Assembly (NCBI RefSeq): GCF_029714945.1
Contig: NZ_CP121634.1
Span: forward strand, 5,539,001-5,603,000
Direction of reading: 5' to 3'
From: Bradyrhizobium sp. CIAT3101
GTDB lineage: Bacteria > Pseudomonadota > Alphaproteobacteria > Rhizobiales > Xanthobacteraceae
Length of the DNA: 64,000 bases
Both the position numbers and the translations under genes were made by a program. Each line of letters opens with the position of its first letter. Positions within the stretch are counted from its first letter, which is position 1. Below, piece by piece: positions 1 to 64,000 of this stretch. Below the pieces are notes generated by a model, which worked only from the letters and a program-made list of their open reading frames with translations, made no database searches and was not told the origin of the DNA.

Positions 1-186
1 CTCGAGACCAGATGGGACGAGGCCGAGGCCGGATTGAAGCCGCGCGCGGCGGCCGACTGGCACACGGTCGACAAGGCGATCGATCGCGCACTCGAGGCGC
101 TGCGCGCAAGCACGCCGGATGCCGCAAAATGCAAGCAGGCGATCACCGATCTGCTCGCGATCATGGATAGCGTCGCCAAGGCGTGA
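1..186 (+). CDS. C-terminal end of an unidentified protein (5' truncated)
   Basis: An open frame runs from the window edge to a TGA at 184-186 and gives about 61 residues ending in [18 protein letters not shown]. The tail is helical and polar, with one cysteine and no recognisable catalytic motif. The start lies outside the window, so the family cannot be named. The next gene begins 19 bases downstream on the same strand, which suggests co-transcription. Reading-frame continuity and codon bias support that it is coding. Confidence 0.6.
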
Positions 187-205
187 GGCGACAACGAGGA
201 ACACC

Positions 206-994
206 ATGCAAGATTACGCAAAGAGCAGCCTCCTCAGCGAAAGCAAGGTCCCCGAGGTCACGCTCGGCTTCTGGATCATCAAGATCGCCGCCACGACGCT
301 GGGCGAGACTGGCGGCGACACCGTCACGATGACGCTGAACTGGGGCTACCTCGCCGGCACAGGCCTGTTCCTGGCGGCGATGATCGTCCTGGTCGCCGCA
401 CAAATCCGTGCGCGCAAATTCAATCCGGCGCTGTATTGGGCGACCATCGTGGCCTCGACCACCTTCGGCACCACGATGGCCGATTTCGCCGACCGTTCAC
501 TTGGCATTGGATACACCGGCGGCTCTACGCTCCTTCTCGCCTGCCTTGTGCTGGTGCTCGGCCTCTGGTATCGCACCGAAGGAACGATCTCGGTCAACAG
601 CGTCAGCACACCACGGGTCGAGGCCTTCTATTGGGGCGCCATCACCTTCTCGCAGACGCTCGGCACCGCGCTCGGCGACTGGATCGCCGACACCGGCGAC
701 ATGGGCTATCGCGGCGGCGCACTGATCTTCGCGAGCGGCCTGGCCGTCATCGCAGCACTTTACTTCTGGACTCGCGTCTCACGCGTCACGCTGTTCTGGG
801 CCGCGTTCATCCTGACGCGACCGCTGGGCGCGACCGTCGGCGACTTCCTCGACAAGCCGCTCGATCACGGCGGACTTGCCCTGAGCCGGCCACTGGCCTC
901 GGCCGTGATCGCAGTGTTCATGGTGGTTTGTCTGCTGCTGATTCCGCAACGCGCGGGACAGCATCCCGGCGACCACTCGCTCAGCCGAACGTAA
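206..994 (+). CDS. COG4705-like integral membrane protein with four internal repeats
   Basis: This 262-residue inner-membrane protein is built from about four copies of a two-helix unit, each carrying a motif like FWxxKxxATTLGExxGD. Later copies read YWATIVASTTFGTTMADF, FYWGAITFSQTLGTALGDW and LFWAAFILTRPLGATVGDF. The repeats match the uncharacterised membrane family COG4705, whose function is unknown; the recurring acidic Gly-Asp pairs may point to ion handling (inference). An in-frame extension reaches upstream to 119, but the ATG at 206 follows a GAGGA ribosome site and does not overlap the preceding gene. The 3' end overlaps the convergent DipZ-like gene by 14 bases. Confidence 0.8.
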   Translation: MQDYAKSSLLSESKVPEVTLGFWIIKIAATTLGETGGDTVTMTLNWGYLAGTGLFLAAMIVLVAAQIRARKFNPALYWATIVASTTFGTTMADFADRSLGIGYTGGSTLLLACLVLVLGLWYRTEGTISVNSVSTPRVEAFYWGAITFSQTLGTALGDWIADTGDMGYRGGALIFASGLAVIAALYFWTRVSRVTLFWAAFILTRPLGATVGDFLDKPLDHGGLALSRPLASAVIAVFMVVCLLLIPQRAGQHPGDHSLSRT

Positions 995-2738
995 ACGCGT
1001 AGGCCTGGACGCCAGGATCGAGGAAGCGGATCTCGAAGGTGTGGTCGGCGACCGTGTCCGGCGCCCGGACGAGCTGATAGAGCCGCTGCGTCGTCACCAT
1101 GCCATTGCCCTCGGCATCCGCGTCTATGCCATGCGCGGCGCCGGGTGGCTTGCCATCGATGGTGATGCGGAAGCGGATGCTGGCGCCTTCGGTGGCGGGA
1201 CCGAGCACCAGGTGCAGGTCGCGGGCATGGAAGCGATAGACGATGCCGCCATCAGGCGCGTTCAGCTGCGCGCGCTCCGGGCCGACCGTCCAATTGCCGG
1301 TCAGCGACCAGTCGTTGAGCTGCGGCTCGCCCGCAGCATAGACGTGGCTCTCGTCCTTCGCCACACCGCCGGGTGAGACGAAATTCTCGCTGCGATCATA
1401 GCCGACATAGGTCTCGGGCGATTTGACTTCGGCGCCGTCGGAGACCGCCGCCTCCGCGCCCGATGCCTTGACCGCGACGATGTCGGACGGGACGTTCTTG
1501 TTCCCGGCCTCAGCAAGCAGCGTCTGGATGACGCGCTCGGACTCCGCGTATTCGCCTTCACCATAATGATGGTGACGGACTTTGCCGTTGGCATCGATGA
1601 AGTAATGCGCCGGCCAGTACTGGTTCTCGAACGAGCGCCAGATCTTGTAGTCATTGTCGATCGCGACGGGATAGCTGATCTTCAACGTCGACACCGCATT
1701 CTTGACGTTGGCGACATTGCGCTCGAAGGCGAATTCGGGCGCGTGCACGCCGATCACCACGAGGCCGCGGTCGCGATATTTCTCCGCCCAGGCGCGGACA
1801 TAGGGGATCGAGCGCAGGCAGTTGATGCAGGAATAGGTCCAGAAGTCGACGAGGACGACCTTGCCTTTCAGCGCCTCGAAGGTCAGCGGCGGCGAGTTCA
1901 GCCACTCCTGCGCACCGGCGAGCTTGGGATCGAGATCCTCGACCATGAGCATATCCGACGCGTTCTCGCCGCCCGGCTTCGCCTGCATCGACGTATCAGT
2001 CATCGCGGTCTTCGTGTTCGGATGCAGTCTGTCGAGCAGCGCCTGCTCCAGCGACGTCGTGCTGCCGACCGAGAGGTTGGTGAGGAAGCCGGTGTCGAGG
2101 CCGAGCGAGATGGCAATAACAGCCGCGAGCACGGCCACGCCGACGCCCCGCCTGATCCATTCGCCGGCGCCGATCGAGCGCTTCATCGCGGCGAAGACGC
2201 GGCCGCCGACCAGCAAAGCCAGCGCCAGCGAGGTTGCGGCGCCCGCCGCATAGACCAGGAGCAGCAGCGCGGTTCCGGCGTTGGCGCCCTGAAGCGCGGC
2301 GCCGGTCAGGATCAGGCCGAGCACCGGACCCGCACAGGGCGCCCAGAGAAAGCCGGTGGCAATTCCGAGCACGAACGGCGCGACAAGGCTGTCCTCGCCC
2401 GGCTCACTCGCCGATTGCGACATCCGCGCACCAATGGCCACCAGCGGCCGCATCAGGCGGTCGGCCAGCTCCGGAAACACCAGCGTCAGACCGAACAAGG
2501 CGAGCAGGACCAGCGCGGCGCCACGTCCATATTGGTTGGCGGAGACGACCCAGCCTCCCGCGACCGACGCCAACGTCGCGACGACGGCAAACGCGAGCGA
2601 CATGCCGATCAGCATCGGCAGGCCGTTCCGCAGGAACGGACGATCGGCGCGCGCCAGCACGAAGGGGATGACCGGGAGGATGCAGGGGCTCACGATGGTC
2701 AGGACGCCACCGAGATAGGCCAGCAGATAGAGGATCAT
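981..2738 (-). CDS. DipZ-like fusion: CcdA membrane domain, thioredoxin domain, C-terminal beta domain
   Basis: This 585-residue protein is predicted to carry electrons across the inner membrane and deliver them to periplasmic thiols. Residues 1-220 form a CcdA-type membrane domain with the paired cysteines in SPC (Cys19) and APC (Cys135). After a linker, a TlpA/AhpC-like thioredoxin fold carries CINC at 304-307 within DFWTYSCINCLRSIP. The last 150 or so residues resemble the beta-rich C-terminal domain of mycobacterial DipZ. It starts 13 bases after the ModA-like gene ends and so probably belongs to the same minus-strand unit. Its natural substrate (cytochrome c maturation or a specific thiol protein) cannot be read from sequence. 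Confidence 0.88.
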   Translation of the reverse strand: MILYLLAYLGGVLTIVSPCILPVIPFVLARADRPFLRNGLPMLIGMSLAFAVVATLASVAGGWVVSANQYGRGAALVLLALFGLTLVFPELADRLMRPLVAIGARMSQSASEPGEDSLVAPFVLGIATGFLWAPCAGPVLGLILTGAALQGANAGTALLLLVYAAGAATSLALALLVGGRVFAAMKRSIGAGEWIRRGVGVAVLAAVIAISLGLDTGFLTNLSVGSTTSLEQALLDRLHPNTKTAMTDTSMQAKPGGENASDMLMVEDLDPKLAGAQEWLNSPPLTFEALKGKVVLVDFWTYSCINCLRSIPYVRAWAEKYRDRGLVVIGVHAPEFAFERNVANVKNAVSTLKISYPVAIDNDYKIWRSFENQYWPAHYFIDANGKVRHHHYGEGEYAESERVIQTLLAEAGNKNVPSDIVAVKASGAEAAVSDGAEVKSPETYVGYDRSENFVSPGGVAKDESHVYAAGEPQLNDWSLTGNWTVGPERAQLNAPDGGIVYRFHARDLHLVLGPATEGASIRFRITIDGKPPGAAHGIDADAEGNGMVTTQRLYQLVRAPDTVADHTFEIRFLDPGVQAYAFTFG

Positions 2739-2751
2739 GAGTCTGCTCTTA

Positions 2752-3558
2752 TCACCGCTCGGAAGGAGCGATCTTCACAAGACCGTTTTCGGCAATAATG
2801 CCCTGCCCCTTGTCCGACAGCAGGAACAGCGCAAGCCGCGCAGCGGCCGGATTGTCCGTGAGCAGCACCAGTCCATAGGTCGCGACAACATCGATCTCCG
2901 GCGGCAGCCGCGACACCTTCAAGCCGGGAACCTCGCGCAAGGTCTGCTGCTGACCGCTGCAATAGACCAGCAGGAGATCGGCCTTATCGGCAAGGAAGAT
3001 GCTGGCGGCCGGTGAGTGCCCCTCGAGCGGCTTCATGGCGCCCGGGCCTCCGATCAGCTTCAGGGCCTTCTGGCTGAGCACAGCCTCAGCCCCGGCGCGG
3101 ACTGTCTCCGCCCGCTTGAACACCGCAAAAGCATAGTCGCCACCGGGATCGACGAGCGGCGTCGAGGTTGCCAGACGCATCTTGGGGTCCAGCATCGTCT
3201 CGAGTGCATTGGCCTCAGTCAGCCCCACCGCCTCGCGGCCGAACAGGCAGAGATTGTTGCGCGCGAACGGGATAATCAATGCCTGAGGCCGCTCGGCTGC
3301 CAGCGTGCGCGGATGCGCCGTATCGGCCGACAGAAAAAGATCCGCGGCCTCGCCCTTCTCGATCCGCTCGCGCAGGCCGCCCGAGGGGCCGAAGACGGGA
3401 TCGGCGATTTGCGAGGCGTCGAGGCCGGCCGCCTTGATCGTCTGCTTCAAGGGAGCAACCAGGCTGCCGGCCGCATAAACGCGAGCTGGCTCGGCGCTGG
3501 CCGAGGAGACACTGATCGCGACGAGGAACGCAGAGACGACGGAGCGTGAGGCTCGCAT
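2752..3558 (-). CDS. ModA-like periplasmic substrate-binding protein (molybdate/oxyanion type)
   Basis: This 268-residue secreted protein resembles ABC-transporter oxyanion-binding proteins of the ModA group. A signal peptide ends near Ala22. It is followed by the YAAGSL strand and FGPSGGLRERIEKGEAADLFLSAD, which match the ModA pattern of an early Ser-rich ligand loop and a GxxADVFxSAD segment. No ModB or ModC permease or ATPase gene lies beside it, so it is either an orphan binding protein or a sensor/redox partner of the adjacent DipZ-like protein. An in-frame extension reaches 3840 but runs into the peptidase gene, so the ATG at 3558, with its signal peptide, is the start. Ligand identity is inferred from family only. 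Confidence 0.78.
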   Translation of the reverse strand: MRASRSVVSAFLVAISVSSASAEPARVYAAGSLVAPLKQTIKAAGLDASQIADPVFGPSGGLRERIEKGEAADLFLSADTAHPRTLAAERPQALIIPFARNNLCLFGREAVGLTEANALETMLDPKMRLATSTPLVDPGGDYAFAVFKRAETVRAGAEAVLSQKALKLIGGPGAMKPLEGHSPAASIFLADKADLLLVYCSGQQQTLREVPGLKVSRLPPEIDVVATYGLVLLTDNPAAARLALFLLSDKGQGIIAENGLVKIAPSER

Positions 3559-3598
3559 GGATTGACCTTCTTCTTGGACTGACCGGCGCGCCACCGTT

Positions 3599-4288
3599 CT
3601 AGAGCAGCCGCTCGTAAAATCCACCATAGGAGCCGTTCGGCTCGACCAGATGGACCTCCAGAATCCAGTGCCGCTCCCTACCGAGCTCATCGGGATCGCG
3701 CATCCGCTTATCATTTCCGGGCATGATACGATTGAGGTTCTTGTCGCCGGGGATGTGCGCATGCGCGAACTCACTGACGAGATGGCCGGCGATGACACCG
3801 CCAAACCGCCATCCCGCCTCCTCGGCCGCCTTCTGCGCAAACGCGTAGAGACCCTCGCCCGTCATATCCGGGGAGGCGTGATAGTGGGCCTGGATCCGGT
3901 CGAACACGACCGGGAGCGCGGCGACCAGCGGCCCGCCGGGATGATTGCCCAACACATACGTACGTCCGAGGTCCGCTTCCCAATCCTCGAACACCGGGCC
4001 CAGGTCGACATAGACGATGTCGTCGGCCTCGATCTCCCGGACCGGCGGATTGTCCGCGGCCAGGGTCAAGGTGTTCTCTCCGGCCCTCACGATGCGCTTG
4101 TGCCAATGCTTCTCGACGCCGAACCGGTCCAGGGCGATTTGATAAATCTCCTGCTCGATCTCGCGTTCGGTCCGGCCCGGCCGGATCAGGTTGCGCCCTT
4201 CGATCTCGTCAAAGAGCGTCTCCGCGCGTTTCTCCGCCTCGACCAGCGCCATGCGCCGCTCCGAAGGCGTTGCCTGTCCTTGCTTCAC
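3599..4288 (-). CDS. M24-family metallopeptidase (Xaa-Pro peptidase-like)
   Basis: This 229-residue cytoplasmic protein has the creatinase/aminopeptidase 'pita-bread' fold. Metal-ligand candidates are Asp95 in YVDLGP, Asp106 in WEADLGRT, His169 in AGHLVSEFAHAHIPG, Glu211 in WILEVHL and Glu226 near the C terminus, so the set looks complete. It is a short form: the N-terminal domain of prolidases is absent. It lies 40 bases from the ModA-like gene and 40 from the CxxC protein gene on the same strand. The family contains peptidases and non-peptidase members, so the substrate is open. Confidence 0.82.
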   Translation of the reverse strand: MKQGQATPSERRMALVEAEKRAETLFDEIEGRNLIRPGRTEREIEQEIYQIALDRFGVEKHWHKRIVRAGENTLTLAADNPPVREIEADDIVYVDLGPVFEDWEADLGRTYVLGNHPGGPLVAALPVVFDRIQAHYHASPDMTGEGLYAFAQKAAEEAGWRFGGVIAGHLVSEFAHAHIPGDKNLNRIMPGNDKRMRDPDELGRERHWILEVHLVEPNGSYGGFYERLL

Positions 4289-4328
4289 GCTTTGTCCTTT
4301 GTTCTATCGAGCCGCTTCGACCACGAGC

Positions 4329-4562
4329 TTACCTCCGCCGCGTGACGGGCCTTCCGGCCGGAGGCCCTGCCTCGATCAATTTTGCGGTGCACGCGTTGCA
4401 GATCAACGCGCATTCGTCCGAGACCAGACCGAGCTTGATGTCGAGGCCAATCCCGAGATCCTGATCCGCGAGGCCTGCGATGATCCCGTTACAACTCAAG
4501 CACCTGCGGGGCGCATCGACGCTGCGGCTGTCTTCGCCCATCGGCACAACGTGACGAGACAT
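4329..4562 (-). CDS. Small cysteine-rich protein, probable zinc-ribbon
   Basis: This 77-residue protein has cysteines in a CLSC pair (21, 24) and a CALICNAC group (51, 55, 58), spaced as in small zinc ribbons. I know no named family for it. The ATG at 4562 was chosen because a longer frame reaching 4655 would run through the ModE-like operator at 4600-4627. It is the first gene of the minus-strand cluster leading to the M24 peptidase, the ModA-like protein and the DipZ-like protein. It starts 37 bases from the operator, so it is the likely point of regulation for that cluster. Coding status is supported by context and cysteine spacing, not by homology. Confidence 0.6.
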   Translation of the reverse strand: MSRHVVPMGEDSRSVDAPRRCLSCNGIIAGLADQDLGIGLDIKLGLVSDECALICNACTAKLIEAGPPAGRPVTRRR

Positions 4563-4599
4563 CGTGGGATCCTCTGCTCTTCCGGTCTTCGGCCTTCGT

Positions 4600-4627
4600 C
4601 TCGCTATATTTACTGGTATATATCGAT
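4600..4627. promoter_or_regulatory. ModE-like operator 1 (divergent promoter region)
   Basis: Half-site CTCGCTATATT, spacer TACTGG, half-site TATATATCGAT. This agrees closely with the ModE box as I remember it: ATCGNTATATA, six bases, then TATATAACGAT. It lies 37 bases upstream of the cysteine-rich gene on the minus strand and 115 bases upstream of the SMP-30-like gene on the plus strand, so it could control both. Confidence 0.75.
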
Positions 4628-4742
4628 TGCGGCAAGGCGGACCGGGGAGGAGCAAAAGGATCCGCCAGCTGCACGCGACAAAACGGCCGACAAAGCTCGC
4701 CTCTGAAGAATAGTCCCTTCTTATTCGTCAGGAATCGCAATC

Positions 4743-5747
4743 ATGAAAAAATACGACAATGCCTTGCGTTCGCGCAGGCAGGGAGAAACGCTCACGACCG
4801 GTCGCACGCTCGGTGCGGCCGTCGCTATCCTCGCATCCAGCGTATTCCGCGCAGGCCTTGCCCAGGCACAAAGCGCGGCAGTCACCCTGCCCGAAAAGAG
4901 CTTTCCGGAAAGCGTGTCATCGACCAGCGACGGCGCGCTCTATGTCGGCAGCTTCAATCATGGCGGCGTGACGCGGGTGACCCCGACCGGCAAGGTCGAC
5001 GCCTTCATCTCGCCCGGCGCCAGCGGCAGCCGCTCCACCCTCGGAGTGCTTGCCGACGAGAAGAGCGGCACACTTTACGTCTGCTCGAACGACCTCTCCG
5101 GCATGGGCGTTCCGAGTCCCGGCAGCGGCAAAGGCGCGTTCCTCAAGACGTTCGACCTGCGTACCGGCGCGCCCAAGGGCAGCTTCGCGCTCAAGGACAA
5201 CAAATCCTTCTGCAACGACATCGCGATCGGCAGCGACGGAACGGCCTACATCAGCGACTCCTTCGCGCCTTACGTCTATAGCCTCAAGTCCGGCGCGACT
5301 GCGCTCGAGGTCTGGGCAACGGATCCGGCGCTGGCGCCGGCCAAGGACGGCGTCGGCCTCGACGGCATTGCCGTCGGTTCCGACGGCAATCTCTATGTGA
5401 CGACCTTCATCCCTGGAAAATTGTTCCGGATCGCGGTCAAGGACGGCAAGGCCGGCGCCATCACCGAGCTGAAGCCATCAAGCACGCTCGACCATGCCGA
5501 TGCGCTGCGCGCATTCGGCAATGGCTTCCTGCTGATCGAGGGCGCCGGCCGGCTCGACAAGATCACGGTGAGCGGCGACGCGGCACAGGTGGAGGTGATC
5601 AAGGACGGCCTCGCCGAGCCGGTTTCGGTCACCCAGGTCGGTGACACCGGATGGGTCGCGGAGGGCAAGCTGTCCTACGTCATCGGCGAGAACAAGAGCA
5701 AGGATCCCGGCCCGTTCACGCTCAAGCCGATCGCATTGCCGAAGTAG
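4743..5747 (+). CDS. Secreted SMP-30/gluconolactonase-like beta-propeller protein
   Basis: This 334-residue protein has a basic N terminus and a hydrophobic stretch ending near AQAQS (about residue 43), consistent with export. The rest is repeated propeller blades with SDGALYVGSF, SDGTAYISDS and SDGNLYVTTF, typical of the SMP-30/NHL-like fold. Candidate metal ligands are acidic residues in the blade loops, such as NDIAIGSDG. Possible roles are lactone hydrolysis or a non-enzymatic binding propeller; the sequence does not decide. It is transcribed divergently from the ModA-like cluster across ModE-like operator 1 and is followed by a 12-bp hairpin. Confidence 0.75.
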   Translation: MKKYDNALRSRRQGETLTTGRTLGAAVAILASSVFRAGLAQAQSAAVTLPEKSFPESVSSTSDGALYVGSFNHGGVTRVTPTGKVDAFISPGASGSRSTLGVLADEKSGTLYVCSNDLSGMGVPSPGSGKGAFLKTFDLRTGAPKGSFALKDNKSFCNDIAIGSDGTAYISDSFAPYVYSLKSGATALEVWATDPALAPAKDGVGLDGIAVGSDGNLYVTTFIPGKLFRIAVKDGKAGAITELKPSSTLDHADALRAFGNGFLLIEGAGRLDKITVSGDAAQVEVIKDGLAEPVSVTQVGDTGWVAEGKLSYVIGENKSKDPGPFTLKPIALPK

Positions 5748-5756
5748 CGCATTACC

Positions 5757-5790
5757 GAACGCGCAGCGCAGCAAATCGCGCTGCGCGTTC
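5757..5790 (+). terminator. Hairpin after the SMP-30-like gene
   Basis: A perfect 12-bp inverted repeat (GAACGCGCAGCG at 5757-5768 with its complement at 5779-5790) and a 10-base loop begins 9 bases after the stop codon. No clear T run follows, so it is a terminator-like hairpin rather than a canonical intrinsic terminator. Confidence 0.6.
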
Positions 5791-5804
5791 ATACCGCGCG
5801 ACAG

Positions 5805-5832
5805 CACGCCATATTTGATCGGATATAGCGTT
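5805..5832. promoter_or_regulatory. ModE-like operator 2 (upstream of aldehyde dehydrogenase + DUF779)
   Basis: Half-site CACGCCATATT, spacer TGATCG, half-site GATATAGCGTT. It has the same 11-6-11 geometry as the other sites. The left half deviates at one inner position. It lies 203 bases before the aldehyde dehydrogenase start, which implies a long leader. Confidence 0.65.
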
Positions 5833-5901
5833 GACGAACCATTCGGTCCGGCGCAGACTTCGCGTGGTTTCGCCGGGATGATCTGACATCTCCCCTCGTT
5901 G

Positions 5902-5922
5902 CCGGAGCGGCGAACGCTCCGG
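5902..5922 (+). terminator. Leader hairpin ahead of the aldehyde dehydrogenase (possible attenuator)
   Basis: CCGGAGCG at 5902-5909 pairs with CGCTCCGG at 5915-5922 around a GCGAA loop. A T-rich stretch (TTGGCTTGTTTT) follows. It sits between ModE-like operator 2 and the coding start, so it could end stray transcripts or attenuate the leader. Confidence 0.5.
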
Positions 5923-6035
5923 ATTGGCTTGTTTTGCGCTGCGTGCTCCGCCGCAATCGGAGCGCCTGTTCGACGACGCGCGAGACCGCAAGATCCAAGG
6001 CGCAAAGACGCCGATCAATCCACGGAGGAAATGCC

Positions 6036-7556
6036 ATGTTCCAGCAAGCGCTCGACCAGGTTTCGAAAACGCTCCTCATCCGCGAACGCTACGACAATTT
6101 CATCGGCGGCAAATGGGTCGCTCCGGTGGAAGGCAAGTACTTTGACAATCCGAGCCCGATCACCGGCAAGAAGCTCTGCTCGGTGCCCCGCTCCACCGCC
6201 GCCGACATCGAGCTGGCACTCGACGCCGCGCACAAGGCGAAGGAATCCTGGGGCAAGACCTCGGTGCAGGAGCGTTCGCGCATCCTGAACAAGATCGCCG
6301 ACAAGCTGGAGTCAAATCTCGACCTGCTGGCGCTGATCGAGACGTTCGACAACGGCAAGCCGATCCGCGAGACCACCCATGCCGACATGCCGCTGGTCGT
6401 CGACCACTGGCGCTATTTCGCCAGCGTCGTGCGCGCGCAGGAAGGCGGCATCTCCGAGATCGACCACGACACCGTCGCCTATCACTATCACGAGCCGCTC
6501 GGCGTCGTCGGCCAGATCATTCCCTGGAACTTCCCGATCCTGATGGCGACCTGGAAGCTCGCCCCTGCCCTTGCCGCCGGCAATTGCGTGGTGCTGAAGC
6601 CCGCCGAACAGACCCCGCTCGGCATCCTCGCCGTGATGGAGCTGATCGCGGACATCCTGCCGCCCGGCGTCATCAACGTCGTCAACGGGTTCGGCATCGA
6701 GGCCGGCAAGCCGCTGGCGCAGAACAAGCGGATCGCCAAGATCGCCTTCACCGGCGAGACCACGACGGGCCGCATGATCATGCAATACGCGTCCGACAAT
6801 CTGATTCCGGTGACGCTGGAGCTCGGCGGCAAGTCGCCGAACATCTTCTTCGCCGACGTCGCCGAGACCGACGACGATTTCCTCGACAAGGCGCTGGAGG
6901 GCTTTGCGATGTTCGCCCTCAACCAGGGCGAGGTCTGCACCTGTCCGAGCCGCGTGCTGGTGCAGGAATCGATCTACGACAAGTTCATGGAGAAGGCGGT
7001 CGCGCGGACCAAGAAGATCAAGCAGGGCCACCCGCTCGACGCTTCGACCATGATCGGCGCGCAAGCCTCGAACGACCAGCTCGAGAAGATCCTGTCCTAT
7101 CTCGATATTGGCAAGCAGGAAGGCGCAAAAGTATTGACCGGCGGCAAGCGGGCCAAAATGGAGGGTGAGCTCGCCGAAGGCTATTACGTCGAGCCCACGA
7201 TTTTCGAGGGCAACAACAAGATGCGCATCTTCCAGGAGGAGATCTTCGGACCGGTCGTGTCGGTCACGAAGTTCAAGAACGAGGAGGACGCGCTCGCGAT
7301 CGCCAACGACACACTCTATGGCCTCGGCGCCGGCGTATGGACCCGCAATGGCAACCGCGCCTATCGGTTCGGCCGCGCCATCCAGGCCGGCCGCGTCTGG
7401 ACCAATTGCTACCACGCCTACCCCGCGCATGCGGCGTTCGGCGGTTACAAGCAGTCAGGCATCGGGCGTGAGACCCACAAGATGATGCTGGACCACTACC
7501 AGCAGACCAAGAACGTCCTGGTCAGCTACTCGACCAAGGCCCTCGGCTTCTTCTGA
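6036..7556 (+). CDS. NAD-dependent aldehyde dehydrogenase, AldB/ExaC/AcoD type
   Basis: This 506-residue cytoplasmic enzyme oxidises short aldehydes, typically acetaldehyde, to acids with NAD+. It has the family hallmarks: oxyanion Asn165 in IIPWNF, cofactor Lys188 in VLKPAE, general base Glu262 in LELGGKSPN and nucleophile Cys301 in [10 protein letters not shown]. The CTC pair around the nucleophile is typical of the AldB/ExaC subgroup. The start is the ATG at 6036 after a strong GGAGGAA; the frame stays open upstream, but that extension lacks family similarity. It is followed by an intrinsic terminator and then a DUF779 gene, the usual genomic companion of this subgroup. Confidence 0.93.
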
Positions 7557-7569
7557 TTGTTCGCCGCCT

Positions 7570-7599
7570 GGCTCAGGTGCGGTTCATCGCACCTGAGCC
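7570..7599 (+). terminator. Intrinsic terminator between the aldehyde dehydrogenase and DUF779 genes
   Basis: A 12-bp perfect stem (GGCTCAGGTGCG and its complement) with a 6-base loop is followed by ACTTTTTCG. It begins 13 bases after the aldehyde dehydrogenase stop and ends 26 bases before the DUF779 start, so the downstream gene would be expressed by read-through or from its own promoter. Confidence 0.85.
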
Positions 7600-7625
7600 A
7601 CTTTTTCGTCGATAGGATTCGCACC

Positions 7626-8006
7626 ATGGTCAATCGGGTCGAGATCACGCCGAAGGCGGCCGAGATCGTCGCGCGCCTCAAGACCCAGCACGGCGCATTG
7701 ATGTTTCACCAGTCCGGCGGCTGCTGCGACGGCTCGGCCCCGATGTGCTATCCTGTCGGGGATTTCCGCGTCGGCCCCCAGGACGTGCTGCTCGGCAAGA
7801 TCGCCGATTGCGAGTTCTATATCGGTGCCGCCCAGTTCGAATATTGGCAGCACACCCAGCTCATCATCGACGTCGTGCCCGGCCGCGGCTCCGGCTTTTC
7901 GGCCGAGGCGCCGGAGGGCGTGCGGTTTCTCACCCGCAGCCGCGTCTTCACTGACGAGGAAGTGGCGGAGTTGGCAGCCGCTGGGCCACCGGCGCGGGCG
8001 GCGTGA
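7626..8006 (+). CDS. DUF779 family protein
   Basis: This 126-residue cytoplasmic protein has the conserved FHQSGGCCDGSAPMC segment (Cys33, Cys34, Cys41) and QFEYWQHTQLIIDVV. DUF779 genes typically follow AldB/ExaC-type aldehyde dehydrogenases, as here, and the cysteine cluster suggests metal or thiol chemistry; the molecular role is unknown. The start at ATG 7626 removes a non-conserved upstream extension. A strong terminator separates it from the dehydrogenase gene. Confidence 0.88.
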   Translation: MVNRVEITPKAAEIVARLKTQHGALMFHQSGGCCDGSAPMCYPVGDFRVGPQDVLLGKIADCEFYIGAAQFEYWQHTQLIIDVVPGRGSGFSAEAPEGVRFLTRSRVFTDEEVAELAAAGPPARAA

Positions 8007-8007
8007 A

Positions 8008-8271
8008 CTATCGAATGATTGTCGTCAGCGACGAGTAGCGCTTGTTCGGCTTGGCCTCGGCCGCCGAGAACTGCGCGAAGGCTTCGCTGACGCGGGTCGC
8101 CGGCGGCGTATCGCTGGCGAAGCGGAACTCCTTCGGCTTCGGCGCGTAGAAGCTGGCGCTGTAATAGGAATCGTCGAAGCGCGTCTCGCCGACGCCGAAC
8201 AATGCGTCGCAGACGAACAGGAGTGCGTAGACTCCCGCAATCGCCGCGACGATCTCCTTGAAAATTGACAT
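8008..8271 (-). CDS. Small hypothetical protein with an N-terminal membrane helix
   Basis: This 87-residue protein begins MSIFKEIVAAIAGVYALLFVCDALFG, one hydrophobic segment. A polar tail rich in Phe, Tyr and Lys follows. It looks like a membrane-anchored or exported small protein. I do not recognise a family with certainty. It is convergent with the DUF779 gene, one base apart. Start ATG 8271 was chosen over an upstream frame that would extend it by 43 residues without a membrane segment. Confidence 0.5.
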   Translation of the reverse strand: MSIFKEIVAAIAGVYALLFVCDALFGVGETRFDDSYYSASFYAPKPKEFRFASDTPPATRVSEAFAQFSAAEAKPNKRYSSLTTIIR

Positions 8272-8406
8272 GCGAAATGCCCCAACCTTTTGCGGTGAGG
8301 ATGCATGCCGGTTCCAAAGCCGAGGTTTAAGACCACGGCCTTCTTGTCCGCAGGGTTTGCCGCCCGTGATCGGGTTGCAGACAATTTTATCGATCTCCAA
8401 AAAAGA

Positions 8407-8439
8407 GAGCCCGCCTGATCGGGGGGATCAGGCGGGCTC
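8407..8439 (-). terminator. Intrinsic terminator of the minus-strand aldehyde dehydrogenase gene
   Basis: A 14-bp perfect stem (GAGCCCGCCTGATC and its complement) encloses a five-G loop. Read on the minus strand it is followed by TCTTTTTTGG, a classic intrinsic terminator just past the stop codon at 8463. Confidence 0.9.
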
Positions 8440-8462
8440 CAGGATTGGCCGCTCGGGAGGTA

Positions 8463-9950
8463 TCAGACGGCCAAATTCATCCAGACGGCCTTGGGCTCGG
8501 TGAAATTGTCGAGCGCTGCGGTGCCGTGCTCGCGGCCGAGGCCGGAGTCGCGCTCGCCGCCCCAGGGCAAGCGCACGTCGGTGTAGCCATAGGTATTCAT
8601 CCAGACCGTGCCGGCGCGTGCCCGCTTGGCAAAACGCTGCAGCTTGCCGACATCGCGGCTCCAGACGCCCGCGGCGAGGCTGTAGGCCGTGCCGTTAGCG
8701 ATCCGTAAAGCATCAGCCTCGTCCTTGAACTTGATGACGCTGACGACGGGGCCGAAGATTTCCTCTTGCGAGATCCGCATCTCGTGCGCGACATCGGCGA
8801 ACACCGCGGGGCTGATGAAATAGCCGCGCTCGCCGACCTTCTCACCGCCGGTGACGAGCCTCGCGCCTTCCCTCTGGCCGATATCGACATAGTCGAGGAT
8901 CGACTTCATCTGCTTCTCGGAGATGACCGGCCCGAGCGCCGTCTTGCGGTCGAGCGGGTCGCCCATTTTGATCGACTTCGCACGCGCGGCGAGGCGTTCG
9001 ACGACTTCGTCATACGCCTTCTCCTGCACCAGCACGCGGGAGCCGGCCGAGCAGACCTGGCCGGCATTGAAGAAGATGCCGGAGGCCGCAGCCTTCGACG
9101 CCGCTTCGAGATCGGCATCGTCGAAAATCACGTTGGCCGACTTGCCGCCGAGCTCGAGCGAGACGCGCTTGAAGTTGCTGGCCGCGCCCTTCATGATTCC
9201 GCGGCCCACGCCGGGCGAGCCGGTGAAGGTGACCTTGTCGACATCCGCGTGATTGACCAGCGCGTCACCGACGACGCGACCGGGACCGGTGACGACGTTG
9301 AAGACGCCCGCCGGCAAACCCGCTTCGAGCGCGAGCTCCGCGATACGCAGCGCCGACAGCGAGGTCAGCTCGGCCGGCTTCATCACGATGGTGCAGCCGC
9401 AGGCCAGCGCCGGTGCCAACTTCCACATGCCGATCATCAGCGGGAAATTCCAGGGAACGATCGCCGCGACCACGCCGACCGGCTCGCGCATGGTGTAGGT
9501 CAGGGCATCGTCGCGCACCGGCACGACATCGCCGCTGATCTTGTCGGCCCAGCCAGCGTAGTAGGTCAGCGTGTCGACGGCGGCCGGGAAATCCTGGCGC
9601 ATCGTCGCCGAGATCGGCTTGCCGGCATCGATCGATTCGAGCTCGATGATCTCGTCGGCGTTGCGCTTGAGCAGGTCGGCCCAGCGCATCAGGATCTGGC
9701 CACGCTCGGAGGCACGCATGGTGCGCCACGGGCCTTCGAACGCCCGGCGCGCAGCCGCCACCGCGATCTCGACATCGGCCTCGCCGCCCTCGGCGATGGT
9801 GGCGATGACCTGCCCGGTGGCGGGATTGAGGGATTTGAAGGTGCGGCCGGAGCTCGCGGGCACGCGGCGGCCGTCGATGAGCAGATGCTGCGGCCGGGCC
9901 ATGAACTCGGTGGCCGGCGAGTGCGCAAAGTCATATGCAACAGACATCAT
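8463..9950 (-). CDS. NAD-dependent aldehyde dehydrogenase (betaine/aryl aldehyde dehydrogenase-like)
   Basis: This 495-residue enzyme has a complete active site: Asn168 in IVPWNFP, Lys191 in VMKPAE, Glu266 in LELGGKSAN and Cys300 in FNAGQVCSAGSR. It is closest in pattern to the broad ALDH2/betaine-aldehyde group, so the substrate is not fixed by sequence. The minus-strand start at 9950 follows AGGAGGAAAT; a second ATG directly follows. It is divergent from the ModE-HTH/PBP regulator gene, which probably controls it. A perfect palindrome at 9963-9976 lies just upstream, and its own terminator follows the stop. Confidence 0.93.
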   Translation of the reverse strand: MMSVAYDFAHSPATEFMARPQHLLIDGRRVPASSGRTFKSLNPATGQVIATIAEGGEADVEIAVAAARRAFEGPWRTMRASERGQILMRWADLLKRNADEIIELESIDAGKPISATMRQDFPAAVDTLTYYAGWADKISGDVVPVRDDALTYTMREPVGVVAAIVPWNFPLMIGMWKLAPALACGCTIVMKPAELTSLSALRIAELALEAGLPAGVFNVVTGPGRVVGDALVNHADVDKVTFTGSPGVGRGIMKGAASNFKRVSLELGGKSANVIFDDADLEAASKAAASGIFFNAGQVCSAGSRVLVQEKAYDEVVERLAARAKSIKMGDPLDRKTALGPVISEKQMKSILDYVDIGQREGARLVTGGEKVGERGYFISPAVFADVAHEMRISQEEIFGPVVSVIKFKDEADALRIANGTAYSLAAGVWSRDVGKLQRFAKRARAGTVWMNTYGYTDVRLPWGGERDSGLGREHGTAALDNFTEPKAVWMNLAV

Positions 9951-9962
9951 ATTTCCTCCTGT

Positions 9963-9976
9963 TCTGGTATACCAGA
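9963..9976. promoter_or_regulatory. 14-bp perfect palindrome, possible operator
   Basis: TCTGGTATACCAGA lies 12 bases upstream of the aldehyde dehydrogenase start, in the divergent promoter region. The core TGGTATACCA resembles operators of GntR-family regulators, but no GntR-FCD gene is adjacent. A related inverted repeat lies before the porin gene at 39794-39813. Confidence 0.5.
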
Positions 9977-10032
9977 TTAGGCGCCCATTGGCTGGAGTAA
10001 ATATGATATGAAGTGCAATTGGACACCCAATA

Positions 10033-10050
10033 TATGAAGTCTATTTCATA
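10033..10050. promoter_or_regulatory. Inverted repeat in front of the ModE-HTH/PBP regulator
   Basis: TATGAA and TTCATA are separated by six bases (GTCTAT), the same spacing as the ModE-like boxes but with a different half-site. An extra direct copy of ATATGAAGT starts at 10006. The site ends 9 bases before the start codon, suggesting autoregulation. Confidence 0.45.
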
Positions 10051-10059
10051 AGGAAAGCG

Positions 10060-11142
10060 ATGCTTCAGATCGAGATCGAGGCCGTCTGGCGGTTTCGCCA
10101 CGAGGGCAGCCCACGCACCGCCGTCGTCATGCTGGGCGTGCTCAACGAGATCCGGAAGACCGGGAAGATCACGAGCGCAGCCAGCGACGCACAGCTGTCC
10201 TACCGGCACGTCTGGAATCTGATCGAGCAATGGTCGGAGTTCTTCGGAACGCCTCTCGTCGAAACCCAGCGCGGCAAGGGCTCGAAGCTCACGCCATTCG
10301 GCGAGCGGCTGGTGTGGGCCGGCGAGCGCATGCAAGCGCGGCTCGGGCCGCAGCTTGAAAACCTGGCGCAGGAGCTGGCGAGCGAGATCAAGCCATTCCT
10401 CGAGCAGCGGCCCTCCGTGATCCGCGTCCATGCGAGCCACGGCTTTGCAGTTGCAAAGCTGCGCGAGTTCCTCGACCGGGAGCCCGGCATCGGCGTCGAC
10501 CTGCGCTATGTCAGCAACCAGCATTCGCTGGTCTCGCTGGCGCAGGGCGCTTGCGATCTCTCCGGCCTGCATCTGCCGCGCGGCGAGCTGCGCGCCCAGG
10601 GCATCAACGCGGCCCGCGAATGGCTCGATCCGCGCGAGGACCGCGTCATCAATTTCGTCACGCGCGAGATGGGGCTGATGGTCGCGCGCGGCAATCCGCT
10701 ACGGATCGCCTCGCTGCGCGATTTGACCGGACCGAAGGTGCGCTTCGTCAACCGCGATCACGATTCCGGCACACGTCTCCTATTCGACCGCCTGCTCGCC
10801 GTGCAAGGGATCGACCAGGGCAGGATCAACGGCGCGCAGCAGATCGAGTTCACCCATGCGGCGGTCGCAGCCTACGTCGCCAGCGGCATGGCCGATGTGA
10901 CCTTCGGCGTCGAGGCCGCCGCCCGCCAGTTCGGTCTCGATTTCATCCGGGTTCTCACCGAAGACTATTTCTTCGTCTGCAAACGCGCCTTCCTGGAGAC
11001 GGAGCCGATGCGACGCATCCTCGACATCATCCGCAGTCACGATTTCCAGGCGGCGGTCGCTGCCCTGCCCGGTTACACCCTGTCCGATACGGGCGAGGTC
11101 TCCGGCGTAAAAGCCTTCCTGGAGATGCACTCCGCACGCTGA
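10060..11142 (+). CDS. Transcriptional regulator: ModE-type winged helix fused to a periplasmic-binding-protein-like domain
   Basis: This 360-residue cytoplasmic regulator starts with a ModE/LysR-type winged helix at about residues 15-95. SYRHVWNLIEQWSEFFGTPLVE and GKGSKLTPFGERL align with the ModE pattern SYKxAWD...LTxxGxxL. After a linker, residues 110-355 form a PBP-like domain (VIRVHASHGFAVAKLREFLD, FVNRDHDSGTRLLFDRLL), similar to the PBP_like domain seen in molybdenum-related regulators. The TOBE domain of true ModE is absent, so the fused PBP-like domain is the likely sensor. It is divergent from an aldehyde dehydrogenase and followed by ModE-like operator 3. The ligand is unknown; molybdate or a related oxyanion is the working guess. 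Confidence 0.85.
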   Translation: MLQIEIEAVWRFRHEGSPRTAVVMLGVLNEIRKTGKITSAASDAQLSYRHVWNLIEQWSEFFGTPLVETQRGKGSKLTPFGERLVWAGERMQARLGPQLENLAQELASEIKPFLEQRPSVIRVHASHGFAVAKLREFLDREPGIGVDLRYVSNQHSLVSLAQGACDLSGLHLPRGELRAQGINAAREWLDPREDRVINFVTREMGLMVARGNPLRIASLRDLTGPKVRFVNRDHDSGTRLLFDRLLAVQGIDQGRINGAQQIEFTHAAVAAYVASGMADVTFGVEAAARQFGLDFIRVLTEDYFFVCKRAFLETEPMRRILDIIRSHDFQAAVAALPGYTLSDTGEVSGVKAFLEMHSAR

Positions 11143-11204
11143 TGCCGCATGCAGGGCATGTCTGCGGCGGATCCGGCCCGGAACCGTCTGGACGAGCCCT
11201 GACA

Positions 11205-11232
11205 TACGTTATATCAATTCGAATATAGCGGA
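11205..11232. promoter_or_regulatory. ModE-like operator 3
   Basis: Half-site TACGTTATATC, spacer AATTCG, half-site AATATAGCGGA. Both halves match the core of the ModE box. It ends 36 bases before the amidotransferase start codon, nearly the same distance as at operators 1 and 5. Confidence 0.75.
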
Positions 11233-11268
11233 TGCCGTCGAAAGACCCAGCACAACAAGGTTTTGTGG

Positions 11269-12015
11269 ATGTTCCAACGCCGCCGATCTGCCGTCGCGCT
11301 CCGTCATGTGGCCTTCGAGGATCTCGGCCTGCTTGCACCGATCATGGAACGCGAGGGCTGGAACGTCTCGTTCTGCGAAGCGCCGGTCGACGATCTCAGC
11401 CACCCCTCGATCGGGGATGCGGACCTCCTGATCGTGCTCGGCGGCCCGATCGGCGTCTACGAGACCGACAGCTATCCGTTTCTCACAAGGGAAATTGACC
11501 TGCTGGAGCGCCGCCTTGCCCAAGGCCTGCCGACGCTCGGCATTTGCCTCGGCGCACAGCTGATGGCGAAGGCGCTCGGGGCCCGCGTCCATGCCGGTCA
11601 TGTGAAGGAGATCGGCTGGGGATCGCTGACATTATCGGACACCGGCCGCGCCTCCTGCCTGACGCCGCTGGCGGAGGGCACACCGGTTCTGCACTGGCAC
11701 GGCGACACCTTCGATCTTCCCGATCATGCAGCGAGACTCGCCTCGAACGAAAACTACGAGAACCAGGCGTTCGAGTTCGGAAACAATGCGCTCGCACTGC
11801 AGTTTCACCTCGAAGCCGATCCACGGCAGCTCGAGGAATGGTACGTCGGCCATGCCGTCGAGCTCGCCTCCGCGAGGATTTCGGTGCCGGAGCTTCGGGC
11901 AAGGACGGCAGAATATTCAACGATCGTCGCACAACAGGCCGATCGCATCTTCACGAGTTGGTTGAACCAGCTCGCGCACAAGGACGCTGCAAGCAGAACC
12001 GCACAAGCAAGGTAA
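11269..12015 (+). CDS. Class I glutamine amidotransferase (GATase1) family protein
   Basis: This 248-residue protein has the triad of the GMP-synthase-like glutaminase fold: Cys93 in GICLGAQL, His180 and Glu182 in LQFHLE. It resembles stand-alone GATase1 proteins that deamidate glutamine or act as gamma-glutamyl hydrolases. No synthase partner is adjacent. The ATG at 11269 was chosen over a TTG two codons earlier. The aldehyde dehydrogenase starts 6 bases after its stop. With that gene and the methyltransferase it forms a unit under ModE-like operator 3. A role in hydrolysing a gamma-glutamyl aldehyde or acid intermediate is possible but inferred. Confidence 0.85.
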   Translation: MFQRRRSAVALRHVAFEDLGLLAPIMEREGWNVSFCEAPVDDLSHPSIGDADLLIVLGGPIGVYETDSYPFLTREIDLLERRLAQGLPTLGICLGAQLMAKALGARVHAGHVKEIGWGSLTLSDTGRASCLTPLAEGTPVLHWHGDTFDLPDHAARLASNENYENQAFEFGNNALALQFHLEADPRQLEEWYVGHAVELASARISVPELRARTAEYSTIVAQQADRIFTSWLNQLAHKDAASRTAQAR

Positions 12016-12021
12016 AGAACA

Positions 12022-13449
12022 ATGGCGGAATATCCCCTGATCGAACTCTACATCGATGGACAATGGAAGCGCGCAAGCGGCCAGCCGATCATCAATCCCG
12101 CCGATGAAAGCGTGCTCGGCACCGTCCCGACCGCGACCAGAGCCGACCTCGACGACGCGCTCGCCGCCGCCGAGAAAGGCTTCAAGATCTGGCGCAACAC
12201 CGCGCCGGCGAAACGCGCGCAGATCATCCTGAAGGCCGCCGCCCTCATCCGCGAGCGCGTCGATGTGATGGCCGCCGCGATGACGCTCGAACAGGGCAAG
12301 CCGATCGAGCAGGCAAGGCTCGAAATCCTGCGTGGCTGCGACATCATCGAGTGGGATGCGACCGAAGGCCTGCGGCTCTACGGCCGCATCATCCCCAGTG
12401 AGCCCGGCATGCGCCACACCGTGCTGCGCCAGCCGATCGGCCCGGTCGCTGCGTTCTCGCCGTGGAATTTCCCGATGAGCTCGCCGGCCCGAAAGGTCGC
12501 CGGCGCCCTCTCCGCCGGCTGCTCGATCATCCTGAAGGCCTCGGAGGAAACCCCGGCCGGCGCATTCCAGCTGGTGCGCGCCTTCCATGATGCGGGCCTG
12601 CCCCCCGGTGTGCTCAACCTGGTGTTCGGCAATCCCGCGGAAATCTCCGACTACCTCATCCCGCAGTCGCGTATCCGCCTCGTCACTTTCACCGGCTCGA
12701 TCCCCGTCGGCAAGCATCTCGCCGAGATGGCCGGCCGGCACATGAAGCCCGCGATCATGGAGCTCGGCGGCCACGCACCGGTGATCGTCTGCGACGACGT
12801 CGACCCGGCCGCGACTGCGGCTGCGTCCGTGATCGGCAAGTCGCGCAACGCCGGCCAGGTCTGCGTCTCGCCGACGCGCTTCTTCGTGCAGGAAAAGATC
12901 TACGAGCAGTTCGCGCAATCCTTTGCAGAGCGCGCCAGCCAGCTCAAGGTCGGCAACGGCCTCGATCCTTCGACGCAGCTCGGGCCGCTCGCCAATGCGC
13001 GCCGCATCGACGCGATGGAGACGCTGGTCAGCGATGCCAGGGACAAGGGCGCGCGCGTGCTCGCCGGCGGGCAGCGCATCGGCAATCGCGGCTATTTCTT
13101 CCCGCTCACGGTGATCGCCGACCTGCCCGACGATGCCCGCGCCATGAACGAGGAGCCGTTCGGGCCGCTTGCACTGGTCAATCCGGTGAAGACGCTGGAC
13201 GAGGCGATCGAAAAGGCCAACGCCCTTCCCTATGGTCTTGCCGCCTACGCCTTCACGAAGTCGGCCGGCAATGCCGAACGCCTCGCCGAAAGCGTTGAGG
13301 TCGGCAACCTCTCCATCAACCATTTCGTCGCCTCGGTCGCGGAGACCCCGTTCGGCGGCGTCAAGGACAGCGGCTACGGCCGCGAGGGTGGCACCGAGGG
13401 CCTGCAGTGCTACACCGTCGTCAAGAACGTGTCGCACAAGACGTTGTAG
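12022..13449 (+). CDS. NAD(P)-dependent aldehyde dehydrogenase, succinate-semialdehyde dehydrogenase-like
   Basis: This 475-residue enzyme of the GabD-like clade has Asn149 in FSPWNFP, Lys172 in ILKASEE, Glu247 in MELGGHAPV and Cys281 in NAGQVCVSPTRF. The N-terminal LYIDGQW and the PTRF following the nucleophile are typical of semialdehyde dehydrogenases. Substrate is not proven. It lies 6 bases after the amidotransferase and 8 bases before the methyltransferase. A semialdehyde produced from an amine or gamma-glutamyl precursor would fit its neighbours (inference). Confidence 0.92.
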   Translation: MAEYPLIELYIDGQWKRASGQPIINPADESVLGTVPTATRADLDDALAAAEKGFKIWRNTAPAKRAQIILKAAALIRERVDVMAAAMTLEQGKPIEQARLEILRGCDIIEWDATEGLRLYGRIIPSEPGMRHTVLRQPIGPVAAFSPWNFPMSSPARKVAGALSAGCSIILKASEETPAGAFQLVRAFHDAGLPPGVLNLVFGNPAEISDYLIPQSRIRLVTFTGSIPVGKHLAEMAGRHMKPAIMELGGHAPVIVCDDVDPAATAAASVIGKSRNAGQVCVSPTRFFVQEKIYEQFAQSFAERASQLKVGNGLDPSTQLGPLANARRIDAMETLVSDARDKGARVLAGGQRIGNRGYFFPLTVIADLPDDARAMNEEPFGPLALVNPVKTLDEAIEKANALPYGLAAYAFTKSAGNAERLAESVEVGNLSINHFVASVAETPFGGVKDSGYGREGGTEGLQCYTVVKNVSHKTL

Positions 13450-13457
13450 GAGACCTC

Positions 13458-14258
13458 ATGCAGGACAACGCACTACAAGACAACGCGCCACGCCACCGGG
13501 ACGGCAGCGCAGGCGACGCCAATTACGGCACGATCGGCCAGGGCTACGCGAATTTTCGCAAACCCGATCCGCGCATCGCGGAGATGATCGATGCCGCGCT
13601 CGGCGAGGCCGGCACGATCCTCAATGTCGGCGCGGGCGCGGGCTCCTACGAGCCGGTCGGCCGCACCGTCACCCCGGTCGAGCCGTCGCAATCGATGCGG
13701 GCGCAGCGGCCGGCGCATCTGCCCGCTGCGATCGATGCGGTCGCGGAAAAGCTTCCCTTCGAGGACGCGACGTTCGCTGCGGCGATGTCGACCTTCTCGG
13801 TGCATCAGTGGAAGAACCTCAACGCGGGCCTGCGCGAGATGCGACGGGTGACGCGCGGTCCGATCGCGATCATGACCTGCGATCCGGACGAACTCGATCG
13901 CTTCTGGCTCAACGCCTATTGCCCGGAGGTCATCGCGGTCGAGGCCGTGCGCTATCCGGGGATCAAGGACATCGCAACGGCTCTCGGCGGCACGACGGAC
14001 GTCGTGCCCGTGCCGATCCCGCTCGACTGCACCGATGGTTTCAATGAGGCCTATTACGGCCGGCCCGAGATGCTGCTGGATCCGGCCGCACGGCTCGCCT
14101 GCTCGGCCTGGAGCTTTATCGCCGATGATGTCGTCCGGCGTTTCGAACAGCGGCTCAGCAGCGATCTCGCCGCCGGCCGCTGGGATGCGCGGCACGGATC
14201 CTATCGGCAGCAGCCGACTTTCGCTGGCTCGCTCAAGCTGATCGTCAACCACGTCTGA
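13458..14258 (+). CDS. Class I SAM-dependent methyltransferase
   Basis: This 266-residue cytoplasmic protein has the SAM-binding motif I as ILNVGAGAGSYE and a following acidic loop (VTPVEPSQSM). Motif II is EKLPFEDATFAAAMSTFSVHQWKN, as in Methyltransf_11 enzymes. The acceptor is unknown. It begins 8 bases after the aldehyde dehydrogenase stop and is the last gene of that unit, since the next gene is convergent 14 bases away. ATG 13458 was preferred to an upstream in-frame start that lies inside the dehydrogenase. Confidence 0.85.
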   Translation: MQDNALQDNAPRHRDGSAGDANYGTIGQGYANFRKPDPRIAEMIDAALGEAGTILNVGAGAGSYEPVGRTVTPVEPSQSMRAQRPAHLPAAIDAVAEKLPFEDATFAAAMSTFSVHQWKNLNAGLREMRRVTRGPIAIMTCDPDELDRFWLNAYCPEVIAVEAVRYPGIKDIATALGGTTDVVPVPIPLDCTDGFNEAYYGRPEMLLDPAARLACSAWSFIADDVVRRFEQRLSSDLAAGRWDARHGSYRQQPTFAGSLKLIVNHV

Positions 14259-14272
14259 CCCGGCGCGACAGG

Positions 14273-15052
14273 TTATTGCCGCACGCCCGGGCTCAGCAGG
14301 CAGGCCGCGAGCTCGGTGCGATTGTGCACGCCGAAACGTCGGCACAAATTGGCGACGTGCTCCTTCACCGTCTGGTCGGAAATTCCCATCTCGCGGGCGA
14401 TTTCCTTGTTGGTCTGGCCGCGGCAGACCCGGATGGCGACGTCCGCAGACCTTGGCGGGAGCGAGAGCGTCGCGGCCGGCTCACGAACCCGGGTCGCGGC
14501 ACGATGGGCGTCGATCGCGCCCGCGTTGGTCATGTTGGTCAAAGCCAGCGAGCCGGCCCGGCACAGCATCTCCATGCGCTGCCGTGACCGCATCGTGTAA
14601 GGCGCGTCCGTGTCGGTCGTCGCGGTAAACAGCACGCCGACGATCTTCTGCCCGCACCACAATGGCCCGCCCATGTTGTATGCGAATCCCCACTCGTGCA
14701 GCATCTCGAACGACGGACTGTGCCGCCATTGCTGTGGACCGATCACCGTTTCGCCGTCGACCGCGCGGCCTCGGGTCATGATGCAGTCAAGCACGGGGTC
14801 ATGCTTCCAGAAGCCGGCCCTGTAATTGTCGAGCAGACCTTCCGCGACGTGCTGGCTGTAGACCAGTTCCGGCTCGAGCCCGTCGAGCAAATAGAGGCCG
14901 ACGGTCGGCGACCCCGTCATTTCCGTGATCGCCGAGCAGCAGGCGACGCCAAGCGCACGCACCGAGCAGCTCTCGGCGATGGACATCAGCCGATCTGCGA
15001 GCTGGCGCTCGGGCAGACCATCCAAATGCTCCTGCTCGGCTCTCACCGCCAC
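14273..15052 (-). CDS. LuxR-family regulator with an N-terminal sensor domain
   Basis: This 259-residue DNA-binding protein ends in a LuxR/GerE helix-turn-helix (about 200-255) with GQTNKEIAREMGISDQTVKEHVANLCRRFGVHNR. The N-terminal 180 residues resemble a GAF-like or autoinducer-binding-like sensor with aromatic pockets (YRAGFWKHDPVLD, WGFAYNMGGPLWCG). It is divergent from the five-gene catabolic operon that starts at 15462, so it is probably its activator and may sense the substrate. No LuxI synthase is in the window. Confidence 0.85.
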   Translation of the reverse strand: MAVRAEQEHLDGLPERQLADRLMSIAESCSVRALGVACCSAITEMTGSPTVGLYLLDGLEPELVYSQHVAEGLLDNYRAGFWKHDPVLDCIMTRGRAVDGETVIGPQQWRHSPSFEMLHEWGFAYNMGGPLWCGQKIVGVLFTATTDTDAPYTMRSRQRMEMLCRAGSLALTNMTNAGAIDAHRAATRVREPAATLSLPPRSADVAIRVCRGQTNKEIAREMGISDQTVKEHVANLCRRFGVHNRTELAACLLSPGVRQ

Positions 15053-15461
15053 TCCTCGCGAACGCGACGTGCCCCGGACACACGCATGTCATTGCCGATT
15101 ATTATAGGCTTAAAATTTCTGCCTTGCCTGATCTTTGGTCAAGCGAAAAGAAGCGGCAACGCGCTGCTCTCCCGGCCCAGCTTTGCGGCAGAGCACAATG
15201 GCCCATCCCCCCATGATGGGGGATTGCTGGCTTGGCCGCCTCGTCTCTAGCATCCTGGCCATCGGGATCGCGTCACGACACGCGGTTCCGGTGGGGACAT
15301 CTCGACAGCAACGCGAGCCGATCGTCGCGCGCCAACTGACATTGGCGCGTGCAGGCGAAGTGTTGCCTGCGACTGTCCCGTCCGACCCAGATCTTCGCGC
15401 ACGGCAGCCCTGCGCGAAGCACCAACAGACCGACTGACAGACCGACCTGGAGACACCGATC
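15053..15461. promoter_or_regulatory. Divergent promoter region with a C-rich/G-rich inverted repeat at 15208-15222
   Basis: This 409-base stretch separates the LuxR regulator from the catabolic operon and holds no convincing gene. The clearest structure is CCCCCAT, one base, ATGGGGG at 15208-15222, a candidate operator for the LuxR protein. Near the regulator start the strand is AT-rich (TTATTATAGGCTTAAAATTT at about 15098-15117), which fits a promoter. I could not assign -35 and -10 boxes for the operon. Confidence 0.5.
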
Positions 15462-16694
15462 ATGAGCCCTTCCGTGCAACTCGCAGTCAAACCTTCCGCG
15501 ACCCCGACGGTGGCTGAGTTCCATGCGCGCCTCGACGCGCTGCTGCCGCTGGTCGAATCCAGAGCCGCGGAGGCCGACGCACAGGGCTATCTGACTGACG
15601 ACGTCGTGGCCGCGCTGCGCAAGGCCGGCATCTACACCATGCTATTCCCCCGAGAGGTCGGCGGCGCCGAGCTTCTGCCTTACGACGCCATGACCGTGAT
15701 CGAGCGGCTTGCCTACGCACATGCCTCGGCCGGCTGGTGCGTCATCGGCAACAACATGGAAGGCACGACGCTCGCCATCTACATCGAGGACGAAGGCATC
15801 AAGAAGGTCTTCGCGGGCGGGCCCGACATCACGATTGCCGGCAACGGCGTGCCGCGCGGCTTCGCCCGGCCGGTCGACGGCGGCTACATGATCCGCGGCA
15901 ACTGGGCGTATGGCAGCGGCATTCAGCACGCCGAGTGGGTGCATTCCGGCTGCTTCGTCACCGACGCCTCCGGCAAGGACATGATCTTCGGCCCCAACGG
16001 CCAGCCCAAGATCGTGGTCACACACCATCCGCGCGCGACCATCAAGCTGATGGGCAATTGGGACGTGCTCGGCCTGCGCGCGACCGGAAGCTTCGACTAC
16101 ACCTTGAGCGAGGGCGACGAGCTGTTCGTACCCACGCACATGACCTACGATTTCGACATTGGCGCGCCGCGCCGGGGTGGCGTGCAGGGTGCGCTGGGAC
16201 TGGCGGGCTACAGCGCCTGGGCACATTCCGCGTGGGCCGTCGGCGTTGGCCGCCGCATGCTCGACGAGCTCGTCAAGGTGATCGTCCAGCGCCAGGATCC
16301 ATTCGGCAAGTCGTGTGACAGCGCGAGCTTCAAGTTTCAGTTCGCGCAGGCCGAAGCTCGCTTCCGCGCCGCGCGTGCGCTGGTCCACGAAACCTGGAAG
16401 GACGTCTCGGAGACTTGCGCCGGCGGTGAATCTCCCTCGCTGGACCAGATGACGATGATCAAGCTGTCGCTGCGCCACGTCCACGACGTTCTGTCCGATG
16501 TCGCGACCTTCGCACATCGCGCCGCCCGCGGTGCCTCGCTGCACAACACGCCGATGCAGCGGTTCTATCGCGACATTCATTCGGGCACGCAGCACATCCT
16601 GATGGCCGACCAGATCGTCGAAGAGTGCGGCCGCGCGCTGCTCGGCCTCCCCGGCCCTGGCGCGCAATGGACAGTGTTCGGGGTGACGGGCTGA
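15462..16694 (+). CDS. Acyl-CoA dehydrogenase-fold flavin-dependent monooxygenase (HpaB-C2/HsaA/DszC-like)
   Basis: This 410-residue protein has the acyl-CoA dehydrogenase fold but lacks a clear CoA-type catalytic base. It has family features of reduced-flavin monooxygenases: VAALRKAGIYTMLFPREVGG, GWCVIGNNMEG, LKLMGNWDVLGLRATGSFDY and a C-terminal HRAARGASLHNTPMQRFYRDIHSGTQH. Such enzymes hydroxylate aromatic rings or oxidise heterocycles using FMNH2 from a separate reductase, which is encoded next. The substrate is likely aromatic and is not readable. First gene of an operon ending in an MFS transporter. Confidence 0.82.
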   Translation: MSPSVQLAVKPSATPTVAEFHARLDALLPLVESRAAEADAQGYLTDDVVAALRKAGIYTMLFPREVGGAELLPYDAMTVIERLAYAHASAGWCVIGNNMEGTTLAIYIEDEGIKKVFAGGPDITIAGNGVPRGFARPVDGGYMIRGNWAYGSGIQHAEWVHSGCFVTDASGKDMIFGPNGQPKIVVTHHPRATIKLMGNWDVLGLRATGSFDYTLSEGDELFVPTHMTYDFDIGAPRRGGVQGALGLAGYSAWAHSAWAVGVGRRMLDELVKVIVQRQDPFGKSCDSASFKFQFAQAEARFRAARALVHETWKDVSETCAGGESPSLDQMTMIKLSLRHVHDVLSDVATFAHRAARGASLHNTPMQRFYRDIHSGTQHILMADQIVEECGRALLGLPGPGAQWTVFGVTG

Positions 16695-16720
16695 GCAGGC
16701 GATCAGACGAGGGCGTCGAG

Positions 16721-17269
16721 GTGAGGACATCCCGCATCGTTGGCTTCTGCGGCAACAGTTGGCGCCCGGCGAAGTCGCGCATTCTGGTCGAAGCCGTCGC
16801 CGCCGACCTTCAGGCGCAACATGGACTGAACACCACGGTCCTCGATCTCGTCGATGCCGGCTGCGGCATCGCCGGCTTCACCCGGACCGCACTCGATGAC
16901 AGCGCGCGCGCCGTCGTCGAGGCCATCGAGCAGGCCGACGGCCTCGTGATCGGGTGCCCGGTGTTCCAGGGATCCTATCCCGGATTGTTCAAGCACGTCT
17001 TCGACCTGATCGAACCCAGCGCGCTGCGCAACCGCCCGGTGCTGCTGACCGCCGTCGGCGGCGGCCTGCGCCACTCGCTGGTGGTCGAGCACCAGCTCCG
17101 CCCGCTGTTCGGCTTCTTCGAAGCCTGCACCGTTTCGACGGCGATCTACGCCAGCAGCGGCGAGATCGCGCCAGGCGAGCCGCTCGCACCAATGACGGCC
17201 GCGCGGATCGCCAACGCCGTCGAACAATTCGCCTCGCTTCTCAGCGGTCGTCAGGCGGCTGCCGCATGA
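16721..17269 (+). CDS. NADPH-dependent FMN reductase (flavodoxin-like fold)
   Basis: This protein of about 182 residues has the FMN_red signature GFCGNSWRPAKSR at its N terminus and VIGCPVFQGSYPGLFKHVFDLI with the FMN-contact loop. It probably supplies reduced FMN to the monooxygenase encoded just upstream. Start: GTG at 16721 gives the normal N terminus directly before the first beta strand. An ATG at 16667 would overlap the monooxygenase gene and add a non-conserved stretch, so the start is uncertain by up to 18 codons. Confidence 0.85.
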   Translation: MRTSRIVGFCGNSWRPAKSRILVEAVAADLQAQHGLNTTVLDLVDAGCGIAGFTRTALDDSARAVVEAIEQADGLVIGCPVFQGSYPGLFKHVFDLIEPSALRNRPVLLTAVGGGLRHSLVVEHQLRPLFGFFEACTVSTAIYASSGEIAPGEPLAPMTAARIANAVEQFASLLSGRQAAAA

Positions 17270-17311
17270 CCCACCAACGCCCGGCCCTTCCGACGTCAAC
17301 CGGAGACAACC

Positions 17312-18112
17312 ATGCTTGATACCCCCAGACCTTCGCCCGATCTCGCCGGCTTCTCGCGCGCGGACTATACGATCAACGGCGTGCGCACCGTCGTCCACAG
17401 CATCGGAAGCGGCCCGGCACTCGTGTTCCTGCACGGCACCGGCACCTTCACCGGCTTCGAGATGGCGCGCGTCTGGGCAAAGCGGCACACCGTCATCATC
17501 CCCTATCACGCGGGCTTCGGCGACTCCGGTGACGCCGAGACGATCGACACCGTCGAGGATCACGTCCTTCACTACATGGATCTGTTCGACAGGCTCGGCC
17601 TTAATCAATTCGACCTCGCCGGGTTCTCGCTCGGCGGATGGCTTGCCGCGGAGTTCGCGATCCGTCAGCCGCATCGGATCCGCAAGCTGGTGCTGGTTGC
17701 ACCCGCCGGTCTTGTGGTCGGAAGCGCGCCTGCACCGGGATTGTTCGAGATCGCGCCGCAAGAATTGCCCGCCTATCTCGCGCACGATCCGGCCGCGGCA
17801 CTCCGTTATTTCCCCAAGGCGCCCGACCCGGCTTTCGACGCCCGGCTCGGACGCGAGGTCACTGGCTTTGCCAAGCTGATCCGCAGCGAACCGCAGGGCA
17901 ATCCCAAGCTCGCGCACTGGCTGCATCGGATCGCGATGCCGACGCTCGTGCTGTGGGGATCCGCCGATCGTCTGCGTCCGACCGCCCAGGCAGAGGCCTG
18001 GAAAGCAGGACTCCCCGACGCACGCGTGGTGCTGGTGCCCGCGACCGGACATCTCGTGTTCGAGGAAACGCCGTCCTCCGCACACCGCGTCACCGACTTC
18101 CTCGCCGAATGA
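17312..18112 (+). CDS. Alpha/beta hydrolase (meta-cleavage hydrolase-like)
   Basis: This 266-residue hydrolase has an apparently complete triad: Ser106 in AGFSLGGW, Asp219 in WGSADRLRP and His247 in ATGHLVFEE. The oxyanion motif is FLHGTG near residue 40. It resembles hydrolases of aromatic catabolism, consistent with its place after a flavin monooxygenase and reductase, but esterase or lactonase activity is equally possible. It starts 42 bases after the reductase and ends 26 bases before the cupin. Confidence 0.87.
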   Translation: MLDTPRPSPDLAGFSRADYTINGVRTVVHSIGSGPALVFLHGTGTFTGFEMARVWAKRHTVIIPYHAGFGDSGDAETIDTVEDHVLHYMDLFDRLGLNQFDLAGFSLGGWLAAEFAIRQPHRIRKLVLVAPAGLVVGSAPAPGLFEIAPQELPAYLAHDPAAALRYFPKAPDPAFDARLGREVTGFAKLIRSEPQGNPKLAHWLHRIAMPTLVLWGSADRLRPTAQAEAWKAGLPDARVVLVPATGHLVFEETPSSAHRVTDFLAE

Positions 18113-18138
18113 TCCCGCACACACCAAAGGACAGCACC

Positions 18139-18582
18139 ATGATCGAGATGCCTCCGGGCGTAACCCCCGCCAAGGACGGTTTTGGCAACGTCGTCTGGAA
18201 CATTCTGGGCCAGACCTACACGCTGAAGCAGCATTCCGAAGCGTCGATGGCCTGGCATGCCGTTTTTCCGGACGGCACCTTCGTGCCGCCGCACATCCAT
18301 CCGACCCAGGATGAGTTCGTCTATGTGCTGAGCGGCCGCTACGACCTCTGGCTCGACGGCAAGGACTTTGTGGCCAAAGCCGGCGACCTCGTGCGCATGC
18401 CCAAGGGCGTCCCCCACGGCATCTTCAACAAATCGGGCGAAACCGCCACCAGCCTGTTCTGGGTCGCACCGACGCGGTCGCTCAAGGAGCTGTTCGAACG
18501 CATCCACAATCTCCCCGATCCGCAGGAGGTGGTGCGACGTGCCGCCGAGCACGAGGTGAATTTCCTGCCGCCGCCTGCCTGA
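18139..18582 (+). CDS. Single-domain cupin protein
   Basis: This 147-residue protein carries both cupin motifs: PPHIHPTQDEFVYVLSGRY gives metal ligands His52, His54 and Glu59, and GDLVRMPKGVPHGIFN gives His93. The 3-His/1-Glu set is intact, so it may be a metal-dependent dioxygenase or isomerase for the pathway. Quercetinase-like oxygenases share this pattern, but the similarity is too general to name a reaction. ATG 18139 is the start; a much longer frame upstream overlaps the hydrolase gene and is ruled out. Confidence 0.82.
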   Translation: MIEMPPGVTPAKDGFGNVVWNILGQTYTLKQHSEASMAWHAVFPDGTFVPPHIHPTQDEFVYVLSGRYDLWLDGKDFVAKAGDLVRMPKGVPHGIFNKSGETATSLFWVAPTRSLKELFERIHNLPDPQEVVRRAAEHEVNFLPPPA

Positions 18583-18622
18583 CGCTGCGCCGATTCCACC
18601 GACACGCAAACCGCGAGAACCG

Positions 18623-19912
18623 ATGATGACCACGCTGACAACGACTTGGACGACCATCTCCGAGAGCGACCGCCGTCGGATAGCCCGGTGGCAAAAAGGC
18701 ATGCTGGCGCTCGCCATCCTCTGCGAGATATTTCTAGCCGCGGACTGGTATGCCTTCGCGGCGGTACTGCCCTTCGTCTCCGAGAGCCTCAAGCTCAATC
18801 CCGCCGAGGCCGGACTTGCGCAAGGCATCTTTGCGCTGACTTACGGCATCGGCATGGTGGTGTGGTCGCCGGTCAGCCGGTCGATGACGGCGCGCAACAT
18901 GCTGCTGATCGGGCTTGCGGGCACCGGAATCGGCATGGTGCTTCAGGTGTTCGTGCAGAGTTACACGCAGCTCGTGATACTCCGGCTCGTGATCGGCTTC
19001 TTTGACGCCGGCATCTTCATCGGCAATATGAAGCTGATCTTCGGCTGGTTTCCGCAAAGACGGCGCGGCTCGGTGGTCGGCATCATCCTCGCTGCCTACA
19101 GCCTCGCCATCACCATGGATTTCGCGCTCGGCATCCCCCTGACGATCGCGACCGGTTGGCGGACCTTCTTCGCCGTGCTGGCCATCGGCACGCTGCTGGT
19201 CGCAGCCATCGATGCAGTCGTCGTCCGCAACAATCCGCGCGAGCTCGGCCTCGACGGTTTCACCTGGGGCAACGAAACACCGCAGCAGCACCTGCCGCTC
19301 GGCGAGATATTCCGCTCGAAATGGATCGCGGTCGGCGGCTTCGGCATCGTGGCCTGCACCTTCGCGATCGCCGGTACCGCCACCTGGGTGGTGCCGGCCT
19401 TCATCACCGTGCAGCATATGCCCCCGGAGGCCGGCGCAATCATCGGCACCGTCATGGGGCTGTCGCAGGTGCTGTTCCTGGTGATTGGCGGCTACATGTC
19501 CGATCGGCTCGGCAAGCCTTTCATGATCAAGCTCACCGCATGTCTCGCTTTCCTGACGGCGCTGATGTTCCTGTGGAGCGTGGTCACTCCGATGTCGTTT
19601 CCGATGCTGGTGGTGTTTGCAGCGCTCAGCGGCATCGCGCTGCTCGGCGGTGGCGCGATCTTCGCCCTGCTCAGCGAAAAATACTCCGACGCGCTGGCGC
19701 CGGCCGCGATCGGATACGCCGAGGTGTTCGGCATCTTCTCGGCTTTCGTGGCGCCCTGGATGATGGGTGCCATCATCAACGCCTCCGGGGGCTCGTTCAC
19801 CGGCGCCTTCATCGCCTTCGCGGTTGTCGAACTCATCATCGTGGGCCTCCTGGTGATCCTCGCCCGCGAGGACGTCAGTCAGGGTGCGGTGGTCGGAAGC
19901 CCCGCGGAGTAA
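18623..19912 (+). CDS. MFS transporter
   Basis: This 429-residue inner-membrane protein has about 12 predicted transmembrane helices. The features fit the major facilitator superfamily, including the loop FGWFPQRRRGSVVGIILAAY and the cytoplasmic GGYMSDRLGKPF between helices. It is the last gene of the catabolic operon, so it probably imports the substrate or exports a product. A GC-rich hairpin follows at 19927-19956. Confidence 0.88.
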   Translation: MMTTLTTTWTTISESDRRRIARWQKGMLALAILCEIFLAADWYAFAAVLPFVSESLKLNPAEAGLAQGIFALTYGIGMVVWSPVSRSMTARNMLLIGLAGTGIGMVLQVFVQSYTQLVILRLVIGFFDAGIFIGNMKLIFGWFPQRRRGSVVGIILAAYSLAITMDFALGIPLTIATGWRTFFAVLAIGTLLVAAIDAVVVRNNPRELGLDGFTWGNETPQQHLPLGEIFRSKWIAVGGFGIVACTFAIAGTATWVVPAFITVQHMPPEAGAIIGTVMGLSQVLFLVIGGYMSDRLGKPFMIKLTACLAFLTALMFLWSVVTPMSFPMLVVFAALSGIALLGGGAIFALLSEKYSDALAPAAIGYAEVFGIFSAFVAPWMMGAIINASGGSFTGAFIAFAVVELIIVGLLVILAREDVSQGAVVGSPAE

Positions 19913-19926
19913 GGCGCAGCCGTCTA

Positions 19927-19956
19927 CGAGGGCACGGGTTCGCGCCCGTGCCCTCG
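19927..19956 (+). terminator. Hairpin closing the catabolic operon
   Basis: CGAGGGCACGGG at 19927-19938 pairs perfectly with 19945-19956 around a six-base loop. It begins 14 bases after the MFS stop. The T run is weak. Confidence 0.7.
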
Positions 19957-20052
19957 ACAAAGGTCTATCTTCTGGGAAATCCGGCGCCTTCACCTTGTCC
20001 ACCGTGGGCAAGAGTGGCACTCTCTGTTTAGAGTCATTCAAGAGAGCCGGTC

Positions 20053-20427
20053 ATGTCGCGCGCGAGCGCCAAATCCCTTCCCCAGCTGAGCCTTCGCATC
20101 GACCTCGACGGCGAGGACCGGATCGGGCCCGGCAAGATCGAGCTTCTGGAGCAGATCCGCGAGCAAGGCTCGATCTCCGGGGCCGGCCGCGCCATGGACA
20201 TGTCCTACAAGCGCGCCTGGGATCTCGTCGACGAGATCAACCGGATCTGTGGACATCCCGCGGTCGAGCCGCAGGCCGGCGGCAAGAACGGCGGCGGCGC
20301 AATGCTGACTCCGTTCGGCGAAAAGCTCGTTGCGCGCTACCGCAAGATCGAGCGCGACGCCGCCCGCGCGGTGCACAAGGATCTGGAAGCGCTGAAGAGC
20401 GACATCGCCCGGTCCCGCAAGTCGTGA
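20053..20427 (+). CDS. Minimal ModE-type winged-helix regulator, no TOBE domain
   Basis: This 124-residue protein is essentially the DNA-binding half of ModE. RIDLDGEDRIGPGKIELLEQI, GSISGAGRAMDMSYKRAWDLVDEIN and GGKNGGGAMLTPFGEKLVARY line up with E. coli ModE as I remember it (SGSISQGAKDAGISYKSAWD, GGKGGGGAVLTRYGQRL). The C-terminal TOBE di-domain that binds molybdate is missing, so the protein must sense by another route or act constitutively. It lies amid the ModE-like boxes and 21 bases before the glutathione transferase gene. Prime candidate to bind those boxes. Confidence 0.88.
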   Translation: MSRASAKSLPQLSLRIDLDGEDRIGPGKIELLEQIREQGSISGAGRAMDMSYKRAWDLVDEINRICGHPAVEPQAGGKNGGGAMLTPFGEKLVARYRKIERDAARAVHKDLEALKSDIARSRKS

Positions 20428-20448
20428 ACCAAGGGTCGGGATCGCGCA

Positions 20449-21054
20449 ATGCTGCTGATCGGGGTCAATCGTTCACCGTTTACGCGACGCGTTGCGATCA
20501 CGCTCAATATTTACGGCGTTCCGTTTGAGCAGCACGCACTGTCCGGCTTCGGCGACCGCGCAGAGGTCAGGGCAAGTAATCCGCTCGGCCGCATTCCGGC
20601 GCTCGTTCTCGACAGCGGCGAGACGTTGATCGATAGCGACGCGATCATTGATCATCTCGATGAAGCCTACGGTGGCGACCAGCCGCTCACGCCGCGCCAC
20701 GGCACCGATCGCCGCGCCGTCTTGAAGGTCGCGGCCATGATGATGGGCGCGTGCGAAAAGTGCCTTCACGCGGCCTATGAGGGCAACCACCGTCCGCCGG
20801 ACAAGGTGCATCAGCCGTGGATCGACGACTGCATGGCCCAGGCTGCCAATGCGCTCAACGCGGTCGAAGCCATGATAGAGCCGAAGCAGCCGTATTTGTT
20901 GCTCGAGCGTCTCACCCAGGCCGATGTGACCGCCGTTGTCGCGGAACGGCTCGCGCGTGCACGCGGCATCGATACCGATGTTCTCATGCCCCGGCTGCGC
21001 GCACTGACGAGCAGGCTCGCCGAACAACCGCTCTTCCAGGTCAGCGAGCCCTAG
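20449..21054 (+). CDS. Glutathione S-transferase family protein
   Basis: This 201-residue cytosolic protein has a thioredoxin-fold N-terminal domain (about 1-80) starting LIGVNRSPFTRRVAITLNIYG, where Ser8 is in the position of the catalytic serine. NPLGRIPALVLDSGETLIDSDAIIDHLD is the glutathione-contact region. The rest is the helical C-terminal domain. The physiological role may be detoxification of reactive aldehydes or electrophiles, given the neighbours (inference). It follows the minimal ModE regulator closely and its stop codon overlaps the stop of the convergent gene. Confidence 0.87.
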   Translation: MLLIGVNRSPFTRRVAITLNIYGVPFEQHALSGFGDRAEVRASNPLGRIPALVLDSGETLIDSDAIIDHLDEAYGGDQPLTPRHGTDRRAVLKVAAMMMGACEKCLHAAYEGNHRPPDKVHQPWIDDCMAQAANALNAVEAMIEPKQPYLLLERLTQADVTAVVAERLARARGIDTDVLMPRLRALTSRLAEQPLFQVSEP

Positions 21055-21428
21055 TTCGGCCGCACCGACATGTCCGGCATCGGCTGCGTCAGCGCTTCGC
21101 CGAGCAGGCTCTGCTCGTCCTTGGGGATCGAGAAGCGGACCTTGAAGCCGTCCTCGGTCTGAAGCGTGATGATGCGCTGGGTCGTGTCGGTCGACTGTTC
21201 GATCGCCCAGGATGCCAGCGGATAGGCATAGCGCAGGCTCTGGTCGCCGTAGCGGGCTTTCAGGGCCGCCTCGAGCAGCCCGGGCAACGTCATGATGAGG
21301 GCACCGACCTGGTTGAGCGAGACGCTGACGGCTGCGGTACTCCCCGTCACGTCCTCGAAGCCCAGCGAGATCGCACCGCCGTCGGCCGCCACCTCGCAGG
21401 TCGTGAGCTGCCTCACCTTGATTTCCAT
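21051..21428 (-). CDS. Hypothetical protein under a ModE-like operator
   Basis: This 125-residue protein begins MEIKVRQLTTCEVAADGGA and contains YAYPLASWAIEQSTDTTQRIITLQTEDGFKVRFSIP, a beta-rich soluble protein with no signal peptide. I do not recognise a family. The ATG at 21428 lies only 19 bases from ModE-like operator 4, so its transcription is probably controlled by it. Its stop shares bases with the stop of the convergent glutathione transferase gene. A very long frame continues upstream on this strand but runs through the operators and the opposite aldehyde dehydrogenase. Confidence 0.7.
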   Translation of the reverse strand: MEIKVRQLTTCEVAADGGAISLGFEDVTGSTAAVSVSLNQVGALIMTLPGLLEAALKARYGDQSLRYAYPLASWAIEQSTDTTQRIITLQTEDGFKVRFSIPKDEQSLLGEALTQPMPDMSVRPN

Positions 21429-21447
21429 CGCCAGTCCCGGAACGCAG

Positions 21448-21475
21448 TTCGCTATATCCGTCACGATATATCGAT
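21448..21475. promoter_or_regulatory. ModE-like operator 4
   Basis: Half-site TTCGCTATATC, spacer CGTCAC, half-site GATATATCGAT. The best symmetric of the five sites. It lies immediately upstream of the minus-strand 125-residue gene. Confidence 0.78.
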
Positions 21476-21543
21476 ATGTCCACCCGCGTCCAGCCTGCTT
21501 TTCTGGATTTGATCGAACCGGCCGCCATGGCCCGTTCGGCCGG

Positions 21544-21571
21544 ATCGTGATATATAGTTCGATATAGCGAG
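21544..21571. promoter_or_regulatory. ModE-like operator 5
   Basis: Half-site ATCGTGATATA, spacer TAGTTC, half-site GATATAGCGAG. It ends 37 bases before the aldehyde dehydrogenase start at 21609. Together with operator 4 it makes a double site in one divergent promoter region, with 68 bases between them. Confidence 0.75.
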
Positions 21572-21608
21572 GCCCGAACGGCCCGTTCTGCAAGGGAGCG
21601 AAAAGCCT

Positions 21609-23018
21609 ATGAGTGACTTCAATCTTCTCATCGACGGCAAAATGGTGCCCGGCGACATGACGATGCCGGTTCTCAATCCCGCGACCGAAGAGGTGGTGGC
21701 ACAATGCCCTCGCGCCTCGAAGTCGCAGCTTGATACGGCCGTTGCCGCCGCGAAGGCTGCCTTCCCGGCCTGGTCCGCGACCTCGATGGAGGACCGCCGC
21801 AAGGTCGTGATGAAGATGGCCGACGTGATCGAGGCCAACTCCGGCGAGCTCGCGCGCCTGCTCACCGCCGAACAGGGCAAGCCGCTCGCGGATGCCACCG
21901 GCGAAGTGCTCGGCATGGCCGCCTTCTTCCGCTATCTCGGCTCGCTCGATCTGCCGATGAAGGTCATCGAGAATTCCGGCGACCGCAAGGTGGAAGCCTA
22001 TCGCCGCCCGCTCGGCGTCGTCGGCGCCATCATCCCCTGGAACTATCCCCTCCTGATCCTCGCCTTCAAGCTGCCCTCCGCGCTCATCGCCGGCAACACC
22101 CTGATCGTGAAGCCCGCGCCGACCACGCCGCTCTCCTCCCTGCGCTTCGCCGAGCTGATCAAGGACGTCGTGCCGAAGGGCGTGCTCAACTTCATTACCG
22201 ACGCCAACGATCTCGGCGGCGAGATGACCAAGCATCCCGACATCCGCAAGATCTCCTTCACCGGCTCGACGGCCACCGGCCAGAAGGTGATGGCGAGTGC
22301 TGCGCAGACGCTCAAGCGCATCACGCTCGAGCTTGGCGGCAACGACGCCGGCATCGTGCTCGACGACGTCGACCCGAAGAAGGTCGCACCCGGCATCTTC
22401 GAAGGCGCGTTCCAGAACTCCGGCCAGGTCTGCCTCGCCATCAAGCGGCTCTATGTGCATGAGTCCGTCTATGACGAGCTCTGCGACGAGCTGGTCGCGA
22501 TCGCCAAGAGCACGGTCGTCGACGACGGTTCCAAGCAGGGCACCAAGCTCGGGCCGCTGCAGAACAAGATGCAGTACGAGAAGGTGAAGACGTTCCTCGA
22601 GGACGCGCACAAGAACGGCAAGGTGGTCGCCGGCGGCGCCGCGATGGACCGTCCCGGCTATTTCATCGAGCCGACCATCGTGCGCGACATCAAGGAAGGC
22701 TCGAAGCTGGTCGACGAGGAGCAGTTCGGACCGGTGCTGCCGCTGATCAAATATTCCGACAAGGATGACGTGATCCGCCGCGCCAACGCGACGACCTACG
22801 GCCTCGGCGCCTCGGTCTGGTCGTCCGACATCAAGCGCGCCCACGAGGTGGCAACGCAGCTCGAGTCCGGCACGGTCTGGATCAACAAGCATCTCGACAT
22901 GGCCCCGCACATCCCGTTCGGCGGCGCCAAGCAGTCGGGCATCGGTACCGAGTTCGCCGAGGAAGGCCTCGCCGAATTCACCCAGCTCCAGATCATCAAC
23001 GGCCCGCCCGCGGCCTGA
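21609..23018 (+). CDS. NAD-dependent aldehyde dehydrogenase
   Basis: This 469-residue enzyme has a full active site: Asn145 in IIPWNYP, Lys168 in IVKPAPTTP, Glu241 in LELGGNDAG and Cys275 in SGQVCLAIKR. The ELGGND and QVCLAIKR patterns place it in a clade distinct from the other four aldehyde dehydrogenases here; the substrate is unassigned. It is preceded by GGGAGC as a ribosome site and by ModE-like operator 5. A GC-rich terminator follows, ahead of the DUF2478-like gene. Confidence 0.93.
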   Translation: MSDFNLLIDGKMVPGDMTMPVLNPATEEVVAQCPRASKSQLDTAVAAAKAAFPAWSATSMEDRRKVVMKMADVIEANSGELARLLTAEQGKPLADATGEVLGMAAFFRYLGSLDLPMKVIENSGDRKVEAYRRPLGVVGAIIPWNYPLLILAFKLPSALIAGNTLIVKPAPTTPLSSLRFAELIKDVVPKGVLNFITDANDLGGEMTKHPDIRKISFTGSTATGQKVMASAAQTLKRITLELGGNDAGIVLDDVDPKKVAPGIFEGAFQNSGQVCLAIKRLYVHESVYDELCDELVAIAKSTVVDDGSKQGTKLGPLQNKMQYEKVKTFLEDAHKNGKVVAGGAAMDRPGYFIEPTIVRDIKEGSKLVDEEQFGPVLPLIKYSDKDDVIRRANATTYGLGASVWSSDIKRAHEVATQLESGTVWINKHLDMAPHIPFGGAKQSGIGTEFAEEGLAEFTQLQIINGPPAA

Positions 23019-23029
23019 TCCAAAAACCG

Positions 23030-23057
23030 GGGGCCGCGGCGGAACCTCCGCGGCCCC
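23030..23057 (+). terminator. Intrinsic terminator after the aldehyde dehydrogenase
   Basis: A 10-bp perfect stem (GGGGCCGCGG and CCGCGGCCCC) with an eight-base loop, followed by TTCCTCATTT, begins 11 bases after the stop codon. Confidence 0.8.
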
Positions 23058-23089
23058 TTCCTCATTTGTGATGGAAACGGAGGCGGACC

Positions 23090-23650
23090 ATGTTCGATGC
23101 GCAATGCGACCTCGCCGCCCTCGTCTACACGCCCGATCAGGACCCCGACGCCGTCTTGCGCAGCTTCGCCGCCGATCTGATGACGCGCGGCCATCGCGTC
23201 GTCGGCATGGTGCAGGCCGGCCAATGCGCCGATTCCAGCCTCTCGGCCATCCTGCTCCACAGCGGCGAAAGGCTGCTGCTGGCGCAGGATTTCGACCCGG
23301 CCGCCCAAGGCTGCCGCCTCGATTTGGCACGGCTGCAGAATGCGGGGGCGCGGATCGCGGATGCGCTCTCGCACGGCGCCGACCTCGTCATCATCAACCG
23401 CTTCGGCAAGCGCGAGCGCGATGGCAAGGGCCTGTCCTATCTGATCGAGCGCGCGCTCGATGCCGACATCCCCGTGGTGATCGCGGTCGGCAAGGATCAC
23501 TTCGCCGACTGGATCAAGTTCGCCGGCGGCATGAGCGTCAAGCTCGGTTGCGATCGCGACGCGCTGGACGCTTGGTGGCAGGCTGTCTCGACGCAGGATG
23601 CCGCACCGATGCCCGATGAGCATCCGACGGTTTGTGAAATTTTGAAGTGA
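23090..23650 (+). CDS. DUF2478-like protein
   Basis: This 186-residue cytoplasmic protein begins LAALVYTPDQDPDAVLRSFAADL and contains GADLVIINRFGKRERDGKGLSYLIERALDADIPVVIAV, which I associate with the DUF2478 family. The alternation of hydrophobic strands and helices resembles P-loop NTPase-like folds, but no intact Walker A is seen. I recall members lying near molybdenum-uptake genes, an unverified memory that would fit the ModE theme here. It begins 32 bases past the terminator after a GGAGGCGG ribosome site. Function unknown. Confidence 0.72.
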   Translation: MFDAQCDLAALVYTPDQDPDAVLRSFAADLMTRGHRVVGMVQAGQCADSSLSAILLHSGERLLLAQDFDPAAQGCRLDLARLQNAGARIADALSHGADLVIINRFGKRERDGKGLSYLIERALDADIPVVIAVGKDHFADWIKFAGGMSVKLGCDRDALDAWWQAVSTQDAAPMPDEHPTVCEILK

Positions 23651-23736
23651 AATAATCCGCAACCTGGTGTGGGTTTACATCGGCGTGTGGCTGATGCAGA
23701 GACGTCGCGTCCTCCATCAGCTCGGCGTGCTGCATC

Positions 23737-24522
23737 GTGAACAATGTCACCCTGAACCGGCCCATCGCGGTCTTCGATGCCGGGATCGGCAGCTACGCCA
23801 TCGCGCGCAAGATCGCGGACCGGTTTCCCGGTCAGGATGTGCTCTACTTCGCCGATCGCGCCAGCTTCCCCTATGGCGGCAAGGGCCGGACCGAGCTGCT
23901 CGCCGTGATGCGACGGACGATCGAACGCCTGGAGAGTTTTGGCCCGGCAGCAATCGTGATCGCTTCCAATGCGCCTTCGGTCATGGTCCTCGACGATCTC
24001 AAGGACTGGAGCCCGACGCCGATCATCGGCGTGTTTCCACCCGTCCGGCGCGCGCTCGAGACTTCCGTCGCGAAACGGATCGCCGTGCTGGGTGTCGCGT
24101 CATTGATCTCGAGCTCTGAAATCCGCGGCTATGTCGGGCGCGAATCCGCCGGCCAAGGCAACGTCGACCTCGTCAGCGCGTCGGATCTAGTCGAGCTTGT
24201 CGAGAACGGCAAGTTTCTGACCGACCCCGAAACAACGCTGGCCGCCGTGCGCGCCAAGCTCGGCACGCTCCATCCGGACACGGATGTGGCGACGTTATCG
24301 TCCACGCATCTGCCCTGGCTATTGCGATATTTCGAGCAGGCCGGGCCGCGCCTGCGGTTTCTCGATCCGGCCGACGACGTCGTCGCGGCGGTCGGCTCGT
24401 ACGCGACTCCCGGCTCCGGCACCTTCCGGACCCTGGTTTCAGAGTGCGAGGGTTATGATCTTGCGGATTTTCAGCGCATGCTCGCACGCCTCGGGCTCGA
24501 TTTGACCATCGAGCGCGTCTGA
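23737..24522 (+). CDS. Glutamate racemase-like protein lacking both catalytic cysteines
   Basis: This 261-residue protein has the aspartate/glutamate racemase fold. VFDAGIGSYAIARKI matches the DSGxGGL start motif (Asp14), and YFADRASFPYGGKG matches YxADxxxFPYG. The first catalytic cysteine (ACNTA in MurI) is replaced: IVIASNAPS has Ser77. The second (GCTHFP) is also replaced: LSSTHLPWL has Ser189. Racemisation by the two-cysteine mechanism is therefore unlikely; it may be a lyase, isomerase or binding protein. The start is a GTG at 23737, 86 bases after the DUF2478-like gene. Confidence 0.82.
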   Translation: MNNVTLNRPIAVFDAGIGSYAIARKIADRFPGQDVLYFADRASFPYGGKGRTELLAVMRRTIERLESFGPAAIVIASNAPSVMVLDDLKDWSPTPIIGVFPPVRRALETSVAKRIAVLGVASLISSSEIRGYVGRESAGQGNVDLVSASDLVELVENGKFLTDPETTLAAVRAKLGTLHPDTDVATLSSTHLPWLLRYFEQAGPRLRFLDPADDVVAAVGSYATPGSGTFRTLVSECEGYDLADFQRMLARLGLDLTIERV

Positions 24523-24544
24523 GCGGCGCGATCATTGCGAGCTG

Positions 24545-25108
24545 CTATTCGTCCTTCAGCGCCGCGATCACCTGCTCGCCCTGTGCCGTCAGGCGATAGC
24601 TCACCAGCGGACGGCTCGATGGCGGCTTGCGGTCGGTCTCGACGATATAGCCGCGCACCATCAGCGCTTCGAAGCTGCCGTAATAACCGTACATGCTGAT
24701 CTGGTTCTGCCTGAGCAGCTTGAACTCGCGCAGCAGGCGGATCTCGTTGCCCGAGAGCAGCGAACGGCGGACGCGCTGCACGAAGCTCGCGCGCTGCTCG
24801 AACCAGGCTTGATCGGGCAGCTCACGCGAAGACGGCACATTGTCGCGATCGAAGTGGTGCACCTCGACATCGGCGCGCACCGCCGGCTGCGACGGCATGC
24901 TGCTGCCGACCGCTTCCCTGGCGTCATCGAGCAACGCGATCGGCCAGCGCCGCTTGTTGTCGACCATGACCGGCGGCGGCACGATATTGTCGCGCACCAG
25001 CTGCTCGAAGCGGCCGGCGGTCACTCCGACATAGGCGGCGGCGCGGCGGCGGTCGACGAGACGGGTGTCACGCCCGTGCTCCAGCTCGCCAGCGATCATC
25101 TCGTTCAC
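24545..25108 (-). CDS. Predicted DNA-binding protein with an excisionase/MerR-like helix-turn-helix
   Basis: This protein of about 187 residues begins with a short DNA-binding segment, RRRAAAYVGVTAGRFEQLV, that looks like the helix-turn-helix of excisionase/MerR-type proteins. VDNKRRWPIALLDDAREAVG follows. The C-terminal part (about 110-187) is a winged-helix-like region ending YRLTAQGEQVIAALKDE. I know no family name. The start is uncertain: GTG 25108 is preferred, with ATG 25099 as alternative; a frame to 25243 lacks conserved character. It is convergent with the racemase-like gene. Confidence 0.6.
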   Translation of the reverse strand: MNEMIAGELEHGRDTRLVDRRRAAAYVGVTAGRFEQLVRDNIVPPPVMVDNKRRWPIALLDDAREAVGSSMPSQPAVRADVEVHHFDRDNVPSSRELPDQAWFEQRASFVQRVRRSLLSGNEIRLLREFKLLRQNQISMYGYYGSFEALMVRGYIVETDRKPPSSRPLVSYRLTAQGEQVIAALKDE

Positions 25109-25259
25109 CCCAAAATCCCCAGCCGCATCGTTGCGGGCGCGTCGCTGCGCGGGCCCGGCAGGCCCGTCAGCACGCGACACTAGGGTGAAACCGGCGCTCT
25201 CAAAAGGCAGAGAATTTCGTACATGTTGCTGCCGTTTCGGCAACAGCTATAGTCTGCCC

Positions 25260-26198
25260 ATGCGCTTTCACTCACCGTCCATCCAGTACTTCCATGCCGT
25301 CCGCCGCACCGGCTCGATCCGCGCCGCGGCACGCCTCCTGAACGTCGCCTCCTCAGCGGTCAGTCGCCAAATTCTCAAGCTTGAACAAGAGGTTGGATCA
25401 CCTTTGTTCGAGCGGAATGCGCGCGGCCTGACCCTGACGACGGTCGGCGAGATGCTCGCGCGCCACGTCATGAACGTGCTTCAGGACCTCGATCGCTTCC
25501 GCTCGGACGTGGCGTCCCTGTCCGGCGCCTGGCACGGCAGCGTCAGCATCGCCTGCATCGAGTCCCTCACCGAGTCGGTACTGCCGGATCTGATCACCTC
25601 GCACCGGACCCGTGCCCGGCGCGTCAGCTTCACCACGGAAGTCATGGGATCGTCCGATGTGCTCGAAGCCCTGCGCCGGGGCGAGGCCGATATCGGCATC
25701 GCCATCGCGCTCAGGCATCCGCCCGACCTGCGGCAGGTCGCGCTGAAGCGGTTTCGCCTCGGCGCGCTCGTTGCGCGCGAGCATCCGCTGGCGCGCCGCA
25801 AGACGGTGACGCTGGAGCAATGCCTCGCCTTCCCCGTCATTCACGCGCTGCCGGAGCTGTCGATCTACCATTTGCTGCAGCCCTTGATCGCGCAGCTCTC
25901 CGAGACGCCGGAGCCGGCGATTCAAGCCAACTCGATCGACCTGATGCGCGAGCTCGCCGCGCGCGGCGTCGGTGTCGCCTTCCAGACCCAGCTCGGCATC
26001 GGCCGGCTGTCGCGCGACGCACAGCTCGTGTTCCTGCCGCTCGACAATGCGGGCAGCCCGGTATGGTCGGATCTCGGCATCTATGTCCGCGCCGAGCGCA
26101 CCCTGCCCGCTTTCACGGAGTCGTTCCTGCAGGAGATCGTCCGCGAACTGGGCGAGCGCGAGCGGCGGGAGAATGCGGCCTATCCGCACATCGCGTGA
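25260..26198 (+). CDS. LysR-family transcriptional regulator
   Basis: This 312-residue regulator has an N-terminal winged helix (about 1-62: QYFHAVRRTGSIRAAARLLNVASSAVSRQI) and a LysR substrate-binding domain over the rest. The ATG at 25260 gives the standard N terminus; a longer upstream frame crosses into the divergent gene. No operon partner is obvious: the next gene is an AraC regulator 138 bases downstream on the same strand, so its target is unclear. Confidence 0.88.
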   Translation: MRFHSPSIQYFHAVRRTGSIRAAARLLNVASSAVSRQILKLEQEVGSPLFERNARGLTLTTVGEMLARHVMNVLQDLDRFRSDVASLSGAWHGSVSIACIESLTESVLPDLITSHRTRARRVSFTTEVMGSSDVLEALRRGEADIGIAIALRHPPDLRQVALKRFRLGALVAREHPLARRKTVTLEQCLAFPVIHALPELSIYHLLQPLIAQLSETPEPAIQANSIDLMRELAARGVGVAFQTQLGIGRLSRDAQLVFLPLDNAGSPVWSDLGIYVRAERTLPAFTESFLQEIVRELGERERRENAAYPHIA

Positions 26199-26336
26199 GC
26201 TGCATGCGTCCCCTGCGATCACGCGCAATAGGAATCGCCGCTGAAATGGCAGTAGTTTCCGGGATATGAACAGCAGTTGGCCGTCTGGTAATTGTTTCGG
26301 TTCCACCCCGACAGCTGTTTCCCCTGGGACATCGAC

Positions 26337-27305
26337 ATGCCGGTCAATCGGCTGAAGCCTTCGCGAGTCCTGAAAATCGAGCGCTTCTCGGATTTCAGCG
26401 AATTTCGCGCCAACGAGGTGCTCGGCCTCGGCACCAGCACGCCGCTTCGGCCGCGCGAGTTCTCGCTGTCGCGCGCGATCCTGCCGCTCCAGAACGGGCT
26501 GTTCGTGCTTCAGCGCGCCTTTGCGCGGCGCTACGAAGCCGAGATCGGGACGGACACCGGCATCGGCCTCGTTGTGCCCCTTTCCTTTCACGCCATCACC
26601 AATGGCGGCGAGGTCGACAGTTCGACCATCGCCGTGATGCGCGGCAAGGCGCCGGTGGAGTCGATGGAGCAGCAACCCAACACCTATGTCATGCTGCGCT
26701 TCAACTCGGACATGCGGCATCGCGGCTGGGCGGATTTCAACACCGGCCTCGCCTATGTCCGCACGCAGGACGATCCGATGGCACGCCTGCGCGCCATTTT
26801 CCTGGAGATGTTCTCGCTGGCTTCGGCATGCGATGCGCCGCGTCAATTCGAGGCGCTCAACCGCCCGATCCAGGAAACGCTGCTCGCGGGCCTCGACGCT
26901 GTCCTGGTGCCGGCCGAGGCGCGCACCGCGCGTCCCGGTTCGTTCGACCGGCACCGCAAGCTGATCGCGCAGCTCGACGAGGTCGTCGAGCTGTCCGGCA
27001 GCAAGCCGCTCTACAGCGACGACCTCGCCACTGCGCTCGGCGTGTCCGCGCGCACGCTCCAGGTCGCGACGCAAGCAGTGCACGGCATCAGCCTGCACCA
27101 CTATCTGCGTCTCAAGCGCCTGTGGGCCGTTCGCATCCAGCTCATGACCGGCGGCGACGGATTGACCGTGAAGGCCGCGGCGCTCGGCAACGGCTTCTGG
27201 CACCTCGGCGACTTCTCGAGGGGCTACAAGCAGGCCTTCGGCGAAGCACCGTCCGAGACGCTGGCGCGCGGACGGCGACCGCTTCATTTTGCCGTCGGCG
27301 CCTGA
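26337..27305 (+). CDS. AraC-family transcriptional regulator
   Basis: This 322-residue protein has an N-terminal ligand-binding-like region (about 1-200) and a C-terminal AraC helix-turn-helix pair (about 225-315) with YSDDLATALGVSARTLQVATQAVHGISLHHYLRLKRL and GFWHLGDFSRGYKQAFGEAPSETL. This layout is like AraC_binding_2-type regulators of catabolic genes. ATG 26337 is the start; an upstream in-frame ATG at 26292 is possible but the extension is not conserved in character. Target unknown. Confidence 0.87.
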   Translation: MPVNRLKPSRVLKIERFSDFSEFRANEVLGLGTSTPLRPREFSLSRAILPLQNGLFVLQRAFARRYEAEIGTDTGIGLVVPLSFHAITNGGEVDSSTIAVMRGKAPVESMEQQPNTYVMLRFNSDMRHRGWADFNTGLAYVRTQDDPMARLRAIFLEMFSLASACDAPRQFEALNRPIQETLLAGLDAVLVPAEARTARPGSFDRHRKLIAQLDEVVELSGSKPLYSDDLATALGVSARTLQVATQAVHGISLHHYLRLKRLWAVRIQLMTGGDGLTVKAAALGNGFWHLGDFSRGYKQAFGEAPSETLARGRRPLHFAVGA

Positions 27306-27325
27306 GCGAGCGGCTCGCGCTCAGG
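27301..27325. terminator. Bidirectional hairpin over two stop codons
   Basis: CCTGAGCG at 27301-27308 pairs with CGCTCAGG at 27318-27325. It spans the AraC stop (27303-27305) and the UPF0114 stop (27321-27323), so it may terminate both convergent transcripts. No strong T run. Confidence 0.55.
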
Positions 27326-27905
27326 CGTGACCGTTCTCCTTGCGATGTCCGTTTTCGCTGAGGCGATCGACCCAGGCGATGCCGATCGCCGAGATGATGA
27401 AGGTCAGGTGGATCAGCACCTGCCACATCACGCCGGTCTCGGTGAAATTGCTGCGCGTGGTGCCGAGATTGCCGGCCTCGATGAAGGTCCTGAGCAGCGA
27501 GATCGAGGAGATGCCGACGATCGCCATCGCGAGCTTGATCTTGAGCACGCTGGCGTTGACATGGCTCAGCCATTCCGGCTCGTCGGGATGGCCGCGCAGG
27601 TTCAGGCGGGAGACGAAGGTCTCGTAGCCGCCGACGATCACCATGACGAGCAGGTTCGAGATCATGACGACGTCGATCAGGCCGAGCACGACCAGCATGA
27701 TCTGCTGCTCGCTGGCGTCGAAGGAGTGTGCGACCAGGTGCCAGAGCTCCTTCAGGAACAGCAGCACGTAAACGGCCTGCGCGACGATGAGGCCGACATA
27801 GAGCGGCAATTGCAGCCAGCGCGAGCCGAAGATCAGCCGCGGAAACAGGCCGATCGGCGGCTGCGGCGCACGCGCGGCCAAAGGTGCTTGGGGTTCAGAC
27901 GACAT
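27321..27905 (-). CDS. UPF0114 family membrane protein (YqhA-like)
   Basis: This 194-residue inner-membrane protein has about four hydrophobic helices. The family hallmarks are LIFGSRWLQLPLYVGLIVAQ, LIDVVMISNLLVMVIVGGYETFVSRL and LKIKLAMAIVGISSISLLRTFI. The function of the family is unknown. It is the last gene of the minus-strand TerB/TerC cluster, 37 bases from the TerC gene. Co-localisation suggests a common role in metal or envelope stress (inference). Confidence 0.88.
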   Translation of the reverse strand: MSSEPQAPLAARAPQPPIGLFPRLIFGSRWLQLPLYVGLIVAQAVYVLLFLKELWHLVAHSFDASEQQIMLVVLGLIDVVMISNLLVMVIVGGYETFVSRLNLRGHPDEPEWLSHVNASVLKIKLAMAIVGISSISLLRTFIEAGNLGTTRSNFTETGVMWQVLIHLTFIISAIGIAWVDRLSENGHRKENGHA

Positions 27906-27942
27906 CGATCACTCCAGGAAAACGTAGGCAGGAAGGCAGGAC

Positions 27943-28581
27943 TTAGAGGCTCGCGATGACGGGCGCGAGCTCGAGCGAGCCGCGATAGATCATCTCGAAG
28001 GCGACGTAGACGATGATGGCCAGGCCGACATAGGCGATCCAGCGCTGCTTCTGGAGCACGCGGCCGAGCAGGTCGGCCGCGACGCCCATCAGCGCGACTG
28101 ACAGGACCAGGCCGAAGACCAGGATGTAAGGGTGCTCGCGCGCCGCACCGGCGACCGCGAGCACGTTGTCGAGCGACATCGAGACGTCGGCGGCGACGAT
28201 CTGCAAGGCAGCCTGCTTGAACGTCTTGCGCGGCGCAGCCGCGCTGGTCGCTCCACCACCATGGCTGAAGGCAAGGTGGTTCGCATGCGCGGCCTGCTCA
28301 CGCAGCTCGCGCCACATCTTCCAGCACACCCACAGCAACAGCACACCGCCGGCGAGCAGCAGGCCGATCACTTGCAGCAACTGGGTTGCGACGCCGGCGA
28401 AGACGATGCGCAAGCCCGTCGCGGCCACGATGCCGACGACGATGGCACGGCGGCGCTGATCGGCCGGGAGGCCTGCAGCGGCGAGACCGATGACGACGGC
28501 ATTGTCGCCGGCGAGCACGAGGTCGATCAGGACGACCTGGAGCAGCGCGGTCAGCGCTTCGGCGGTGATGAATTCAATCAT
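27943..28581 (-). CDS. TerC family membrane protein (YjbE/YkoY type)
   Basis: This 212-residue integral membrane protein has about seven helices and the paired acidic motifs of the family, LIDLVLAGDNAVVIGLAA near the N terminus and VAADVSMSLDNVLAVAGAA in the centre. Members are linked to Mn2+ export or metal loading of exported proteins. A His-rich loop (HANHLAFSHGGG) lies between. It overlaps the upstream 122-residue gene by 4 bases, which indicates translational coupling. I saw no yybP-ykoY riboswitch, which would be upstream of the first gene if present. Confidence 0.9.
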   Translation of the reverse strand: MIEFITAEALTALLQVVLIDLVLAGDNAVVIGLAAAGLPADQRRRAIVVGIVAATGLRIVFAGVATQLLQVIGLLLAGGVLLLWVCWKMWRELREQAAHANHLAFSHGGGATSAAAPRKTFKQAALQIVAADVSMSLDNVLAVAGAAREHPYILVFGLVLSVALMGVAADLLGRVLQKQRWIAYVGLAIIVYVAFEMIYRGSLELAPVIASL

Positions 28582-28946
28582 GACTGATCATTTTTCGAAA
28601 CTGACGGATCCAGCCAGTGCGGTTTGCGGCGCTCGATCCAATCGAAGACCTTTGAGCGGGACGCACGCAGCGCCGGTACGTCCTCGGCGAGCAACGCGAG
28701 GCCGAGCGGCAGCATCCAGATGCCGAGAACCGGCAGGAAGGACAGCACGCCACCGACGACGAGCAGCGCGCCCGAGGGAATCCGGACCCAGCGGCTGGAC
28801 GGTTGCAGGAGATAGTCGACGGTGCCGGCAAGGCGCGGCGGGAGCCGATGAACGAGCGCGTCAAGCCGCGGGTCGCCACCGGCCGGTTGACCGGTGGCAC
28901 CAGCGGACCTCGTCTTTTGCTCGTCCGAAGCCGCGCTCATGCTCAC
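28578..28946 (-). CDS. Small membrane protein between terB and terC-like genes
   Basis: This 122-residue protein has a polar N terminus and one or two close hydrophobic segments (SGALLVVGGVLSFLPVLGIWMLPLGLALLAEDVPALR). It ends in a basic DWIERRKPHWLDP tail. It resembles small PGPGW-like transmembrane proteins often seen beside TerC or TerB, but I cannot name a family. It overlaps both neighbours by 4 bases (ATGA), so the three genes are translationally coupled. Confidence 0.75.
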   Translation of the reverse strand: MSMSAASDEQKTRSAGATGQPAGGDPRLDALVHRLPPRLAGTVDYLLQPSSRWVRIPSGALLVVGGVLSFLPVLGIWMLPLGLALLAEDVPALRASRSKVFDWIERRKPHWLDPSVSKNDQS

Positions 28947-29404
28947 GCCTTCGCGGCGGCGCCGACCGCAGCCGCCCCGACCGGCTTCGCGCGCGGCAGC
29001 ACCAGCGTCAGCAGGCGCAACAGCTTGATCGCCTGCACCTCGTGCGGATGCACGTCTTCGTCCGCGGCCGCGACGCGCTCCGACAGCTCGATGAGATGGG
29101 ACGACAGCGGCAGGTCAGAGACCGGCCGCAGGGTGTCGATCACCACATTGGCGAAATCAGGCTCTTCGAGCCGTTCAGCGAGATCGTCGAATATCGCAAA
29201 CAGGCGCTCCTCGCTGATATGCGGCGCCAATCCGCGTTCCCTGATGAAGCGGATCACCTCGTCGCGCTCGACCGGCGACACGCGCCGGTCGGCCACGGCA
29301 ACCAGTGCGCCGGCGATCACCAGCGCCACCGCAGCCTGCTCGCTAAAGCTGCGCGGCTCGGTGATCTCGAGTTCGATCGGATTGGAATTATTGGCGTCAG
29401 ACAT
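28943..29404 (-). CDS. TerB family protein
   Basis: This 153-residue soluble helical protein has the TerB pattern: EQAAVALVIAGALVAVADRRVSPVERDEVIRFI, then VAAADEDVHPHEVQAIKLLRLL with acidic residues for metal binding. It also lacks a signal peptide, as expected. It is the first gene of the four-gene cluster, so expression of the cluster probably starts upstream of 29404. TerB proteins are linked to tellurite and general membrane-stress systems; the actual stress here is unknown. Confidence 0.83.
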   Translation of the reverse strand: MSDANNSNPIELEITEPRSFSEQAAVALVIAGALVAVADRRVSPVERDEVIRFIRERGLAPHISEERLFAIFDDLAERLEEPDFANVVIDTLRPVSDLPLSSHLIELSERVAAADEDVHPHEVQAIKLLRLLTLVLPRAKPVGAAAVGAAAKA

Positions 29405-29700
29405 CGTCGCTCCTCAATCTTGCGAAATGGCCGCGCGGAGCTACAGATGGGGACGATTGGTCGGAGGGAACGTAAGAAGGCCCGACGATCGGCCGATCCA
29501 TCGCATTCGCGCGGGACAGGTCATCCGACATCGCGAGGTTTTGCTGACATTGTCAGCGTCCTCGCCAGAGGGGCCCGGATTCTTGTTCTCCCCAGACATA
29601 AAGCCGGATGAGCCGGAATCAAGACGAGACGCGTGCGACCAGCCGCCGCATCGGGGTTCCGTGCGTGCCGCCGTTACGCGTGCAGGCGTGAGCGTCGCTC

Positions 29701-30081
29701 CTAACCAACGACCTCCACGAGATGCGCACGCGTCGGTGACGGATCGAACCGGCCCCCGAAATATTGCGTTTCGTGCACCACCAATCCGTCACGGAATTCC
29801 ATGATGCTGACGACGTAGGACGGCACCCCGTCATAGGTCAGGACGAATTCGCTCACCCAGAGATCGCCGCCACCGATGATCCGCCGCACCGTGAAGCGCT
29901 TCTGGTTCGGCTGCACGAAGCGGCTCTGCTGGATGTTCCGTCGGCCGCGGATGCGCTCGCCGGACTGCGGATAGTCGAGCACGGCGTCGTCGCGGTAGAT
30001 GTCATGCTCGGTCTCGAAATCGTTCGCATCCGACGCGTCCCAGTGGCGCTGCAGCGCCGCCAATTTGACCTGGTCATCCAT
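29701..30081 (-). CDS. NTF2-like/SnoaL-like protein
   Basis: This 126-residue protein has the cone-shaped NTF2-like pattern: LAALQRHWDASDANDFETEHDIYRDDAVLDYPQSGERIRGRRNI in the N-terminal half. A beta sheet ends in YVVSIMEFRDGLVVHETQYFGG. Such proteins are isomerases, dehydratases or ligand-binding domains; a conserved Asp pair may be catalytic. ATG 30081 follows GGGAGATCGAG. The 296 bases between its 3' end and the TerB start hold no gene that I can support. Confidence 0.78.
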   Translation of the reverse strand: MDDQVKLAALQRHWDASDANDFETEHDIYRDDAVLDYPQSGERIRGRRNIQQSRFVQPNQKRFTVRRIIGGGDLWVSEFVLTYDGVPSYVVSIMEFRDGLVVHETQYFGGRFDPSPTRAHLVEVVG

Positions 30082-30256
30082 CTCGATCTCCCGCTTTGCG
30101 GTTTCGGCCTTCCCTAGATCGGAACGTGGGCAGCCCGCGGCAAGCCGGCCTCGCAACGTCTAACAACGCCTAACGCGCCAAACAGCCGGCCGGGATGCAG
30201 ATTAGCGTTGTCGCGATCCGGAATCCGCCGGAGCGCGGGTCGCAGGGAGAACAGAC

Positions 30257-32011
30257 ATGGCACGTTTGCTGTCCGTCAATGTCGGCCTGCCGCGCGACAT
30301 CGCCTGGCAAAGCCGGACGGTCCATACCGGCATCTGGAAAGCCCCTGTCGAAGGCCCGCGCAGGGTGCGGCGGCTCAACATCGATGGCGACGGCCAGGGC
30401 GACATTGCGGGTCACGGCGGCGAGCAGCGTGCCGTGTATGTCTATCAGGATGCGTCCTATCGCTACTGGCAGGAGCATCTCGGTCGATCGAACTTCGTTC
30501 CTGGTCAATTCGGCGAGAACTTCACCGTCGAAGGCCTCGCCGACGCAGAGGTCTGCATCGGCGATCGGTACAGGATCGGCTCGGCCGTGTTCGAGGTGAC
30601 GCAGCCGCGCGTCACCTGCTACCGGCTCGGCATTCGCATGGAGGAGCCGGACATGGCCGCGCTGCTGGTCAAGCACGGCCGGCCCGGATTCTATTTTCGT
30701 GTGATCGAGGAAGGTGACGTCGAGGCGGGCGATGAGATTACGCGGGTCGCCAGCGGCCCTGAGAGCATGAGCGTGTTCGAGATCAACACGCTACTCTATT
30801 TGCCCCCTCACCCGCGCGAGCGCCTGGAGCGCGCGCTCAAAATCCCGGCGCTGAGCCGTGGTTGGCGTCGTTCCTTCGCAGCCATGCTCGCGCAGAAGGA
30901 CAATCCGGCGACAGGCAATGCCGGGCTTGGTCCGGCGGCAAGCCCATCTCCCGCCTGGCGCGGCTTCCGACCGTATCGCGTCGCGCGCAAGATCGCCGAA
31001 ACCGACAACGTGACGTCGCTGATCCTCGAACCGGCGGACGGACATCCGGGGGTCGCTGCCCTGCCCGGCCAGTTCGTCATCGTGCGGCTCGGACCTTCCG
31101 CCACGCCTGCGATGACGCGCAGCTATTCGCTGTCGCGCCACGCCGATGCGGCGTCCTATCGTCTGAGCATCAAACGCGAAGCACACGGCATCGCCAGCAC
31201 GTACGTCGCCGACGAGCTCGAACCCGGCGACATCGTTCAGCTCGGTGCGCCGCGCGGCAGCTTCACGCTGCATCAGGGCACGCGGCCAATTGTCCTGCTG
31301 AGCGCCGGCATCGGCGTGACGCCGGTTCTCGCGATGCTCCACGCGCTCGCGGCGGAAGGAACGACACGGGAGGTCTGGTGGCTGCACGGCAGCCGTAACG
31401 GCCGCGAGCATGCCTTCGCCGCCGAGGTGCGCGAACTGCTGGGCAGGCTTCCTCACCATCACAGCCATGTCTGCTACAGCACGCCCGATCCCGGCGATCG
31501 CCCAAAGGTCGATTTCGACAGCACCGGACATCTGGACCAGCAGCTGCTCCAGACCATCAACGTACCCCAGGATGGCGACTTCTATCTCTGCGGACCGGCC
31601 GCGTTCATGAGCGACCTCACGACCGCCCTCCACGCATCGGGCGTGGCACCGGATCGCATCCACACCGAATTATTCGGCGCCAGGCCCTCGTTGACGCCCG
31701 GCATCGCGGCTTCATCGAACAAGTCCGCGCATCTGCCGCCGGGCGTACCGGGCCCCGGACCGATGGTGTCCTTTGCCCGCAGCGGCCTCAATGTCTGCTG
31801 GGGACCATCCTACGCCAGCCTGCTCGAACTGGCTGAAGCCTGCGACGTCCCCGTGCGCTGGTCGTGCCGGAGCGGCGTGTGCCACAACTGCGAAAGTGGG
31901 CTCGTTGCCGGCGACGTCAGCTATCAGCCCGATCCGCTCGACGCACCGGCGGACGGAAATGTCCTGATCTGCTGCGCACGCCCGCAAGGCGACATCGTGA
32001 TCGATCTCTAG
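30257..32011 (+). CDS. Fusion: MOSC domain - ferredoxin reductase - 2Fe-2S ferredoxin
   Basis: This 584-residue protein carries an N-terminal MOSC domain (about 1-200, YiiM-like) with the molybdenum-cofactor cysteine Cys121 in VTQPRVTCYRLGI. A FAD/NAD(P)H-binding reductase follows, with MTRSYSLSRH for flavin contact and VLLSAGIGVTPVLAML for NAD(P). The C-terminal plant-type ferredoxin has CRSGVCHNC and a final CC. The layout suggests a self-sufficient Mo-dependent reductase that draws electrons from NAD(P)H, as proposed for YiiM detoxification of N-hydroxylated compounds. The Mo state is not visible. A redoxin gene follows 16 bases later. Confidence 0.9.
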   Translation: MARLLSVNVGLPRDIAWQSRTVHTGIWKAPVEGPRRVRRLNIDGDGQGDIAGHGGEQRAVYVYQDASYRYWQEHLGRSNFVPGQFGENFTVEGLADAEVCIGDRYRIGSAVFEVTQPRVTCYRLGIRMEEPDMAALLVKHGRPGFYFRVIEEGDVEAGDEITRVASGPESMSVFEINTLLYLPPHPRERLERALKIPALSRGWRRSFAAMLAQKDNPATGNAGLGPAASPSPAWRGFRPYRVARKIAETDNVTSLILEPADGHPGVAALPGQFVIVRLGPSATPAMTRSYSLSRHADAASYRLSIKREAHGIASTYVADELEPGDIVQLGAPRGSFTLHQGTRPIVLLSAGIGVTPVLAMLHALAAEGTTREVWWLHGSRNGREHAFAAEVRELLGRLPHHHSHVCYSTPDPGDRPKVDFDSTGHLDQQLLQTINVPQDGDFYLCGPAAFMSDLTTALHASGVAPDRIHTELFGARPSLTPGIAASSNKSAHLPPGVPGPGPMVSFARSGLNVCWGPSYASLLELAEACDVPVRWSCRSGVCHNCESGLVAGDVSYQPDPLDAPADGNVLICCARPQGDIVIDL

Positions 32012-32027
32012 AACATGGGAGAGTCCT

Positions 32028-32624
32028 ATGCGAACTGACATGGTGCCGGGAGCGACCTTTCCGGATTACGAGCTGAGCGATCACACCGGCAAGCACCGCA
32101 AGCTCTCAGAGCTGCAGGGCATCGATCCGATGATCGTCGTTCTCGGCCGCGGCGGCTTCTGTCCGAAGGACCGCCGCCAGGCCGAAGGGCTGCTGCAACT
32201 TCATCGCGAGATGGAGGTGGGCTATTGCCGGCTGGTGACGATCACCACCGACAACATCACCCAGACCAACGAATATCGCAGCGGCGTCGGCGCGCATTGG
32301 CCGTTCCTCTCGGACTCACGGCGCATCGTTCAGAAGGATCTCGACATCGCCGAATATACCGACCCCGTGCACAATCCGATGATTCCGCATGTCATCGTGC
32401 TGGAGCCCGGCTTGCGCATTCACAAGATCTACAACGGCTACTGGTTCTTCGGGCGCCCGACCGTCGAGGAGCTTCGCGGGGATCTCCGGGCCGTCAGCAA
32501 GATCTGCCGCCCGGATTGGGACATCACGGCGCCCGGCTTCAAGGCGCAATGGGATCAGGGCCGCAAGGAACATTTTTATCCCTACGGCAAAACTTACGCC
32601 GAAACGCTCGGCGAACAGGGCTAG
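32028..32624 (+). CDS. Redoxin/AhpC-TSA-like protein
   Basis: This 198-residue thioredoxin-fold protein begins VPGATFPDYELSDHTGKHRKLSEL. GRGGFCPKDRRQAEGLLQL replaces the usual peroxiredoxin PxxxTxxC: Cys is present but shifted, so peroxidase activity is possible rather than certain. It contains LSDSRRIVQKDLDIAEYTDP and ends with a short tail. It lies 16 bases after the MOSC fusion gene and is probably its operon partner. A long hairpin separates it from the MocR gene. Confidence 0.78.
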   Translation: MRTDMVPGATFPDYELSDHTGKHRKLSELQGIDPMIVVLGRGGFCPKDRRQAEGLLQLHREMEVGYCRLVTITTDNITQTNEYRSGVGAHWPFLSDSRRIVQKDLDIAEYTDPVHNPMIPHVIVLEPGLRIHKIYNGYWFFGRPTVEELRGDLRAVSKICRPDWDITAPGFKAQWDQGRKEHFYPYGKTYAETLGEQG

Positions 32625-32627
32625 AAA

Positions 32628-32674
32628 CACATTCCAAGCTCGCCGGTCCGTAGCAAGTGCCGGCCTGGAATGTG
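32628..32674 (+). repeat. Hairpin overlapping the MocR start codon
   Basis: Outer arms CACATTCCA (32628-32636) and TGGAATGTG (32666-32674) enclose inner arms GCCGG (32642-32646) and CCGGC (32660-32664). The right outer arm contains the ATG at 32670. It could be a terminator for the redoxin operon or a structure that hides the MocR start. Confidence 0.5.
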
Positions 32675-34139
32675 GATGATGCAGAAGAGAACCAATCCCG
32701 ACCGCCGCGCCGGCCGCATGGGCGCTCGCCAGATCTACGAGGCCTTGCGCGATCAGATCATGTCGCTGGTCTACGGCACTGACGGCCTGTTGCCGTCGTC
32801 GCGGGCGCTGGCCAGTGAGATGGGCGTGGCCCGCTCGACCGTCACGATCGCCTATGAGCAGCTCACGGCGGAAGGATTTATCGAGACGCGTCCTGGCGCC
32901 CGGCCGCGCGTCGCGCGCGCCGTGGTGGAGCGTGGACGCGCCCGCGCGACGTCTCGGCCATCGACGCGCAAGGTGCGGCTGTCCGCATTCGGCGAGCGAT
33001 TGCGCCAGGACCCGCCGCGCTGGAACGAGCCGCCACGCGGGCTCGTCGCCAACTTCCGCTATGGCGAGCTGTCGCCGTCGGACTTCCCGGTGCTCGCATG
33101 GAAGAAAGCCGTGACGGCTGCAATGGCGCGCAAGCCCGAGCGGCTCGCCTATGACGACCCCTGCGGGTCACTGCGGCTGCGGACCGCGCTTCAGGGCTAT
33201 CTCTGGCGATCGCGCAGCATCCGCTGCGAGGTCGACCAGATCGTCGTCGTCAACGGCTCGCAGCAGGGCCTCGATATCTGCGCGCGGCTGCTGCTCGATG
33301 CCGGCGACCGCTTCATCATGGAGGATCCGGGCTACCAGATGGCACGGCACACATTTGCTGCGACGGGCGCCGTCGCGATGCCGGTCACGGTCGATGCCGA
33401 GGGCCTCCAGACCGTGCGGCTCGACGGCATCGCCGCCCGCCTCGCCTATGTGACGCCGTCGCATCAATACCCGCTCGGCGGCGTGATGCCGATCGGACGC
33501 CGGCACCAATTGCTCGCCTGGGCGAGAGCGAACGACGCTTACGTGATCGAGGACGATTACGACAGCGAGTATCGCTACGACACCAAGCCGATCCCGCCGC
33601 TGCATGCGCTGGAAGGCCGCGACAACGTGATCTATCTCGGTACCGTCTCCAAGACGCTCTCACCGACCTTGCGGATCGGCTATCTTGTGGTGCCGCCGGG
33701 CTTGCGATCCCTGTTCGCCGCCGCCAAGCAGATCATGGACCGGCACACGCCGCTGATCGAGCAGGAGGCGCTTGCGGCGATGCTGGAGAGCGGCGCCTAT
33801 GACAGTCACGTCAGGCGCGCACGCCGGCGCAACGCCGAGCGGCAGCAGGCGCTGCTTGCCGCCCTTCACCGCCGCTTCGGCGATCGTGTCACGATCGAGG
33901 GCGCGGCCGCCGGCCTGCACGTGGTGGCGTGGTTCGACAGCCTGCCGCAAAAGCATGAGGGCGCGCTGATCGAGGCCGCCCGTGCCAGGGGCGTCGGCAT
34001 CTATCCCGTCTCCGCGCTGTTCGCCGGCCCCCGAGCGCGGAAGTCGGTCGGCCTCGTCATGGGCTATTCGGCGCTGGAAACGGCGCAGATCGAGCGGGGC
34101 TGCAAGCTGCTGGCACAGGCGGTCGCTGAACTGGACTGA
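32670..34139 (+). CDS. MocR/PdxR-type regulator (GntR helix-turn-helix + aminotransferase-like domain)
   Basis: This protein of up to 489 residues has a GntR winged helix (about 20-90: GARQIYEALRDQIMS, LASEMGVARSTVTIAYEQLTAEGFIETRPG). The fold-type I aminotransferase domain holds the PLP lysine in the SKTLSPTLRIGYLVVP region, and EDDYDSEYRYD precedes it. Such regulators use PLP as effector for vitamin B6, GABA or related genes. Three possible starts lie at 32670, 32676 and 32679; the first lies inside a hairpin. It is followed 74 bases later by a PaiB-like gene. Confidence 0.88.
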   Translation: MWMMQKRTNPDRRAGRMGARQIYEALRDQIMSLVYGTDGLLPSSRALASEMGVARSTVTIAYEQLTAEGFIETRPGARPRVARAVVERGRARATSRPSTRKVRLSAFGERLRQDPPRWNEPPRGLVANFRYGELSPSDFPVLAWKKAVTAAMARKPERLAYDDPCGSLRLRTALQGYLWRSRSIRCEVDQIVVVNGSQQGLDICARLLLDAGDRFIMEDPGYQMARHTFAATGAVAMPVTVDAEGLQTVRLDGIAARLAYVTPSHQYPLGGVMPIGRRHQLLAWARANDAYVIEDDYDSEYRYDTKPIPPLHALEGRDNVIYLGTVSKTLSPTLRIGYLVVPPGLRSLFAAAKQIMDRHTPLIEQEALAAMLESGAYDSHVRRARRRNAERQQALLAALHRRFGDRVTIEGAAAGLHVVAWFDSLPQKHEGALIEAARARGVGIYPVSALFAGPRARKSVGLVMGYSALETAQIERGCKLLAQAVAELD

Positions 34140-34144
34140 TCAAA

Positions 34145-34172
34145 TTGCATAAAACTGGCAGTTTCTTATAGT
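34145..34172 (+). promoter_or_regulatory. Promoter with an operator in its spacer, ahead of the PaiB-like gene
   Basis: TTGCAT at 34145-34150 and TATAGT at 34167-34172 are 16 bases apart, a plausible sigma-70-like promoter. The spacer holds the perfect inverted repeat AAACTG, one base, CAGTTT (34152-34164), a likely repressor site. Candidates are the adjacent MocR and PaiB proteins. Confidence 0.55.
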
Positions 34173-34213
34173 CCAGATTGCGGCTATCTCCGGGTCAAGA
34201 ACGGAGACACCCC

Positions 34214-34843
34214 ATGTACATTCCCCCCGCCTTCAGGGACGACGACATCGAGAGCATCCGCGCAACCATCCGCGCCGCCCGCCTCGCCAGCCTCGTCACC
34301 GCCACCGCCGAAGGTCCGGTCGCAACCCCCTTGCCGCTCTTCCTCGATGAGAGCGAGGGCGAGCATGGCGTGCTGTACGGGCATGTGGCGAAGGCCAACC
34401 CGCAATGGAAGCTGGCGCCGATCGGCGATGCGCTCGCGATCTTCTCGGGTCCCGACGCCTATGTGACGCCGTCCTGGTACGCCACCAAGCAGGAAACCGA
34501 AAAGGTCGTGCCGACCTGGAATTACATCGCCGTGCATGCCTATGGCCCGGTGGAATTCTTCCAGGACCCTGAGCGCCTGCTCGAGGTCGTGACGCGGTTG
34601 ACCAGAAAGCACGAAGGCGCGCGTGCAAAGCCGTGGGCGGTCAGTGATGCCCCCGCGGACTTCATTGCCGCGCAGCTGCGCGGAATCGTCGGCGTGCGCA
34701 TCCCCGTGGTGCGGTTCGAAGGCAAGCGCAAGATGAGCCAGAACCGGCCCGAGGCCGATCGCGTCGGCGTCGCGCAGGGTCTTGCGGCGAGCGAGAACCA
34801 TGGTGACCGCGAGGTCGCGCCGCTGATCCCGCTGCCGACCTAG
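34214..34843 (+). CDS. PaiB-like FMN-binding regulator
   Basis: This 209-residue protein begins MYIPPAFRDDD, typical of PaiB/YggS-like FMN-binding negative regulators, and contains SLVTATAEGPVATPLPLFLDE, HVAKANPQWK, VTPSWYATKQETEKVVPTWNY and a C-terminal GVRIPVVRFEGKRKMSQNRPEADRVGV. It is probably a flavin-binding protein that either regulates or oxidises small molecules; the MocR-PaiB pairing is common. ATG 34214 gives the conserved N terminus. Confidence 0.9.
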   Translation: MYIPPAFRDDDIESIRATIRAARLASLVTATAEGPVATPLPLFLDESEGEHGVLYGHVAKANPQWKLAPIGDALAIFSGPDAYVTPSWYATKQETEKVVPTWNYIAVHAYGPVEFFQDPERLLEVVTRLTRKHEGARAKPWAVSDAPADFIAAQLRGIVGVRIPVVRFEGKRKMSQNRPEADRVGVAQGLAASENHGDREVAPLIPLPT

Positions 34844-34937
34844 GCGACTGTTCCCGGCATGCATGGCCGGGAACCATCGTCCCGTCAGGCGTGTTGATGC
34901 ATCTCAGCACACCATCTTCCGCCTGACAGGAATCCGC

Positions 34938-35768
34938 ATGTGCCGCTGGATCGCATATCGGGGCGAGACGACCTCGTTCGAACCTTACGTCACCGAGCCC
35001 GAGCATTCGCTGATCGCGCAGAGCATTCGCTCGCTGCAGTCGACGGCAGGATCGAATGGCGACGGCTTTGGTCTCGGATGGTATGGCGAGCATCCCGAGC
35101 CCGGCCTTTATCGCGAGACGCGGCCGGCCTGGTCGGATGAGAATCTGCGCTACCTCTGCCGCCATCTGCGCTCGCATCTGTTCTTTGCCCATGTGCGCGC
35201 CGCCACCGGCACCGCGGTGACGCGGCAGAACTGCCATCCCTTTGCCTGCGGCCAATGGATGTTCATGCACAACGGTTTTGTCGGCAGCTGGAACCGGCTG
35301 CGACGCAAGGTCGAGGCGCTGATCCCCGATGCCTATTATCCGTCGCGGCTGGGAACGACCGACTCGGAGGCCGTGTTCCTCGCCATGATGGGTGCCGGTC
35401 TCGACGCCGATCCGCTCGGCGCAACGCGCGCCGTGCTGCAATCGCTCGTCGGTCTCGTCAACGAAGGCCAGTTGCGCGAACGGCTGCGCTTCACCAGCGC
35501 GATCGCCAACGGACGCGATCTCTACGCGTTTCGCGTCGCCGTCAACGACGCCGCCAACACGCTCTATTATCGCGAGGCCGGCGACGGCCAGGTCGTCGTC
35601 GTATCCGAGCCGTTCGACAAGGAAACCGACTGGACCGAGGTGCCGCCGAACCACGCGCTGATCGCGCGCGCGTCAGACCACGTGAAAATTGTTCCGTTCG
35701 AGCTTGCAATTTCCGGTGGGGCCGAGGCGGAACCCGCCCCGGCCAGGAGGATTATCGCCGGCAGGTAA
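34938..35768 (+). CDS. Class II glutamine amidotransferase (EgtC-like)
   Basis: This 276-residue protein begins MCRWIAYRG, so after Met removal the N-terminal Cys2 is the Ntn nucleophile. Family motifs are NGDGFGLGWYG, HVRAATGTAVTRQNCHPFACGQWMFMHNGFVG and TTDSEAVF. It resembles gamma-glutamyl hydrolases such as EgtC and Dug3. The start at 34938 is fixed by the need for Cys2, although the frame opens earlier. The carboxylate-amine ligase gene starts 19 bases later, so the pair may make and hydrolyse a gamma-glutamyl conjugate. Confidence 0.9.
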   Translation: MCRWIAYRGETTSFEPYVTEPEHSLIAQSIRSLQSTAGSNGDGFGLGWYGEHPEPGLYRETRPAWSDENLRYLCRHLRSHLFFAHVRAATGTAVTRQNCHPFACGQWMFMHNGFVGSWNRLRRKVEALIPDAYYPSRLGTTDSEAVFLAMMGAGLDADPLGATRAVLQSLVGLVNEGQLRERLRFTSAIANGRDLYAFRVAVNDAANTLYYREAGDGQVVVVSEPFDKETDWTEVPPNHALIARASDHVKIVPFELAISGGAEAEPAPARRIIAGR

Positions 35769-35787
35769 TACCACTGCCGGGTGGCCC

Positions 35788-37017
35788 ATGACATTTGCTT
35801 CAGACGTTTTGAAACTGCTGCGACTGGATACTTCCGACGACAAGCAGCATCTCGTGATCCGTTCTGCCGGCGGGCGCGGCAAGACGGCCGAATATTCCTT
35901 CGGCATCGAAGAGGAATATTTCCTCGCCGATCGCCGCACCCTCGAGGTCGCGATCCAGACGCCCAACGAGCTGTTCGAATCGGCGAACTGGTCGACCGGC
36001 GGCCAGGCCATGCGCGAGATGCTGCAATCCCAGCTCGAGGTCGCCACCAACGTCCATGTCGATGTCAATGACGCGCGGGAAGAGCTGAGGTTCCTACGCC
36101 GCGAGGTCGCCAACGTCGCCGCGCAATACGGCTTTGTCATCATGGCCTGCGGCACGCATCCGACCGCGATCTGGCGCATGTCGCAGCCGAGCCCGAAGCC
36201 GCGCTACGAGGAGATGATCGAGGATCTGCGCAGCATCGGCCACCGCAACATGATGTGCGGCATGCATGTGCATGTGCAACTGCCCGATCCGGAGAAGCGG
36301 ATGGCGGTGATGCGGGCGATGCTGCCGCATCTGCCGCTGTTCATCGCACTGTCGGCGTCCTCGCCGTTCTGGAATTCGCACAAGACGGGATTGAAGGGCT
36401 ATCGGCTCGCCGCCTATTCGGAGCTTCCGCGCACCGGTCTGCCCGAGCTGTTCGAGAGCAGGCGCGATTACGACGATTATGTCGGCGCGCTGCAGCGTTC
36501 CGGCGTGATCCCCGATGAGAGCCATATCTGGTGGGCGATGCGCCCCTCCATGAAGCACCCGACGCTGGAGCTTCGCGCGCCCGACACCTGCACCTTCGTC
36601 GACGACGCCATTGCCGTCGCCTCGCTGTATCGCTGCCTGACGCGGCACCTCTATCTGAGGCCGCATCTGTCGAAGCAAGTGACCGCGGTCGAGCGCGCGG
36701 TTGCGGTCGAGAACAAATGGCGCGCCCAGCGCTACGGCACCGACTGCATCTTTGCGTCACAAGACGGGCCGGTGACGATCTCGGAGTGGCTTGCACGAAT
36801 CATCAACGACATCACCGAGGATGCCGCCGCGCTGGAATGCAGCGCCGAGGTCGAGCACTGCCGCACCATCGTGGCGCGCGGAAGCTCGGCTGAATTCCAG
36901 CTGCGCGCCTATCGCGAAAATGGCGACGACATCACCGCCGCGTCGCGATGGATTGCGGCATCGACGATATCGGAGACGCGCACCGACACCGGACAGCGCG
37001 CTCCAGCACCGTCATAG
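35788..37017 (+). CDS. Carboxylate-amine ligase (YbdK/GCS2 family)
   Basis: This 409-residue enzyme belongs to the glutamate-cysteine ligase 2 family. YSFGIEEEYFLADRRTLE is the ATP/metal site, with conserved Glu residues. CGMHVHVQLPDPEKR and RPSMKHPTLELRAPDTCTF are further markers. It is predicted to join glutamate or another carboxylate to an amine using ATP. It follows the EgtC-like gene closely and suggests a two-step gamma-glutamyl pathway. Real substrate unknown. ATG 35788 is chosen. Confidence 0.9.
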   Translation: MTFASDVLKLLRLDTSDDKQHLVIRSAGGRGKTAEYSFGIEEEYFLADRRTLEVAIQTPNELFESANWSTGGQAMREMLQSQLEVATNVHVDVNDAREELRFLRREVANVAAQYGFVIMACGTHPTAIWRMSQPSPKPRYEEMIEDLRSIGHRNMMCGMHVHVQLPDPEKRMAVMRAMLPHLPLFIALSASSPFWNSHKTGLKGYRLAAYSELPRTGLPELFESRRDYDDYVGALQRSGVIPDESHIWWAMRPSMKHPTLELRAPDTCTFVDDAIAVASLYRCLTRHLYLRPHLSKQVTAVERAVAVENKWRAQRYGTDCIFASQDGPVTISEWLARIINDITEDAAALECSAEVEHCRTIVARGSSAEFQLRAYRENGDDITAASRWIAASTISETRTDTGQRAPAPS

Positions 37018-37081
37018 CGCCCGCACAAGCTTCGCCAACGACAAGATCTCTTTCCGAACTTGCTACGCCGTAGGGGAATGA

Positions 37082-37267
37082 ATGACTGACATCACCTGGT
37101 GCGCCGGTTGCGGCCACAGCCTGGTCCCGATCCTGTCCGCGAAGGGCCTGACAACGCCGAGCTGCTTCTGGTGCGAGGGCGTCGACGCCCGGACCATGGA
37201 GATGGCGAAGTGGGCGGACAGCCCGGCCGGCAAACCGGATCGGGCCGCGCCTCACTCCTTTGATTGA
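37082..37267 (+). CDS. Very small CxxC protein
   Basis: This 61-residue protein has two cysteine pairs, CAGC (7, 10) and CFWC (28, 31), which would form a zinc ribbon. An AGGGGA ribosome site lies just before the ATG. It lies 64 bases after the ligase and is convergent with the next gene. No family is recognised. Coding status rests on the cysteine spacing and ribosome site only. Confidence 0.5.
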   Translation: MTDITWCAGCGHSLVPILSAKGLTTPSCFWCEGVDARTMEMAKWADSPAGKPDRAAPHSFD

Positions 37268-37279
37268 GCCCCCTCGCCG

Positions 37280-37588
37280 TCAAACCCTCGCCACCAGGCG
37301 TGGACGGAACACCGACGCGATGGTCGGGGCAGCAGCAGCGGCCGGCTTTCGCGTCGGCCTTCGCCGCGGGATGAAGAAGCTGCTCACGACGATCGGCTCG
37401 TTGTCGCCGAGCGCGGTCCGCTCCTTCACCAGTTCGCTCATGACCGAGCGCATCTTGATGACTTCCTGCGCGACGAAACTGCAGTCCTCGTCGCGGTTGA
37501 TCTGTTCATGCATGATCGCTTCGGCTTCGCGCATGCTGACGCGGAGCGCCCTGATCGTTCTGCGGATGTCGTTGATGCGGTTGTCCAT
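37280..37588 (-). CDS. Small helical hypothetical protein
   Basis: This 102-residue protein has an amphipathic helical N-terminal half with heptad-like hydrophobics (RINDIRRTIRALRVSMREAEAIMHEQINR), so it is likely a coiled coil. The C-terminal tail is basic and Ala/Pro-rich. ATG 37588 is preferred since GGAGG precedes it at good spacing; an ATG four codons upstream (37600) is possible. An 800-codon frame continues upstream on this strand but runs over opposite-strand genes. Function unknown. Confidence 0.6.
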   Translation of the reverse strand: MDNRINDIRRTIRALRVSMREAEAIMHEQINRDEDCSFVAQEVIKMRSVMSELVKERTALGDNEPIVVSSFFIPRRRPTRKPAAAAAPTIASVFRPRLVARV

Positions 37589-37888
37589 GGCTGCCTCCAT
37601 CTCGGTCGCAGCATAAGAACAAAACATGAACATATTGTCAATCGCCGCGTGCACGCGCGCTGACGAGGCTTGCCGACAAATTAGACAAAAAACGTTGCCG
37701 TCTCGCAATCGCCGGCCTCGGCGCGGCGTCGCGTGCTCGGAGCGAGCGGACGATCTAACCCGCGGCGCAGCCACCGGATTTTTGCTCGCCGCGCCACAGC
37801 GCCGGGCCCGTTTGCTGCTCCGCAAACCAACTGGCCCAAAATTCGCAATGACATTGCAAGCTGGCAATGACGCAGAGCGGAGAACGTC
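37589..37888. promoter_or_regulatory. Intergenic region between two divergent genes
   Basis: These 300 bases separate the helical protein gene from the double-cupin gene. The first 50 bases are AT-rich (AAACATGAACATATTGTCAAT at 37620-37640) and may be promoter DNA. GACAAATTAGACAAAAAAC lies near 37674. I can name no defined operator or RNA. Confidence 0.35.
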
Positions 37889-39028
37889 ATGAACGTGCAT
37901 GCTGCGGGCGATCTCAAAACCACCGGCCTCACCCATCCGAACGGCGCGCCGCTCCGCCTCAACACCCAGGATTTCGTCGCGATCGATCGCGACAAAAATG
38001 CGAAGTTCGAAGCGACCTATCGTCCGCAAGCGCTCTACAACCGCGCCAACGAAGGCTTTCACGCCAACAACGAAACCTTCCTGCTGCACGAAGTCGCGAC
38101 CAACCTGCCGATCTATCGGCCCGACACCGGCCCCACCGATTTCCATCTGCACCTGCCGCCGGGCGGCTTTCAGCTCGTGTTGGTGACCTCGGGCGCCTTC
38201 ACCTTCGACTATGACGGACGCTTCTATAATGTCGGCCCCGGTGCCGTGATGCTGCAAAGCGCGATCGTGCATCGCCAGCTGTTCTACACGTGGTCGGGGC
38301 TGTCGACCGACGAGAACTTGAAGACGCCGCAGACGGTGGTGCCGGATCCGATCTCGATGGGCTATTCCGGCAAATTCCTCGAAGCCTTCATCACCGATCC
38401 CACCACCTTTCCGAATCCGACCATCGTCGGCCCGGACCAGATCAACGAAGCCGAGACGCCGCGCGTGGCGTGGAGCCATTCGCTGCACGATCGTCCGGCC
38501 GATGCCGGCTTCTGGCTTCAGGATCCGCTGGCACTGGATGCGCTGTTCAGGCCGCTCGTCGACGGCCCCGTCAAATCGGCGCTGCCGGTCTACGTCCGCG
38601 ATATCGGGATCGAGATTCCAAGCGGCCATCTCGTCACCGGCCACATCATCGCGACCGATCCGCCTGGCCACTCGCTGCTGCCGAAGAGCGCCTCGATCGC
38701 CGCCGACGCCGACTGCCTTGGCAAGGGCGAGGTCGTGATCTACCGCGTCATTCGCGGCACGGCCGAGTTCAAGAAGAAGTCCGGCGAAAGCTTTGAACTC
38801 GCAGCCGGCGATGTCGTGACGGCGGGCAAGGGCTCGATCAGCCTCGCTGGCGTTGGTGAGAACACGCAGGTGCTCCGGCTCGGCCTGCTCAAGGGCATGA
38901 ACGATCTTCGCAGCTGGACACCGACACAGCGCGACGAGATCGACGGTTTGGCCAGCCAGATCATCACGCAGAAGGACATTCGTCCGCTGCGCACCGAAGG
39001 CAGGCCGGTCGGATATTTGTACGTCTAG
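37889..39028 (+). CDS. Double-cupin hypothetical protein
   Basis: This 379-residue soluble protein has two cupin-like barrels. The first (about 85-140) reads FHLHLPPGGFQLVLVTSGAFTFDYDGRFYNVGPGAVMLQSAIVHRQ, giving His ligands. The second (about 285-330) reads GEVVIYRVIRGTAEFKKKSGESFELAAGDVVTAGKGS. Family and reaction are not recognised. A bicupin of this size could be a dioxygenase or an isomerase, or a sensor. It lies alone on the strand between divergent genes. Confidence 0.72.
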   Translation: MNVHAAGDLKTTGLTHPNGAPLRLNTQDFVAIDRDKNAKFEATYRPQALYNRANEGFHANNETFLLHEVATNLPIYRPDTGPTDFHLHLPPGGFQLVLVTSGAFTFDYDGRFYNVGPGAVMLQSAIVHRQLFYTWSGLSTDENLKTPQTVVPDPISMGYSGKFLEAFITDPTTFPNPTIVGPDQINEAETPRVAWSHSLHDRPADAGFWLQDPLALDALFRPLVDGPVKSALPVYVRDIGIEIPSGHLVTGHIIATDPPGHSLLPKSASIAADADCLGKGEVVIYRVIRGTAEFKKKSGESFELAAGDVVTAGKGSISLAGVGENTQVLRLGLLKGMNDLRSWTPTQRDEIDGLASQIITQKDIRPLRTEGRPVGYLYV

Positions 39029-39175
39029 TCGCGAGGCCCGCCGCCAACCAACCCGGCCTCGTCCGCCGCAGGTCGTGTCCCCTGAAGATCTTGTGCACTG
39101 AAGATCTTGCCCGTCCGCAAATGGTGCTGGTAGTTCATAGGCGATCGAGATGCGCCTGGAGCACCAGCTTCGCCC

Positions 39176-39643
39176 GTGAGCCCCGAGATCACCAGAACCT
39201 GCGGAAGCTGCAGCGCCTGCTGCGATGGCTGGCTGCAGATCGAGGTGCGCGGGCACAAGGTGCACAGGGGGCAACCATGCCCATTCAGCGTCGCACATCG
39301 ATGTTCGATCTATCCCGAACGCCCGCAGCATCCGTGCCGCGAATTCGTCTGCGGCTGGCTGGTCGCGTCGAGCCCGTTGCCGGATTGGATGCGGCCGGAT
39401 CAATCCAGCATGATCATGCTGGCCGCCAACTTCTTCTGGCGCGGCCTGCCGGTCGACGTCGTGGTGCCGGTCGGTGAGCGGCCGAAGAAGAAGGCACTGG
39501 ACTGGCTGACGCGGTTTTGCGCCGAGAACAGACGGCTGCTCGTCTACCAGGTCGCCGACGAGTGGTTCGCGTTCGGACCGCCGGTGTTTCAGACCGATAT
39601 CGCCGAGCGTCTTGGGCGCGGCCAACCGCCGTGGGGCCATTGA
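39176..39643 (+). CDS. Cysteine-cluster (YkgJ-like) zinc/iron-chelating protein
   Basis: This 155-residue protein has the CGSCSACCDGW cluster at about 9-19 and C(x7)C, then YPERPQHPCREFVCGW, as in YkgJ/CxxCxxCC-type proteins. These bind zinc or an iron-sulfur cluster; their role is unknown. The start is a GTG at 39176. It follows the double-cupin gene by 147 bases. Confidence 0.72.
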   Translation: MSPEITRTCGSCSACCDGWLQIEVRGHKVHRGQPCPFSVAHRCSIYPERPQHPCREFVCGWLVASSPLPDWMRPDQSSMIMLAANFFWRGLPVDVVVPVGERPKKKALDWLTRFCAENRRLLVYQVADEWFAFGPPVFQTDIAERLGRGQPPWGH

Positions 39644-39793
39644 AGCAAGCCTCGGACGCCGTTCGCTTTTTCCACTGGAACAGGCTGGGTGCGACGCAAT
39701 GCGGCAGATCGCCGCGCGACACGCTTTGCTGGGAATAGTTGCTGCTTGGACACACTCAGCCCAGAAAGTGAGTAGCATCACACCAGGCGTATT

Positions 39794-39813
39794 GTATGCC
39801 GTATCTGGTATAC
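39794..39813. promoter_or_regulatory. Inverted repeat upstream of the porin gene
   Basis: GTATGCC, six bases (GTATCT), GGTATAC; the arms differ at one position. It shares TCTGGTATAC with the palindrome at 9963-9976, hinting at a common GntR-like regulator. It lies 58 bases before the porin start. Confidence 0.45.
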
Positions 39814-39871
39814 ATTACCTTCTACTTTATCCCGGGCCCATTGAGAGCCTGCGGCGATAGAGGGGAAACCA

Positions 39872-41512
39872 ATGAAGAAGGCCTTTCTGCTCGGCACAGG
39901 CTTTGCGGCCCTTTGCGCAACCACAAGTATACATTCAATCAAAGCAGCAACTATAGATGATGTCATTGCGCGCCTCGACGCGCTCGAGCGCAGCAACACG
40001 AAGCTCGCGAAGGAGAACGCGCAGCTACGTGAACGCGTCAATCATATGGGCGAGAAGGCCGCAGTGACTGCCGTTGCCCCGGCCTCGCCGAAGGGCAATC
40101 CGGTTCTGCACGCGGCGGTCGCGCCCTCACCGGCTCCTGCGCCCGAGCACACCGTTGTCAGCATCGGTGGCGCTCCGCTCTACAGCAAGGCGCCCGGCGC
40201 CAATCCATTCATCGACAACACCACCGTGACGCTCTACGGCCATGTCGATCTCTCGGGTGACGTCTTCAATCCCGGCGTCTACGACCAAGGCACGAAGTTC
40301 GGCGTCTCCAGCAACCTCACCTATTTCGGCGTTCGCGCGCGGCACAATCTCGACCCCTATGGCTATCCCGGATGGGCGGCCGTCGCGCAGTTCGAGTCCC
40401 TCGTCGAGGTCGCAGCCGTACCGACCGAGCGCGCGGCGTTCGGCACGCGCGACAGCTTCCTCGGCATGGAGAGCCCGTGGGGTACGATCAAGGCCGGCAA
40501 GGCAGACACGCCCTACAAGAAGGCGACGGCAAAGTTCGATCCGTTCTCGGCCACGCTCGGCGACTACAACTCGATCATGGGCAACACCGGCGGCGATCTC
40601 CGCGCCGAGTTCGATTGGCGCGCCGCGCACGCGATCTGGTATGAATCGCCGATCTGGAACGGCTTCCAGGCCACGCTCATGGTCTCGCCGGGACAGAACA
40701 CCGCAAAGGACAACAGCGACTATGCGCTTGGCGATTTCAACTGCCCGGCGACGTCATCGCGCGGCAGCGGCTCGGGCTTCCCGCTGACATCGGCGCCGGA
40801 AGGCTGCACCGACGGCTCATACGGCAATCTCTACAGCGCCTCGCTGACCTACAACCAAGGCGGCTTCACCGGCGTCGCAGCGTACGAGCTGCACGAGGGC
40901 ACCAACCGCACCGGCGACGAGGCGGTGACGCCCCTGAGCAACGGCACCGTTCTCACCGTGCCGCCGGGTTCGGTCGGTATCGCCAACGAGTGGGCGGCAA
41001 AGGTCGGTGCAGGCTACAAGTTCAACGACGTGATCGGCAGCCTCCAGCTCTACGGCATCTACGAGATCATGCGTCGTCAGAATACGGTGGCCGCCTTCAA
41101 CGAGCGTTCGCGCGACGGCTACTTCCTGAGCGCGACCCAGACGGTCGATAAATGGGACGTCAGCGCGTCCTGGGCTCACGCCAACGCCTCGCCGGGCTCA
41201 CCGGGCACGGGCGTCCTGAACGCCTATCCCACGCCCGGGGTCGCAGTCTCCGCGCCCGCAGGCGCTGCCGACTTCGCGCTCAACACAGTCGACTCCAGCG
41301 CCGATCAGTACGCCATCGGCGTGAAGTACCACTTCAGCCCGTTCGTGAGCTGGTACATGGTGGGTAGCTATCTGCGCAACGGGCCGGGCGCGCATTATTG
41401 CCTCGGTGTCAGCGGACATGGCTACGGGGTATGCGGACGCGACGCCAACAACAACGTCGTTGCCGGCAACAAGGCCGAAGCCGTCACGACCGGTATGACG
41501 TTCGATTTCTGA
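39872..41512 (+). CDS. Outer-membrane porin (Porin_4-like) with N-terminal coiled coil
   Basis: This 546-residue protein has a signal peptide (about 1-27, ending IKAATI). A coiled-coil segment (DVIARLDALERSNTKLAKENAQLRERV) may anchor it to peptidoglycan or trimerise it. The beta barrel begins near residue 115 (VTLYGHVDLSGDVFNPG) and ends in the C-terminal Phe (TGMTFDF), the BAM recognition signal. Its solute is unknown. A hairpin terminator follows directly. Regulation may act at the inverted repeat at 39794-39813. Confidence 0.9.
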   Translation: MKKAFLLGTGFAALCATTSIHSIKAATIDDVIARLDALERSNTKLAKENAQLRERVNHMGEKAAVTAVAPASPKGNPVLHAAVAPSPAPAPEHTVVSIGGAPLYSKAPGANPFIDNTTVTLYGHVDLSGDVFNPGVYDQGTKFGVSSNLTYFGVRARHNLDPYGYPGWAAVAQFESLVEVAAVPTERAAFGTRDSFLGMESPWGTIKAGKADTPYKKATAKFDPFSATLGDYNSIMGNTGGDLRAEFDWRAAHAIWYESPIWNGFQATLMVSPGQNTAKDNSDYALGDFNCPATSSRGSGSGFPLTSAPEGCTDGSYGNLYSASLTYNQGGFTGVAAYELHEGTNRTGDEAVTPLSNGTVLTVPPGSVGIANEWAAKVGAGYKFNDVIGSLQLYGIYEIMRRQNTVAAFNERSRDGYFLSATQTVDKWDVSASWAHANASPGSPGTGVLNAYPTPGVAVSAPAGAADFALNTVDSSADQYAIGVKYHFSPFVSWYMVGSYLRNGPGAHYCLGVSGHGYGVCGRDANNNVVAGNKAEAVTTGMTFDF

Positions 41513-41528
41513 GCGCCGTGAAAACAGC

Positions 41529-41550
41529 GGGGAGCCGCTCGCGGCTCCCC
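41529..41550. terminator. Convergent terminator between the porin and gor
   Basis: GGGGAGCCG and CGGCTCCCC form a 9-bp stem with a CTCG loop. It lies 16 bases after the porin stop. Read from the minus strand, it is followed by GCTGTTTTC, so it also suits gor. Confidence 0.8.
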
Positions 41551-41577
41551 GTCGGTGAGAAGCGCTTGGGGCGCGCC

Positions 41578-42966
41578 CTACTCCGCCGCCTGGCGCACGT
41601 GGCGCGCGGTCGGGGTGCGCATCGTCACCAGCTCTTCGGCCGCGGTCGGATGCAGCGCGATGGTCGCGTCGAAATCGGCCTTCGTCGCTTTCATCTTCAC
41701 CGCGATCGCGACCACTTGCGTCACCTCGGCGGCGCAATCGCCGACGATGTGGCAGCCGAGCACGCGGTCGGTCGAGCCGTCGACGACGAGCTTCATCAGC
41801 ACGCGGGTGTCGCGGCCGGACATCGTCGCCTTGATCGGACGGAACGACGTCTTGTAGATGTCGACGTGGCTGAACTGCGCGCGCGCTTCGGTTTCGGTCA
41901 GCCCGACGGTGCCGACCTCCGGCTGCGAAAACACCGCAGTCGGGATGTAGGAGTGATCGACCTGCACCGTACGCTTGCCGAACACGGTATCGGCGAAGGC
42001 GTGGCCCTCGCGGATCGCGACCGGGGTCAGATTGTGGCGATGGGTGACGTCGCCGATCGCGTAGATGCTGTCGACCGAGCTCTTCGAGAAATGATCGACC
42101 GCGATGCCGCCGTTCTTCGGATTGATGGCGACGCCGGCCTTCTCCAGGCCGAGATTGGCCACGGATGGATGACGGCCGATCGCGAACATCACCTGGTCGG
42201 ACGCGAGGCTCGATCCGTTCGACAGATGCGTGGTGAATTCCTCGCCGTGGCGATCGACCTTGTTCACCGTGCAGCCGGTGAGGATGGTGATGCCCTGCTT
42301 CTCCATCTCAGCTCGGACGTGGGCACGGACGTCCTCGTCGAAGCCGCGCAGGATGTTGTCGCCGCGATAGATCACGGTGACGTCGGAGCCGAAGCCGGCG
42401 AAGATGCCGGCGAACTCCAGCGCGATGTAGCCGCCGCCCTGGATCACGATCCGCCTCGGCAGCTTCTTCAGGTGAAACGCCTCGTTGGACGAGATCACAT
42501 GCTCGATGCCGGGAATCGCGGCGCCATGATTGGGCGCGCCGCCGGTGGCGATGAGGATGTACTTTGCAGTGATCTTCTTGTCATCCGCGAGCAGTCGAAC
42601 CGTATGCCGGTCCTCGATCACCGCGCGGCTCTTGACGACTTGCGCGCCGGACTTCTCGACATTCGTCGTGTAGGCCGCTTCCAGCCGCGCGATTTCCTTG
42701 TCCTTGTTGGCGATCAGCGTCGGCCAATCGAAGGTCGCGGGCGGAACGGTCCAGCCGAAGCCGGCGGCGTCCTCGAGCTCGTGACGGACATGCGAGCCGA
42801 TCACGAACAGCTTCTTCGGCACGCAGCCGCGGATCACGCAGGTGCCGCCCATGCGGTACTCTTCCGCGATCATGACGCGGGCACCGTATCCGGCCGCGAT
42901 GCGGGCGGCACGCACGCCGCCCGAACCGCCACCGATGACAAAGAGGTCGACGTCGAATTCAGCCAT
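41578..42966 (-). CDS. gor: Glutathione-disulfide reductase
   Basis: This 462-residue cytosolic flavoenzyme reduces GSSG with NADPH. FAD motif VIGGGSGGVRAARIAAGYGA is at the N terminus. The redox-active disulfide is Cys43-Cys48 in GGTCVIRGCVPKKL. The dimer domain ends with HPTAAEELVTMRTP, which carries the catalytic His. The pattern is glutathione reductase rather than lipoamide dehydrogenase (GTCVIRGCVPKK). ATG 42966 follows GGAG; an upstream in-frame ATG at 42987 is less likely. Confidence 0.93.
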   Translation of the reverse strand: MAEFDVDLFVIGGGSGGVRAARIAAGYGARVMIAEEYRMGGTCVIRGCVPKKLFVIGSHVRHELEDAAGFGWTVPPATFDWPTLIANKDKEIARLEAAYTTNVEKSGAQVVKSRAVIEDRHTVRLLADDKKITAKYILIATGGAPNHGAAIPGIEHVISSNEAFHLKKLPRRIVIQGGGYIALEFAGIFAGFGSDVTVIYRGDNILRGFDEDVRAHVRAEMEKQGITILTGCTVNKVDRHGEEFTTHLSNGSSLASDQVMFAIGRHPSVANLGLEKAGVAINPKNGGIAVDHFSKSSVDSIYAIGDVTHRHNLTPVAIREGHAFADTVFGKRTVQVDHSYIPTAVFSQPEVGTVGLTETEARAQFSHVDIYKTSFRPIKATMSGRDTRVLMKLVVDGSTDRVLGCHIVGDCAAEVTQVVAIAVKMKATKADFDATIALHPTAAEELVTMRTPTARHVRQAAE

Positions 42967-43045
42967 TGTCCACTCCGACCTCTTCAACCCAAACCGCGAC
43001 GGGCTCTGGGGCTTCCTGATCAGCTACCCTCTCAGATAGGTGCTG

Positions 43046-43558
43046 TTACATGTCCTTGCCACGCTTCTTCATCTCGGCGCGGAAGGCGCTCGCGACGACC
43101 TCGGAGAAGTTCCGCGCCCAATCGTTCATGACCTGCATGCTGAGGCTGATGGCCTTGGGCTCATTGGTGATCAGCTTCTGGCCGAGCGGCGATTTGTAGA
43201 ACGTGACGAGATCCTTCAGCTCCTGCTCGGTGAACTCGCCGGCATAGACCCCGACCATGCCCTCGCCGATCTCCTGCTCGCGACCGGCAAGCTGCTTGGC
43301 GATGACCGGGGCGAGCTCGTTGAGATCCTTCTGGTAGTTGAGGTTCTGGCCGATCAGCGTGGACTTGACCTTCTCGACCATGCCGGGCACCGCGCCGGCG
43401 TACATCGCGCTGGCGTTCTTCAGGGTCAAAATCTCCCTCGCCGCCGCAATCGCGCCCGGAGTGGGAGCTGCCGGCTGCTGCGCGGCCGCCGGCACCGCCC
43501 CCAGTGCCAGCACGAAGGCGAGGCACGCAGCGGGCACGATCTTCAAAGCGCTCTTCAT
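43046..43558 (-). CDS. Secreted DUF2059 family protein
   Basis: This 170-residue protein has a signal peptide (about 1-27, cleaved after AAA-QQ). DUF2059 helices follow, with [21 protein letters not shown] near residue 120. The domain is of unknown function. It overlaps the 3' end of rpiA by 4 bases, so both genes are on one transcript. gor begins downstream on the same strand after 79 bases. Confidence 0.88.
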
Positions 43559-44280
43559 TTCCAGTCTCCTTTCGGCTTTCGCCGTTCAATCACGCGAATT
43601 CCCTCGCCACCCGCCAAAACAGCGGAGCTGGCCAAGCCGATAAACAACCCATGCTCGACCACGCCGGGGATCGCGCTCAACGCCTTGGCAAGACGGGGCG
43701 GATCCGCAATACGTCCGAGTTCGGCATCGACGATCCAGTGTCCGCCATCGGTGACGAAAACGTGGCCATCCTTGACCCCGCCTTTGGCCTTGCGGACCGC
43801 CATTTGCCCGGAAACGCCGCATTCCGCAAATGCCTGCTCGATCGCGCGACGGGTCGCGCCGAGCCCGAACGGGATGACCTCGACCGGCAGCGGAAAGCGG
43901 CCGAGCATCGGCACCCATTTGGTGTCGTCGGCAATCACGATCATGCGATCCGAGGCGGCCGCGACGATCTTCTCACGCAGCAGCGCACCGCCACCGCCCT
44001 TGATCAAATTGAGCTCGGGATCGATCTCGTCGGCGCCGTCGACGGTCATGTCGAGATGGTCGATCTCATCGAGCGTGGTCAGCTTCACGCCGCAGCGCTC
44101 CGCGTCGGCACGCGTCGCCTCGGACGTCGGCACGCCGATCACCTTGAGGCCGGCGGCGACGCGTTCGCCCAGCAGCTCGACGAAGTGCTTGGCCGTCGAA
44201 CCGGTCCCGAGGCCGAGCTGCATGCCGTCACGCACCTCTTCCAGCGCGCGCGCCGCAGCCTGCCGCTTCAACTGGTCCAT
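43555..44280 (-). CDS. rpiA: Ribose-5-phosphate isomerase A
   Basis: This 241-residue cytosolic enzyme interconverts ribose 5-phosphate and ribulose 5-phosphate. Signature segments are [43 protein letters not shown] and [19 protein letters not shown]. The acidic catalytic Asp/Glu pair (DGADEID) and Lys ([11 protein letters not shown]) are intact. ATG 44280 starts the usual N terminus DQLKRQAA. It is divergent from gph. Confidence 0.93.
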
Positions 44281-44451
44281 GTTCACGTCCGGGCCGCCTC
44301 TCAAGTCAGGGGTGCCGCAGGTCTCGTCGGTTGCGGCGGGCCTATGTAGCCTCGTTTTTCCCCGGAGAACAGGGTCCGGGAACAGGTCTATAAGCCGATC
44401 TTATAGCTCCGCCCCTTGCACCGGTACGGCCGGGCCGGTAGCGCTTGGATC

Positions 44452-45141
44452 ATGACCTCCTCCCAAAAGACCTCCCCCTACACTCTCGTCTTCGATCTCG
44501 ACGGCACGCTTGTGGATACGGCGCCCGACCTGATCACCGCGCTGAATTACGTGCTCGACCGCGAAGGCCTGCCGCCCGTGCCGGTGGCCTCGGCCCGCAA
44601 CATGATCGGCGCCGGCGCCCGCAAGCTGATCGAGCGAGGCCTGGAGGCCGAGGGCCGCACGGTCACGCCGGCCGACATGGACCGGATGACGGCGGATTTC
44701 ATCGCCTATTACGCCGACAATATCGCGGTCGAATCGCGCCCCTTCGAGGGGCTCCTGGAGGCGCTCGACCTGTTCTCGGCCCAGGGCCATCGTCTCGCGG
44801 TCTGCACCAACAAGCTGGAATGGCTGTCGAAGCGGCTCCTGGACCAGCTCGACCTGAGCCGGCGGTTCGCGGCGATCTGCGGCGCGGACACTTTTGGGGT
44901 CCAGAAGCCCGATCCGACCATTTTCCGCGAGACCGTGGCGCGGGCCGGCGGTGAGGTCAAAGCCAGCATCATGGTCGGCGACGCCGGAACCGATGTCGGC
45001 GTGGCCCGTCGCGCCGGGGTGCCAGTGATCGGGGTCAGTTTCGGCTACACGGACGTGCCGATCGCCGATCTGAAGCCGGACCGTCTGATCCATCACATGC
45101 GCGACCTGCCGGCTGCCGCAAACAGCCTGATGACGGCCTAG
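44452..45141 (+). CDS. gph: Phosphoglycolate phosphatase (HAD superfamily)
   Basis: This 229-residue enzyme has HAD motif I LVFDLDGTLVDTAPDLI with nucleophile Asp, motif II AVCTNK, motif III Lys in GVQKPDP and motif IV VGDAGTDVGVARRAG. This is the Gph pattern for clearing 2-phosphoglycolate. The start at 44452 gives the standard N terminus; earlier in-frame ATG 44416 adds a non-conserved stretch. It is divergent from rpiA, and the 171 bases between them form a shared promoter region. Confidence 0.88.
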   Translation: MTSSQKTSPYTLVFDLDGTLVDTAPDLITALNYVLDREGLPPVPVASARNMIGAGARKLIERGLEAEGRTVTPADMDRMTADFIAYYADNIAVESRPFEGLLEALDLFSAQGHRLAVCTNKLEWLSKRLLDQLDLSRRFAAICGADTFGVQKPDPTIFRETVARAGGEVKASIMVGDAGTDVGVARRAGVPVIGVSFGYTDVPIADLKPDRLIHHMRDLPAAANSLMTA

Positions 45142-45298
45142 CCTCCGCGCAAGGCCCTGACATAGCTGCGTTATTCCACGGAACCCTGCGTTAACCATCT
45201 ATTAACTATGCGCAGTCCGCCGGTTGCTTGCCCCAGGCGACGCTCATAAGGTCCGCGCGGGGTTATGTGGCGGTTCGTCGCAGTAGAAGTGGATGGTC

Positions 45299-45781
45299 AT
45301 GCGTCGTGTCATCGCGATTGCGCTAGCGGGAGCGAGCCTTGGCGGCTGCTCCTCGATGTCTTGGGACATGTTCAAATCGGCGCCGCCGACCGTCCAGGTC
45401 CGGCTCGAATCCAATCCCCCGGGCGCCGACGCCAAAACCTCGCTCGGTCCGGGCTGCAAGACCCCCTGCTCGGTCTCGGTTCCCGCGCCGGAGGCTCCGT
45501 TCACGGTCGATTACGTCCTCAACAAGTACCAGCCGACCAGCGTGCCGGTGAACGTGATCAAGAATCCCGGCGATTTCACCACGCCCGCGACGGTGACCAC
45601 CGATCCGAACCCGGTGTTCGCGGAGCTTCAGCCGGCGGTGCCGCCCAAGCCGGTGAAGAAGAAGCCGCACCGGCCGAAGAAGCCGAAACCGGCCGCAGCC
45701 GCACCCGACGCGGCGCCGGCCGATGCTGCAGCGCCCGCAGCCGGCTCTGCGTTCCCCGATCCGAACGCGGGCAAGCGCTAA
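45299..45781 (+). CDS. PEGA-domain-like lipoprotein
   Basis: This 160-residue protein has a signal with lipobox LGGC at about 14-17. A short PEGA-like beta region follows, starting VQVRLESNPPGADAKTSLGPGCKTPCSVSVPAPEAPFTVDY. It ends in a Lys/Pro-rich then Ala/Pro-rich tail. It is probably attached to a cell-envelope membrane; role unknown. ATG 45299 was preferred over 45293 because AGAAG lies at proper distance. Poly-Lys stretch KPVKKKPHRPKKPKP may contact cell-wall polymer (inference). Confidence 0.75.
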   Translation: MRRVIAIALAGASLGGCSSMSWDMFKSAPPTVQVRLESNPPGADAKTSLGPGCKTPCSVSVPAPEAPFTVDYVLNKYQPTSVPVNVIKNPGDFTTPATVTTDPNPVFAELQPAVPPKPVKKKPHRPKKPKPAAAAPDAAPADAAAPAAGSAFPDPNAGKR

Positions 45782-45901
45782 TCCAAGCGCTAATCTACGT
45801 ATACCACCCGATTGTCTCAGCCGCGTCCGATGCTTAGATTGCGTCTCAAGCACCGCTGAAGCAAAGGTGCGCCCGTCGCCGTAAGTGACAAGGCATTTGG
45901 T

Positions 45902-46954
45902 ATGAACGGACCTATCGCGAGCCCTCCCGCTCCAGCGAGCCCCCTCGCCGCGCTGTCGAGCGCGATGACCGATCCGTTCGGACGGACCATCTCCTATTTG
46001 CGCGTCTCCGTGACCGATCGCTGCGATCTGCGTTGCTTCTATTGCATGTCGGAAGACATGACGTTTCTGCCCAAGGCCGACCTGCTGACGCTCGAGGAAC
46101 TCGACCGGCTCTGTTCCGCCTTCATCGCCAAGGGCGTGAAGAAGCTGCGGCTCACCGGCGGCGAGCCGCTGGTCCGGCGCAACGTGATGTCGCTGGTACG
46201 CTCGCTGTCGCGCCATCTGACGAGCGGCGCGCTGGGCGAACTGACGCTGACCACCAACGGCACGCAGCTGGCAAAGCATGCGCAGGAGCTTGCCGATTGC
46301 GGTGTCCGCCGCATCAACGTCTCGCTCGACACGCTCGATCCCAAGAAATTCCGCGAGATCACGCGCTGGGGCGAAATCGACAAGGTGCTTGAAGGCATCG
46401 AGGCGGCGCGCGCTGCAGGGCTCGCGGTGAAGATCAACGCGGTGGCGCTGAAGAACCTCAACGAGGACGAGCTTCCCGATCTGATGCGCTGGGCGCATGG
46501 CAAGAACATGGGGCTGACCTTGATCGAGGTGATGCCGATGGGCGAGATCGGTTCAGGCCGCATCGACCAGTATCTGCCGCTGTCACTGGTGCGCGCGCGG
46601 CTCGCCCAGCAATTCACGCTGACGGATCTCGCCGAGAGCACCGGCGGGCCGGCGCGCTATGTCAGCGTTGCCGAGACCGGCGGCAAGCTCGGCTTCATCA
46701 CGCCGATGACTCATAATTTCTGCGAATCCTGCAACCGGGTGCGCGTCACCTGCACGGGCACGCTGCACACCTGCCTCGGACACGAGGATGCCTCGGATCT
46801 GCGCAAGCCGCTCCGTGCATCTGATGACGACACGCTGCTGGCGGCTGCGATCGACCGCGCCATCGGGCTGAAGCCCAAGGGCCACGATTTCATCATCGAC
46901 CGCCGCCACGACCGCCCCAGCGTCTCCAGGCACATGAGCGTGACCGGCGGCTAG
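45902..46954 (+). CDS. moaA: GTP 3',8-cyclase (molybdenum cofactor biosynthesis)
   Basis: This 350-residue radical SAM enzyme catalyses the first step of molybdopterin synthesis. The N-terminal cluster is Cys41, Cys45, Cys48 in CDLRCFYC and the SAM contact is [11 protein letters not shown]. The C-terminal second cluster is [19 protein letters not shown], CxxC then 13 residues then C, as in MoaA. The end (SVTGG) keeps the C-terminal Gly-Gly needed for activity. No other moa gene is adjacent, so the operon is broken up. Confidence 0.95.
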
Positions 46955-46969
46955 CACGACCGGGAACGA

Positions 46970-48331
46970 TCAGGCCGGCTTGTGCATGAAGAACTGGGCG
47001 ATGATCGTCGCACCCAGGAACGTACCCGCATTCGCCATCAGCGAGACAACGACGATCCGCCAGCCGAGCGATCGAAACGCCGGCATGTCCTTGGCGATGG
47101 ATAGACCCGCAAACGCCAGGAGCGGCGTCGCGAGCGCGAGAAAGTTGATCTTGCCGGTCATGGCTGCGATCTCGGCAGCAAAGGGCATGGCAGGATTGGT
47201 CAGGGCCATCGCGACAAGGGATACCCAGACCACGGCCGGCACCCAGCCCTTCGTGAGCAGGTAGATGAGGTGACCGATCATCACGGCCGCCACGATGATC
47301 GCGGCGCCGGCGAGAACCGACGCGTCCGGCACAGTCTTGTAGGCGATGTAATTGCCGATCAGGGCAATGAGCGTGCTCACGATCCAGATCGAGAAGCGCT
47401 CGATCGCCGACACGTCGGCCGTCTGTTGATGCGCAAGCGTCGCGTCGGCGGCGGCCGGCGACGTCAATTCCTCCGAAGTGGCCTCGCGGCCGCGACCAAG
47501 GATCGGCTCGAGCACGCCGTACGCCCAGACCGTGAAAGGCAGCGACAGAAACAGCGTGAAGTACGTGCCAATGGTCGTCGTGATCAGATTGCTCGCCGCG
47601 GCGAAGGCAGCGATATCCTTGGCAAGATCAGCGCTCTGTTGAGCTGCAATCGCACCGGACGCGGCCGCCATCATGCTGCCTGAGCCGACGCCGGCCCCCA
47701 TGGCGAGAGCGAGCGGATCGAAGATGCCGAGACCGGTGATGACACCCGCGAAGATGGCGATGAAGACGGCGCCAAAGATCGTGCCGGTCATGTATTCGGC
47801 GAGGACACCACGCCCCTCGGCGCTGTTCATCCCGTACTTTTCGCCGATGATGGCGAGGCTCGGCTCGCGCCCGACGGAAAAGGTTGCGCCGATCGCTTCT
47901 CGCTTGATGCCGAGCAGCAGGGCTACCGGCAGGCCGAACACCATCGTGCCGAAAAAATGCCCGAACTCCTGGAACACCAGCGCCCAGCCGGCGGTCAGGA
48001 TTTTCGGCAGCGATCCGCCGACCAGCAATCCGAGCTTGGCGACAAACAGAAGCAAGGCCGGCTGGAGCGCGGCCGCCGCGATCGTCTGGGTCCCCAGCTC
48101 GAACCGCACCACGGCCGGAAGACGCGGACTCGCAAGACCCCAGGCCGCGCCAAGAAGCAGCGCCCAGAGCAAGGGCAACAGCACGACCTTGTAGGTCCCG
48201 CCGAGTGGGACTGCGACCGCGCCGATCAATTCAGCGAGCAGGACGGTGACGAAGACGCCGACGAAGACCTTTGGCAGGCCCGACCGATTTGCATCGATTG
48301 CGGTTGGCGATGCCGATGTGACGTTGCTCAT
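46970..48331 (-). CDS. DUF3100 family membrane protein
   Basis: This 453-residue integral membrane protein has about 11-12 hydrophobic segments. FSVGREPSLAIIGEKYGMNSAEGRGVLAEYMTGT and GAGVGSGSMMAAASGAIAA are the conserved DUF3100 segments, possibly a transport site. The family's function is unknown. It lies on the same strand as the aldehyde dehydrogenase and hydroxyacid dehydrogenase, 42 bases downstream, and could be the transporter for that pathway. ATG 48331 was preferred over 48349 because a G-rich site precedes it. Confidence 0.8.
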   Translation of the reverse strand: MSNVTSASPTAIDANRSGLPKVFVGVFVTVLLAELIGAVAVPLGGTYKVVLLPLLWALLLGAAWGLASPRLPAVVRFELGTQTIAAAALQPALLLFVAKLGLLVGGSLPKILTAGWALVFQEFGHFFGTMVFGLPVALLLGIKREAIGATFSVGREPSLAIIGEKYGMNSAEGRGVLAEYMTGTIFGAVFIAIFAGVITGLGIFDPLALAMGAGVGSGSMMAAASGAIAAQQSADLAKDIAAFAAASNLITTTIGTYFTLFLSLPFTVWAYGVLEPILGRGREATSEELTSPAAADATLAHQQTADVSAIERFSIWIVSTLIALIGNYIAYKTVPDASVLAGAAIIVAAVMIGHLIYLLTKGWVPAVVWVSLVAMALTNPAMPFAAEIAAMTGKINFLALATPLLAFAGLSIAKDMPAFRSLGWRIVVVSLMANAGTFLGATIIAQFFMHKPA

Positions 48332-48373
48332 GCGAAGCCCCCGTTCCACGATGAGATGAATGTCTTGCAGGCG

Positions 48374-49903
48374 TCACTCCCGCACGCCCGGTGCATAGCC
48401 GAAGCCCACAGCGGGCTCGGCCGCGGTCTCGACCCAGACGCTCTTGACCTGGGTGTACTCGAAGAGAGTTTCGACACCGCTCGAACGACCATAGCCGCTC
48501 ATGCCGAAGCCGCCGAAGGGCGATGCGACGCTGATCGTCTTGTAGGAGTTGATCCAGAACGTCCCGGCCCTGACTTGCGCGGCGACCCGATGCGCGCGCG
48601 CGACATTGCCCGTCCACACCGCGCCTGCCAGACCAAAATCGCTGTCGTTGGCGAGCGCGATCGCGTCTTCCTCGGTGTCGAACGGGATTGCGGCAACGAC
48701 CGGCCCAAAAATCTCGTCGCGCGCGACCGCCATGCTGTTGCTGACGTCGCGCAACACGGTCGGAGCGACGAAGAAGCCGCCCTGCTTCGTGCTCCCGTCG
48801 GTGCCGGTCGCAAGCGTCGCACCTTCTGCCAGGCCCTGCTTCACCATCGCGAGCACGCGGGAGTATTGCCGGGCGTTGTTGATCGGCCCGACCTCGGTAT
48901 CCGCCGCATCGGGTGCACCGACCTTCAGCCGCGCAGCACCATCCGCGACCATCTTGACGAAGCGATCGTAGACGGAGCGCTCGACCAGCAGCCGCGAGCC
49001 GGCGACGCAGCTCTGCCCGGCGCCGGCGAAGATCGCCGACTGGGCACCGATCGCGGCGCGCGCAAGGTCGGCGTCGGCGAACACGATGTTGGCGGACTTG
49101 CCACCGAGCTCGAGCACGCAGGGCAGCAGCCGCTTGGCGGCTGCTTCCGCGATCAGCCGGCCCGTCGGCACCGACCCCACGAACACCACTTTCTTCACCG
49201 CCGGCTGGCCAAGCGCAGCCTGCCCCGTCGTGTGGCCGTAGCCTGCGAGCACGTTGACGAGACCGACCGGAAGCCCCGCCTGCTCGGCGAGAAGCGCAAG
49301 CGCCATCGAGGTCAGCGGCGTCAGCTCCGAAGGTTTCAGCAGCACGCCGTTGCCCATCGCGATGGCTGGTGCGACCTGCCAGCCGCAGGTGAAGATCGGG
49401 GCGTTCCAGGGCGTGATCTGCAGGACGATTCCGACGGGCTCGCGCCTGGTGTAGTTGAGATGGCTCGACGGCACCGGGATCACGTCGCCATGGAATTTGT
49501 CGGCCCAGCCGGCATAGTACTCGAACATCTCGGCGACCTTGGCGACCTCGACGCGGGTATCGCGGATCGGCTTGCCGGCCGACAGCGACTCCAGGCGCGC
49601 CAGCTCTTCCGCCTTGCCCTGAATTGCGCGCGCGATCGCCTGCATGACGCGGCCGCGGCCCGCGCCGGTCAGCCGTGTCCAGGCACCTTGTGCCGCGACG
49701 GCCGCTTTGGCCGCCTCGGCGACCACGGCCTCGCCGGCATCATGATAGGCATAGAGCGGCGCACCCGTTGCGGGATCGTCGATCGTGATGAGCGCGCCCG
49801 CACCGAGAGCGATACGGCCCGCGACGTGAGATCCGATCGCCGCGCAGTCAGGCCAGAACGGGGTGAGCGCATCGCGCAGCCGCGTGTCGATGAAGGGGGT
49901 CAT
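48374..49903 (-). CDS. NAD-dependent aldehyde dehydrogenase
   Basis: This 509-residue enzyme has a full active site: Asn167 in ITPWNAP, Lys190 in LLKPSEL, Glu265 in LELGGKSAN and Cys299 in AGQSCVAGSR. It is in the broad ALDH family. The N-terminal 30 residues (FIDTRLRDALTPFWPDC) are longer than usual. The start could be ATG 49903 or the GTG at 49915, which would overlap the previous stop as GTGA. Substrate probably a semialdehyde formed by the adjacent hydroxyacid dehydrogenase (inference). Confidence 0.9.
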   Translation of the reverse strand: MTPFIDTRLRDALTPFWPDCAAIGSHVAGRIALGAGALITIDDPATGAPLYAYHDAGEAVVAEAAKAAVAAQGAWTRLTGAGRGRVMQAIARAIQGKAEELARLESLSAGKPIRDTRVEVAKVAEMFEYYAGWADKFHGDVIPVPSSHLNYTRREPVGIVLQITPWNAPIFTCGWQVAPAIAMGNGVLLKPSELTPLTSMALALLAEQAGLPVGLVNVLAGYGHTTGQAALGQPAVKKVVFVGSVPTGRLIAEAAAKRLLPCVLELGGKSANIVFADADLARAAIGAQSAIFAGAGQSCVAGSRLLVERSVYDRFVKMVADGAARLKVGAPDAADTEVGPINNARQYSRVLAMVKQGLAEGATLATGTDGSTKQGGFFVAPTVLRDVSNSMAVARDEIFGPVVAAIPFDTEEDAIALANDSDFGLAGAVWTGNVARAHRVAAQVRAGTFWINSYKTISVASPFGGFGMSGYGRSSGVETLFEYTQVKSVWVETAAEPAVGFGYAPGVRE

Positions 49904-49911
49904 GGTGTCGC

Positions 49912-50784
49912 TCACATCCTGCCGAGCTGCAGCTCGACGATCCTGTTGAAGTCTTCGCCATCGCCGATCGAGCCGGCGCTCTCCGACCAGATCCGCGCGG
50001 TTTCCTGCGCGATCGGTAGATCGAGCGCGAGCTTGGCGATGAGTTGAGTGGCCAGGCGGACATCCTTGCGCATCAGCGCCATGGTGAAGCCGGAATCGAA
50101 GGCGCCGTTCAGGATCCATGTCGGCAGATTGACCAGCGTGACACCGGATCGGCCGGAGCCGGCATTGAGGCCTTCGAGCAGCCTTGCCGGATCGACCTCG
50201 GCGTCGCGCGCGATGCGCATCGCTTCGGCCGCGGTCAGCAGATGTGCCGCGCAGAGCAGGTTGTTGATGATCTTGCAGACGTGCCCGGCGCCGACCGATC
50301 CCACATGGACCCGCTTGGCGCTCATGTCGCTGAGGATCGGTTCGACCGCGGCGACATCGTCATCCGCGCCGCCGATCACCATGGTCATGGTCGCGGTGAT
50401 GGCGCCCTTCGGACCGCCGCTGACCGGCGCATCGATCATCGCCATGCCCTGCGCGGCAAGAGAAGCGGCGAGCCGGCGGGTCGTGTCGGGATGGGAGGTC
50501 GAGGTGTCGACCACACGCAGGCCCGGCCTCGCATGGGCGATGACGCCGCCCGGGCCGGCCACGACGGCTTCGACGATCTCGGCGGTCGGCAAGGAGAGGA
50601 CCAGCAGATCCGCGCGGGCGCAGAGTGGTCCGACGCCTTCGAAAACCGCGATGCCCTCCGCTGCGATCGCGCTGCGGGCCGCTGCCGAGGCATCGGTCCC
50701 GAGCACCTCATGCCCGGCTCGCTTGAGCGAGAGCGCCATGCCGCGCCCCATATTCCCGAGCCCAACGACGCCAACGACTGCCAT
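49912..50784 (-). CDS. Beta-hydroxyacid dehydrogenase (3-hydroxyisobutyrate dehydrogenase-like)
   Basis: This 290-residue enzyme oxidises a hydroxyacid to a semialdehyde with NAD(P)+. VVGLGNMGRGMALSLKRAGHEV is the Rossmann motif, DAPVSGGPKGA the substrate loop and GHVCKIINNLL carries the catalytic Lys. The aldehyde dehydrogenase downstream would act on the product. ATG 50784 follows GGGACA. The gene is divergent from the LysR regulator with a 121-base region between that holds an inverted repeat. Confidence 0.9.
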   Translation of the reverse strand: MAVVGVVGLGNMGRGMALSLKRAGHEVLGTDASAAARSAIAAEGIAVFEGVGPLCARADLLVLSLPTAEIVEAVVAGPGGVIAHARPGLRVVDTSTSHPDTTRRLAASLAAQGMAMIDAPVSGGPKGAITATMTMVIGGADDDVAAVEPILSDMSAKRVHVGSVGAGHVCKIINNLLCAAHLLTAAEAMRIARDAEVDPARLLEGLNAGSGRSGVTLVNLPTWILNGAFDSGFTMALMRKDVRLATQLIAKLALDLPIAQETARIWSESAGSIGDGEDFNRIVELQLGRM

Positions 50785-50864
50785 GTCCCTGTCCCTCGCC
50801 TCAGATTGCCGTGAAATCATAGGGATCCGGGGCCGGCCCGGGCATCAGCGGCGCGGTTGCCTAA

Positions 50865-50883
50865 TGTTGCCTCATAGGCAACA
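50865..50883. promoter_or_regulatory. LysR-type inverted repeat in the divergent promoter
   Basis: TGTTGCC, five bases (TCATA), GGCAACA, a perfect 7-bp inverted repeat. A direct extra copy of GTTGCCT lies 11 bases before it (50856-50862). This is the expected recognition site for the adjacent LysR protein. Confidence 0.7.
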
Positions 50884-50905
50884 CTTTGGCAGGAGTAACC
50901 CGGCC

Positions 50906-51835
50906 ATGATCAATCCAATCGACGAGAACCGGCTTCGCTACCTAGCCGAGGCCGCGCGCTACGGCGCCGTACGCGCCGCCGCCGACGCGCTCGGCGTGAA
51001 CCCGTCCGTGGTGAGCCGCCAGATCGCCCTGCTGGAGCAAGAGCTCGACGCAGCCCTGCTCGACCGGCACAGCCGCGGGGTACGGCCGACCGAAGCCGGA
51101 GAGCTGCTGATCGAGCACTATCGCCGCCACACGGTCGACCGGGACGACACCCTGGCCCGGTTGCGGGAGCTCCAGGGCCTGCATCGCGGTCACATTGACA
51201 TCGTGCTGGGCGAGGGCTTTGTCGCCGATCTCATGGGAGGCTCGCTCGGCGAGTTCTGGCGCCGCCATCCGCGACTGACCATTTCGCTGGAACTCGCGGG
51301 CACCAGCGAGGTCATCCGCGCCATCGCGGACGATCACTGCCACATCGGGCTGGTCTATCACCCGCCCCAGGATCCGCGGATCCGCTCCTGCGCCGCGATC
51401 CGCCAGCCGATTTGCCTGATCGCGCGCCCTGACCATCCGCTCGCGAAGCTCCGCCGCGCGGTCAAGCTCCGCGAGATCGCCAAACACACGCTCGGGATCA
51501 TGCATGCCGGCTACGGCACGCGCCAGTTGCTCACGATGGCCGAGACGTCCGAGAAGATCGGGCTCTCACCCAAGCTGACCACGACCTCGATCAGCATCCT
51601 GAGACATTTCGTTCGCTCCGACCTGGGTGTGACCTTGCTTCCGGCCTTCTCGGTTGCGGCCGATCTGGAGGACGGATCGCTCGTTGCCATTCCGGTCGAA
51701 AATGCGCTGCTCGCGTCGGCGGAAGCGCACATCATCACCCGCCTGGGTCGCGAACTGCCGAACGCGGCCAGCCAGCTGCTCCGGTTCTTGATCGGCCGGA
51801 TGAAGGCCTTTCAGAATCGCCCGCCGCCGCCTTAA
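50906..51835 (+). CDS. LysR-family transcriptional regulator
   Basis: This 309-residue regulator has the winged helix at about 1-65 (LRYLAEAARYGAVRAAADALGVNPSVVSRQIALLEQ) and the co-inducer-binding domain beyond 90. ATG 50906 follows CAGGAGTAA. The long frame that opens at 50048 is antisense to the dehydrogenase and is ignored. It most likely regulates the divergent dehydrogenase operon from the inverted repeat at 50865-50883. A hairpin follows its stop. Confidence 0.9.
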   Translation: MINPIDENRLRYLAEAARYGAVRAAADALGVNPSVVSRQIALLEQELDAALLDRHSRGVRPTEAGELLIEHYRRHTVDRDDTLARLRELQGLHRGHIDIVLGEGFVADLMGGSLGEFWRRHPRLTISLELAGTSEVIRAIADDHCHIGLVYHPPQDPRIRSCAAIRQPICLIARPDHPLAKLRRAVKLREIAKHTLGIMHAGYGTRQLLTMAETSEKIGLSPKLTTTSISILRHFVRSDLGVTLLPAFSVAADLEDGSLVAIPVENALLASAEAHIITRLGRELPNAASQLLRFLIGRMKAFQNRPPPP

Positions 51836-51846
51836 GCTTTTGACCC

Positions 51847-51878
51847 GCCGTCAATTTGTCCATTTTCCGATTGACGGC
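51847..51878 (+). terminator. Hairpin after the LysR gene
   Basis: GCCGTCAAT at 51847-51855 and ATTGACGGC at 51870-51878, a perfect 9-bp inverted repeat with a T-rich loop of 14 bases. No T run follows. The rest of the 270-base gap before the TRAP genes holds nothing I can name. Confidence 0.5.
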
Positions 51879-52105
51879 GCACAAGCCCGCTGGTTTGGTG
51901 CCCTCGCCTTTGCTTGCCCGGCAGCAATAAGCCGGCCCGCCCCGTTGGCGGTCGCGGTCAAGACGGCAAGGCACGAGGGGAGGACTGACGCCGCAATCGT
52001 TCTCGGACTGTGATCCGTGCGATCGCGTGCTTTGCGCACGCGGGCCGAGATTTGCGCGCTGAAGCCTCCTGCCAAAGTGTTAGGCCGCGACGGAGAGAAG
52101 GTAAA

Positions 52106-52645
52106 ATGCGTCCATTGCTGGCGGTGAGCAACGCCATCGACGCCCTCAATGAGAAGATTGGGTACGTCTGTAACCTGCTCGTGCTTCTCGCCTGCCTGGT
52201 CAGCGCGGCCAACGCCATGATCCGCTACGCCTTCAGCTACTCGTCGAACGGGTGGCTGGAGCTGCAATGGTACATGTTCGCGATCCTGGTGATGTTCGGC
52301 GCGTCCTACACCTTCAAGCGCAACGAGCATGTCCGCGTCGAAATCCTCTACTTGATGCTATCCGAGCGCGGCCAGATCTGGCTCGACCTGATCGGCACGC
52401 TGTTCTTCCTGATCCCCTCCTGCCTCCTGCTCGCCTACCTGTCCTGGCCGTTCTTCATGCAGGCCTATGACGTCGGCGAGATGTCGGGCAATGCCGGCGG
52501 CCTGATCCGCTGGCCCATCAAATTCGTGATCCCCGCCGGCTTCGTGATGCTGGCATTGCAGGGAGTTTCCGAAGTCATCAAGCGTATCGCGGCTCTCCAG
52601 GGCTATGTGACGATCGACGCCAAGTACGAGAGGCCGACCCAATGA
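52106..52645 (+). CDS. TRAP transporter small permease (DctQ-like)
   Basis: This 179-residue membrane protein has four helices; LQWYMFAILVMFGASYTFKRNEHVRVEIL is the DctQ signature. It couples to the large permease, whose gene overlaps it by 4 bases (ATGA). ATG 52106 follows GGAGAGAAGG. A binding protein (DctP) gene is not found in the window, so this transporter's periplasmic partner must be elsewhere. Confidence 0.9.
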   Translation: MRPLLAVSNAIDALNEKIGYVCNLLVLLACLVSAANAMIRYAFSYSSNGWLELQWYMFAILVMFGASYTFKRNEHVRVEILYLMLSERGQIWLDLIGTLFFLIPSCLLLAYLSWPFFMQAYDVGEMSGNAGGLIRWPIKFVIPAGFVMLALQGVSEVIKRIAALQGYVTIDAKYERPTQ

Positions 52646-54243
52646 TCACGCTGGAGATGATGCCGCCGCTGATGTTCGGCGGCCTGGTTCTGGTGATGCT
52701 GCTCGGCTTCCCGGTCGCGTTCACGCTGGCGGCGGTCGGCCTCTCCTTCGGCTTCCTCGCCATCCATCTCGGTTTCTTCGACCTCAACTTCCTCCAGGCG
52801 ATCCCCGGCCGCGTGTTCGGCAGTGTGCTCTCCAACGAGCTGCTGCTCGCGATCCCGTTCTTCACCTTCATGGGCGCGATATTGGAAAGATGCGGCCTGG
52901 CCGAGGACATGCTGGATTCGATGGGCCAGTTGTTCGGCCCGGTCCGCGGCGGTCTCGGCTATTCCGTCATCATCGTCGGCTTCATCCTCGGCGCCATCAC
53001 CGGCACGGTCGCGGCGCAGGTCATCGCCATGGCGCTGATCTCGATGCCGGTGATGATCCGCTACGGCTACAACATGCGCTACATCACCGGCGTGCTGGCG
53101 GCCTCCGGCACCATCACGCAGTTGGTGCCGCCCTCGCTGGTGCTGATCGTGCTCGCCGACCAGCTCGGCAAGTCGGTCGGCGACATGTATCTCGGCGCCT
53201 GGGGCCCCTCGGTGTTCCAGATCATGCTGTTCGCCGGCTACACCTTCATTCTCGGCCTGATCAAGCCGGAGCACGTGCCGCCGGTCCCGCTGGAAGCGCG
53301 CACGCTGACCGGCTGGGCGCTGTGGAAGAAGTGCCTGATGGGCATCATCCCCTCGGCCGTGCTGATCTTCGTCGTGCTGGGCACCATGATGATGGGCCTC
53401 GCGACGCCGACGGAAGCCGGCGCGATGGGCGCAGTCGGCGCCATCGTGCTCGCTGCGATCCACCACAAGGACTTCACCTCGACCGACCGCAAGATCCTGA
53501 TCGTCGGCGTGATCGCCGCCGGCATCGGCACTATCGTCGCGATGCTGTTCACCGAGAACCTGATCTTCAAGATCGCGTTCGCCCTGACCTATCTGGCGGT
53601 GGCCTGGATCTGCATCTCGGCCGCCCGCATCCCCGACCTGCGCGACCTCATCAAGCAGGGCTACGAATCCACCATGCGCCTCACCTGCATGGTCACCTTC
53701 ATCCTGATCGGCTCGACCTGCTTCTCGGTGGTGTTCCTCGGCGTCTCCGGCGGCGTCTGGCTCGAGCATCTCCTGACCTCGCTGCCCGGCGGCGTCTGGG
53801 GCTTCCTGATCTTCATCAACCTCTTCATCTTCTTCCTGGCGTTCTTCCTCGACTTCTTCGAGATCGCCTTCATCATCCTGCCGATGATCGCGCCGATCGC
53901 GCAGAAGATCCTCGGCCCCGTCGTCGGCGACGGACCGGCGCTGATCTGGTTCGGCGTCATGCTCTGCGTCAACATGCAGACCTCGTTCCTGCATCCGCCG
54001 TTCGGCTTCGCGCTGTTCTACCTGCGCGGCGTGGCGCCGAAGGAAGTGAAGAGCTCGGACATCTATTGGGGCGCGATGCCCTGGATCGGCCTGCAGATGA
54101 TCATGGTGCTGATCGTGATCGCTTTCCCGATCACGGTGACGGGCCTCTTGGACAAGCCGGTCAATGTCGACCTCGACAAGGTCAAGATCGAGGTGCCGCA
54201 GATCGACCTGCCGCCGCTGGATCTCGGCCCGCCGCAGAAATAG
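52642..54243 (+). CDS. TRAP transporter large permease (DctM-like), extended form
   Basis: This 533-residue membrane protein has about 14 predicted helices. LLLAIPFFTFMGAILERCGLAEDML and GVLAASGTITQLVPPSLVLIVLADQLGKSVGDMYLGAWGPSV are the DctM motifs. It is about 100 residues longer than the commonest form, with an extra segment near residues 270-340 (DRKILIVGVIAAGIGTIVAM). It works with DctQ to import an organic anion driven by Na+ or H+. A terminator follows at 54282-54310. The substrate cannot be deduced. Confidence 0.92.
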   Translation: MITLEMMPPLMFGGLVLVMLLGFPVAFTLAAVGLSFGFLAIHLGFFDLNFLQAIPGRVFGSVLSNELLLAIPFFTFMGAILERCGLAEDMLDSMGQLFGPVRGGLGYSVIIVGFILGAITGTVAAQVIAMALISMPVMIRYGYNMRYITGVLAASGTITQLVPPSLVLIVLADQLGKSVGDMYLGAWGPSVFQIMLFAGYTFILGLIKPEHVPPVPLEARTLTGWALWKKCLMGIIPSAVLIFVVLGTMMMGLATPTEAGAMGAVGAIVLAAIHHKDFTSTDRKILIVGVIAAGIGTIVAMLFTENLIFKIAFALTYLAVAWICISAARIPDLRDLIKQGYESTMRLTCMVTFILIGSTCFSVVFLGVSGGVWLEHLLTSLPGGVWGFLIFINLFIFFLAFFLDFFEIAFIILPMIAPIAQKILGPVVGDGPALIWFGVMLCVNMQTSFLHPPFGFALFYLRGVAPKEVKSSDIYWGAMPWIGLQMIMVLIVIAFPITVTGLLDKPVNVDLDKVKIEVPQIDLPPLDLGPPQK

Positions 54244-54281
54244 TCGACGCGGACGCGACTGCCCCCCCTGCTCCCGTTGTG

Positions 54282-54310
54282 GACCCAAGGTGCGCTGGCC
54301 ACCTTGGGTC
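54282..54310 (+). terminator. Terminator after the TRAP genes
   Basis: GACCCAAGGTG (54282-54292) pairs with CACCTTGGGTC (54300-54310) around a seven-base loop, followed by ACCGTTTTGG. Located 39 bases past the DctM stop. Confidence 0.75.
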
Positions 54311-54369
54311 ACCGTTTTGGAGGACGCAGTTCGGCATCGGCTATCGCGCTGGAATTGAACTGCGCACGA

Positions 54370-54427
54370 GCACGATCAAAGGGTGCGCGATCCGCGATAG
54401 ATCGGTGCTCGCGCACCGTTATCGTGC
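54370..54427. repeat. Long imperfect hairpin in the intergenic region
   Basis: Outer arms GCACGAT (54370-54376) and ATCGTGC (54421-54427) and inner arms GGTGCGCGA (54382-54390) and TCGCGCACC (54409-54417) enclose an 18-base loop. The 368-base gap 54244-54611 otherwise holds only the terminator above. The structure may be a second terminator or a structured RNA; no T run follows. Confidence 0.45.
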
Positions 54428-54611
54428 GAGTCCCGTCAGCAGACTTGCCTTGATACATTCGTCGCACCCCGAAGTTTCCAATGTTCACGCTCCGCCGTCG
54501 GATTTAAGCTCGCATCCCCTTTGAGGGATCCGTTACGACGCGGACCGGCCGACCAGAAATTGAAAAACACGTTGATTCATTTTGTCCGCACCTCATGCAA
54601 GCGAGGTTGCC

Positions 54612-55376
54612 ATGGACCAAGGTTGTTCTCATCAGGACGTTGACTGCCGATCACGGCAACATTCTTCGACAGCCGCAACTCATCGTCGCTGCCCGCTCCT
54701 GACCGCGATATTCTGCGCGCTGTGCCTATTCCAGTTCGCGACCAAAGCTGACGCGCAATGCAGCGCGCGAGATGTGTTGCAAAACCAATTGAAGCTGAAG
54801 GCGGCACCCCCGAGTTATGCGCCGATCAGCCCGGTCAGATCCGTTGCCGATCTCCCGGTGTGGAAGAGGATCACTGTCGGCAATCTTTCAAGTCCGCTCG
54901 CCCTTCGTAACGCGTTGGATGCAATCGGCTGCCATGTGGGGGGATCAGCTACGGAAATCATGGCCCGGCCGACCTTCACCGTCAGCTCCAGAAGGAAGGA
55001 AGTGGATCTCGTCACCGTGTCGGCCGCCGCGCTTGGCTTTGGTACCGACACTGTGACCCTGGCCGCAATCTACGCGCGCGCGAAACGGCTCGGTTTGGGG
55101 ATTGCCGCAGCAGAGATCGGCCCGCAACTGCGGCTTCAATATCTTGACCAGCCCATGGGTGAATTTCTCGTCATTGGAATGGACCCGATCAAGACCTGGA
55201 TCGGCGAGGAGGTCATTCTGAACGTCGCCAATGGCGGAGCCGGGCTCATCCTCATCGGCCAGGACGGCAGTGCCAACGCCACGATATCAACGATCTCGCG
55301 CTTCGTCTTCGAGCGGCCAAGCGAAGCTGCGTCGGTTGACCAGCTTGATCAGGCAGCGGAACTCCTGCCGCCGTGA
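54612..55376 (+). CDS. Secreted hypothetical protein
   Basis: This 254-residue protein has a basic N terminus and a hydrophobic segment ending near ATKADAQC (about residue 50), consistent with export. The mature part has two cysteines (QCSARDV, DAIGCHVG), so a disulfide is possible. LLPP ends the chain. No family is recognised. A TTG ten codons earlier at 54582 is possible, but ATG 54612 follows GCGAGGTTGCC. Codon use is slightly less GC-rich than in neighbouring genes. Confidence 0.6.
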   Translation: MDQGCSHQDVDCRSRQHSSTAATHRRCPLLTAIFCALCLFQFATKADAQCSARDVLQNQLKLKAAPPSYAPISPVRSVADLPVWKRITVGNLSSPLALRNALDAIGCHVGGSATEIMARPTFTVSSRRKEVDLVTVSAAALGFGTDTVTLAAIYARAKRLGLGIAAAEIGPQLRLQYLDQPMGEFLVIGMDPIKTWIGEEVILNVANGGAGLILIGQDGSANATISTISRFVFERPSEAASVDQLDQAAELLPP

Positions 55377-55523
55377 GCGCAGGACGGATCGTCGCTTACC
55401 GAGTAGCGTCTGTCGACGCGATCCCCCTCACCCACACGGCGAGGGGTGCAGCGTAACTGTAGCGTGACAAGCGCCGGAAACGGAGGCATACCGGGCCATC
55501 ATCCAACCAATGGTCCGTCGCGC

Positions 55524-56807
55524 ATGTCCCGATCGCTCCTTGCCCCATCGTTCGCTGGCACGTTCATCGCCTCGCTCTGGCTCGCCTGCGCTGTGGCGCA
55601 CGCCGAGCCGATGGCCGACGTCCAGGCGCTGGCGCAGAAGGAGCAGCAGCCGCTGCTCGACACGTTGCGCGACCTCGTCAACATCGAAACCGGCAGCAGG
55701 GATGTCGAGGGCCTGAACGTAATCGCAGGCCGCGTGGCCGACCAGCTCAAGCAGCTCGGCGGCACGGTGGAGATCCTGCAGCCCACCGACATCTATCGTC
55801 TCGACGACACGCCGGACAAGATCGGCCCGGCCGTGCACGCCACCTTCAAGGGCACCGGCACCAGGAAGATCATGCTGATCGCCCATATGGACACGGTGTA
55901 CCTGAAGGGCATGCTGAAGGATCAGCCGTTTCGCATCGACGGCGACAAGGCCTACGGCCTCGGCATTGCCGACGACAAGCAGGGCGTCGCGCTCATCCTC
56001 CACACCGTGGCGATGCTGCAGAAACTGAACTTCAAGGACTATGGCACGCTCACCGTGCTCACCAATGGCGACGAGGAGATCTCCTCGCCCGGCTGGCGCA
56101 GCACCATCACCAAATTCGCCGCCGATCAGGACGTCGTGTTCTCGTTCGAGGGCGGCGGCACCGACGGCACGCTGCGGCTCGCCACCAGCGGCATCGGCTC
56201 GGCCTATCTCACGGTGACCGGCAAGTCCTCGCATGCCGGCGCGCGGCCCGAGGGCGGCATCAACGCGCTCTACGAGCTTTCGCATCAGGTGCTGCAGATG
56301 AAGGACCTGTCGAAGCCCGAGCAGGGCCTGAAGCTGAACTGGACGGTGTCCAAGGCCGGCACCAACCGCAACGTGATCCCTGCCGAGGCCACGGCGCAGG
56401 CCGATGCGCGCGCGCTCAAGGTGTCGGATTTCGACGAGCTGGAGAAGGCGCTGCAGGACAAGATCAAGAATCGCCTGCTGCCCGACTCCAAGGTCGAGCT
56501 GAAGTTCGAGGTGCGCCGTCCGCCGCTCGAGGCCAACGACGCTTCGCGTCGCGTGGCCGCCTATGGCAAGACGATCTATCAGGAGCTCGGAATGCCGCTC
56601 AAGGTCGACGAGAAGGCGACCGGCGGCGGCACCGACGCCGCGTTTGCCGCGCTCAAGACCAAGGGCGCCGTGGTCGAAGGCATGGGCCTGTCGGGTTTCG
56701 GCGCGCATTCCAACGACGCCGAATACGTGAAGCTCGACACCATCGTGCCGCGCCTCTACCTGACCACGCGCATGATCATGGATCTGTCGACCGGCAAGCT
56801 GAAATAG
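55524..56807 (+). CDS. M20 family metallopeptidase (glutamate carboxypeptidase/CPG2-like)
   Basis: This 427-residue secreted zinc peptidase has a signal peptide (about 1-28, ending AHA-EP). Metal-site motifs are LIAHMDTVY (His, Asp), GIADDKQG (bridging Asp), NGDEEISSPG (Glu pair) and a C-terminal GAHSND His. The dimer domain includes GKSSHAGARPEGGINALYEL. The pattern is that of carboxypeptidase G2, which removes C-terminal glutamate from folates and peptides. ATG 55524 was chosen for the signal peptide. Confidence 0.9.
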   Translation: MSRSLLAPSFAGTFIASLWLACAVAHAEPMADVQALAQKEQQPLLDTLRDLVNIETGSRDVEGLNVIAGRVADQLKQLGGTVEILQPTDIYRLDDTPDKIGPAVHATFKGTGTRKIMLIAHMDTVYLKGMLKDQPFRIDGDKAYGLGIADDKQGVALILHTVAMLQKLNFKDYGTLTVLTNGDEEISSPGWRSTITKFAADQDVVFSFEGGGTDGTLRLATSGIGSAYLTVTGKSSHAGARPEGGINALYELSHQVLQMKDLSKPEQGLKLNWTVSKAGTNRNVIPAEATAQADARALKVSDFDELEKALQDKIKNRLLPDSKVELKFEVRRPPLEANDASRRVAAYGKTIYQELGMPLKVDEKATGGGTDAAFAALKTKGAVVEGMGLSGFGAHSNDAEYVKLDTIVPRLYLTTRMIMDLSTGKLK

Positions 56808-56810
56808 CGG

Positions 56811-58166
56811 TCAGCTTCGGCCGACGGCGGAGGCCCCCTCCTCCGCCAGCCTGAACCGCAGCGTGAACTCGGCGCCGCCGCCGGGGAGATTGTCCACTGC
56901 GACTGTCGCGTCGTGATCGTCGGCGACGCCGCGCACGATCGAAAGGCCGAGGCCCGCGCCGTCGCTGCGCTGGCGATCCCTGCGCCAGAAGCGCTGGAAG
57001 ATCAGCTCGCGTTCGGCTTCCGTGACGCCCGGACCGCAATCGCGCACGCGCACAGAGCCATCGTCGCCGACTTCGACGTCCACCGACGTCTCCTTCGCGG
57101 TGAACTTGATGGCGTTTTCGGCGAGGTTGAAGACTGCGCGCTGGAGCATCTCGGAATTGCCGTGGATCAATACCGGCGCGTCGGCGCCCCGGAGCGCGAT
57201 GTCCTTGTGCTGGGCGATCGCGAACGGTGCGATCGCGCCGACCACCTCGGCGCACACGGCGCGCAAATCGGCCGTCTCGCCGGGATCGAGCACCAGCGTG
57301 TCGAGCTCGGCGATCTCCAGGAGCTGGGCGACGATCCGGCTCATGCCCGCGATATCGTCATGCAGCGCCTGCTTCGCCGCGCCGTCGCCGAGCGTCTCGA
57401 TCCGCGTGCGCAGGATCGCGAGCGGCGTGCGCAGTTGATGGGCGGCATCGGCCGTGAACTGGCGCTGCACGCGAAAACCGTCCTCGAGACGATCCAGCGC
57501 CTGGTTGACGGCGGTGACGAGCGGCATGATCTCGCGCGGAATCTGCTCCGTCGGCAACCGGATGTCGGTGCGCGACGGGCCGATATTGCTGGCCTCCTCC
57601 GAGGCCATCCAGAGCGGCGCGATCGCGCGGCGGAAGATGAAGATGTCGATGGCGAGCAGGATCAGGAGGATGGGAATGGTGATCCACCCGACCCGGCGGA
57701 AGAAGTTGGACACGATGTCGTCGGTGATGACGTCGCGATGTGACAGGTCTTCCGCCACCTGAATGCGGACGGTGGTGTCGCCGATCGTCTGGGTCACGTC
57801 GGCGCCCGAGATCGACTCCGATTCGACGCTACCGGTCTTCTTGTGCGACGAGAACAGCAGGCGTCCGTCGGCATCGCGGATGTCGTACTGGTAGCGGCCA
57901 TAGGCTTCCGAATAGAGACCGCGCAGGCTGTCGGGCAGATTGAACGTCACCTTGCCGTCGGGCTGGACCGCGATGCGCTCGGCCAGGGTCTCGGCCTGGG
58001 CCCGCATCGCGGCGCGATGCAGCTGGTCGATCTCCGAGTTCAACAGCCAGAACAACACCAGCGGCAGGAAGATCGCGACCACCGCGATCGCGATGATGTG
58101 CAAGAACACGATGCGCGAGATCAGCGATTTGAACGACGGCCTGGCGAATGACCCGGCGGCGCCCAC
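56811..58166 (-). CDS. Sensor histidine kinase (TctE-like)
   Basis: This 451-residue inner-membrane kinase has helices at about 15-42 and 158-180 flanking a periplasmic sensor domain. The H-box FTADAAHQLRTPLAILRTR has His243. N-box NLAENAIKFT and G boxes GAGLGLSIVRG follow. It pairs with the response regulator whose gene ends one base upstream. The arrangement with the peptidase convergent suggests amino-acid or carboxylate sensing, as in TctDE (inference). Confidence 0.92.
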   Translation of the reverse strand: MGAAGSFARPSFKSLISRIVFLHIIAIAVVAIFLPLVLFWLLNSEIDQLHRAAMRAQAETLAERIAVQPDGKVTFNLPDSLRGLYSEAYGRYQYDIRDADGRLLFSSHKKTGSVESESISGADVTQTIGDTTVRIQVAEDLSHRDVITDDIVSNFFRRVGWITIPILLILLAIDIFIFRRAIAPLWMASEEASNIGPSRTDIRLPTEQIPREIMPLVTAVNQALDRLEDGFRVQRQFTADAAHQLRTPLAILRTRIETLGDGAAKQALHDDIAGMSRIVAQLLEIAELDTLVLDPGETADLRAVCAEVVGAIAPFAIAQHKDIALRGADAPVLIHGNSEMLQRAVFNLAENAIKFTAKETSVDVEVGDDGSVRVRDCGPGVTEAERELIFQRFWRRDRQRSDGAGLGLSIVRGVADDHDATVAVDNLPGGGAEFTLRFRLAEEGASAVGRS

Positions 58167-58167
58167 G

Positions 58168-58842
58168 CTATTTCTCCTCGGCCATCATGTAGCCGACGCC
58201 GCGGATGGTGTGGATCACGACCTTGGCGCCATGTTCGGTGAGCTGCTTGCGCAGCCGGGAGACGTACACTTCGACCGCGTTGGAGGCGACCTCGCCCTCG
58301 AGGCCGAAGATGTGATCTTCGACGTTCTTCTTCGGCACCACCCGCCCCTGCCGGCGCAGCAGGATCTCCAGCACCGAGGTCTCGCGCGACGAGATGATCC
58401 GCGGCTTGTCGTCGATGAAGATCTGGCGGCTTTCGGTGTCGTAGACGAGATTGGCGAGCCGCAGCGAGCGGCCGAGCAGCTGGCCCGGACGGCGCAGGAT
58501 CGCCTCCAGCCGCGCCACCAGCTCCTCCATCGCGAACGGCTTCGCCAGGTAATCGTCGGCGCCGCTGCGCAGGCCGTTGACGCGGTCCTGCACGCCGCCG
58601 CGCGCGGTCAACACCAGCACCGGCAGCGGTTCCATCTGCCGCCGCAGTTCGCGCAATACCGACAGGCCATCGCCGTCGGGCAGGCCGAGATCGAGGATCA
58701 TCGCGGCATAATTGACATTGTGCACCGCCTCGCGCGCCTCCTCGGTGCTGCCCACGATGTCGCTCTCGTAGCCGGCCGCCGCCAGCCCGCTGGCCACGAG
58801 CCGCGACAGCTCGGCATTGTCCTCGACGATCAGAAGGCGCAT
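58168..58842 (-). CDS. OmpR/PhoB-family response regulator
   Basis: This 224-residue regulator has a receiver domain with phospho-acceptor Asp51 in MILDLGLPDGDG and Lys in YLAKPF. A winged helix follows (about 125-220) ending AVEVYVSRLRKQLTEHGAKVVIHTIRGVGYMM. It is cognate to the kinase encoded one base downstream. ATG 58842 is the conserved N terminus; a frame continuing to 59025 adds nothing family-like. The targets are unknown. Confidence 0.93.
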   Translation of the reverse strand: MRLLIVEDNAELSRLVASGLAAAGYESDIVGSTEEAREAVHNVNYAAMILDLGLPDGDGLSVLRELRRQMEPLPVLVLTARGGVQDRVNGLRSGADDYLAKPFAMEELVARLEAILRRPGQLLGRSLRLANLVYDTESRQIFIDDKPRIISSRETSVLEILLRRQGRVVPKKNVEDHIFGLEGEVASNAVEVYVSRLRKQLTEHGAKVVIHTIRGVGYMMAEEK

Positions 58843-59127
58843 TTGCTTGACGCTCGATATCCAGCCGGTGGCCGCCGCCACCGCAATTGAGATCATATCG
58901 CTGCTTTTTCCACCATTCGGCCGGGTTCGCCAGCAAAAAGCGAATGCGCGCCGGCCTGGGGGCATCAGGCCTTCGCTGTCAGATCCACGTAAGCTTGGTA
59001 AACGCGAACATCCACCGAACGACAATCGCCGCGGGATCGGTCACCAGGATGGCGCAATTCGAATGCGATACGGTGCCGGAACGACCCGGCACGCGACGAA
59101 CTCATCTGCCGGAAACGGAAGGGTCCC

Positions 59128-60162
59128 ATGGATCGACGCGGGTTTCTGTTGGCTTCTTGCGCAACCTTGGCGCTAGCCGGTCGTGGCCATGCCGACGATC
59201 TTGATGATCAGGTGGCGAGGCTGGCGTCCGAGGGACACGTCTGCGCCGTGTCCGCCAACATGTTGAAAAATGGGCACGAGGCGCGCGCGCTGTCGGCCTC
59301 CGGCTGTGGAGCGAATCCCGGATCCGATGCTGTCTTTCAAGCGGCGTCGCTGTCGAAGCCGGTTGTCGCCTACGTCGTGCTCCGGTTGGCGCGGCGAGGA
59401 GAACTCTCGCTGGACCGTCCGCTCAGCGAGATATTTCCTGACGGATATCAACACCGCCAAAACCTGTTCGCTTTGAAGGCCGCTCCGATCGTCGACACGG
59501 TACCGGTCGACGTCTTGCGCACCGTGACGCCGCGCTTGCTGCTGTCCCATGGCGCCGGGTTTCCCAATTGGGCTTCCGATGGGCCATTGACCCAGACTTC
59601 TGCTCCAGGCACGCGCTGGCAATATTCCGGCGAAGGCTACGTGCTGCTGCAACGCATGCTGGAAACCCTGACCGGCCGGCCGCTGCAGCAATTGGCGGAG
59701 CAGGAGCTGTTTGCGCCGATTGGATTGACCAATACCGCGTTCAAACTGACGCCTGCGATCCAAACACAGCTCGTTGCGGGCTCGCCCCGCCAGCTCCGTT
59801 TCCCCTATGAGATCGCCGCCAGCTCCCTCTACACCACGGCGAACGACTATGCCCGCTTCATGGCCGCGGTCCTCAACGACGAACAATTGCTCTCGTCGAT
59901 CACGCGCGATCCGCGGAAACTTTCCGCACCACGTCTTTCCTGGGGGCTTGGTTGGGGACTCGAGGAAAAGGACCATCCGGTCGCGATTTGGCACTGGGGC
60001 AGCAATCCCGGATTTCGCGCGCTCGCCATGGCCAACCTTCAGTCACGCGATGCGATCGTCGTGCTGACATCCTCCGATGCCGGAATGCCATTGGCCAAGA
60101 CCCTCTTGGGCTCGGTCATGCCGGGAGATCATCCCGCGCTGGCGCTGGACCTGGTGCGGTAA
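59128..60162 (+). CDS. Secreted serine hydrolase of the beta-lactamase (class C)/esterase family
   Basis: This 344-residue protein has an N-terminal export signal RRGFLLASCATLALAG. Catalytic residues are Ser74 and Lys77 in ASLSK (SxxK) and Tyr166 in WQYSGEGY, where the usual YxN is YSG. HWGSNPGF is the KTG-like third motif. It may be a peptidase, esterase or weak beta-lactamase. LLASC may be a lipobox, so it could be a lipoprotein. Confidence 0.85.
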   Translation: MDRRGFLLASCATLALAGRGHADDLDDQVARLASEGHVCAVSANMLKNGHEARALSASGCGANPGSDAVFQAASLSKPVVAYVVLRLARRGELSLDRPLSEIFPDGYQHRQNLFALKAAPIVDTVPVDVLRTVTPRLLLSHGAGFPNWASDGPLTQTSAPGTRWQYSGEGYVLLQRMLETLTGRPLQQLAEQELFAPIGLTNTAFKLTPAIQTQLVAGSPRQLRFPYEIAASSLYTTANDYARFMAAVLNDEQLLSSITRDPRKLSAPRLSWGLGWGLEEKDHPVAIWHWGSNPGFRALAMANLQSRDAIVVLTSSDAGMPLAKTLLGSVMPGDHPALALDLVR

Positions 60163-60203
60163 TGCCCTCGCCCGGCCCCGCCACCGGGGCCGGACAGGAC
60201 TAT

Positions 60204-60377
60204 TCATTGACTCGGCCACATCGGATATTTTGGCCCTCCGTAATAGCGCATCTGGTGAATATCGGATGAACCTGCCGCGGTCGCGCCGAGATCGCTCACG
60301 CAGCCGGCAAGGCAAGCGCCGAGCCCTGCCAGAATGATCATCGTCGCGACTATCCGAGCCGGCCGTTTAGCGGTCAT
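60204..60377 (-). CDS. Tiny lipoprotein
   Basis: A 57-residue protein with a basic start (MTAKRPARIV), a hydrophobic stretch and lipobox CLAGC (Cys26). The mature peptide contains MRYYGGPKYPMWPSQ. A GGGAGGAGAAC ribosome site precedes the ATG at 60377. It begins 21 bases after the stop of the OmpA-like barrel gene on the same strand, so they may share a transcript. I know no name for this family. The short tyrosine/proline-rich tail resembles small lipoproteins I associate with Bradyrhizobium (memory only). Confidence 0.7.
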   Translation of the reverse strand: MTAKRPARIVATMIILAGLGACLAGCVSDLGATAAGSSDIHQMRYYGGPKYPMWPSQ

Positions 60378-60398
60378 GTTCTCCTCCCCCTGGGCGCG

Positions 60399-61124
60399 TC
60401 AGTACTTGGCAACGACCGCGTTGCCACCGAACTTGAAGTCGAGTCCGAGTGTCACGACCGAATAGGTGTTGGCGACCGTATAAGGCAGCGCACCGTTGGT
60501 CGGCGCGTCGCGGTGGAAAGTGCCGAGATCGAGATAGCGATACTCGAACTTCCCGATCAGATTGTCGGTGATCGCATAGGCGATGCCGCCGCCGGCAGCC
60601 AAACCGCTGCGCGTCGCCTTGAACGTGTCGACGCCAAAGCCTGGATTGGTGTTGGTGTGGGTCAGCTCGCCATAGGCCCAACCACCCGTGAAGAACAGCA
60701 ACAGCCGATCGACCGCGATGCCGCCGCGCGCCCGCAGCGTACCGCCCCAGCCGAGCTTGGTCGCGTCGTCCCAGCCGAGCGCGAAATTATCACCGCCCTT
60801 GATGTTCGAGCCGAATCCGTCTGCCTCGACACCAACCACAATGCTTCCGCTCTGCCATTGGTAGCCGACTTCGCCGCCACCAAGGCCACCGGTCGATTCG
60901 TAGTTCGCGGTGAAATTGGCAAAGCCGGCCGGACCAGTCGCGTTGTTGACGTTATGATTGCCGAGACCCCAGCCGCCGAACACGCCGACGTAGAAGCCGG
61001 ACCAGTCGTAAGCGGGCGTCGCGAGCGGTGGCGCCTTGCCGTAGATCGGCAGATCGGCGCCGAGCGCCGGCGACATCGCCCCCAATGCGCAAAACGCGAC
61101 GGTCGAGAGAATGAGTTTCTTCAT
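60399..61124 (-). CDS. Outer-membrane beta-barrel protein (OmpA-like/Omp25 type)
   Basis: This 241-residue protein has a signal peptide (about 1-23, ending ALGAD). An eight-stranded barrel follows: WSGFYVGVFGGWGLG at the start and the final strand VVTLGLDFKFGGNAVVAKY. This is the OMP_b-brl/Omp25 pattern of Rhizobiales. It starts 71 bases after the end of the BBP2-like gene on the same strand and is followed by the tiny lipoprotein. Function is structural or unknown. Confidence 0.88.
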   Translation of the reverse strand: MKKLILSTVAFCALGAMSPALGADLPIYGKAPPLATPAYDWSGFYVGVFGGWGLGNHNVNNATGPAGFANFTANYESTGGLGGGEVGYQWQSGSIVVGVEADGFGSNIKGGDNFALGWDDATKLGWGGTLRARGGIAVDRLLLFFTGGWAYGELTHTNTNPGFGVDTFKATRSGLAAGGGIAYAITDNLIGKFEYRYLDLGTFHRDAPTNGALPYTVANTYSVVTLGLDFKFGGNAVVAKY

Positions 61125-61194
61125 GGTTTGCCCCTGTCGAATGTGTGCCCCGCGATGCGGGCGGCGCGCTCCGAGCGCCGGCCCGCGCGCAGGA

Positions 61195-62823
61195 TCAGAA
61201 GTGGATGATGATGTCGGCCGAACCGATGACGGCGGTCTTCTTGTTCGGCGGGATCCCGAGGTTCGCATTGCCGTTGAACGCTGGTGCATCCAAGGCACGA
61301 TAGATCGACACTTCGGGCCGCATCTCGATCTGCGGTGAGAACCAGTGCTGCCAGCCCAGACCCGTCTCGACGTAACGTGTCTTTACACCCGTGCGCTGCC
61401 CCTGCTTGTCGTCGAACCATTCCAGGCGATACGAGATGTTGTCGAGCTTCGTCGGGCTGTAATTCACATAGGTCAGGAACGTCTGCACCGAGGCGGTGCA
61501 CGACAACTGGGTCGTGTTGCCGCAATGCGCGCCGAACGGCGCATTCCACGGCATCACGTCGAGCGAGAACGGCGTTCCGCTCGCGACGAGCGCGACCGAA
61601 GCCGGATTATCGAGATTGAGAACGTTGTTCTGGTGCTCGTTGTAGGTCTCGAACGAGATGTGCCACTGGTCGTTGAACTTGTGATAGTAGGTCAACCCGT
61701 ACCATTGGAGGTTATTGTAGCCCCAGGTGCCGTTGTTGATCCCGTTCGCGACGACGTAGACGCCGTCTTTGCCGCTGTCGGTGACATAGCGGACGCCGGC
61801 GCTGAAGGAGGGTTGGGCGCCGGGATCCTTCAGCATGGTCGTGTCGGGAAACAATGGATTGGGGTTCGCGTTGGGAATCTTGGCGCCCACATGCCAGGGC
61901 ATCGCTTCCGTTCCCACGGAGACGCTTCCCTGCACCATCCAGTTCTTGTTGAGCGAGAGCGAGGCGTTGATGCCCGTGTTCGTGTAATTGTCGAACGTAT
62001 ACGTCATCGAGTGCGTATACATATAGTTGTTCGGTGCGAGCTGTGCCTCGATGTCGGGGATCGAGATGTAGCGGCCAAAGCGGAGCAGCAGGCCGTCGGC
62101 AAGGTACGGGATGAAGACTTCGCCATAGGCCATCGGCATGTCGTAGCCGTAATTCTTGTTCTGCTGGAGCAACTGGTTGCTCCACAGGCCGTACGCCGTC
62201 GTATAGCGATAATTCTCGCCATAGATGGGCGCGATACGGAAGCCCCAATCGACATGATCCTTCTGCACCGTATCAGGCAGGCGCTCGATGTAGACCACAG
62301 CCTGATCGAGCTGCACCGTATTCGGATTGTAATCATACGCCGCAGGCGAGTTGCCGCCGCGAACGGTGTTGTTGCTGAGGTTTCCGCCGGCATTGATCCA
62401 GCCATACACCTGGATGTGCGAATCGTTCATCGCCTGCCCGACCGAAGTATTGCCGAGCGCACTCATCAACGGGCTGTCGACCGAATTCGGACGCGTGACG
62501 CCGATGCTGGTCGTACCGCCATAGGGCCATTCGCTGAACGGCATCGGCGGAATGCTCTGCGGCGTCGCCGGCCAGGCGTCGCGGCGCGATGCCGGCGCCT
62601 TGGGATCGGAAGGCGCGGCGTCCTTGCCCCATTCGAGCCGGTAGTAGTTGATGAACCGGGTGAAGAAGTCGTTGCCGAGATAGGAGTCCAGGCAGCCGTA
62701 ATTCTTGTACGGATCGCAGAACGTCTTGCCTGCCGGCGGAAGCGTGTCTCCCGCATTGGCGGCGCCGCCCATCCCCATCATCGCGACCAGCGATGCGCCT
62801 GCCAGAAGATACTTTCTCATCAT
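61195..62823 (-). CDS. Large outer-membrane beta-barrel protein (BBP2-like)
   Basis: This 542-residue protein has a signal peptide (about 1-25, ending NAGDT). A long beta barrel follows (SHIQVYGWINAGGNLSNN, then alternating strands), ending with an aromatic residue: VIGSADIIIHF. This fits the BBP2/porin-like group of Rhizobiales. Two ATGs at 62823 and 62820 are both possible. The role may be passive uptake. Confidence 0.82.
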   Translation of the reverse strand: MMRKYLLAGASLVAMMGMGGAANAGDTLPPAGKTFCDPYKNYGCLDSYLGNDFFTRFINYYRLEWGKDAAPSDPKAPASRRDAWPATPQSIPPMPFSEWPYGGTTSIGVTRPNSVDSPLMSALGNTSVGQAMNDSHIQVYGWINAGGNLSNNTVRGGNSPAAYDYNPNTVQLDQAVVYIERLPDTVQKDHVDWGFRIAPIYGENYRYTTAYGLWSNQLLQQNKNYGYDMPMAYGEVFIPYLADGLLLRFGRYISIPDIEAQLAPNNYMYTHSMTYTFDNYTNTGINASLSLNKNWMVQGSVSVGTEAMPWHVGAKIPNANPNPLFPDTTMLKDPGAQPSFSAGVRYVTDSGKDGVYVVANGINNGTWGYNNLQWYGLTYYHKFNDQWHISFETYNEHQNNVLNLDNPASVALVASGTPFSLDVMPWNAPFGAHCGNTTQLSCTASVQTFLTYVNYSPTKLDNISYRLEWFDDKQGQRTGVKTRYVETGLGWQHWFSPQIEMRPEVSIYRALDAPAFNGNANLGIPPNKKTAVIGSADIIIHF

Positions 62824-63262
62824 GTTGCCCCAAGCTGTTGGTACCGACGCCTTCAAGGCGTTCTTCGGTTTGGTTAAGCTTGGCGTCATCCTTCGTGCGG
62901 GGCGCAGAAAAAGGCGATACGGATTGCCGCGCGCGTTCGTTAAAATAAAATAGCGCAACGACGCGCTTCTCCGTCGTTTGCACGCATACTGATCAATTGC
63001 CCGCGCCGTTTGCTCAAGGCCTCAGCGAAATCATGAACATTTTGCGGACGAATGATGTCGCAGCGCAAACGTTTCCCTCGCGCTGTGTCATTTTCGACAT
63101 AGTCGTTCGAAGTGTCTGCTCGAATTGAGCGCAAATGCGATCGCGCGACCCGACGCGGCTATTTTTTTGCTACGCCGGTGGGCCGGATTGTTGATCGAAG
63201 ATTTATGGCCGGACTCGCTAGTCTTCTCGTACGGACTAGACTCTGCTTTGCGAGGTTCGACC
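62824..63262. promoter_or_regulatory. Intergenic region between the BBP2-like gene and a hypothetical gene
   Basis: A 439-base divergent region. AT-rich blocks occur at about 62938-62955 (CGTTAAAATAAAATAGCGCA) and 63165-63172 (a run of T). Both are promoter-like, but no clear operator or RNA was found. An in-frame extension of the hypothetical gene starts at 63125 and is unlikely to be translated. Confidence 0.35.
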
Positions 63263-63853
63263 ATGGAAGCCGTGACTCATGCTGCGGGCGTCGCAGGTGG
63301 TCCCTTGCGGGACGATACTGCAACTGATCTCTCGTTCCTGCCCGGGACGTTGATGGGGCAATGCCGCAGCCTGATCGAATCCTATCATGAGGTTCACGGC
63401 TTCGCGTCGCTGCCGAACATGCTCTGGCAGTTTCGCATGGGCCCCCTGATCGAGCGCCACAACGAGCTTCGGCAAGTGCTGCGCAAGGCCTCGACCACGC
63501 GTAGCGCCAAGAAAGCCAATGAAGGGTTTGTCCAGATCGCGAGCACGATTCTCGCGCTGGAAATCCTGGCGAGCAGCTTTGCCGGCTGGAACGCCATCTA
63601 TCCGGTCGCCGGCGAGAGCGCGCGCGACGTGCTCCGGCGCAACGCTCACGGATCGCACATGCCGCTGATGGACTTCTATCTCTATCCGCCGAAGCAGATC
63701 AGCGCAGCCGCCATTGCCACGCTCGCGCCTCCCGCCAGCCGATCGCATGACGAGCCTGGCCTTTATCACGCGTCGCGACCCGAGTTGTCGGGCGAGCGGC
63801 GCGCTCTTCAATATGCAAGCATGCTGCTCGACTCCGTAGATCTACGGAGCTGA
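63263..63853 (+). CDS. Hypothetical protein
   Basis: This 196-residue protein is soluble and mostly helical. It contains LMGQCRSLIESYHEVHGF and LIERHNELRQVLRKASTTRSAKKANEGFVQIASTILALEILASSFAGW. I do not recognise a family. The ATG at 63263 was preferred to an upstream in-frame start at 63125 because the extension is low-complexity and less coding-like. It ends inside a perfect palindrome and T run that probably form its terminator. Confidence 0.6.
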   Translation: MEAVTHAAGVAGGPLRDDTATDLSFLPGTLMGQCRSLIESYHEVHGFASLPNMLWQFRMGPLIERHNELRQVLRKASTTRSAKKANEGFVQIASTILALEILASSFAGWNAIYPVAGESARDVLRRNAHGSHMPLMDFYLYPPKQISAAAIATLAPPASRSHDEPGLYHASRPELSGERRALQYASMLLDSVDLRS

Positions 63854-63872
63854 ACGGCTATTACTTTTTTAT
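63832..63872 (+). terminator. Palindrome plus T run ending the hypothetical gene
   Basis: CTCCGTAGA and TCTACGGAG form an 18-bp perfect palindrome (63832-63849) that overlaps the last codons. A run of six T at about 63865-63870 follows. It could form an intrinsic terminator with a small loop. Confidence 0.6.
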
Positions 63873-64000
63873 TTCCGCCCGCATTCAACGACATAGATTT
63901 TCTACGCCAATTCGGCCCATCGTTGGCCTGCTGGGTAAGTTGACGACATCGCGGGGTGGATTTGCGCCCTGACGTGATCCGCTGCGGGGTGCCGACGGGC

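Follow-up and report, generated by a model that had tools for sequence, protein, structure and literature searches.

Clustered ModE boxes ahead of aldehyde dehydrogenase genes suggest a regulon for molybdenum-free aldehyde oxidation in Bradyrhizobium

The stretch of DNA analysed here (64 kb, hereafter the window) holds five sites within 17 kb that sequence comparison supports as ModE boxes (Mo-boxes), clustered and conserved ahead of orthologous genes. We consider it probable, though well short of certain, that a short ModE protein bound to these boxes represses a set of molybdenum-free aldehyde dehydrogenases until molybdenum cofactor falls short; the binding, the repression, the cofactor signal and the purpose are what we infer. 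The regulator and the operator are of a known kind, while the target set is one for which our searches returned no description: in the open-licence literature we found no account of a ModE-controlled aldehyde dehydrogenase regulon.

Table 1. Features of the window. Fractions out of 20 are matches to the fixed positions of the reference ModE consensus.
Feature	Coordinates	Strand	Evidence or remarks
DipZ-like protein (weak DsbD-like membrane part plus thioredoxin-like domains)	981..2738	-	PF17991, PF08534; PF02683 20 bits, under cut-off 27.1
ModA-like solute-binding protein	2752..3558	-	PF13531; NF002917 E=9.5e-67, 224.9 bits, under cut-off 264
M24-family metallopeptidase-like protein	3599..4288	-	PF00557
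ModE box 1	4600..4627		flanked by M24 peptidase/ModA/DipZ on the minus strand and the SMP-30-like gene on the plus strand; 18/20
SMP-30/gluconolactonase-like protein	4743..5747	+	PF08450
ModE box 2	5805..5832		203 bases ahead of ExaC-type aldehyde dehydrogenase; 14/20
Acetaldehyde dehydrogenase, ExaC type	6036..7556	+	NF050026 947.6 bits, over cut-off 900
DUF779 protein	7626..8006	+	PF05610 E=1.5e-47 (scanned as 7557-8006)
Aldehyde dehydrogenase 2	8463..9950	-	PF00171; divergent from ModE-PBP, no ModE box
Dyad TATGAA-N6-TTCATA, probable operator of ModE-PBP	10033..10050		between ModE-PBP and aldehyde dehydrogenase 2
ModE-PBP, ModE-like winged helix fused to PBP_like domain	10060..11142	+	PF12727 E=1.6e-59
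ModE box 3	11205..11232		36 bases ahead of glutamine amidotransferase-GabD operon (start 11269); 14/20
Class I glutamine amidotransferase	11269..12015	+	NF005458 324.4 bits, over cut-off 250 (scanned as 11266-12015)
Aldehyde dehydrogenase 3, succinate-semialdehyde dehydrogenase-like (named GabD here)	12022..13449	+	PF00171; TIGR01780 422 bits, under cut-off
Short ModE of ModE-S type: 124 aa, a lone DNA-binding domain	20053..20427	+	TIGR00637, PDB 2ijl, 1b9m
U126, small protein outside known families	21051..21428	-	16 relatives aligned
ModE box 4	21448..21475		19 bases from ATG of U126 (minus); 17/20
ModE box 5	21544..21571		37 bases ahead of aldehyde dehydrogenase 4 (plus; start 21609); 17/20
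Aldehyde dehydrogenase 4	21609..23018	+	PF00171 E=4.6e-158
DUF2478 protein, recurrent partner of short ModE	23090..23650	+	PF10649 E=1.8e-46

The preliminary description of this DNA had reported five palindromes of 28 bases and read them as ModE boxes. All five are present, and since their outer 8-base arms are complementary at 7/8, 7/8, 7/8, 7/8 and 6/8 positions in boxes 1 to 5, they are imperfect dyads. As a reference we took the E. coli-type ModE consensus with 20 fixed positions, ATCGNTATATA-N6-TATATANCGAT, given in an excerpt of PMC545781; a second published version, ATCGCTATATA-N6-TATATAACGAT, stands in an excerpt of PMC2700814. The five boxes are the top five matches to the reference in the 64-kb window, with 14 to 18 positions each and 12/20 at the next-best place, which bears out the reading. 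Nor is the exact form scattered over the genome: CGNNATAT-N8-ATATNNCG occurs five times in the whole 9.37 Mb, all within the same 17 kb, against 0.15 occurrences expected from the dinucleotides of the window. One mismatch adds eight places, with 5 to 7 of 8 arm positions complementary, and a reversed control pattern has two places with up to one mismatch. Long open frames cross all eight places and also cross the window's own five sites, so that an open-frame test is unable to tell the two groups apart.

The comparison with relatives, counted over genes with a covered start and an intact upstream region, finds the boxes again ahead of the same genes. At U126 a box lies upstream in 22/22 genes of the named loci (20 exact, 2 with one mismatch) and recurs in other families of the order. 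Upstream of aldehyde dehydrogenase 4, box 4 or box 5 is exact in eight of nine named loci, and the ninth has a one-mismatch box; where boxes 4 and 5 are both exact, their starts are 94-97 bases apart in the loci compared. The amidotransferase start is preceded by an exact box in 13 of 20 named loci and by a one-mismatch box in four, and the three that have none directly are preceded by a U126 relative carrying its own exact box. The ExaC box is exact in 4/5 named loci with the upstream region visible (L097, L100, L105 and L126; not L165), and the SMP-30-like gene has an exact box in five of eight, a box with a mismatch in two and none in one. These counts come from named loci. A wider collection of 114 distinct box sites was drawn from loci chosen around ModE-PBP or short ModE, partly by box position, and each site was assigned the longest nearby open frame, some antisense; the named-locus recount was used instead. 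With the start codons assigned in our analysis, all ATG, the reported distance of 36-37 bases to the start codon applies to boxes 3 and 5 and not to the third site claimed, the others lying at 19, 115 (from the end of box 1 at 4627 to the SMP-30-like gene) and 203 bases. Three of the five boxes do precede aldehyde dehydrogenase units as described; the stretch holds four such enzymes, and the one at 8463-9950 is boxless.

Two ModE-type proteins are encoded among the boxes, and both had been proposed as binders. Our comparisons favour the short ModE. It matches TIGR00637 with E=2e-27 (95.1 bits, about 3 bits under the cut-off of 98.5), its closest solved structure is 2ijl (E=4.5e-29), named a molybdenum-binding transcriptional repressor, and it matches E. 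coli ModE, 1b9m, with E=3.6e-15; its recognition region resembles that of E. coli ModE (SYK.AWD, GGK.GGGA.LT). Across 296 genomes an exact box is found in 46/59 with a close orthologue (E about 1e-37 or better, a threshold of our choosing), leaving 13/59 with the orthologue and no exact box, in 52/107 with a weaker one and in 30/130 without, i.e. with no short ModE or only a weak cross-hit. The box is commoner in genomes with any short ModE than in those with none (Fisher p=5e-10, 296 genomes), also within the genus (7/11 vs 1/16, p=0.0025), both p-values overstating independence because the genomes are related. In 80 named loci, the exact box occurs in 21/30 with short ModE in the stretch and in 8/50 without. 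We also examined 20 short-ModE stretches taken mostly in rank order, with G136, G292 and G236 from further down; leaving aside G112, G136 and G292, where box places were already known beforehand, 7/17 have an exact box and 16/17 one within one mismatch. Short ModE is thus likely to be the binder of the boxes.

The same role for ModE-PBP, perhaps sensing molybdate or tungstate through its PBP domain, is a reading to which we give little credence. Its winged helix is ModE-like (TIGR00637, E=4e-12), its gene lies in the middle of the box cluster, and an exact box is nonetheless present in 10/58 ModE-PBP loci whose stretch lacks short ModE, in a survey that excluded 9/100 loci under 15 kb and includes some genomes twice (e.g. 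L077 and L098). Yet, for these ten loci, 7/7 genomes examined carry a short ModE elsewhere, 72-80% identical; two more of the ten (G095 and G026) likewise have one in the genome, and L101, from a genome without short ModE, has no box. Among genomes without short ModE the box is found in 6/29 with ModE-PBP vs 24/101 without, and the wing differs (RGKGSKLT in ModE-PBP vs GGKNGGGAMLT). The region between ModE-PBP and aldehyde dehydrogenase 2 carries a different dyad, present in a single copy in the whole genome. In the best 80 of 112 orthologous loci the divergent gene pair is found in 80/80, the dyad with exact arms and a spacer of 5-7 in 67/80 (76/80 in relaxed form) and the exact ModE box in 0/80. 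The dyad is, from its conservation, the probable operator of ModE-PBP, which itself probably does not bind the boxes. A structure model of ModE-PBP (mean pLDDT 58) was too poor for a fold search. We rejected ModE-PBP as the main binder on the flat co-occurrence without short ModE, its own dyad and the presence of short ModE elsewhere.

The preliminary description had further proposed a switch responsive to molybdate or another oxyanion. A direct response of this kind is unsupported because short ModE has no molybdate-binding domain: HTH_1 is its only Pfam match, without Mop/TOBE, and the ends of 15 aligned short ModE proteins nearly coincide. Neither of the window's two ModE-type proteins gave a Pfam match to the molybdate-binding C-terminal domains of full-length ModE. 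A known relative is ModE-S of Agrobacterium tumefaciens (Atu2564), which Hoffmann et al. are said to have described in 2016 as a repressor of modABC that acts through a pair of Mo-boxes and follows cofactor status. As in that alphaproteobacterium, the regulator here is a DNA-binding domain only and the operators are Mo-boxes, and by this analogy the signal to short ModE would be molybdenum-cofactor status. Unlike there, the putative targets are aldehyde dehydrogenases, U126, the amidotransferase and SMP-30, whereas modABC, the classical ModE target, has no box within 2 mismatches in this strain (the locus was identified by modB over its cut-off, the adjoining modA being read by eye). The ModA-like gene at 2752-3558 stands behind box 1. 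The E. coli-type regulon shares the operator, including its 6-base spacer, but its full-length ModE has molybdate-binding domains and its targets differ. In Rhodobacter capsulatus, MopA and MopB repress anfA, modABC and morAB through Mo-boxes, according to an excerpt of PMC6925177. If our reading is correct, Mo-boxes would in both cases hold a molybdenum-free isoenzyme off; judging from that excerpt, MopA and MopB act with molybdate present and the isoenzyme pair is nitrogenase, whereas here it would be aldehyde oxidation.

We propose that, with enough molybdenum cofactor, short ModE would occupy the boxes, which lie in or close to the presumed promoters, and keep off the ExaC-DUF779, amidotransferase-GabD, U126 and aldehyde dehydrogenase 4-DUF2478 units, probably along with the SMP-30 and ModA/DipZ units. 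When cofactor becomes scarce it would be released and the units switched on, and the NAD-dependent, molybdenum-free aldehyde dehydrogenases would then replace molybdenum hydroxylases, in parallel to the molybdenum-free nitrogenases that replace Mo-nitrogenase in other bacteria. This genome has 28 MoCoBD_2 matches, which we grouped into 19 genes (Mo-hydroxylases). In a modA mutant of P. putida furfural oxidation is largely lost, the remaining trace being ascribed to unspecific aldehyde dehydrogenases in an excerpt of PMC7545826.

The direction of control might also be the opposite: a ModE protein would activate through the boxes when molybdenum is plentiful, and the aldehyde dehydrogenases would work alongside the molybdenum enzymes. 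We think this unlikely. E. coli ModE is able to activate some promoters, and the ExaC and SMP-30 boxes need not overlap a -10 because they lie so far from their start codons. In favour of our own reading, a TGGAC element, taken as a -35 signal, stands 16-17 bases upstream of the box TATAT in 14/20 site-gene pairs ahead of U126. The amidotransferase has a weak -35 signal with a shorter spacer (8/19); no common -35 was found ahead of the aldehyde dehydrogenases, which would also suit activation. Yet the boxes of U126, the amidotransferase and aldehyde dehydrogenase 4 are 19-37 bases before the starts, where the core promoter is likely to be, and the three R. capsulatus targets are Mo-repressed through Mo-boxes in the excerpt cited above. 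The neighbours in relatives also speak for repression: in L228 the module adjoins anfD, anfK and a nifH-type gene, which follows the end of a one-mismatch box by 174 bases, and in L241 modA comes 8 bases after a box. Such neighbours fit the switching on of molybdenum-independent enzymes when molybdenum is lacking.

The boxes could also be real ModE sites of a regulon serving molybdenum uptake or handling (ModA-like, DipZ-like, DUF2478, TonB receptors), the aldehyde dehydrogenases acting on a metabolite of that process, e.g. a metallophore precursor. ModA-like genes do lie within the module in L217 and L222, and boxes in L209, L210, L233, L240, L243 and L245 precede genes of one cluster, two of them identified as TonB receptors. 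But aldehyde dehydrogenase units follow most of the window's boxes, ExaC belongs to an acetaldehyde dehydrogenase family and no ABC-transporter membrane or ATPase gene is among the genes identified between 981 and 23650. This makes uptake or handling, to our mind, a very doubtful purpose.

Elsewhere, too, short ModE adjoins another aldehyde dehydrogenase, in 7/10 loci of one set and in L207, L212, L218 and L219. In 9/10 loci of that set about 1.5 kb of sequence holds no box with up to one mismatch, and the gene start is often outside the stretch, so these enzymes are candidate targets only. Among 30 box loci taken regardless of neighbours, ten have a module relative within 1.5 kb; hence other genes, or chance, account for many of the family's boxes. 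Two small partners recur. The DUF2478 cluster is found in 21/39 loci examined; in the four named loci holding DUF2478, this gene is not preceded by a separate box. In the open-licence literature DUF2478 also came up in a paper on Methanoperedens plasmids. U126 has no match in Pfam or NCBIfam, and its structure model (mean pLDDT 48) was too poor for a fold search. We only tentatively suggest a general cofactor-sufficiency switch, shared by the Bradyrhizobium family with certain other families of the same order, by which a single-domain ModE replaces aldehyde oxidation by Mo-hydroxylases with that by NAD-dependent dehydrogenases. U126 and DUF2478 would be its partners, one possibly relaying cofactor status, and the switch would be for aldehydes what the Mo/Fe switch is for nitrogenase.

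If this is true, cells hedge aldehyde oxidation, besides nitrogen fixation, against molybdenum shortage, and the clustering of several aldehyde dehydrogenases in this region would be explained. The conserved and uncharacterised U126 and DUF2478 would become candidate proteins for the sensing that is missing from the scheme, and the sensorless short ModE proteins would gain a physiological output beyond molybdate uptake.

The five palindromic 28-mers of the preliminary description are all present, and comparison across relatives predicts that they are a real, conserved ModE-box regulon whose main targets in the window are aldehyde dehydrogenases. Regulator and operator both belong to known types. 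What is new, so far as the open-licence literature shows, is the target set: no description of a set of aldehyde dehydrogenases under ModE control was found there in a search by listings. The likeness to ModE boxes holds: against the consensus published for E. coli ModE, ATCGNTATATA-N6-TATATANCGAT (PMC545781; a near-identical form is printed in PMC2700814), the five sites rank top in the window with 18, 17, 17, 14 and 14 out of 20, and the next sequence scores 12. The core CGNNATAT-N8-ATATNNCG occurs exactly only five times in the 9.37-Mb single-contig genome, always in this stretch, against 0.15 expected from the dinucleotide composition of the window. At one mismatch there are eight further places outside the stretch, which a test of open frames across the sites could not separate from the five; the reversed control pattern has two places in the whole genome at up to one mismatch. 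Three sites had been placed 36-37 bases before start codons, which stands for two but not for the third, by the start codons assigned here (genes in 981-23650 were named by Pfam and NCBIfam).

Features of the window and boxes upstream of the corresponding genes in the 80 named ModE-PBP loci (best 80 of 112; only genes with visible start and upstream region counted)
Feature	Position	Strand	Box upstream in relatives
M24 gene	3599-4288	-	3/3 (1 exact)
Box 1	4600-4627		
SMP-30	4743-5747		7/8 (5 exact)
Box 2	5805-5832		
ExaC	6036-7556		4/5 (all 4 exact)
Aldehyde dehydrogenase 2	8463-9950	-	
Intergenic region	9951-10059		exact box 0/80
ModE-PBP (winged helix, PBP_like domain)	10060-11142	+	
Box 3	11205-11232		
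Amidotransferase-GabD	11269-13449		amidotransferase 17/20 (13 exact, 4 one-mismatch); GabD, second in its operon, without own box 9/12
Short ModE (ModE-S type)	20053-20427	+	
U126	21051-21428	-	22/22 (20 exact, 2 one-mismatch)
Box 4	21448-21475		
Box 5	21544-21571		
Aldehyde dehydrogenase 4	21609-23018		box 4 or 5, 9/9 (8 exact)
DUF2478	23090-23650		without own box 4/4
MOSC fusion protein	30257-32011		

Comparison with the upstream regions of orthologues showed that boxes are kept with their genes (Table), and the remaining 3 of the 20 amidotransferase genes lie behind a relative of U126 that has an exact box. In leader alignments examined by eye the half-sites are conserved and the spacer varies freely. 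U126 also occurs outside the Bradyrhizobium family: it is carried by 11 of 397 genomes, five of them from other families of the order, with an exact box nearby in three of these five and none at up to one mismatch in two.

Which protein reads the boxes? The window encodes two ModE-type proteins, both previously proposed as possible binders. Searching the genome with ModE-PBP returned these two and only two further places, which match its PBP part; with short ModE as query there were two hits at E<=1e-8, one of them presumably ModE-PBP. Across 296 genomes of the family, an exact box accompanies a close short ModE (E of about 1e-37 or lower) in 22/24 genomes with ModE-PBP and 24/35 without, a weaker one (1e-11 to 1e-36) in 6/7 and 46/100, and none or a weak cross-hit in 6/29 and 24/101. 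From these counts, the box follows short ModE, and ModE-PBP makes no difference to its occurrence if short ModE is absent. These genomes are related and p-values for the association are therefore too small. Of the 59 genomes in which short ModE is close, 13 lack an exact box, which counts against our main reading. Within the genus alone, exact boxes occur in 7/11 genomes with short ModE versus 1/16 without; the sole exception, G212, has a one-mismatch box at its U126 relative. Among ModE-PBP loci, those with short ModE have an exact box in 24/33 and one at up to one mismatch in 25/33 (47 exact in 677 kb), those without it in 10/58 and 16/58 (12 exact in 1198 kb). Seven genomes of these ten exact-box loci lacking short ModE in the stretch were searched, and all seven encode it elsewhere, 72-80% identical; a family-wide search found it in two more of the ten. 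Three further genomes with no box near ModE-PBP also encode short ModE elsewhere, and at L101, another ModE-PBP locus, the box is absent from the locus and short ModE from the genome.

ModE-PBP has a separate conserved site. The dyad TATGAA-N6-TTCATA, single-copy in the genome, lies 9 bases before its start codon; the arms are exact in 67 of the 80 loci and present in relaxed form in 76, and AAATATGATAT is kept in the intergenic region in 74. The divergent pairing with aldehyde dehydrogenase 2 is found in 80/80. Co-occurrence favours short ModE, and the boxes are most likely read by this single-domain protein, the predicted binder. The whole intergenic region is strongly conserved, including the dyad and GTAAATATGATAT, and by eye the opening codons of aldehyde dehydrogenase 2 have fixed third positions. 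Among named loci those most similar in sequence belong to Bradyrhizobium, and ModE-PBP of Bradyrhizobium sp. CCGUVB4N is 99% identical, which places the window in this genus. The PBP_like domain of ModE-PBP resembles the C-terminal part of the molybdopterin biosynthesis family NF011068 (E=1.5e-45, 155 bits, below the cut-off of 534), a hint that the ligand may be linked to Mo or W.

Around short ModE, 20 stretches chosen mostly by rank contain an exact box in 10 and one at up to one mismatch in 19 (15 exact in 382 kb), or 7/17 and 16/17 without the three whose boxes were already known. Partners that recur with it are DUF2478 (21/39 loci), aldehyde dehydrogenases (15/39), the amidotransferase (10/39) and U126 (9/39), in a count that includes stretches selected by box position. 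Two counts also speak against the main reading: 20 of 30 boxes sampled regardless of neighbours have no relative of this gene set within 1.5 kb, and in another set of 10 short-ModE loci nine show no box at up to one mismatch in ~1.5 kb; in these the adjacent aldehyde dehydrogenase often begins out of view. In genome G238 the set adjoins a nifH-type gene (TIGR01287, 461.3 bits), anfD (TIGR01861, 1069.5) and anfK (TIGR02931, 942.3). All three exceed their cut-offs, and 174 bases separate the end of a one-mismatch box from the nifH-type gene downstream of it. In G161 modA (TIGR01256, 152.3 bits, over cut-off) has a box 8 bases upstream, and in G043 (L232:2927-5454) one lies ~300 bases upstream of a nifH-type gene; nifDK were not seen next to this gene, and the gene that follows is weakly like YqeB (TIGR03309, under cut-off). 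At L209, L210, L233, L240, L243 and L245 the box precedes a gene of one common cluster, whose L210 member is a TonB receptor (Pfam) and L240 member TonB-receptor-like (NCBIfam); molybdenum or metallophore uptake is possible. At L047 and L049 it precedes a frame that, by eye, we take to resemble a CoxE-type VWA protein, a type of maturation factor of Mo-hydroxylases.

Upstream of U126, 14/20 site-gene pairs have a TGGAC element 16-17 bases from the TATAT within the box, a spacing that depends on the hexamer chosen; the amidotransferase has a similar arrangement in 8/19, one base shorter. An automatic test found no common -35 for the aldehyde dehydrogenases; by eye, box 5 has TGGCCC 17 bases before TATATA. 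On a box placed in this way, a bound protein would obstruct the promoter. Domain search and alignment revealed no molybdate-binding domain in short ModE, and from Hoffmann et al. 2016 the Agrobacterium ModE-S reportedly follows molybdenum-cofactor status. In R. capsulatus, Mo-boxes hold off anfA and hence the Mo-free nitrogenase (PMC6925177). The modABC genes of this strain have no box at up to two mismatches, which counts against the main reading. A search for the Mo-hydroxylase domain MoCoBD_2 gives 28 matches in the genome, grouped into 19 genes, one with an inner stop. About 9 kb past box 5, the window also encodes a protein that combines MOSC and YiiM-like parts with FAD, NAD and 2Fe-2S reductase domains; it is likely a molybdenum-cofactor enzyme. 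Mutating modA in P. putida removes most of the furfural oxidation (PMC7545826). The lack of a molybdate domain in short ModE, Agrobacterium ModE-S, the anfA Mo-boxes, the Mo-hydroxylase genes and the modA mutant together suggest that, when the cofactor is scarce, NAD-dependent aldehyde dehydrogenases would be let on.
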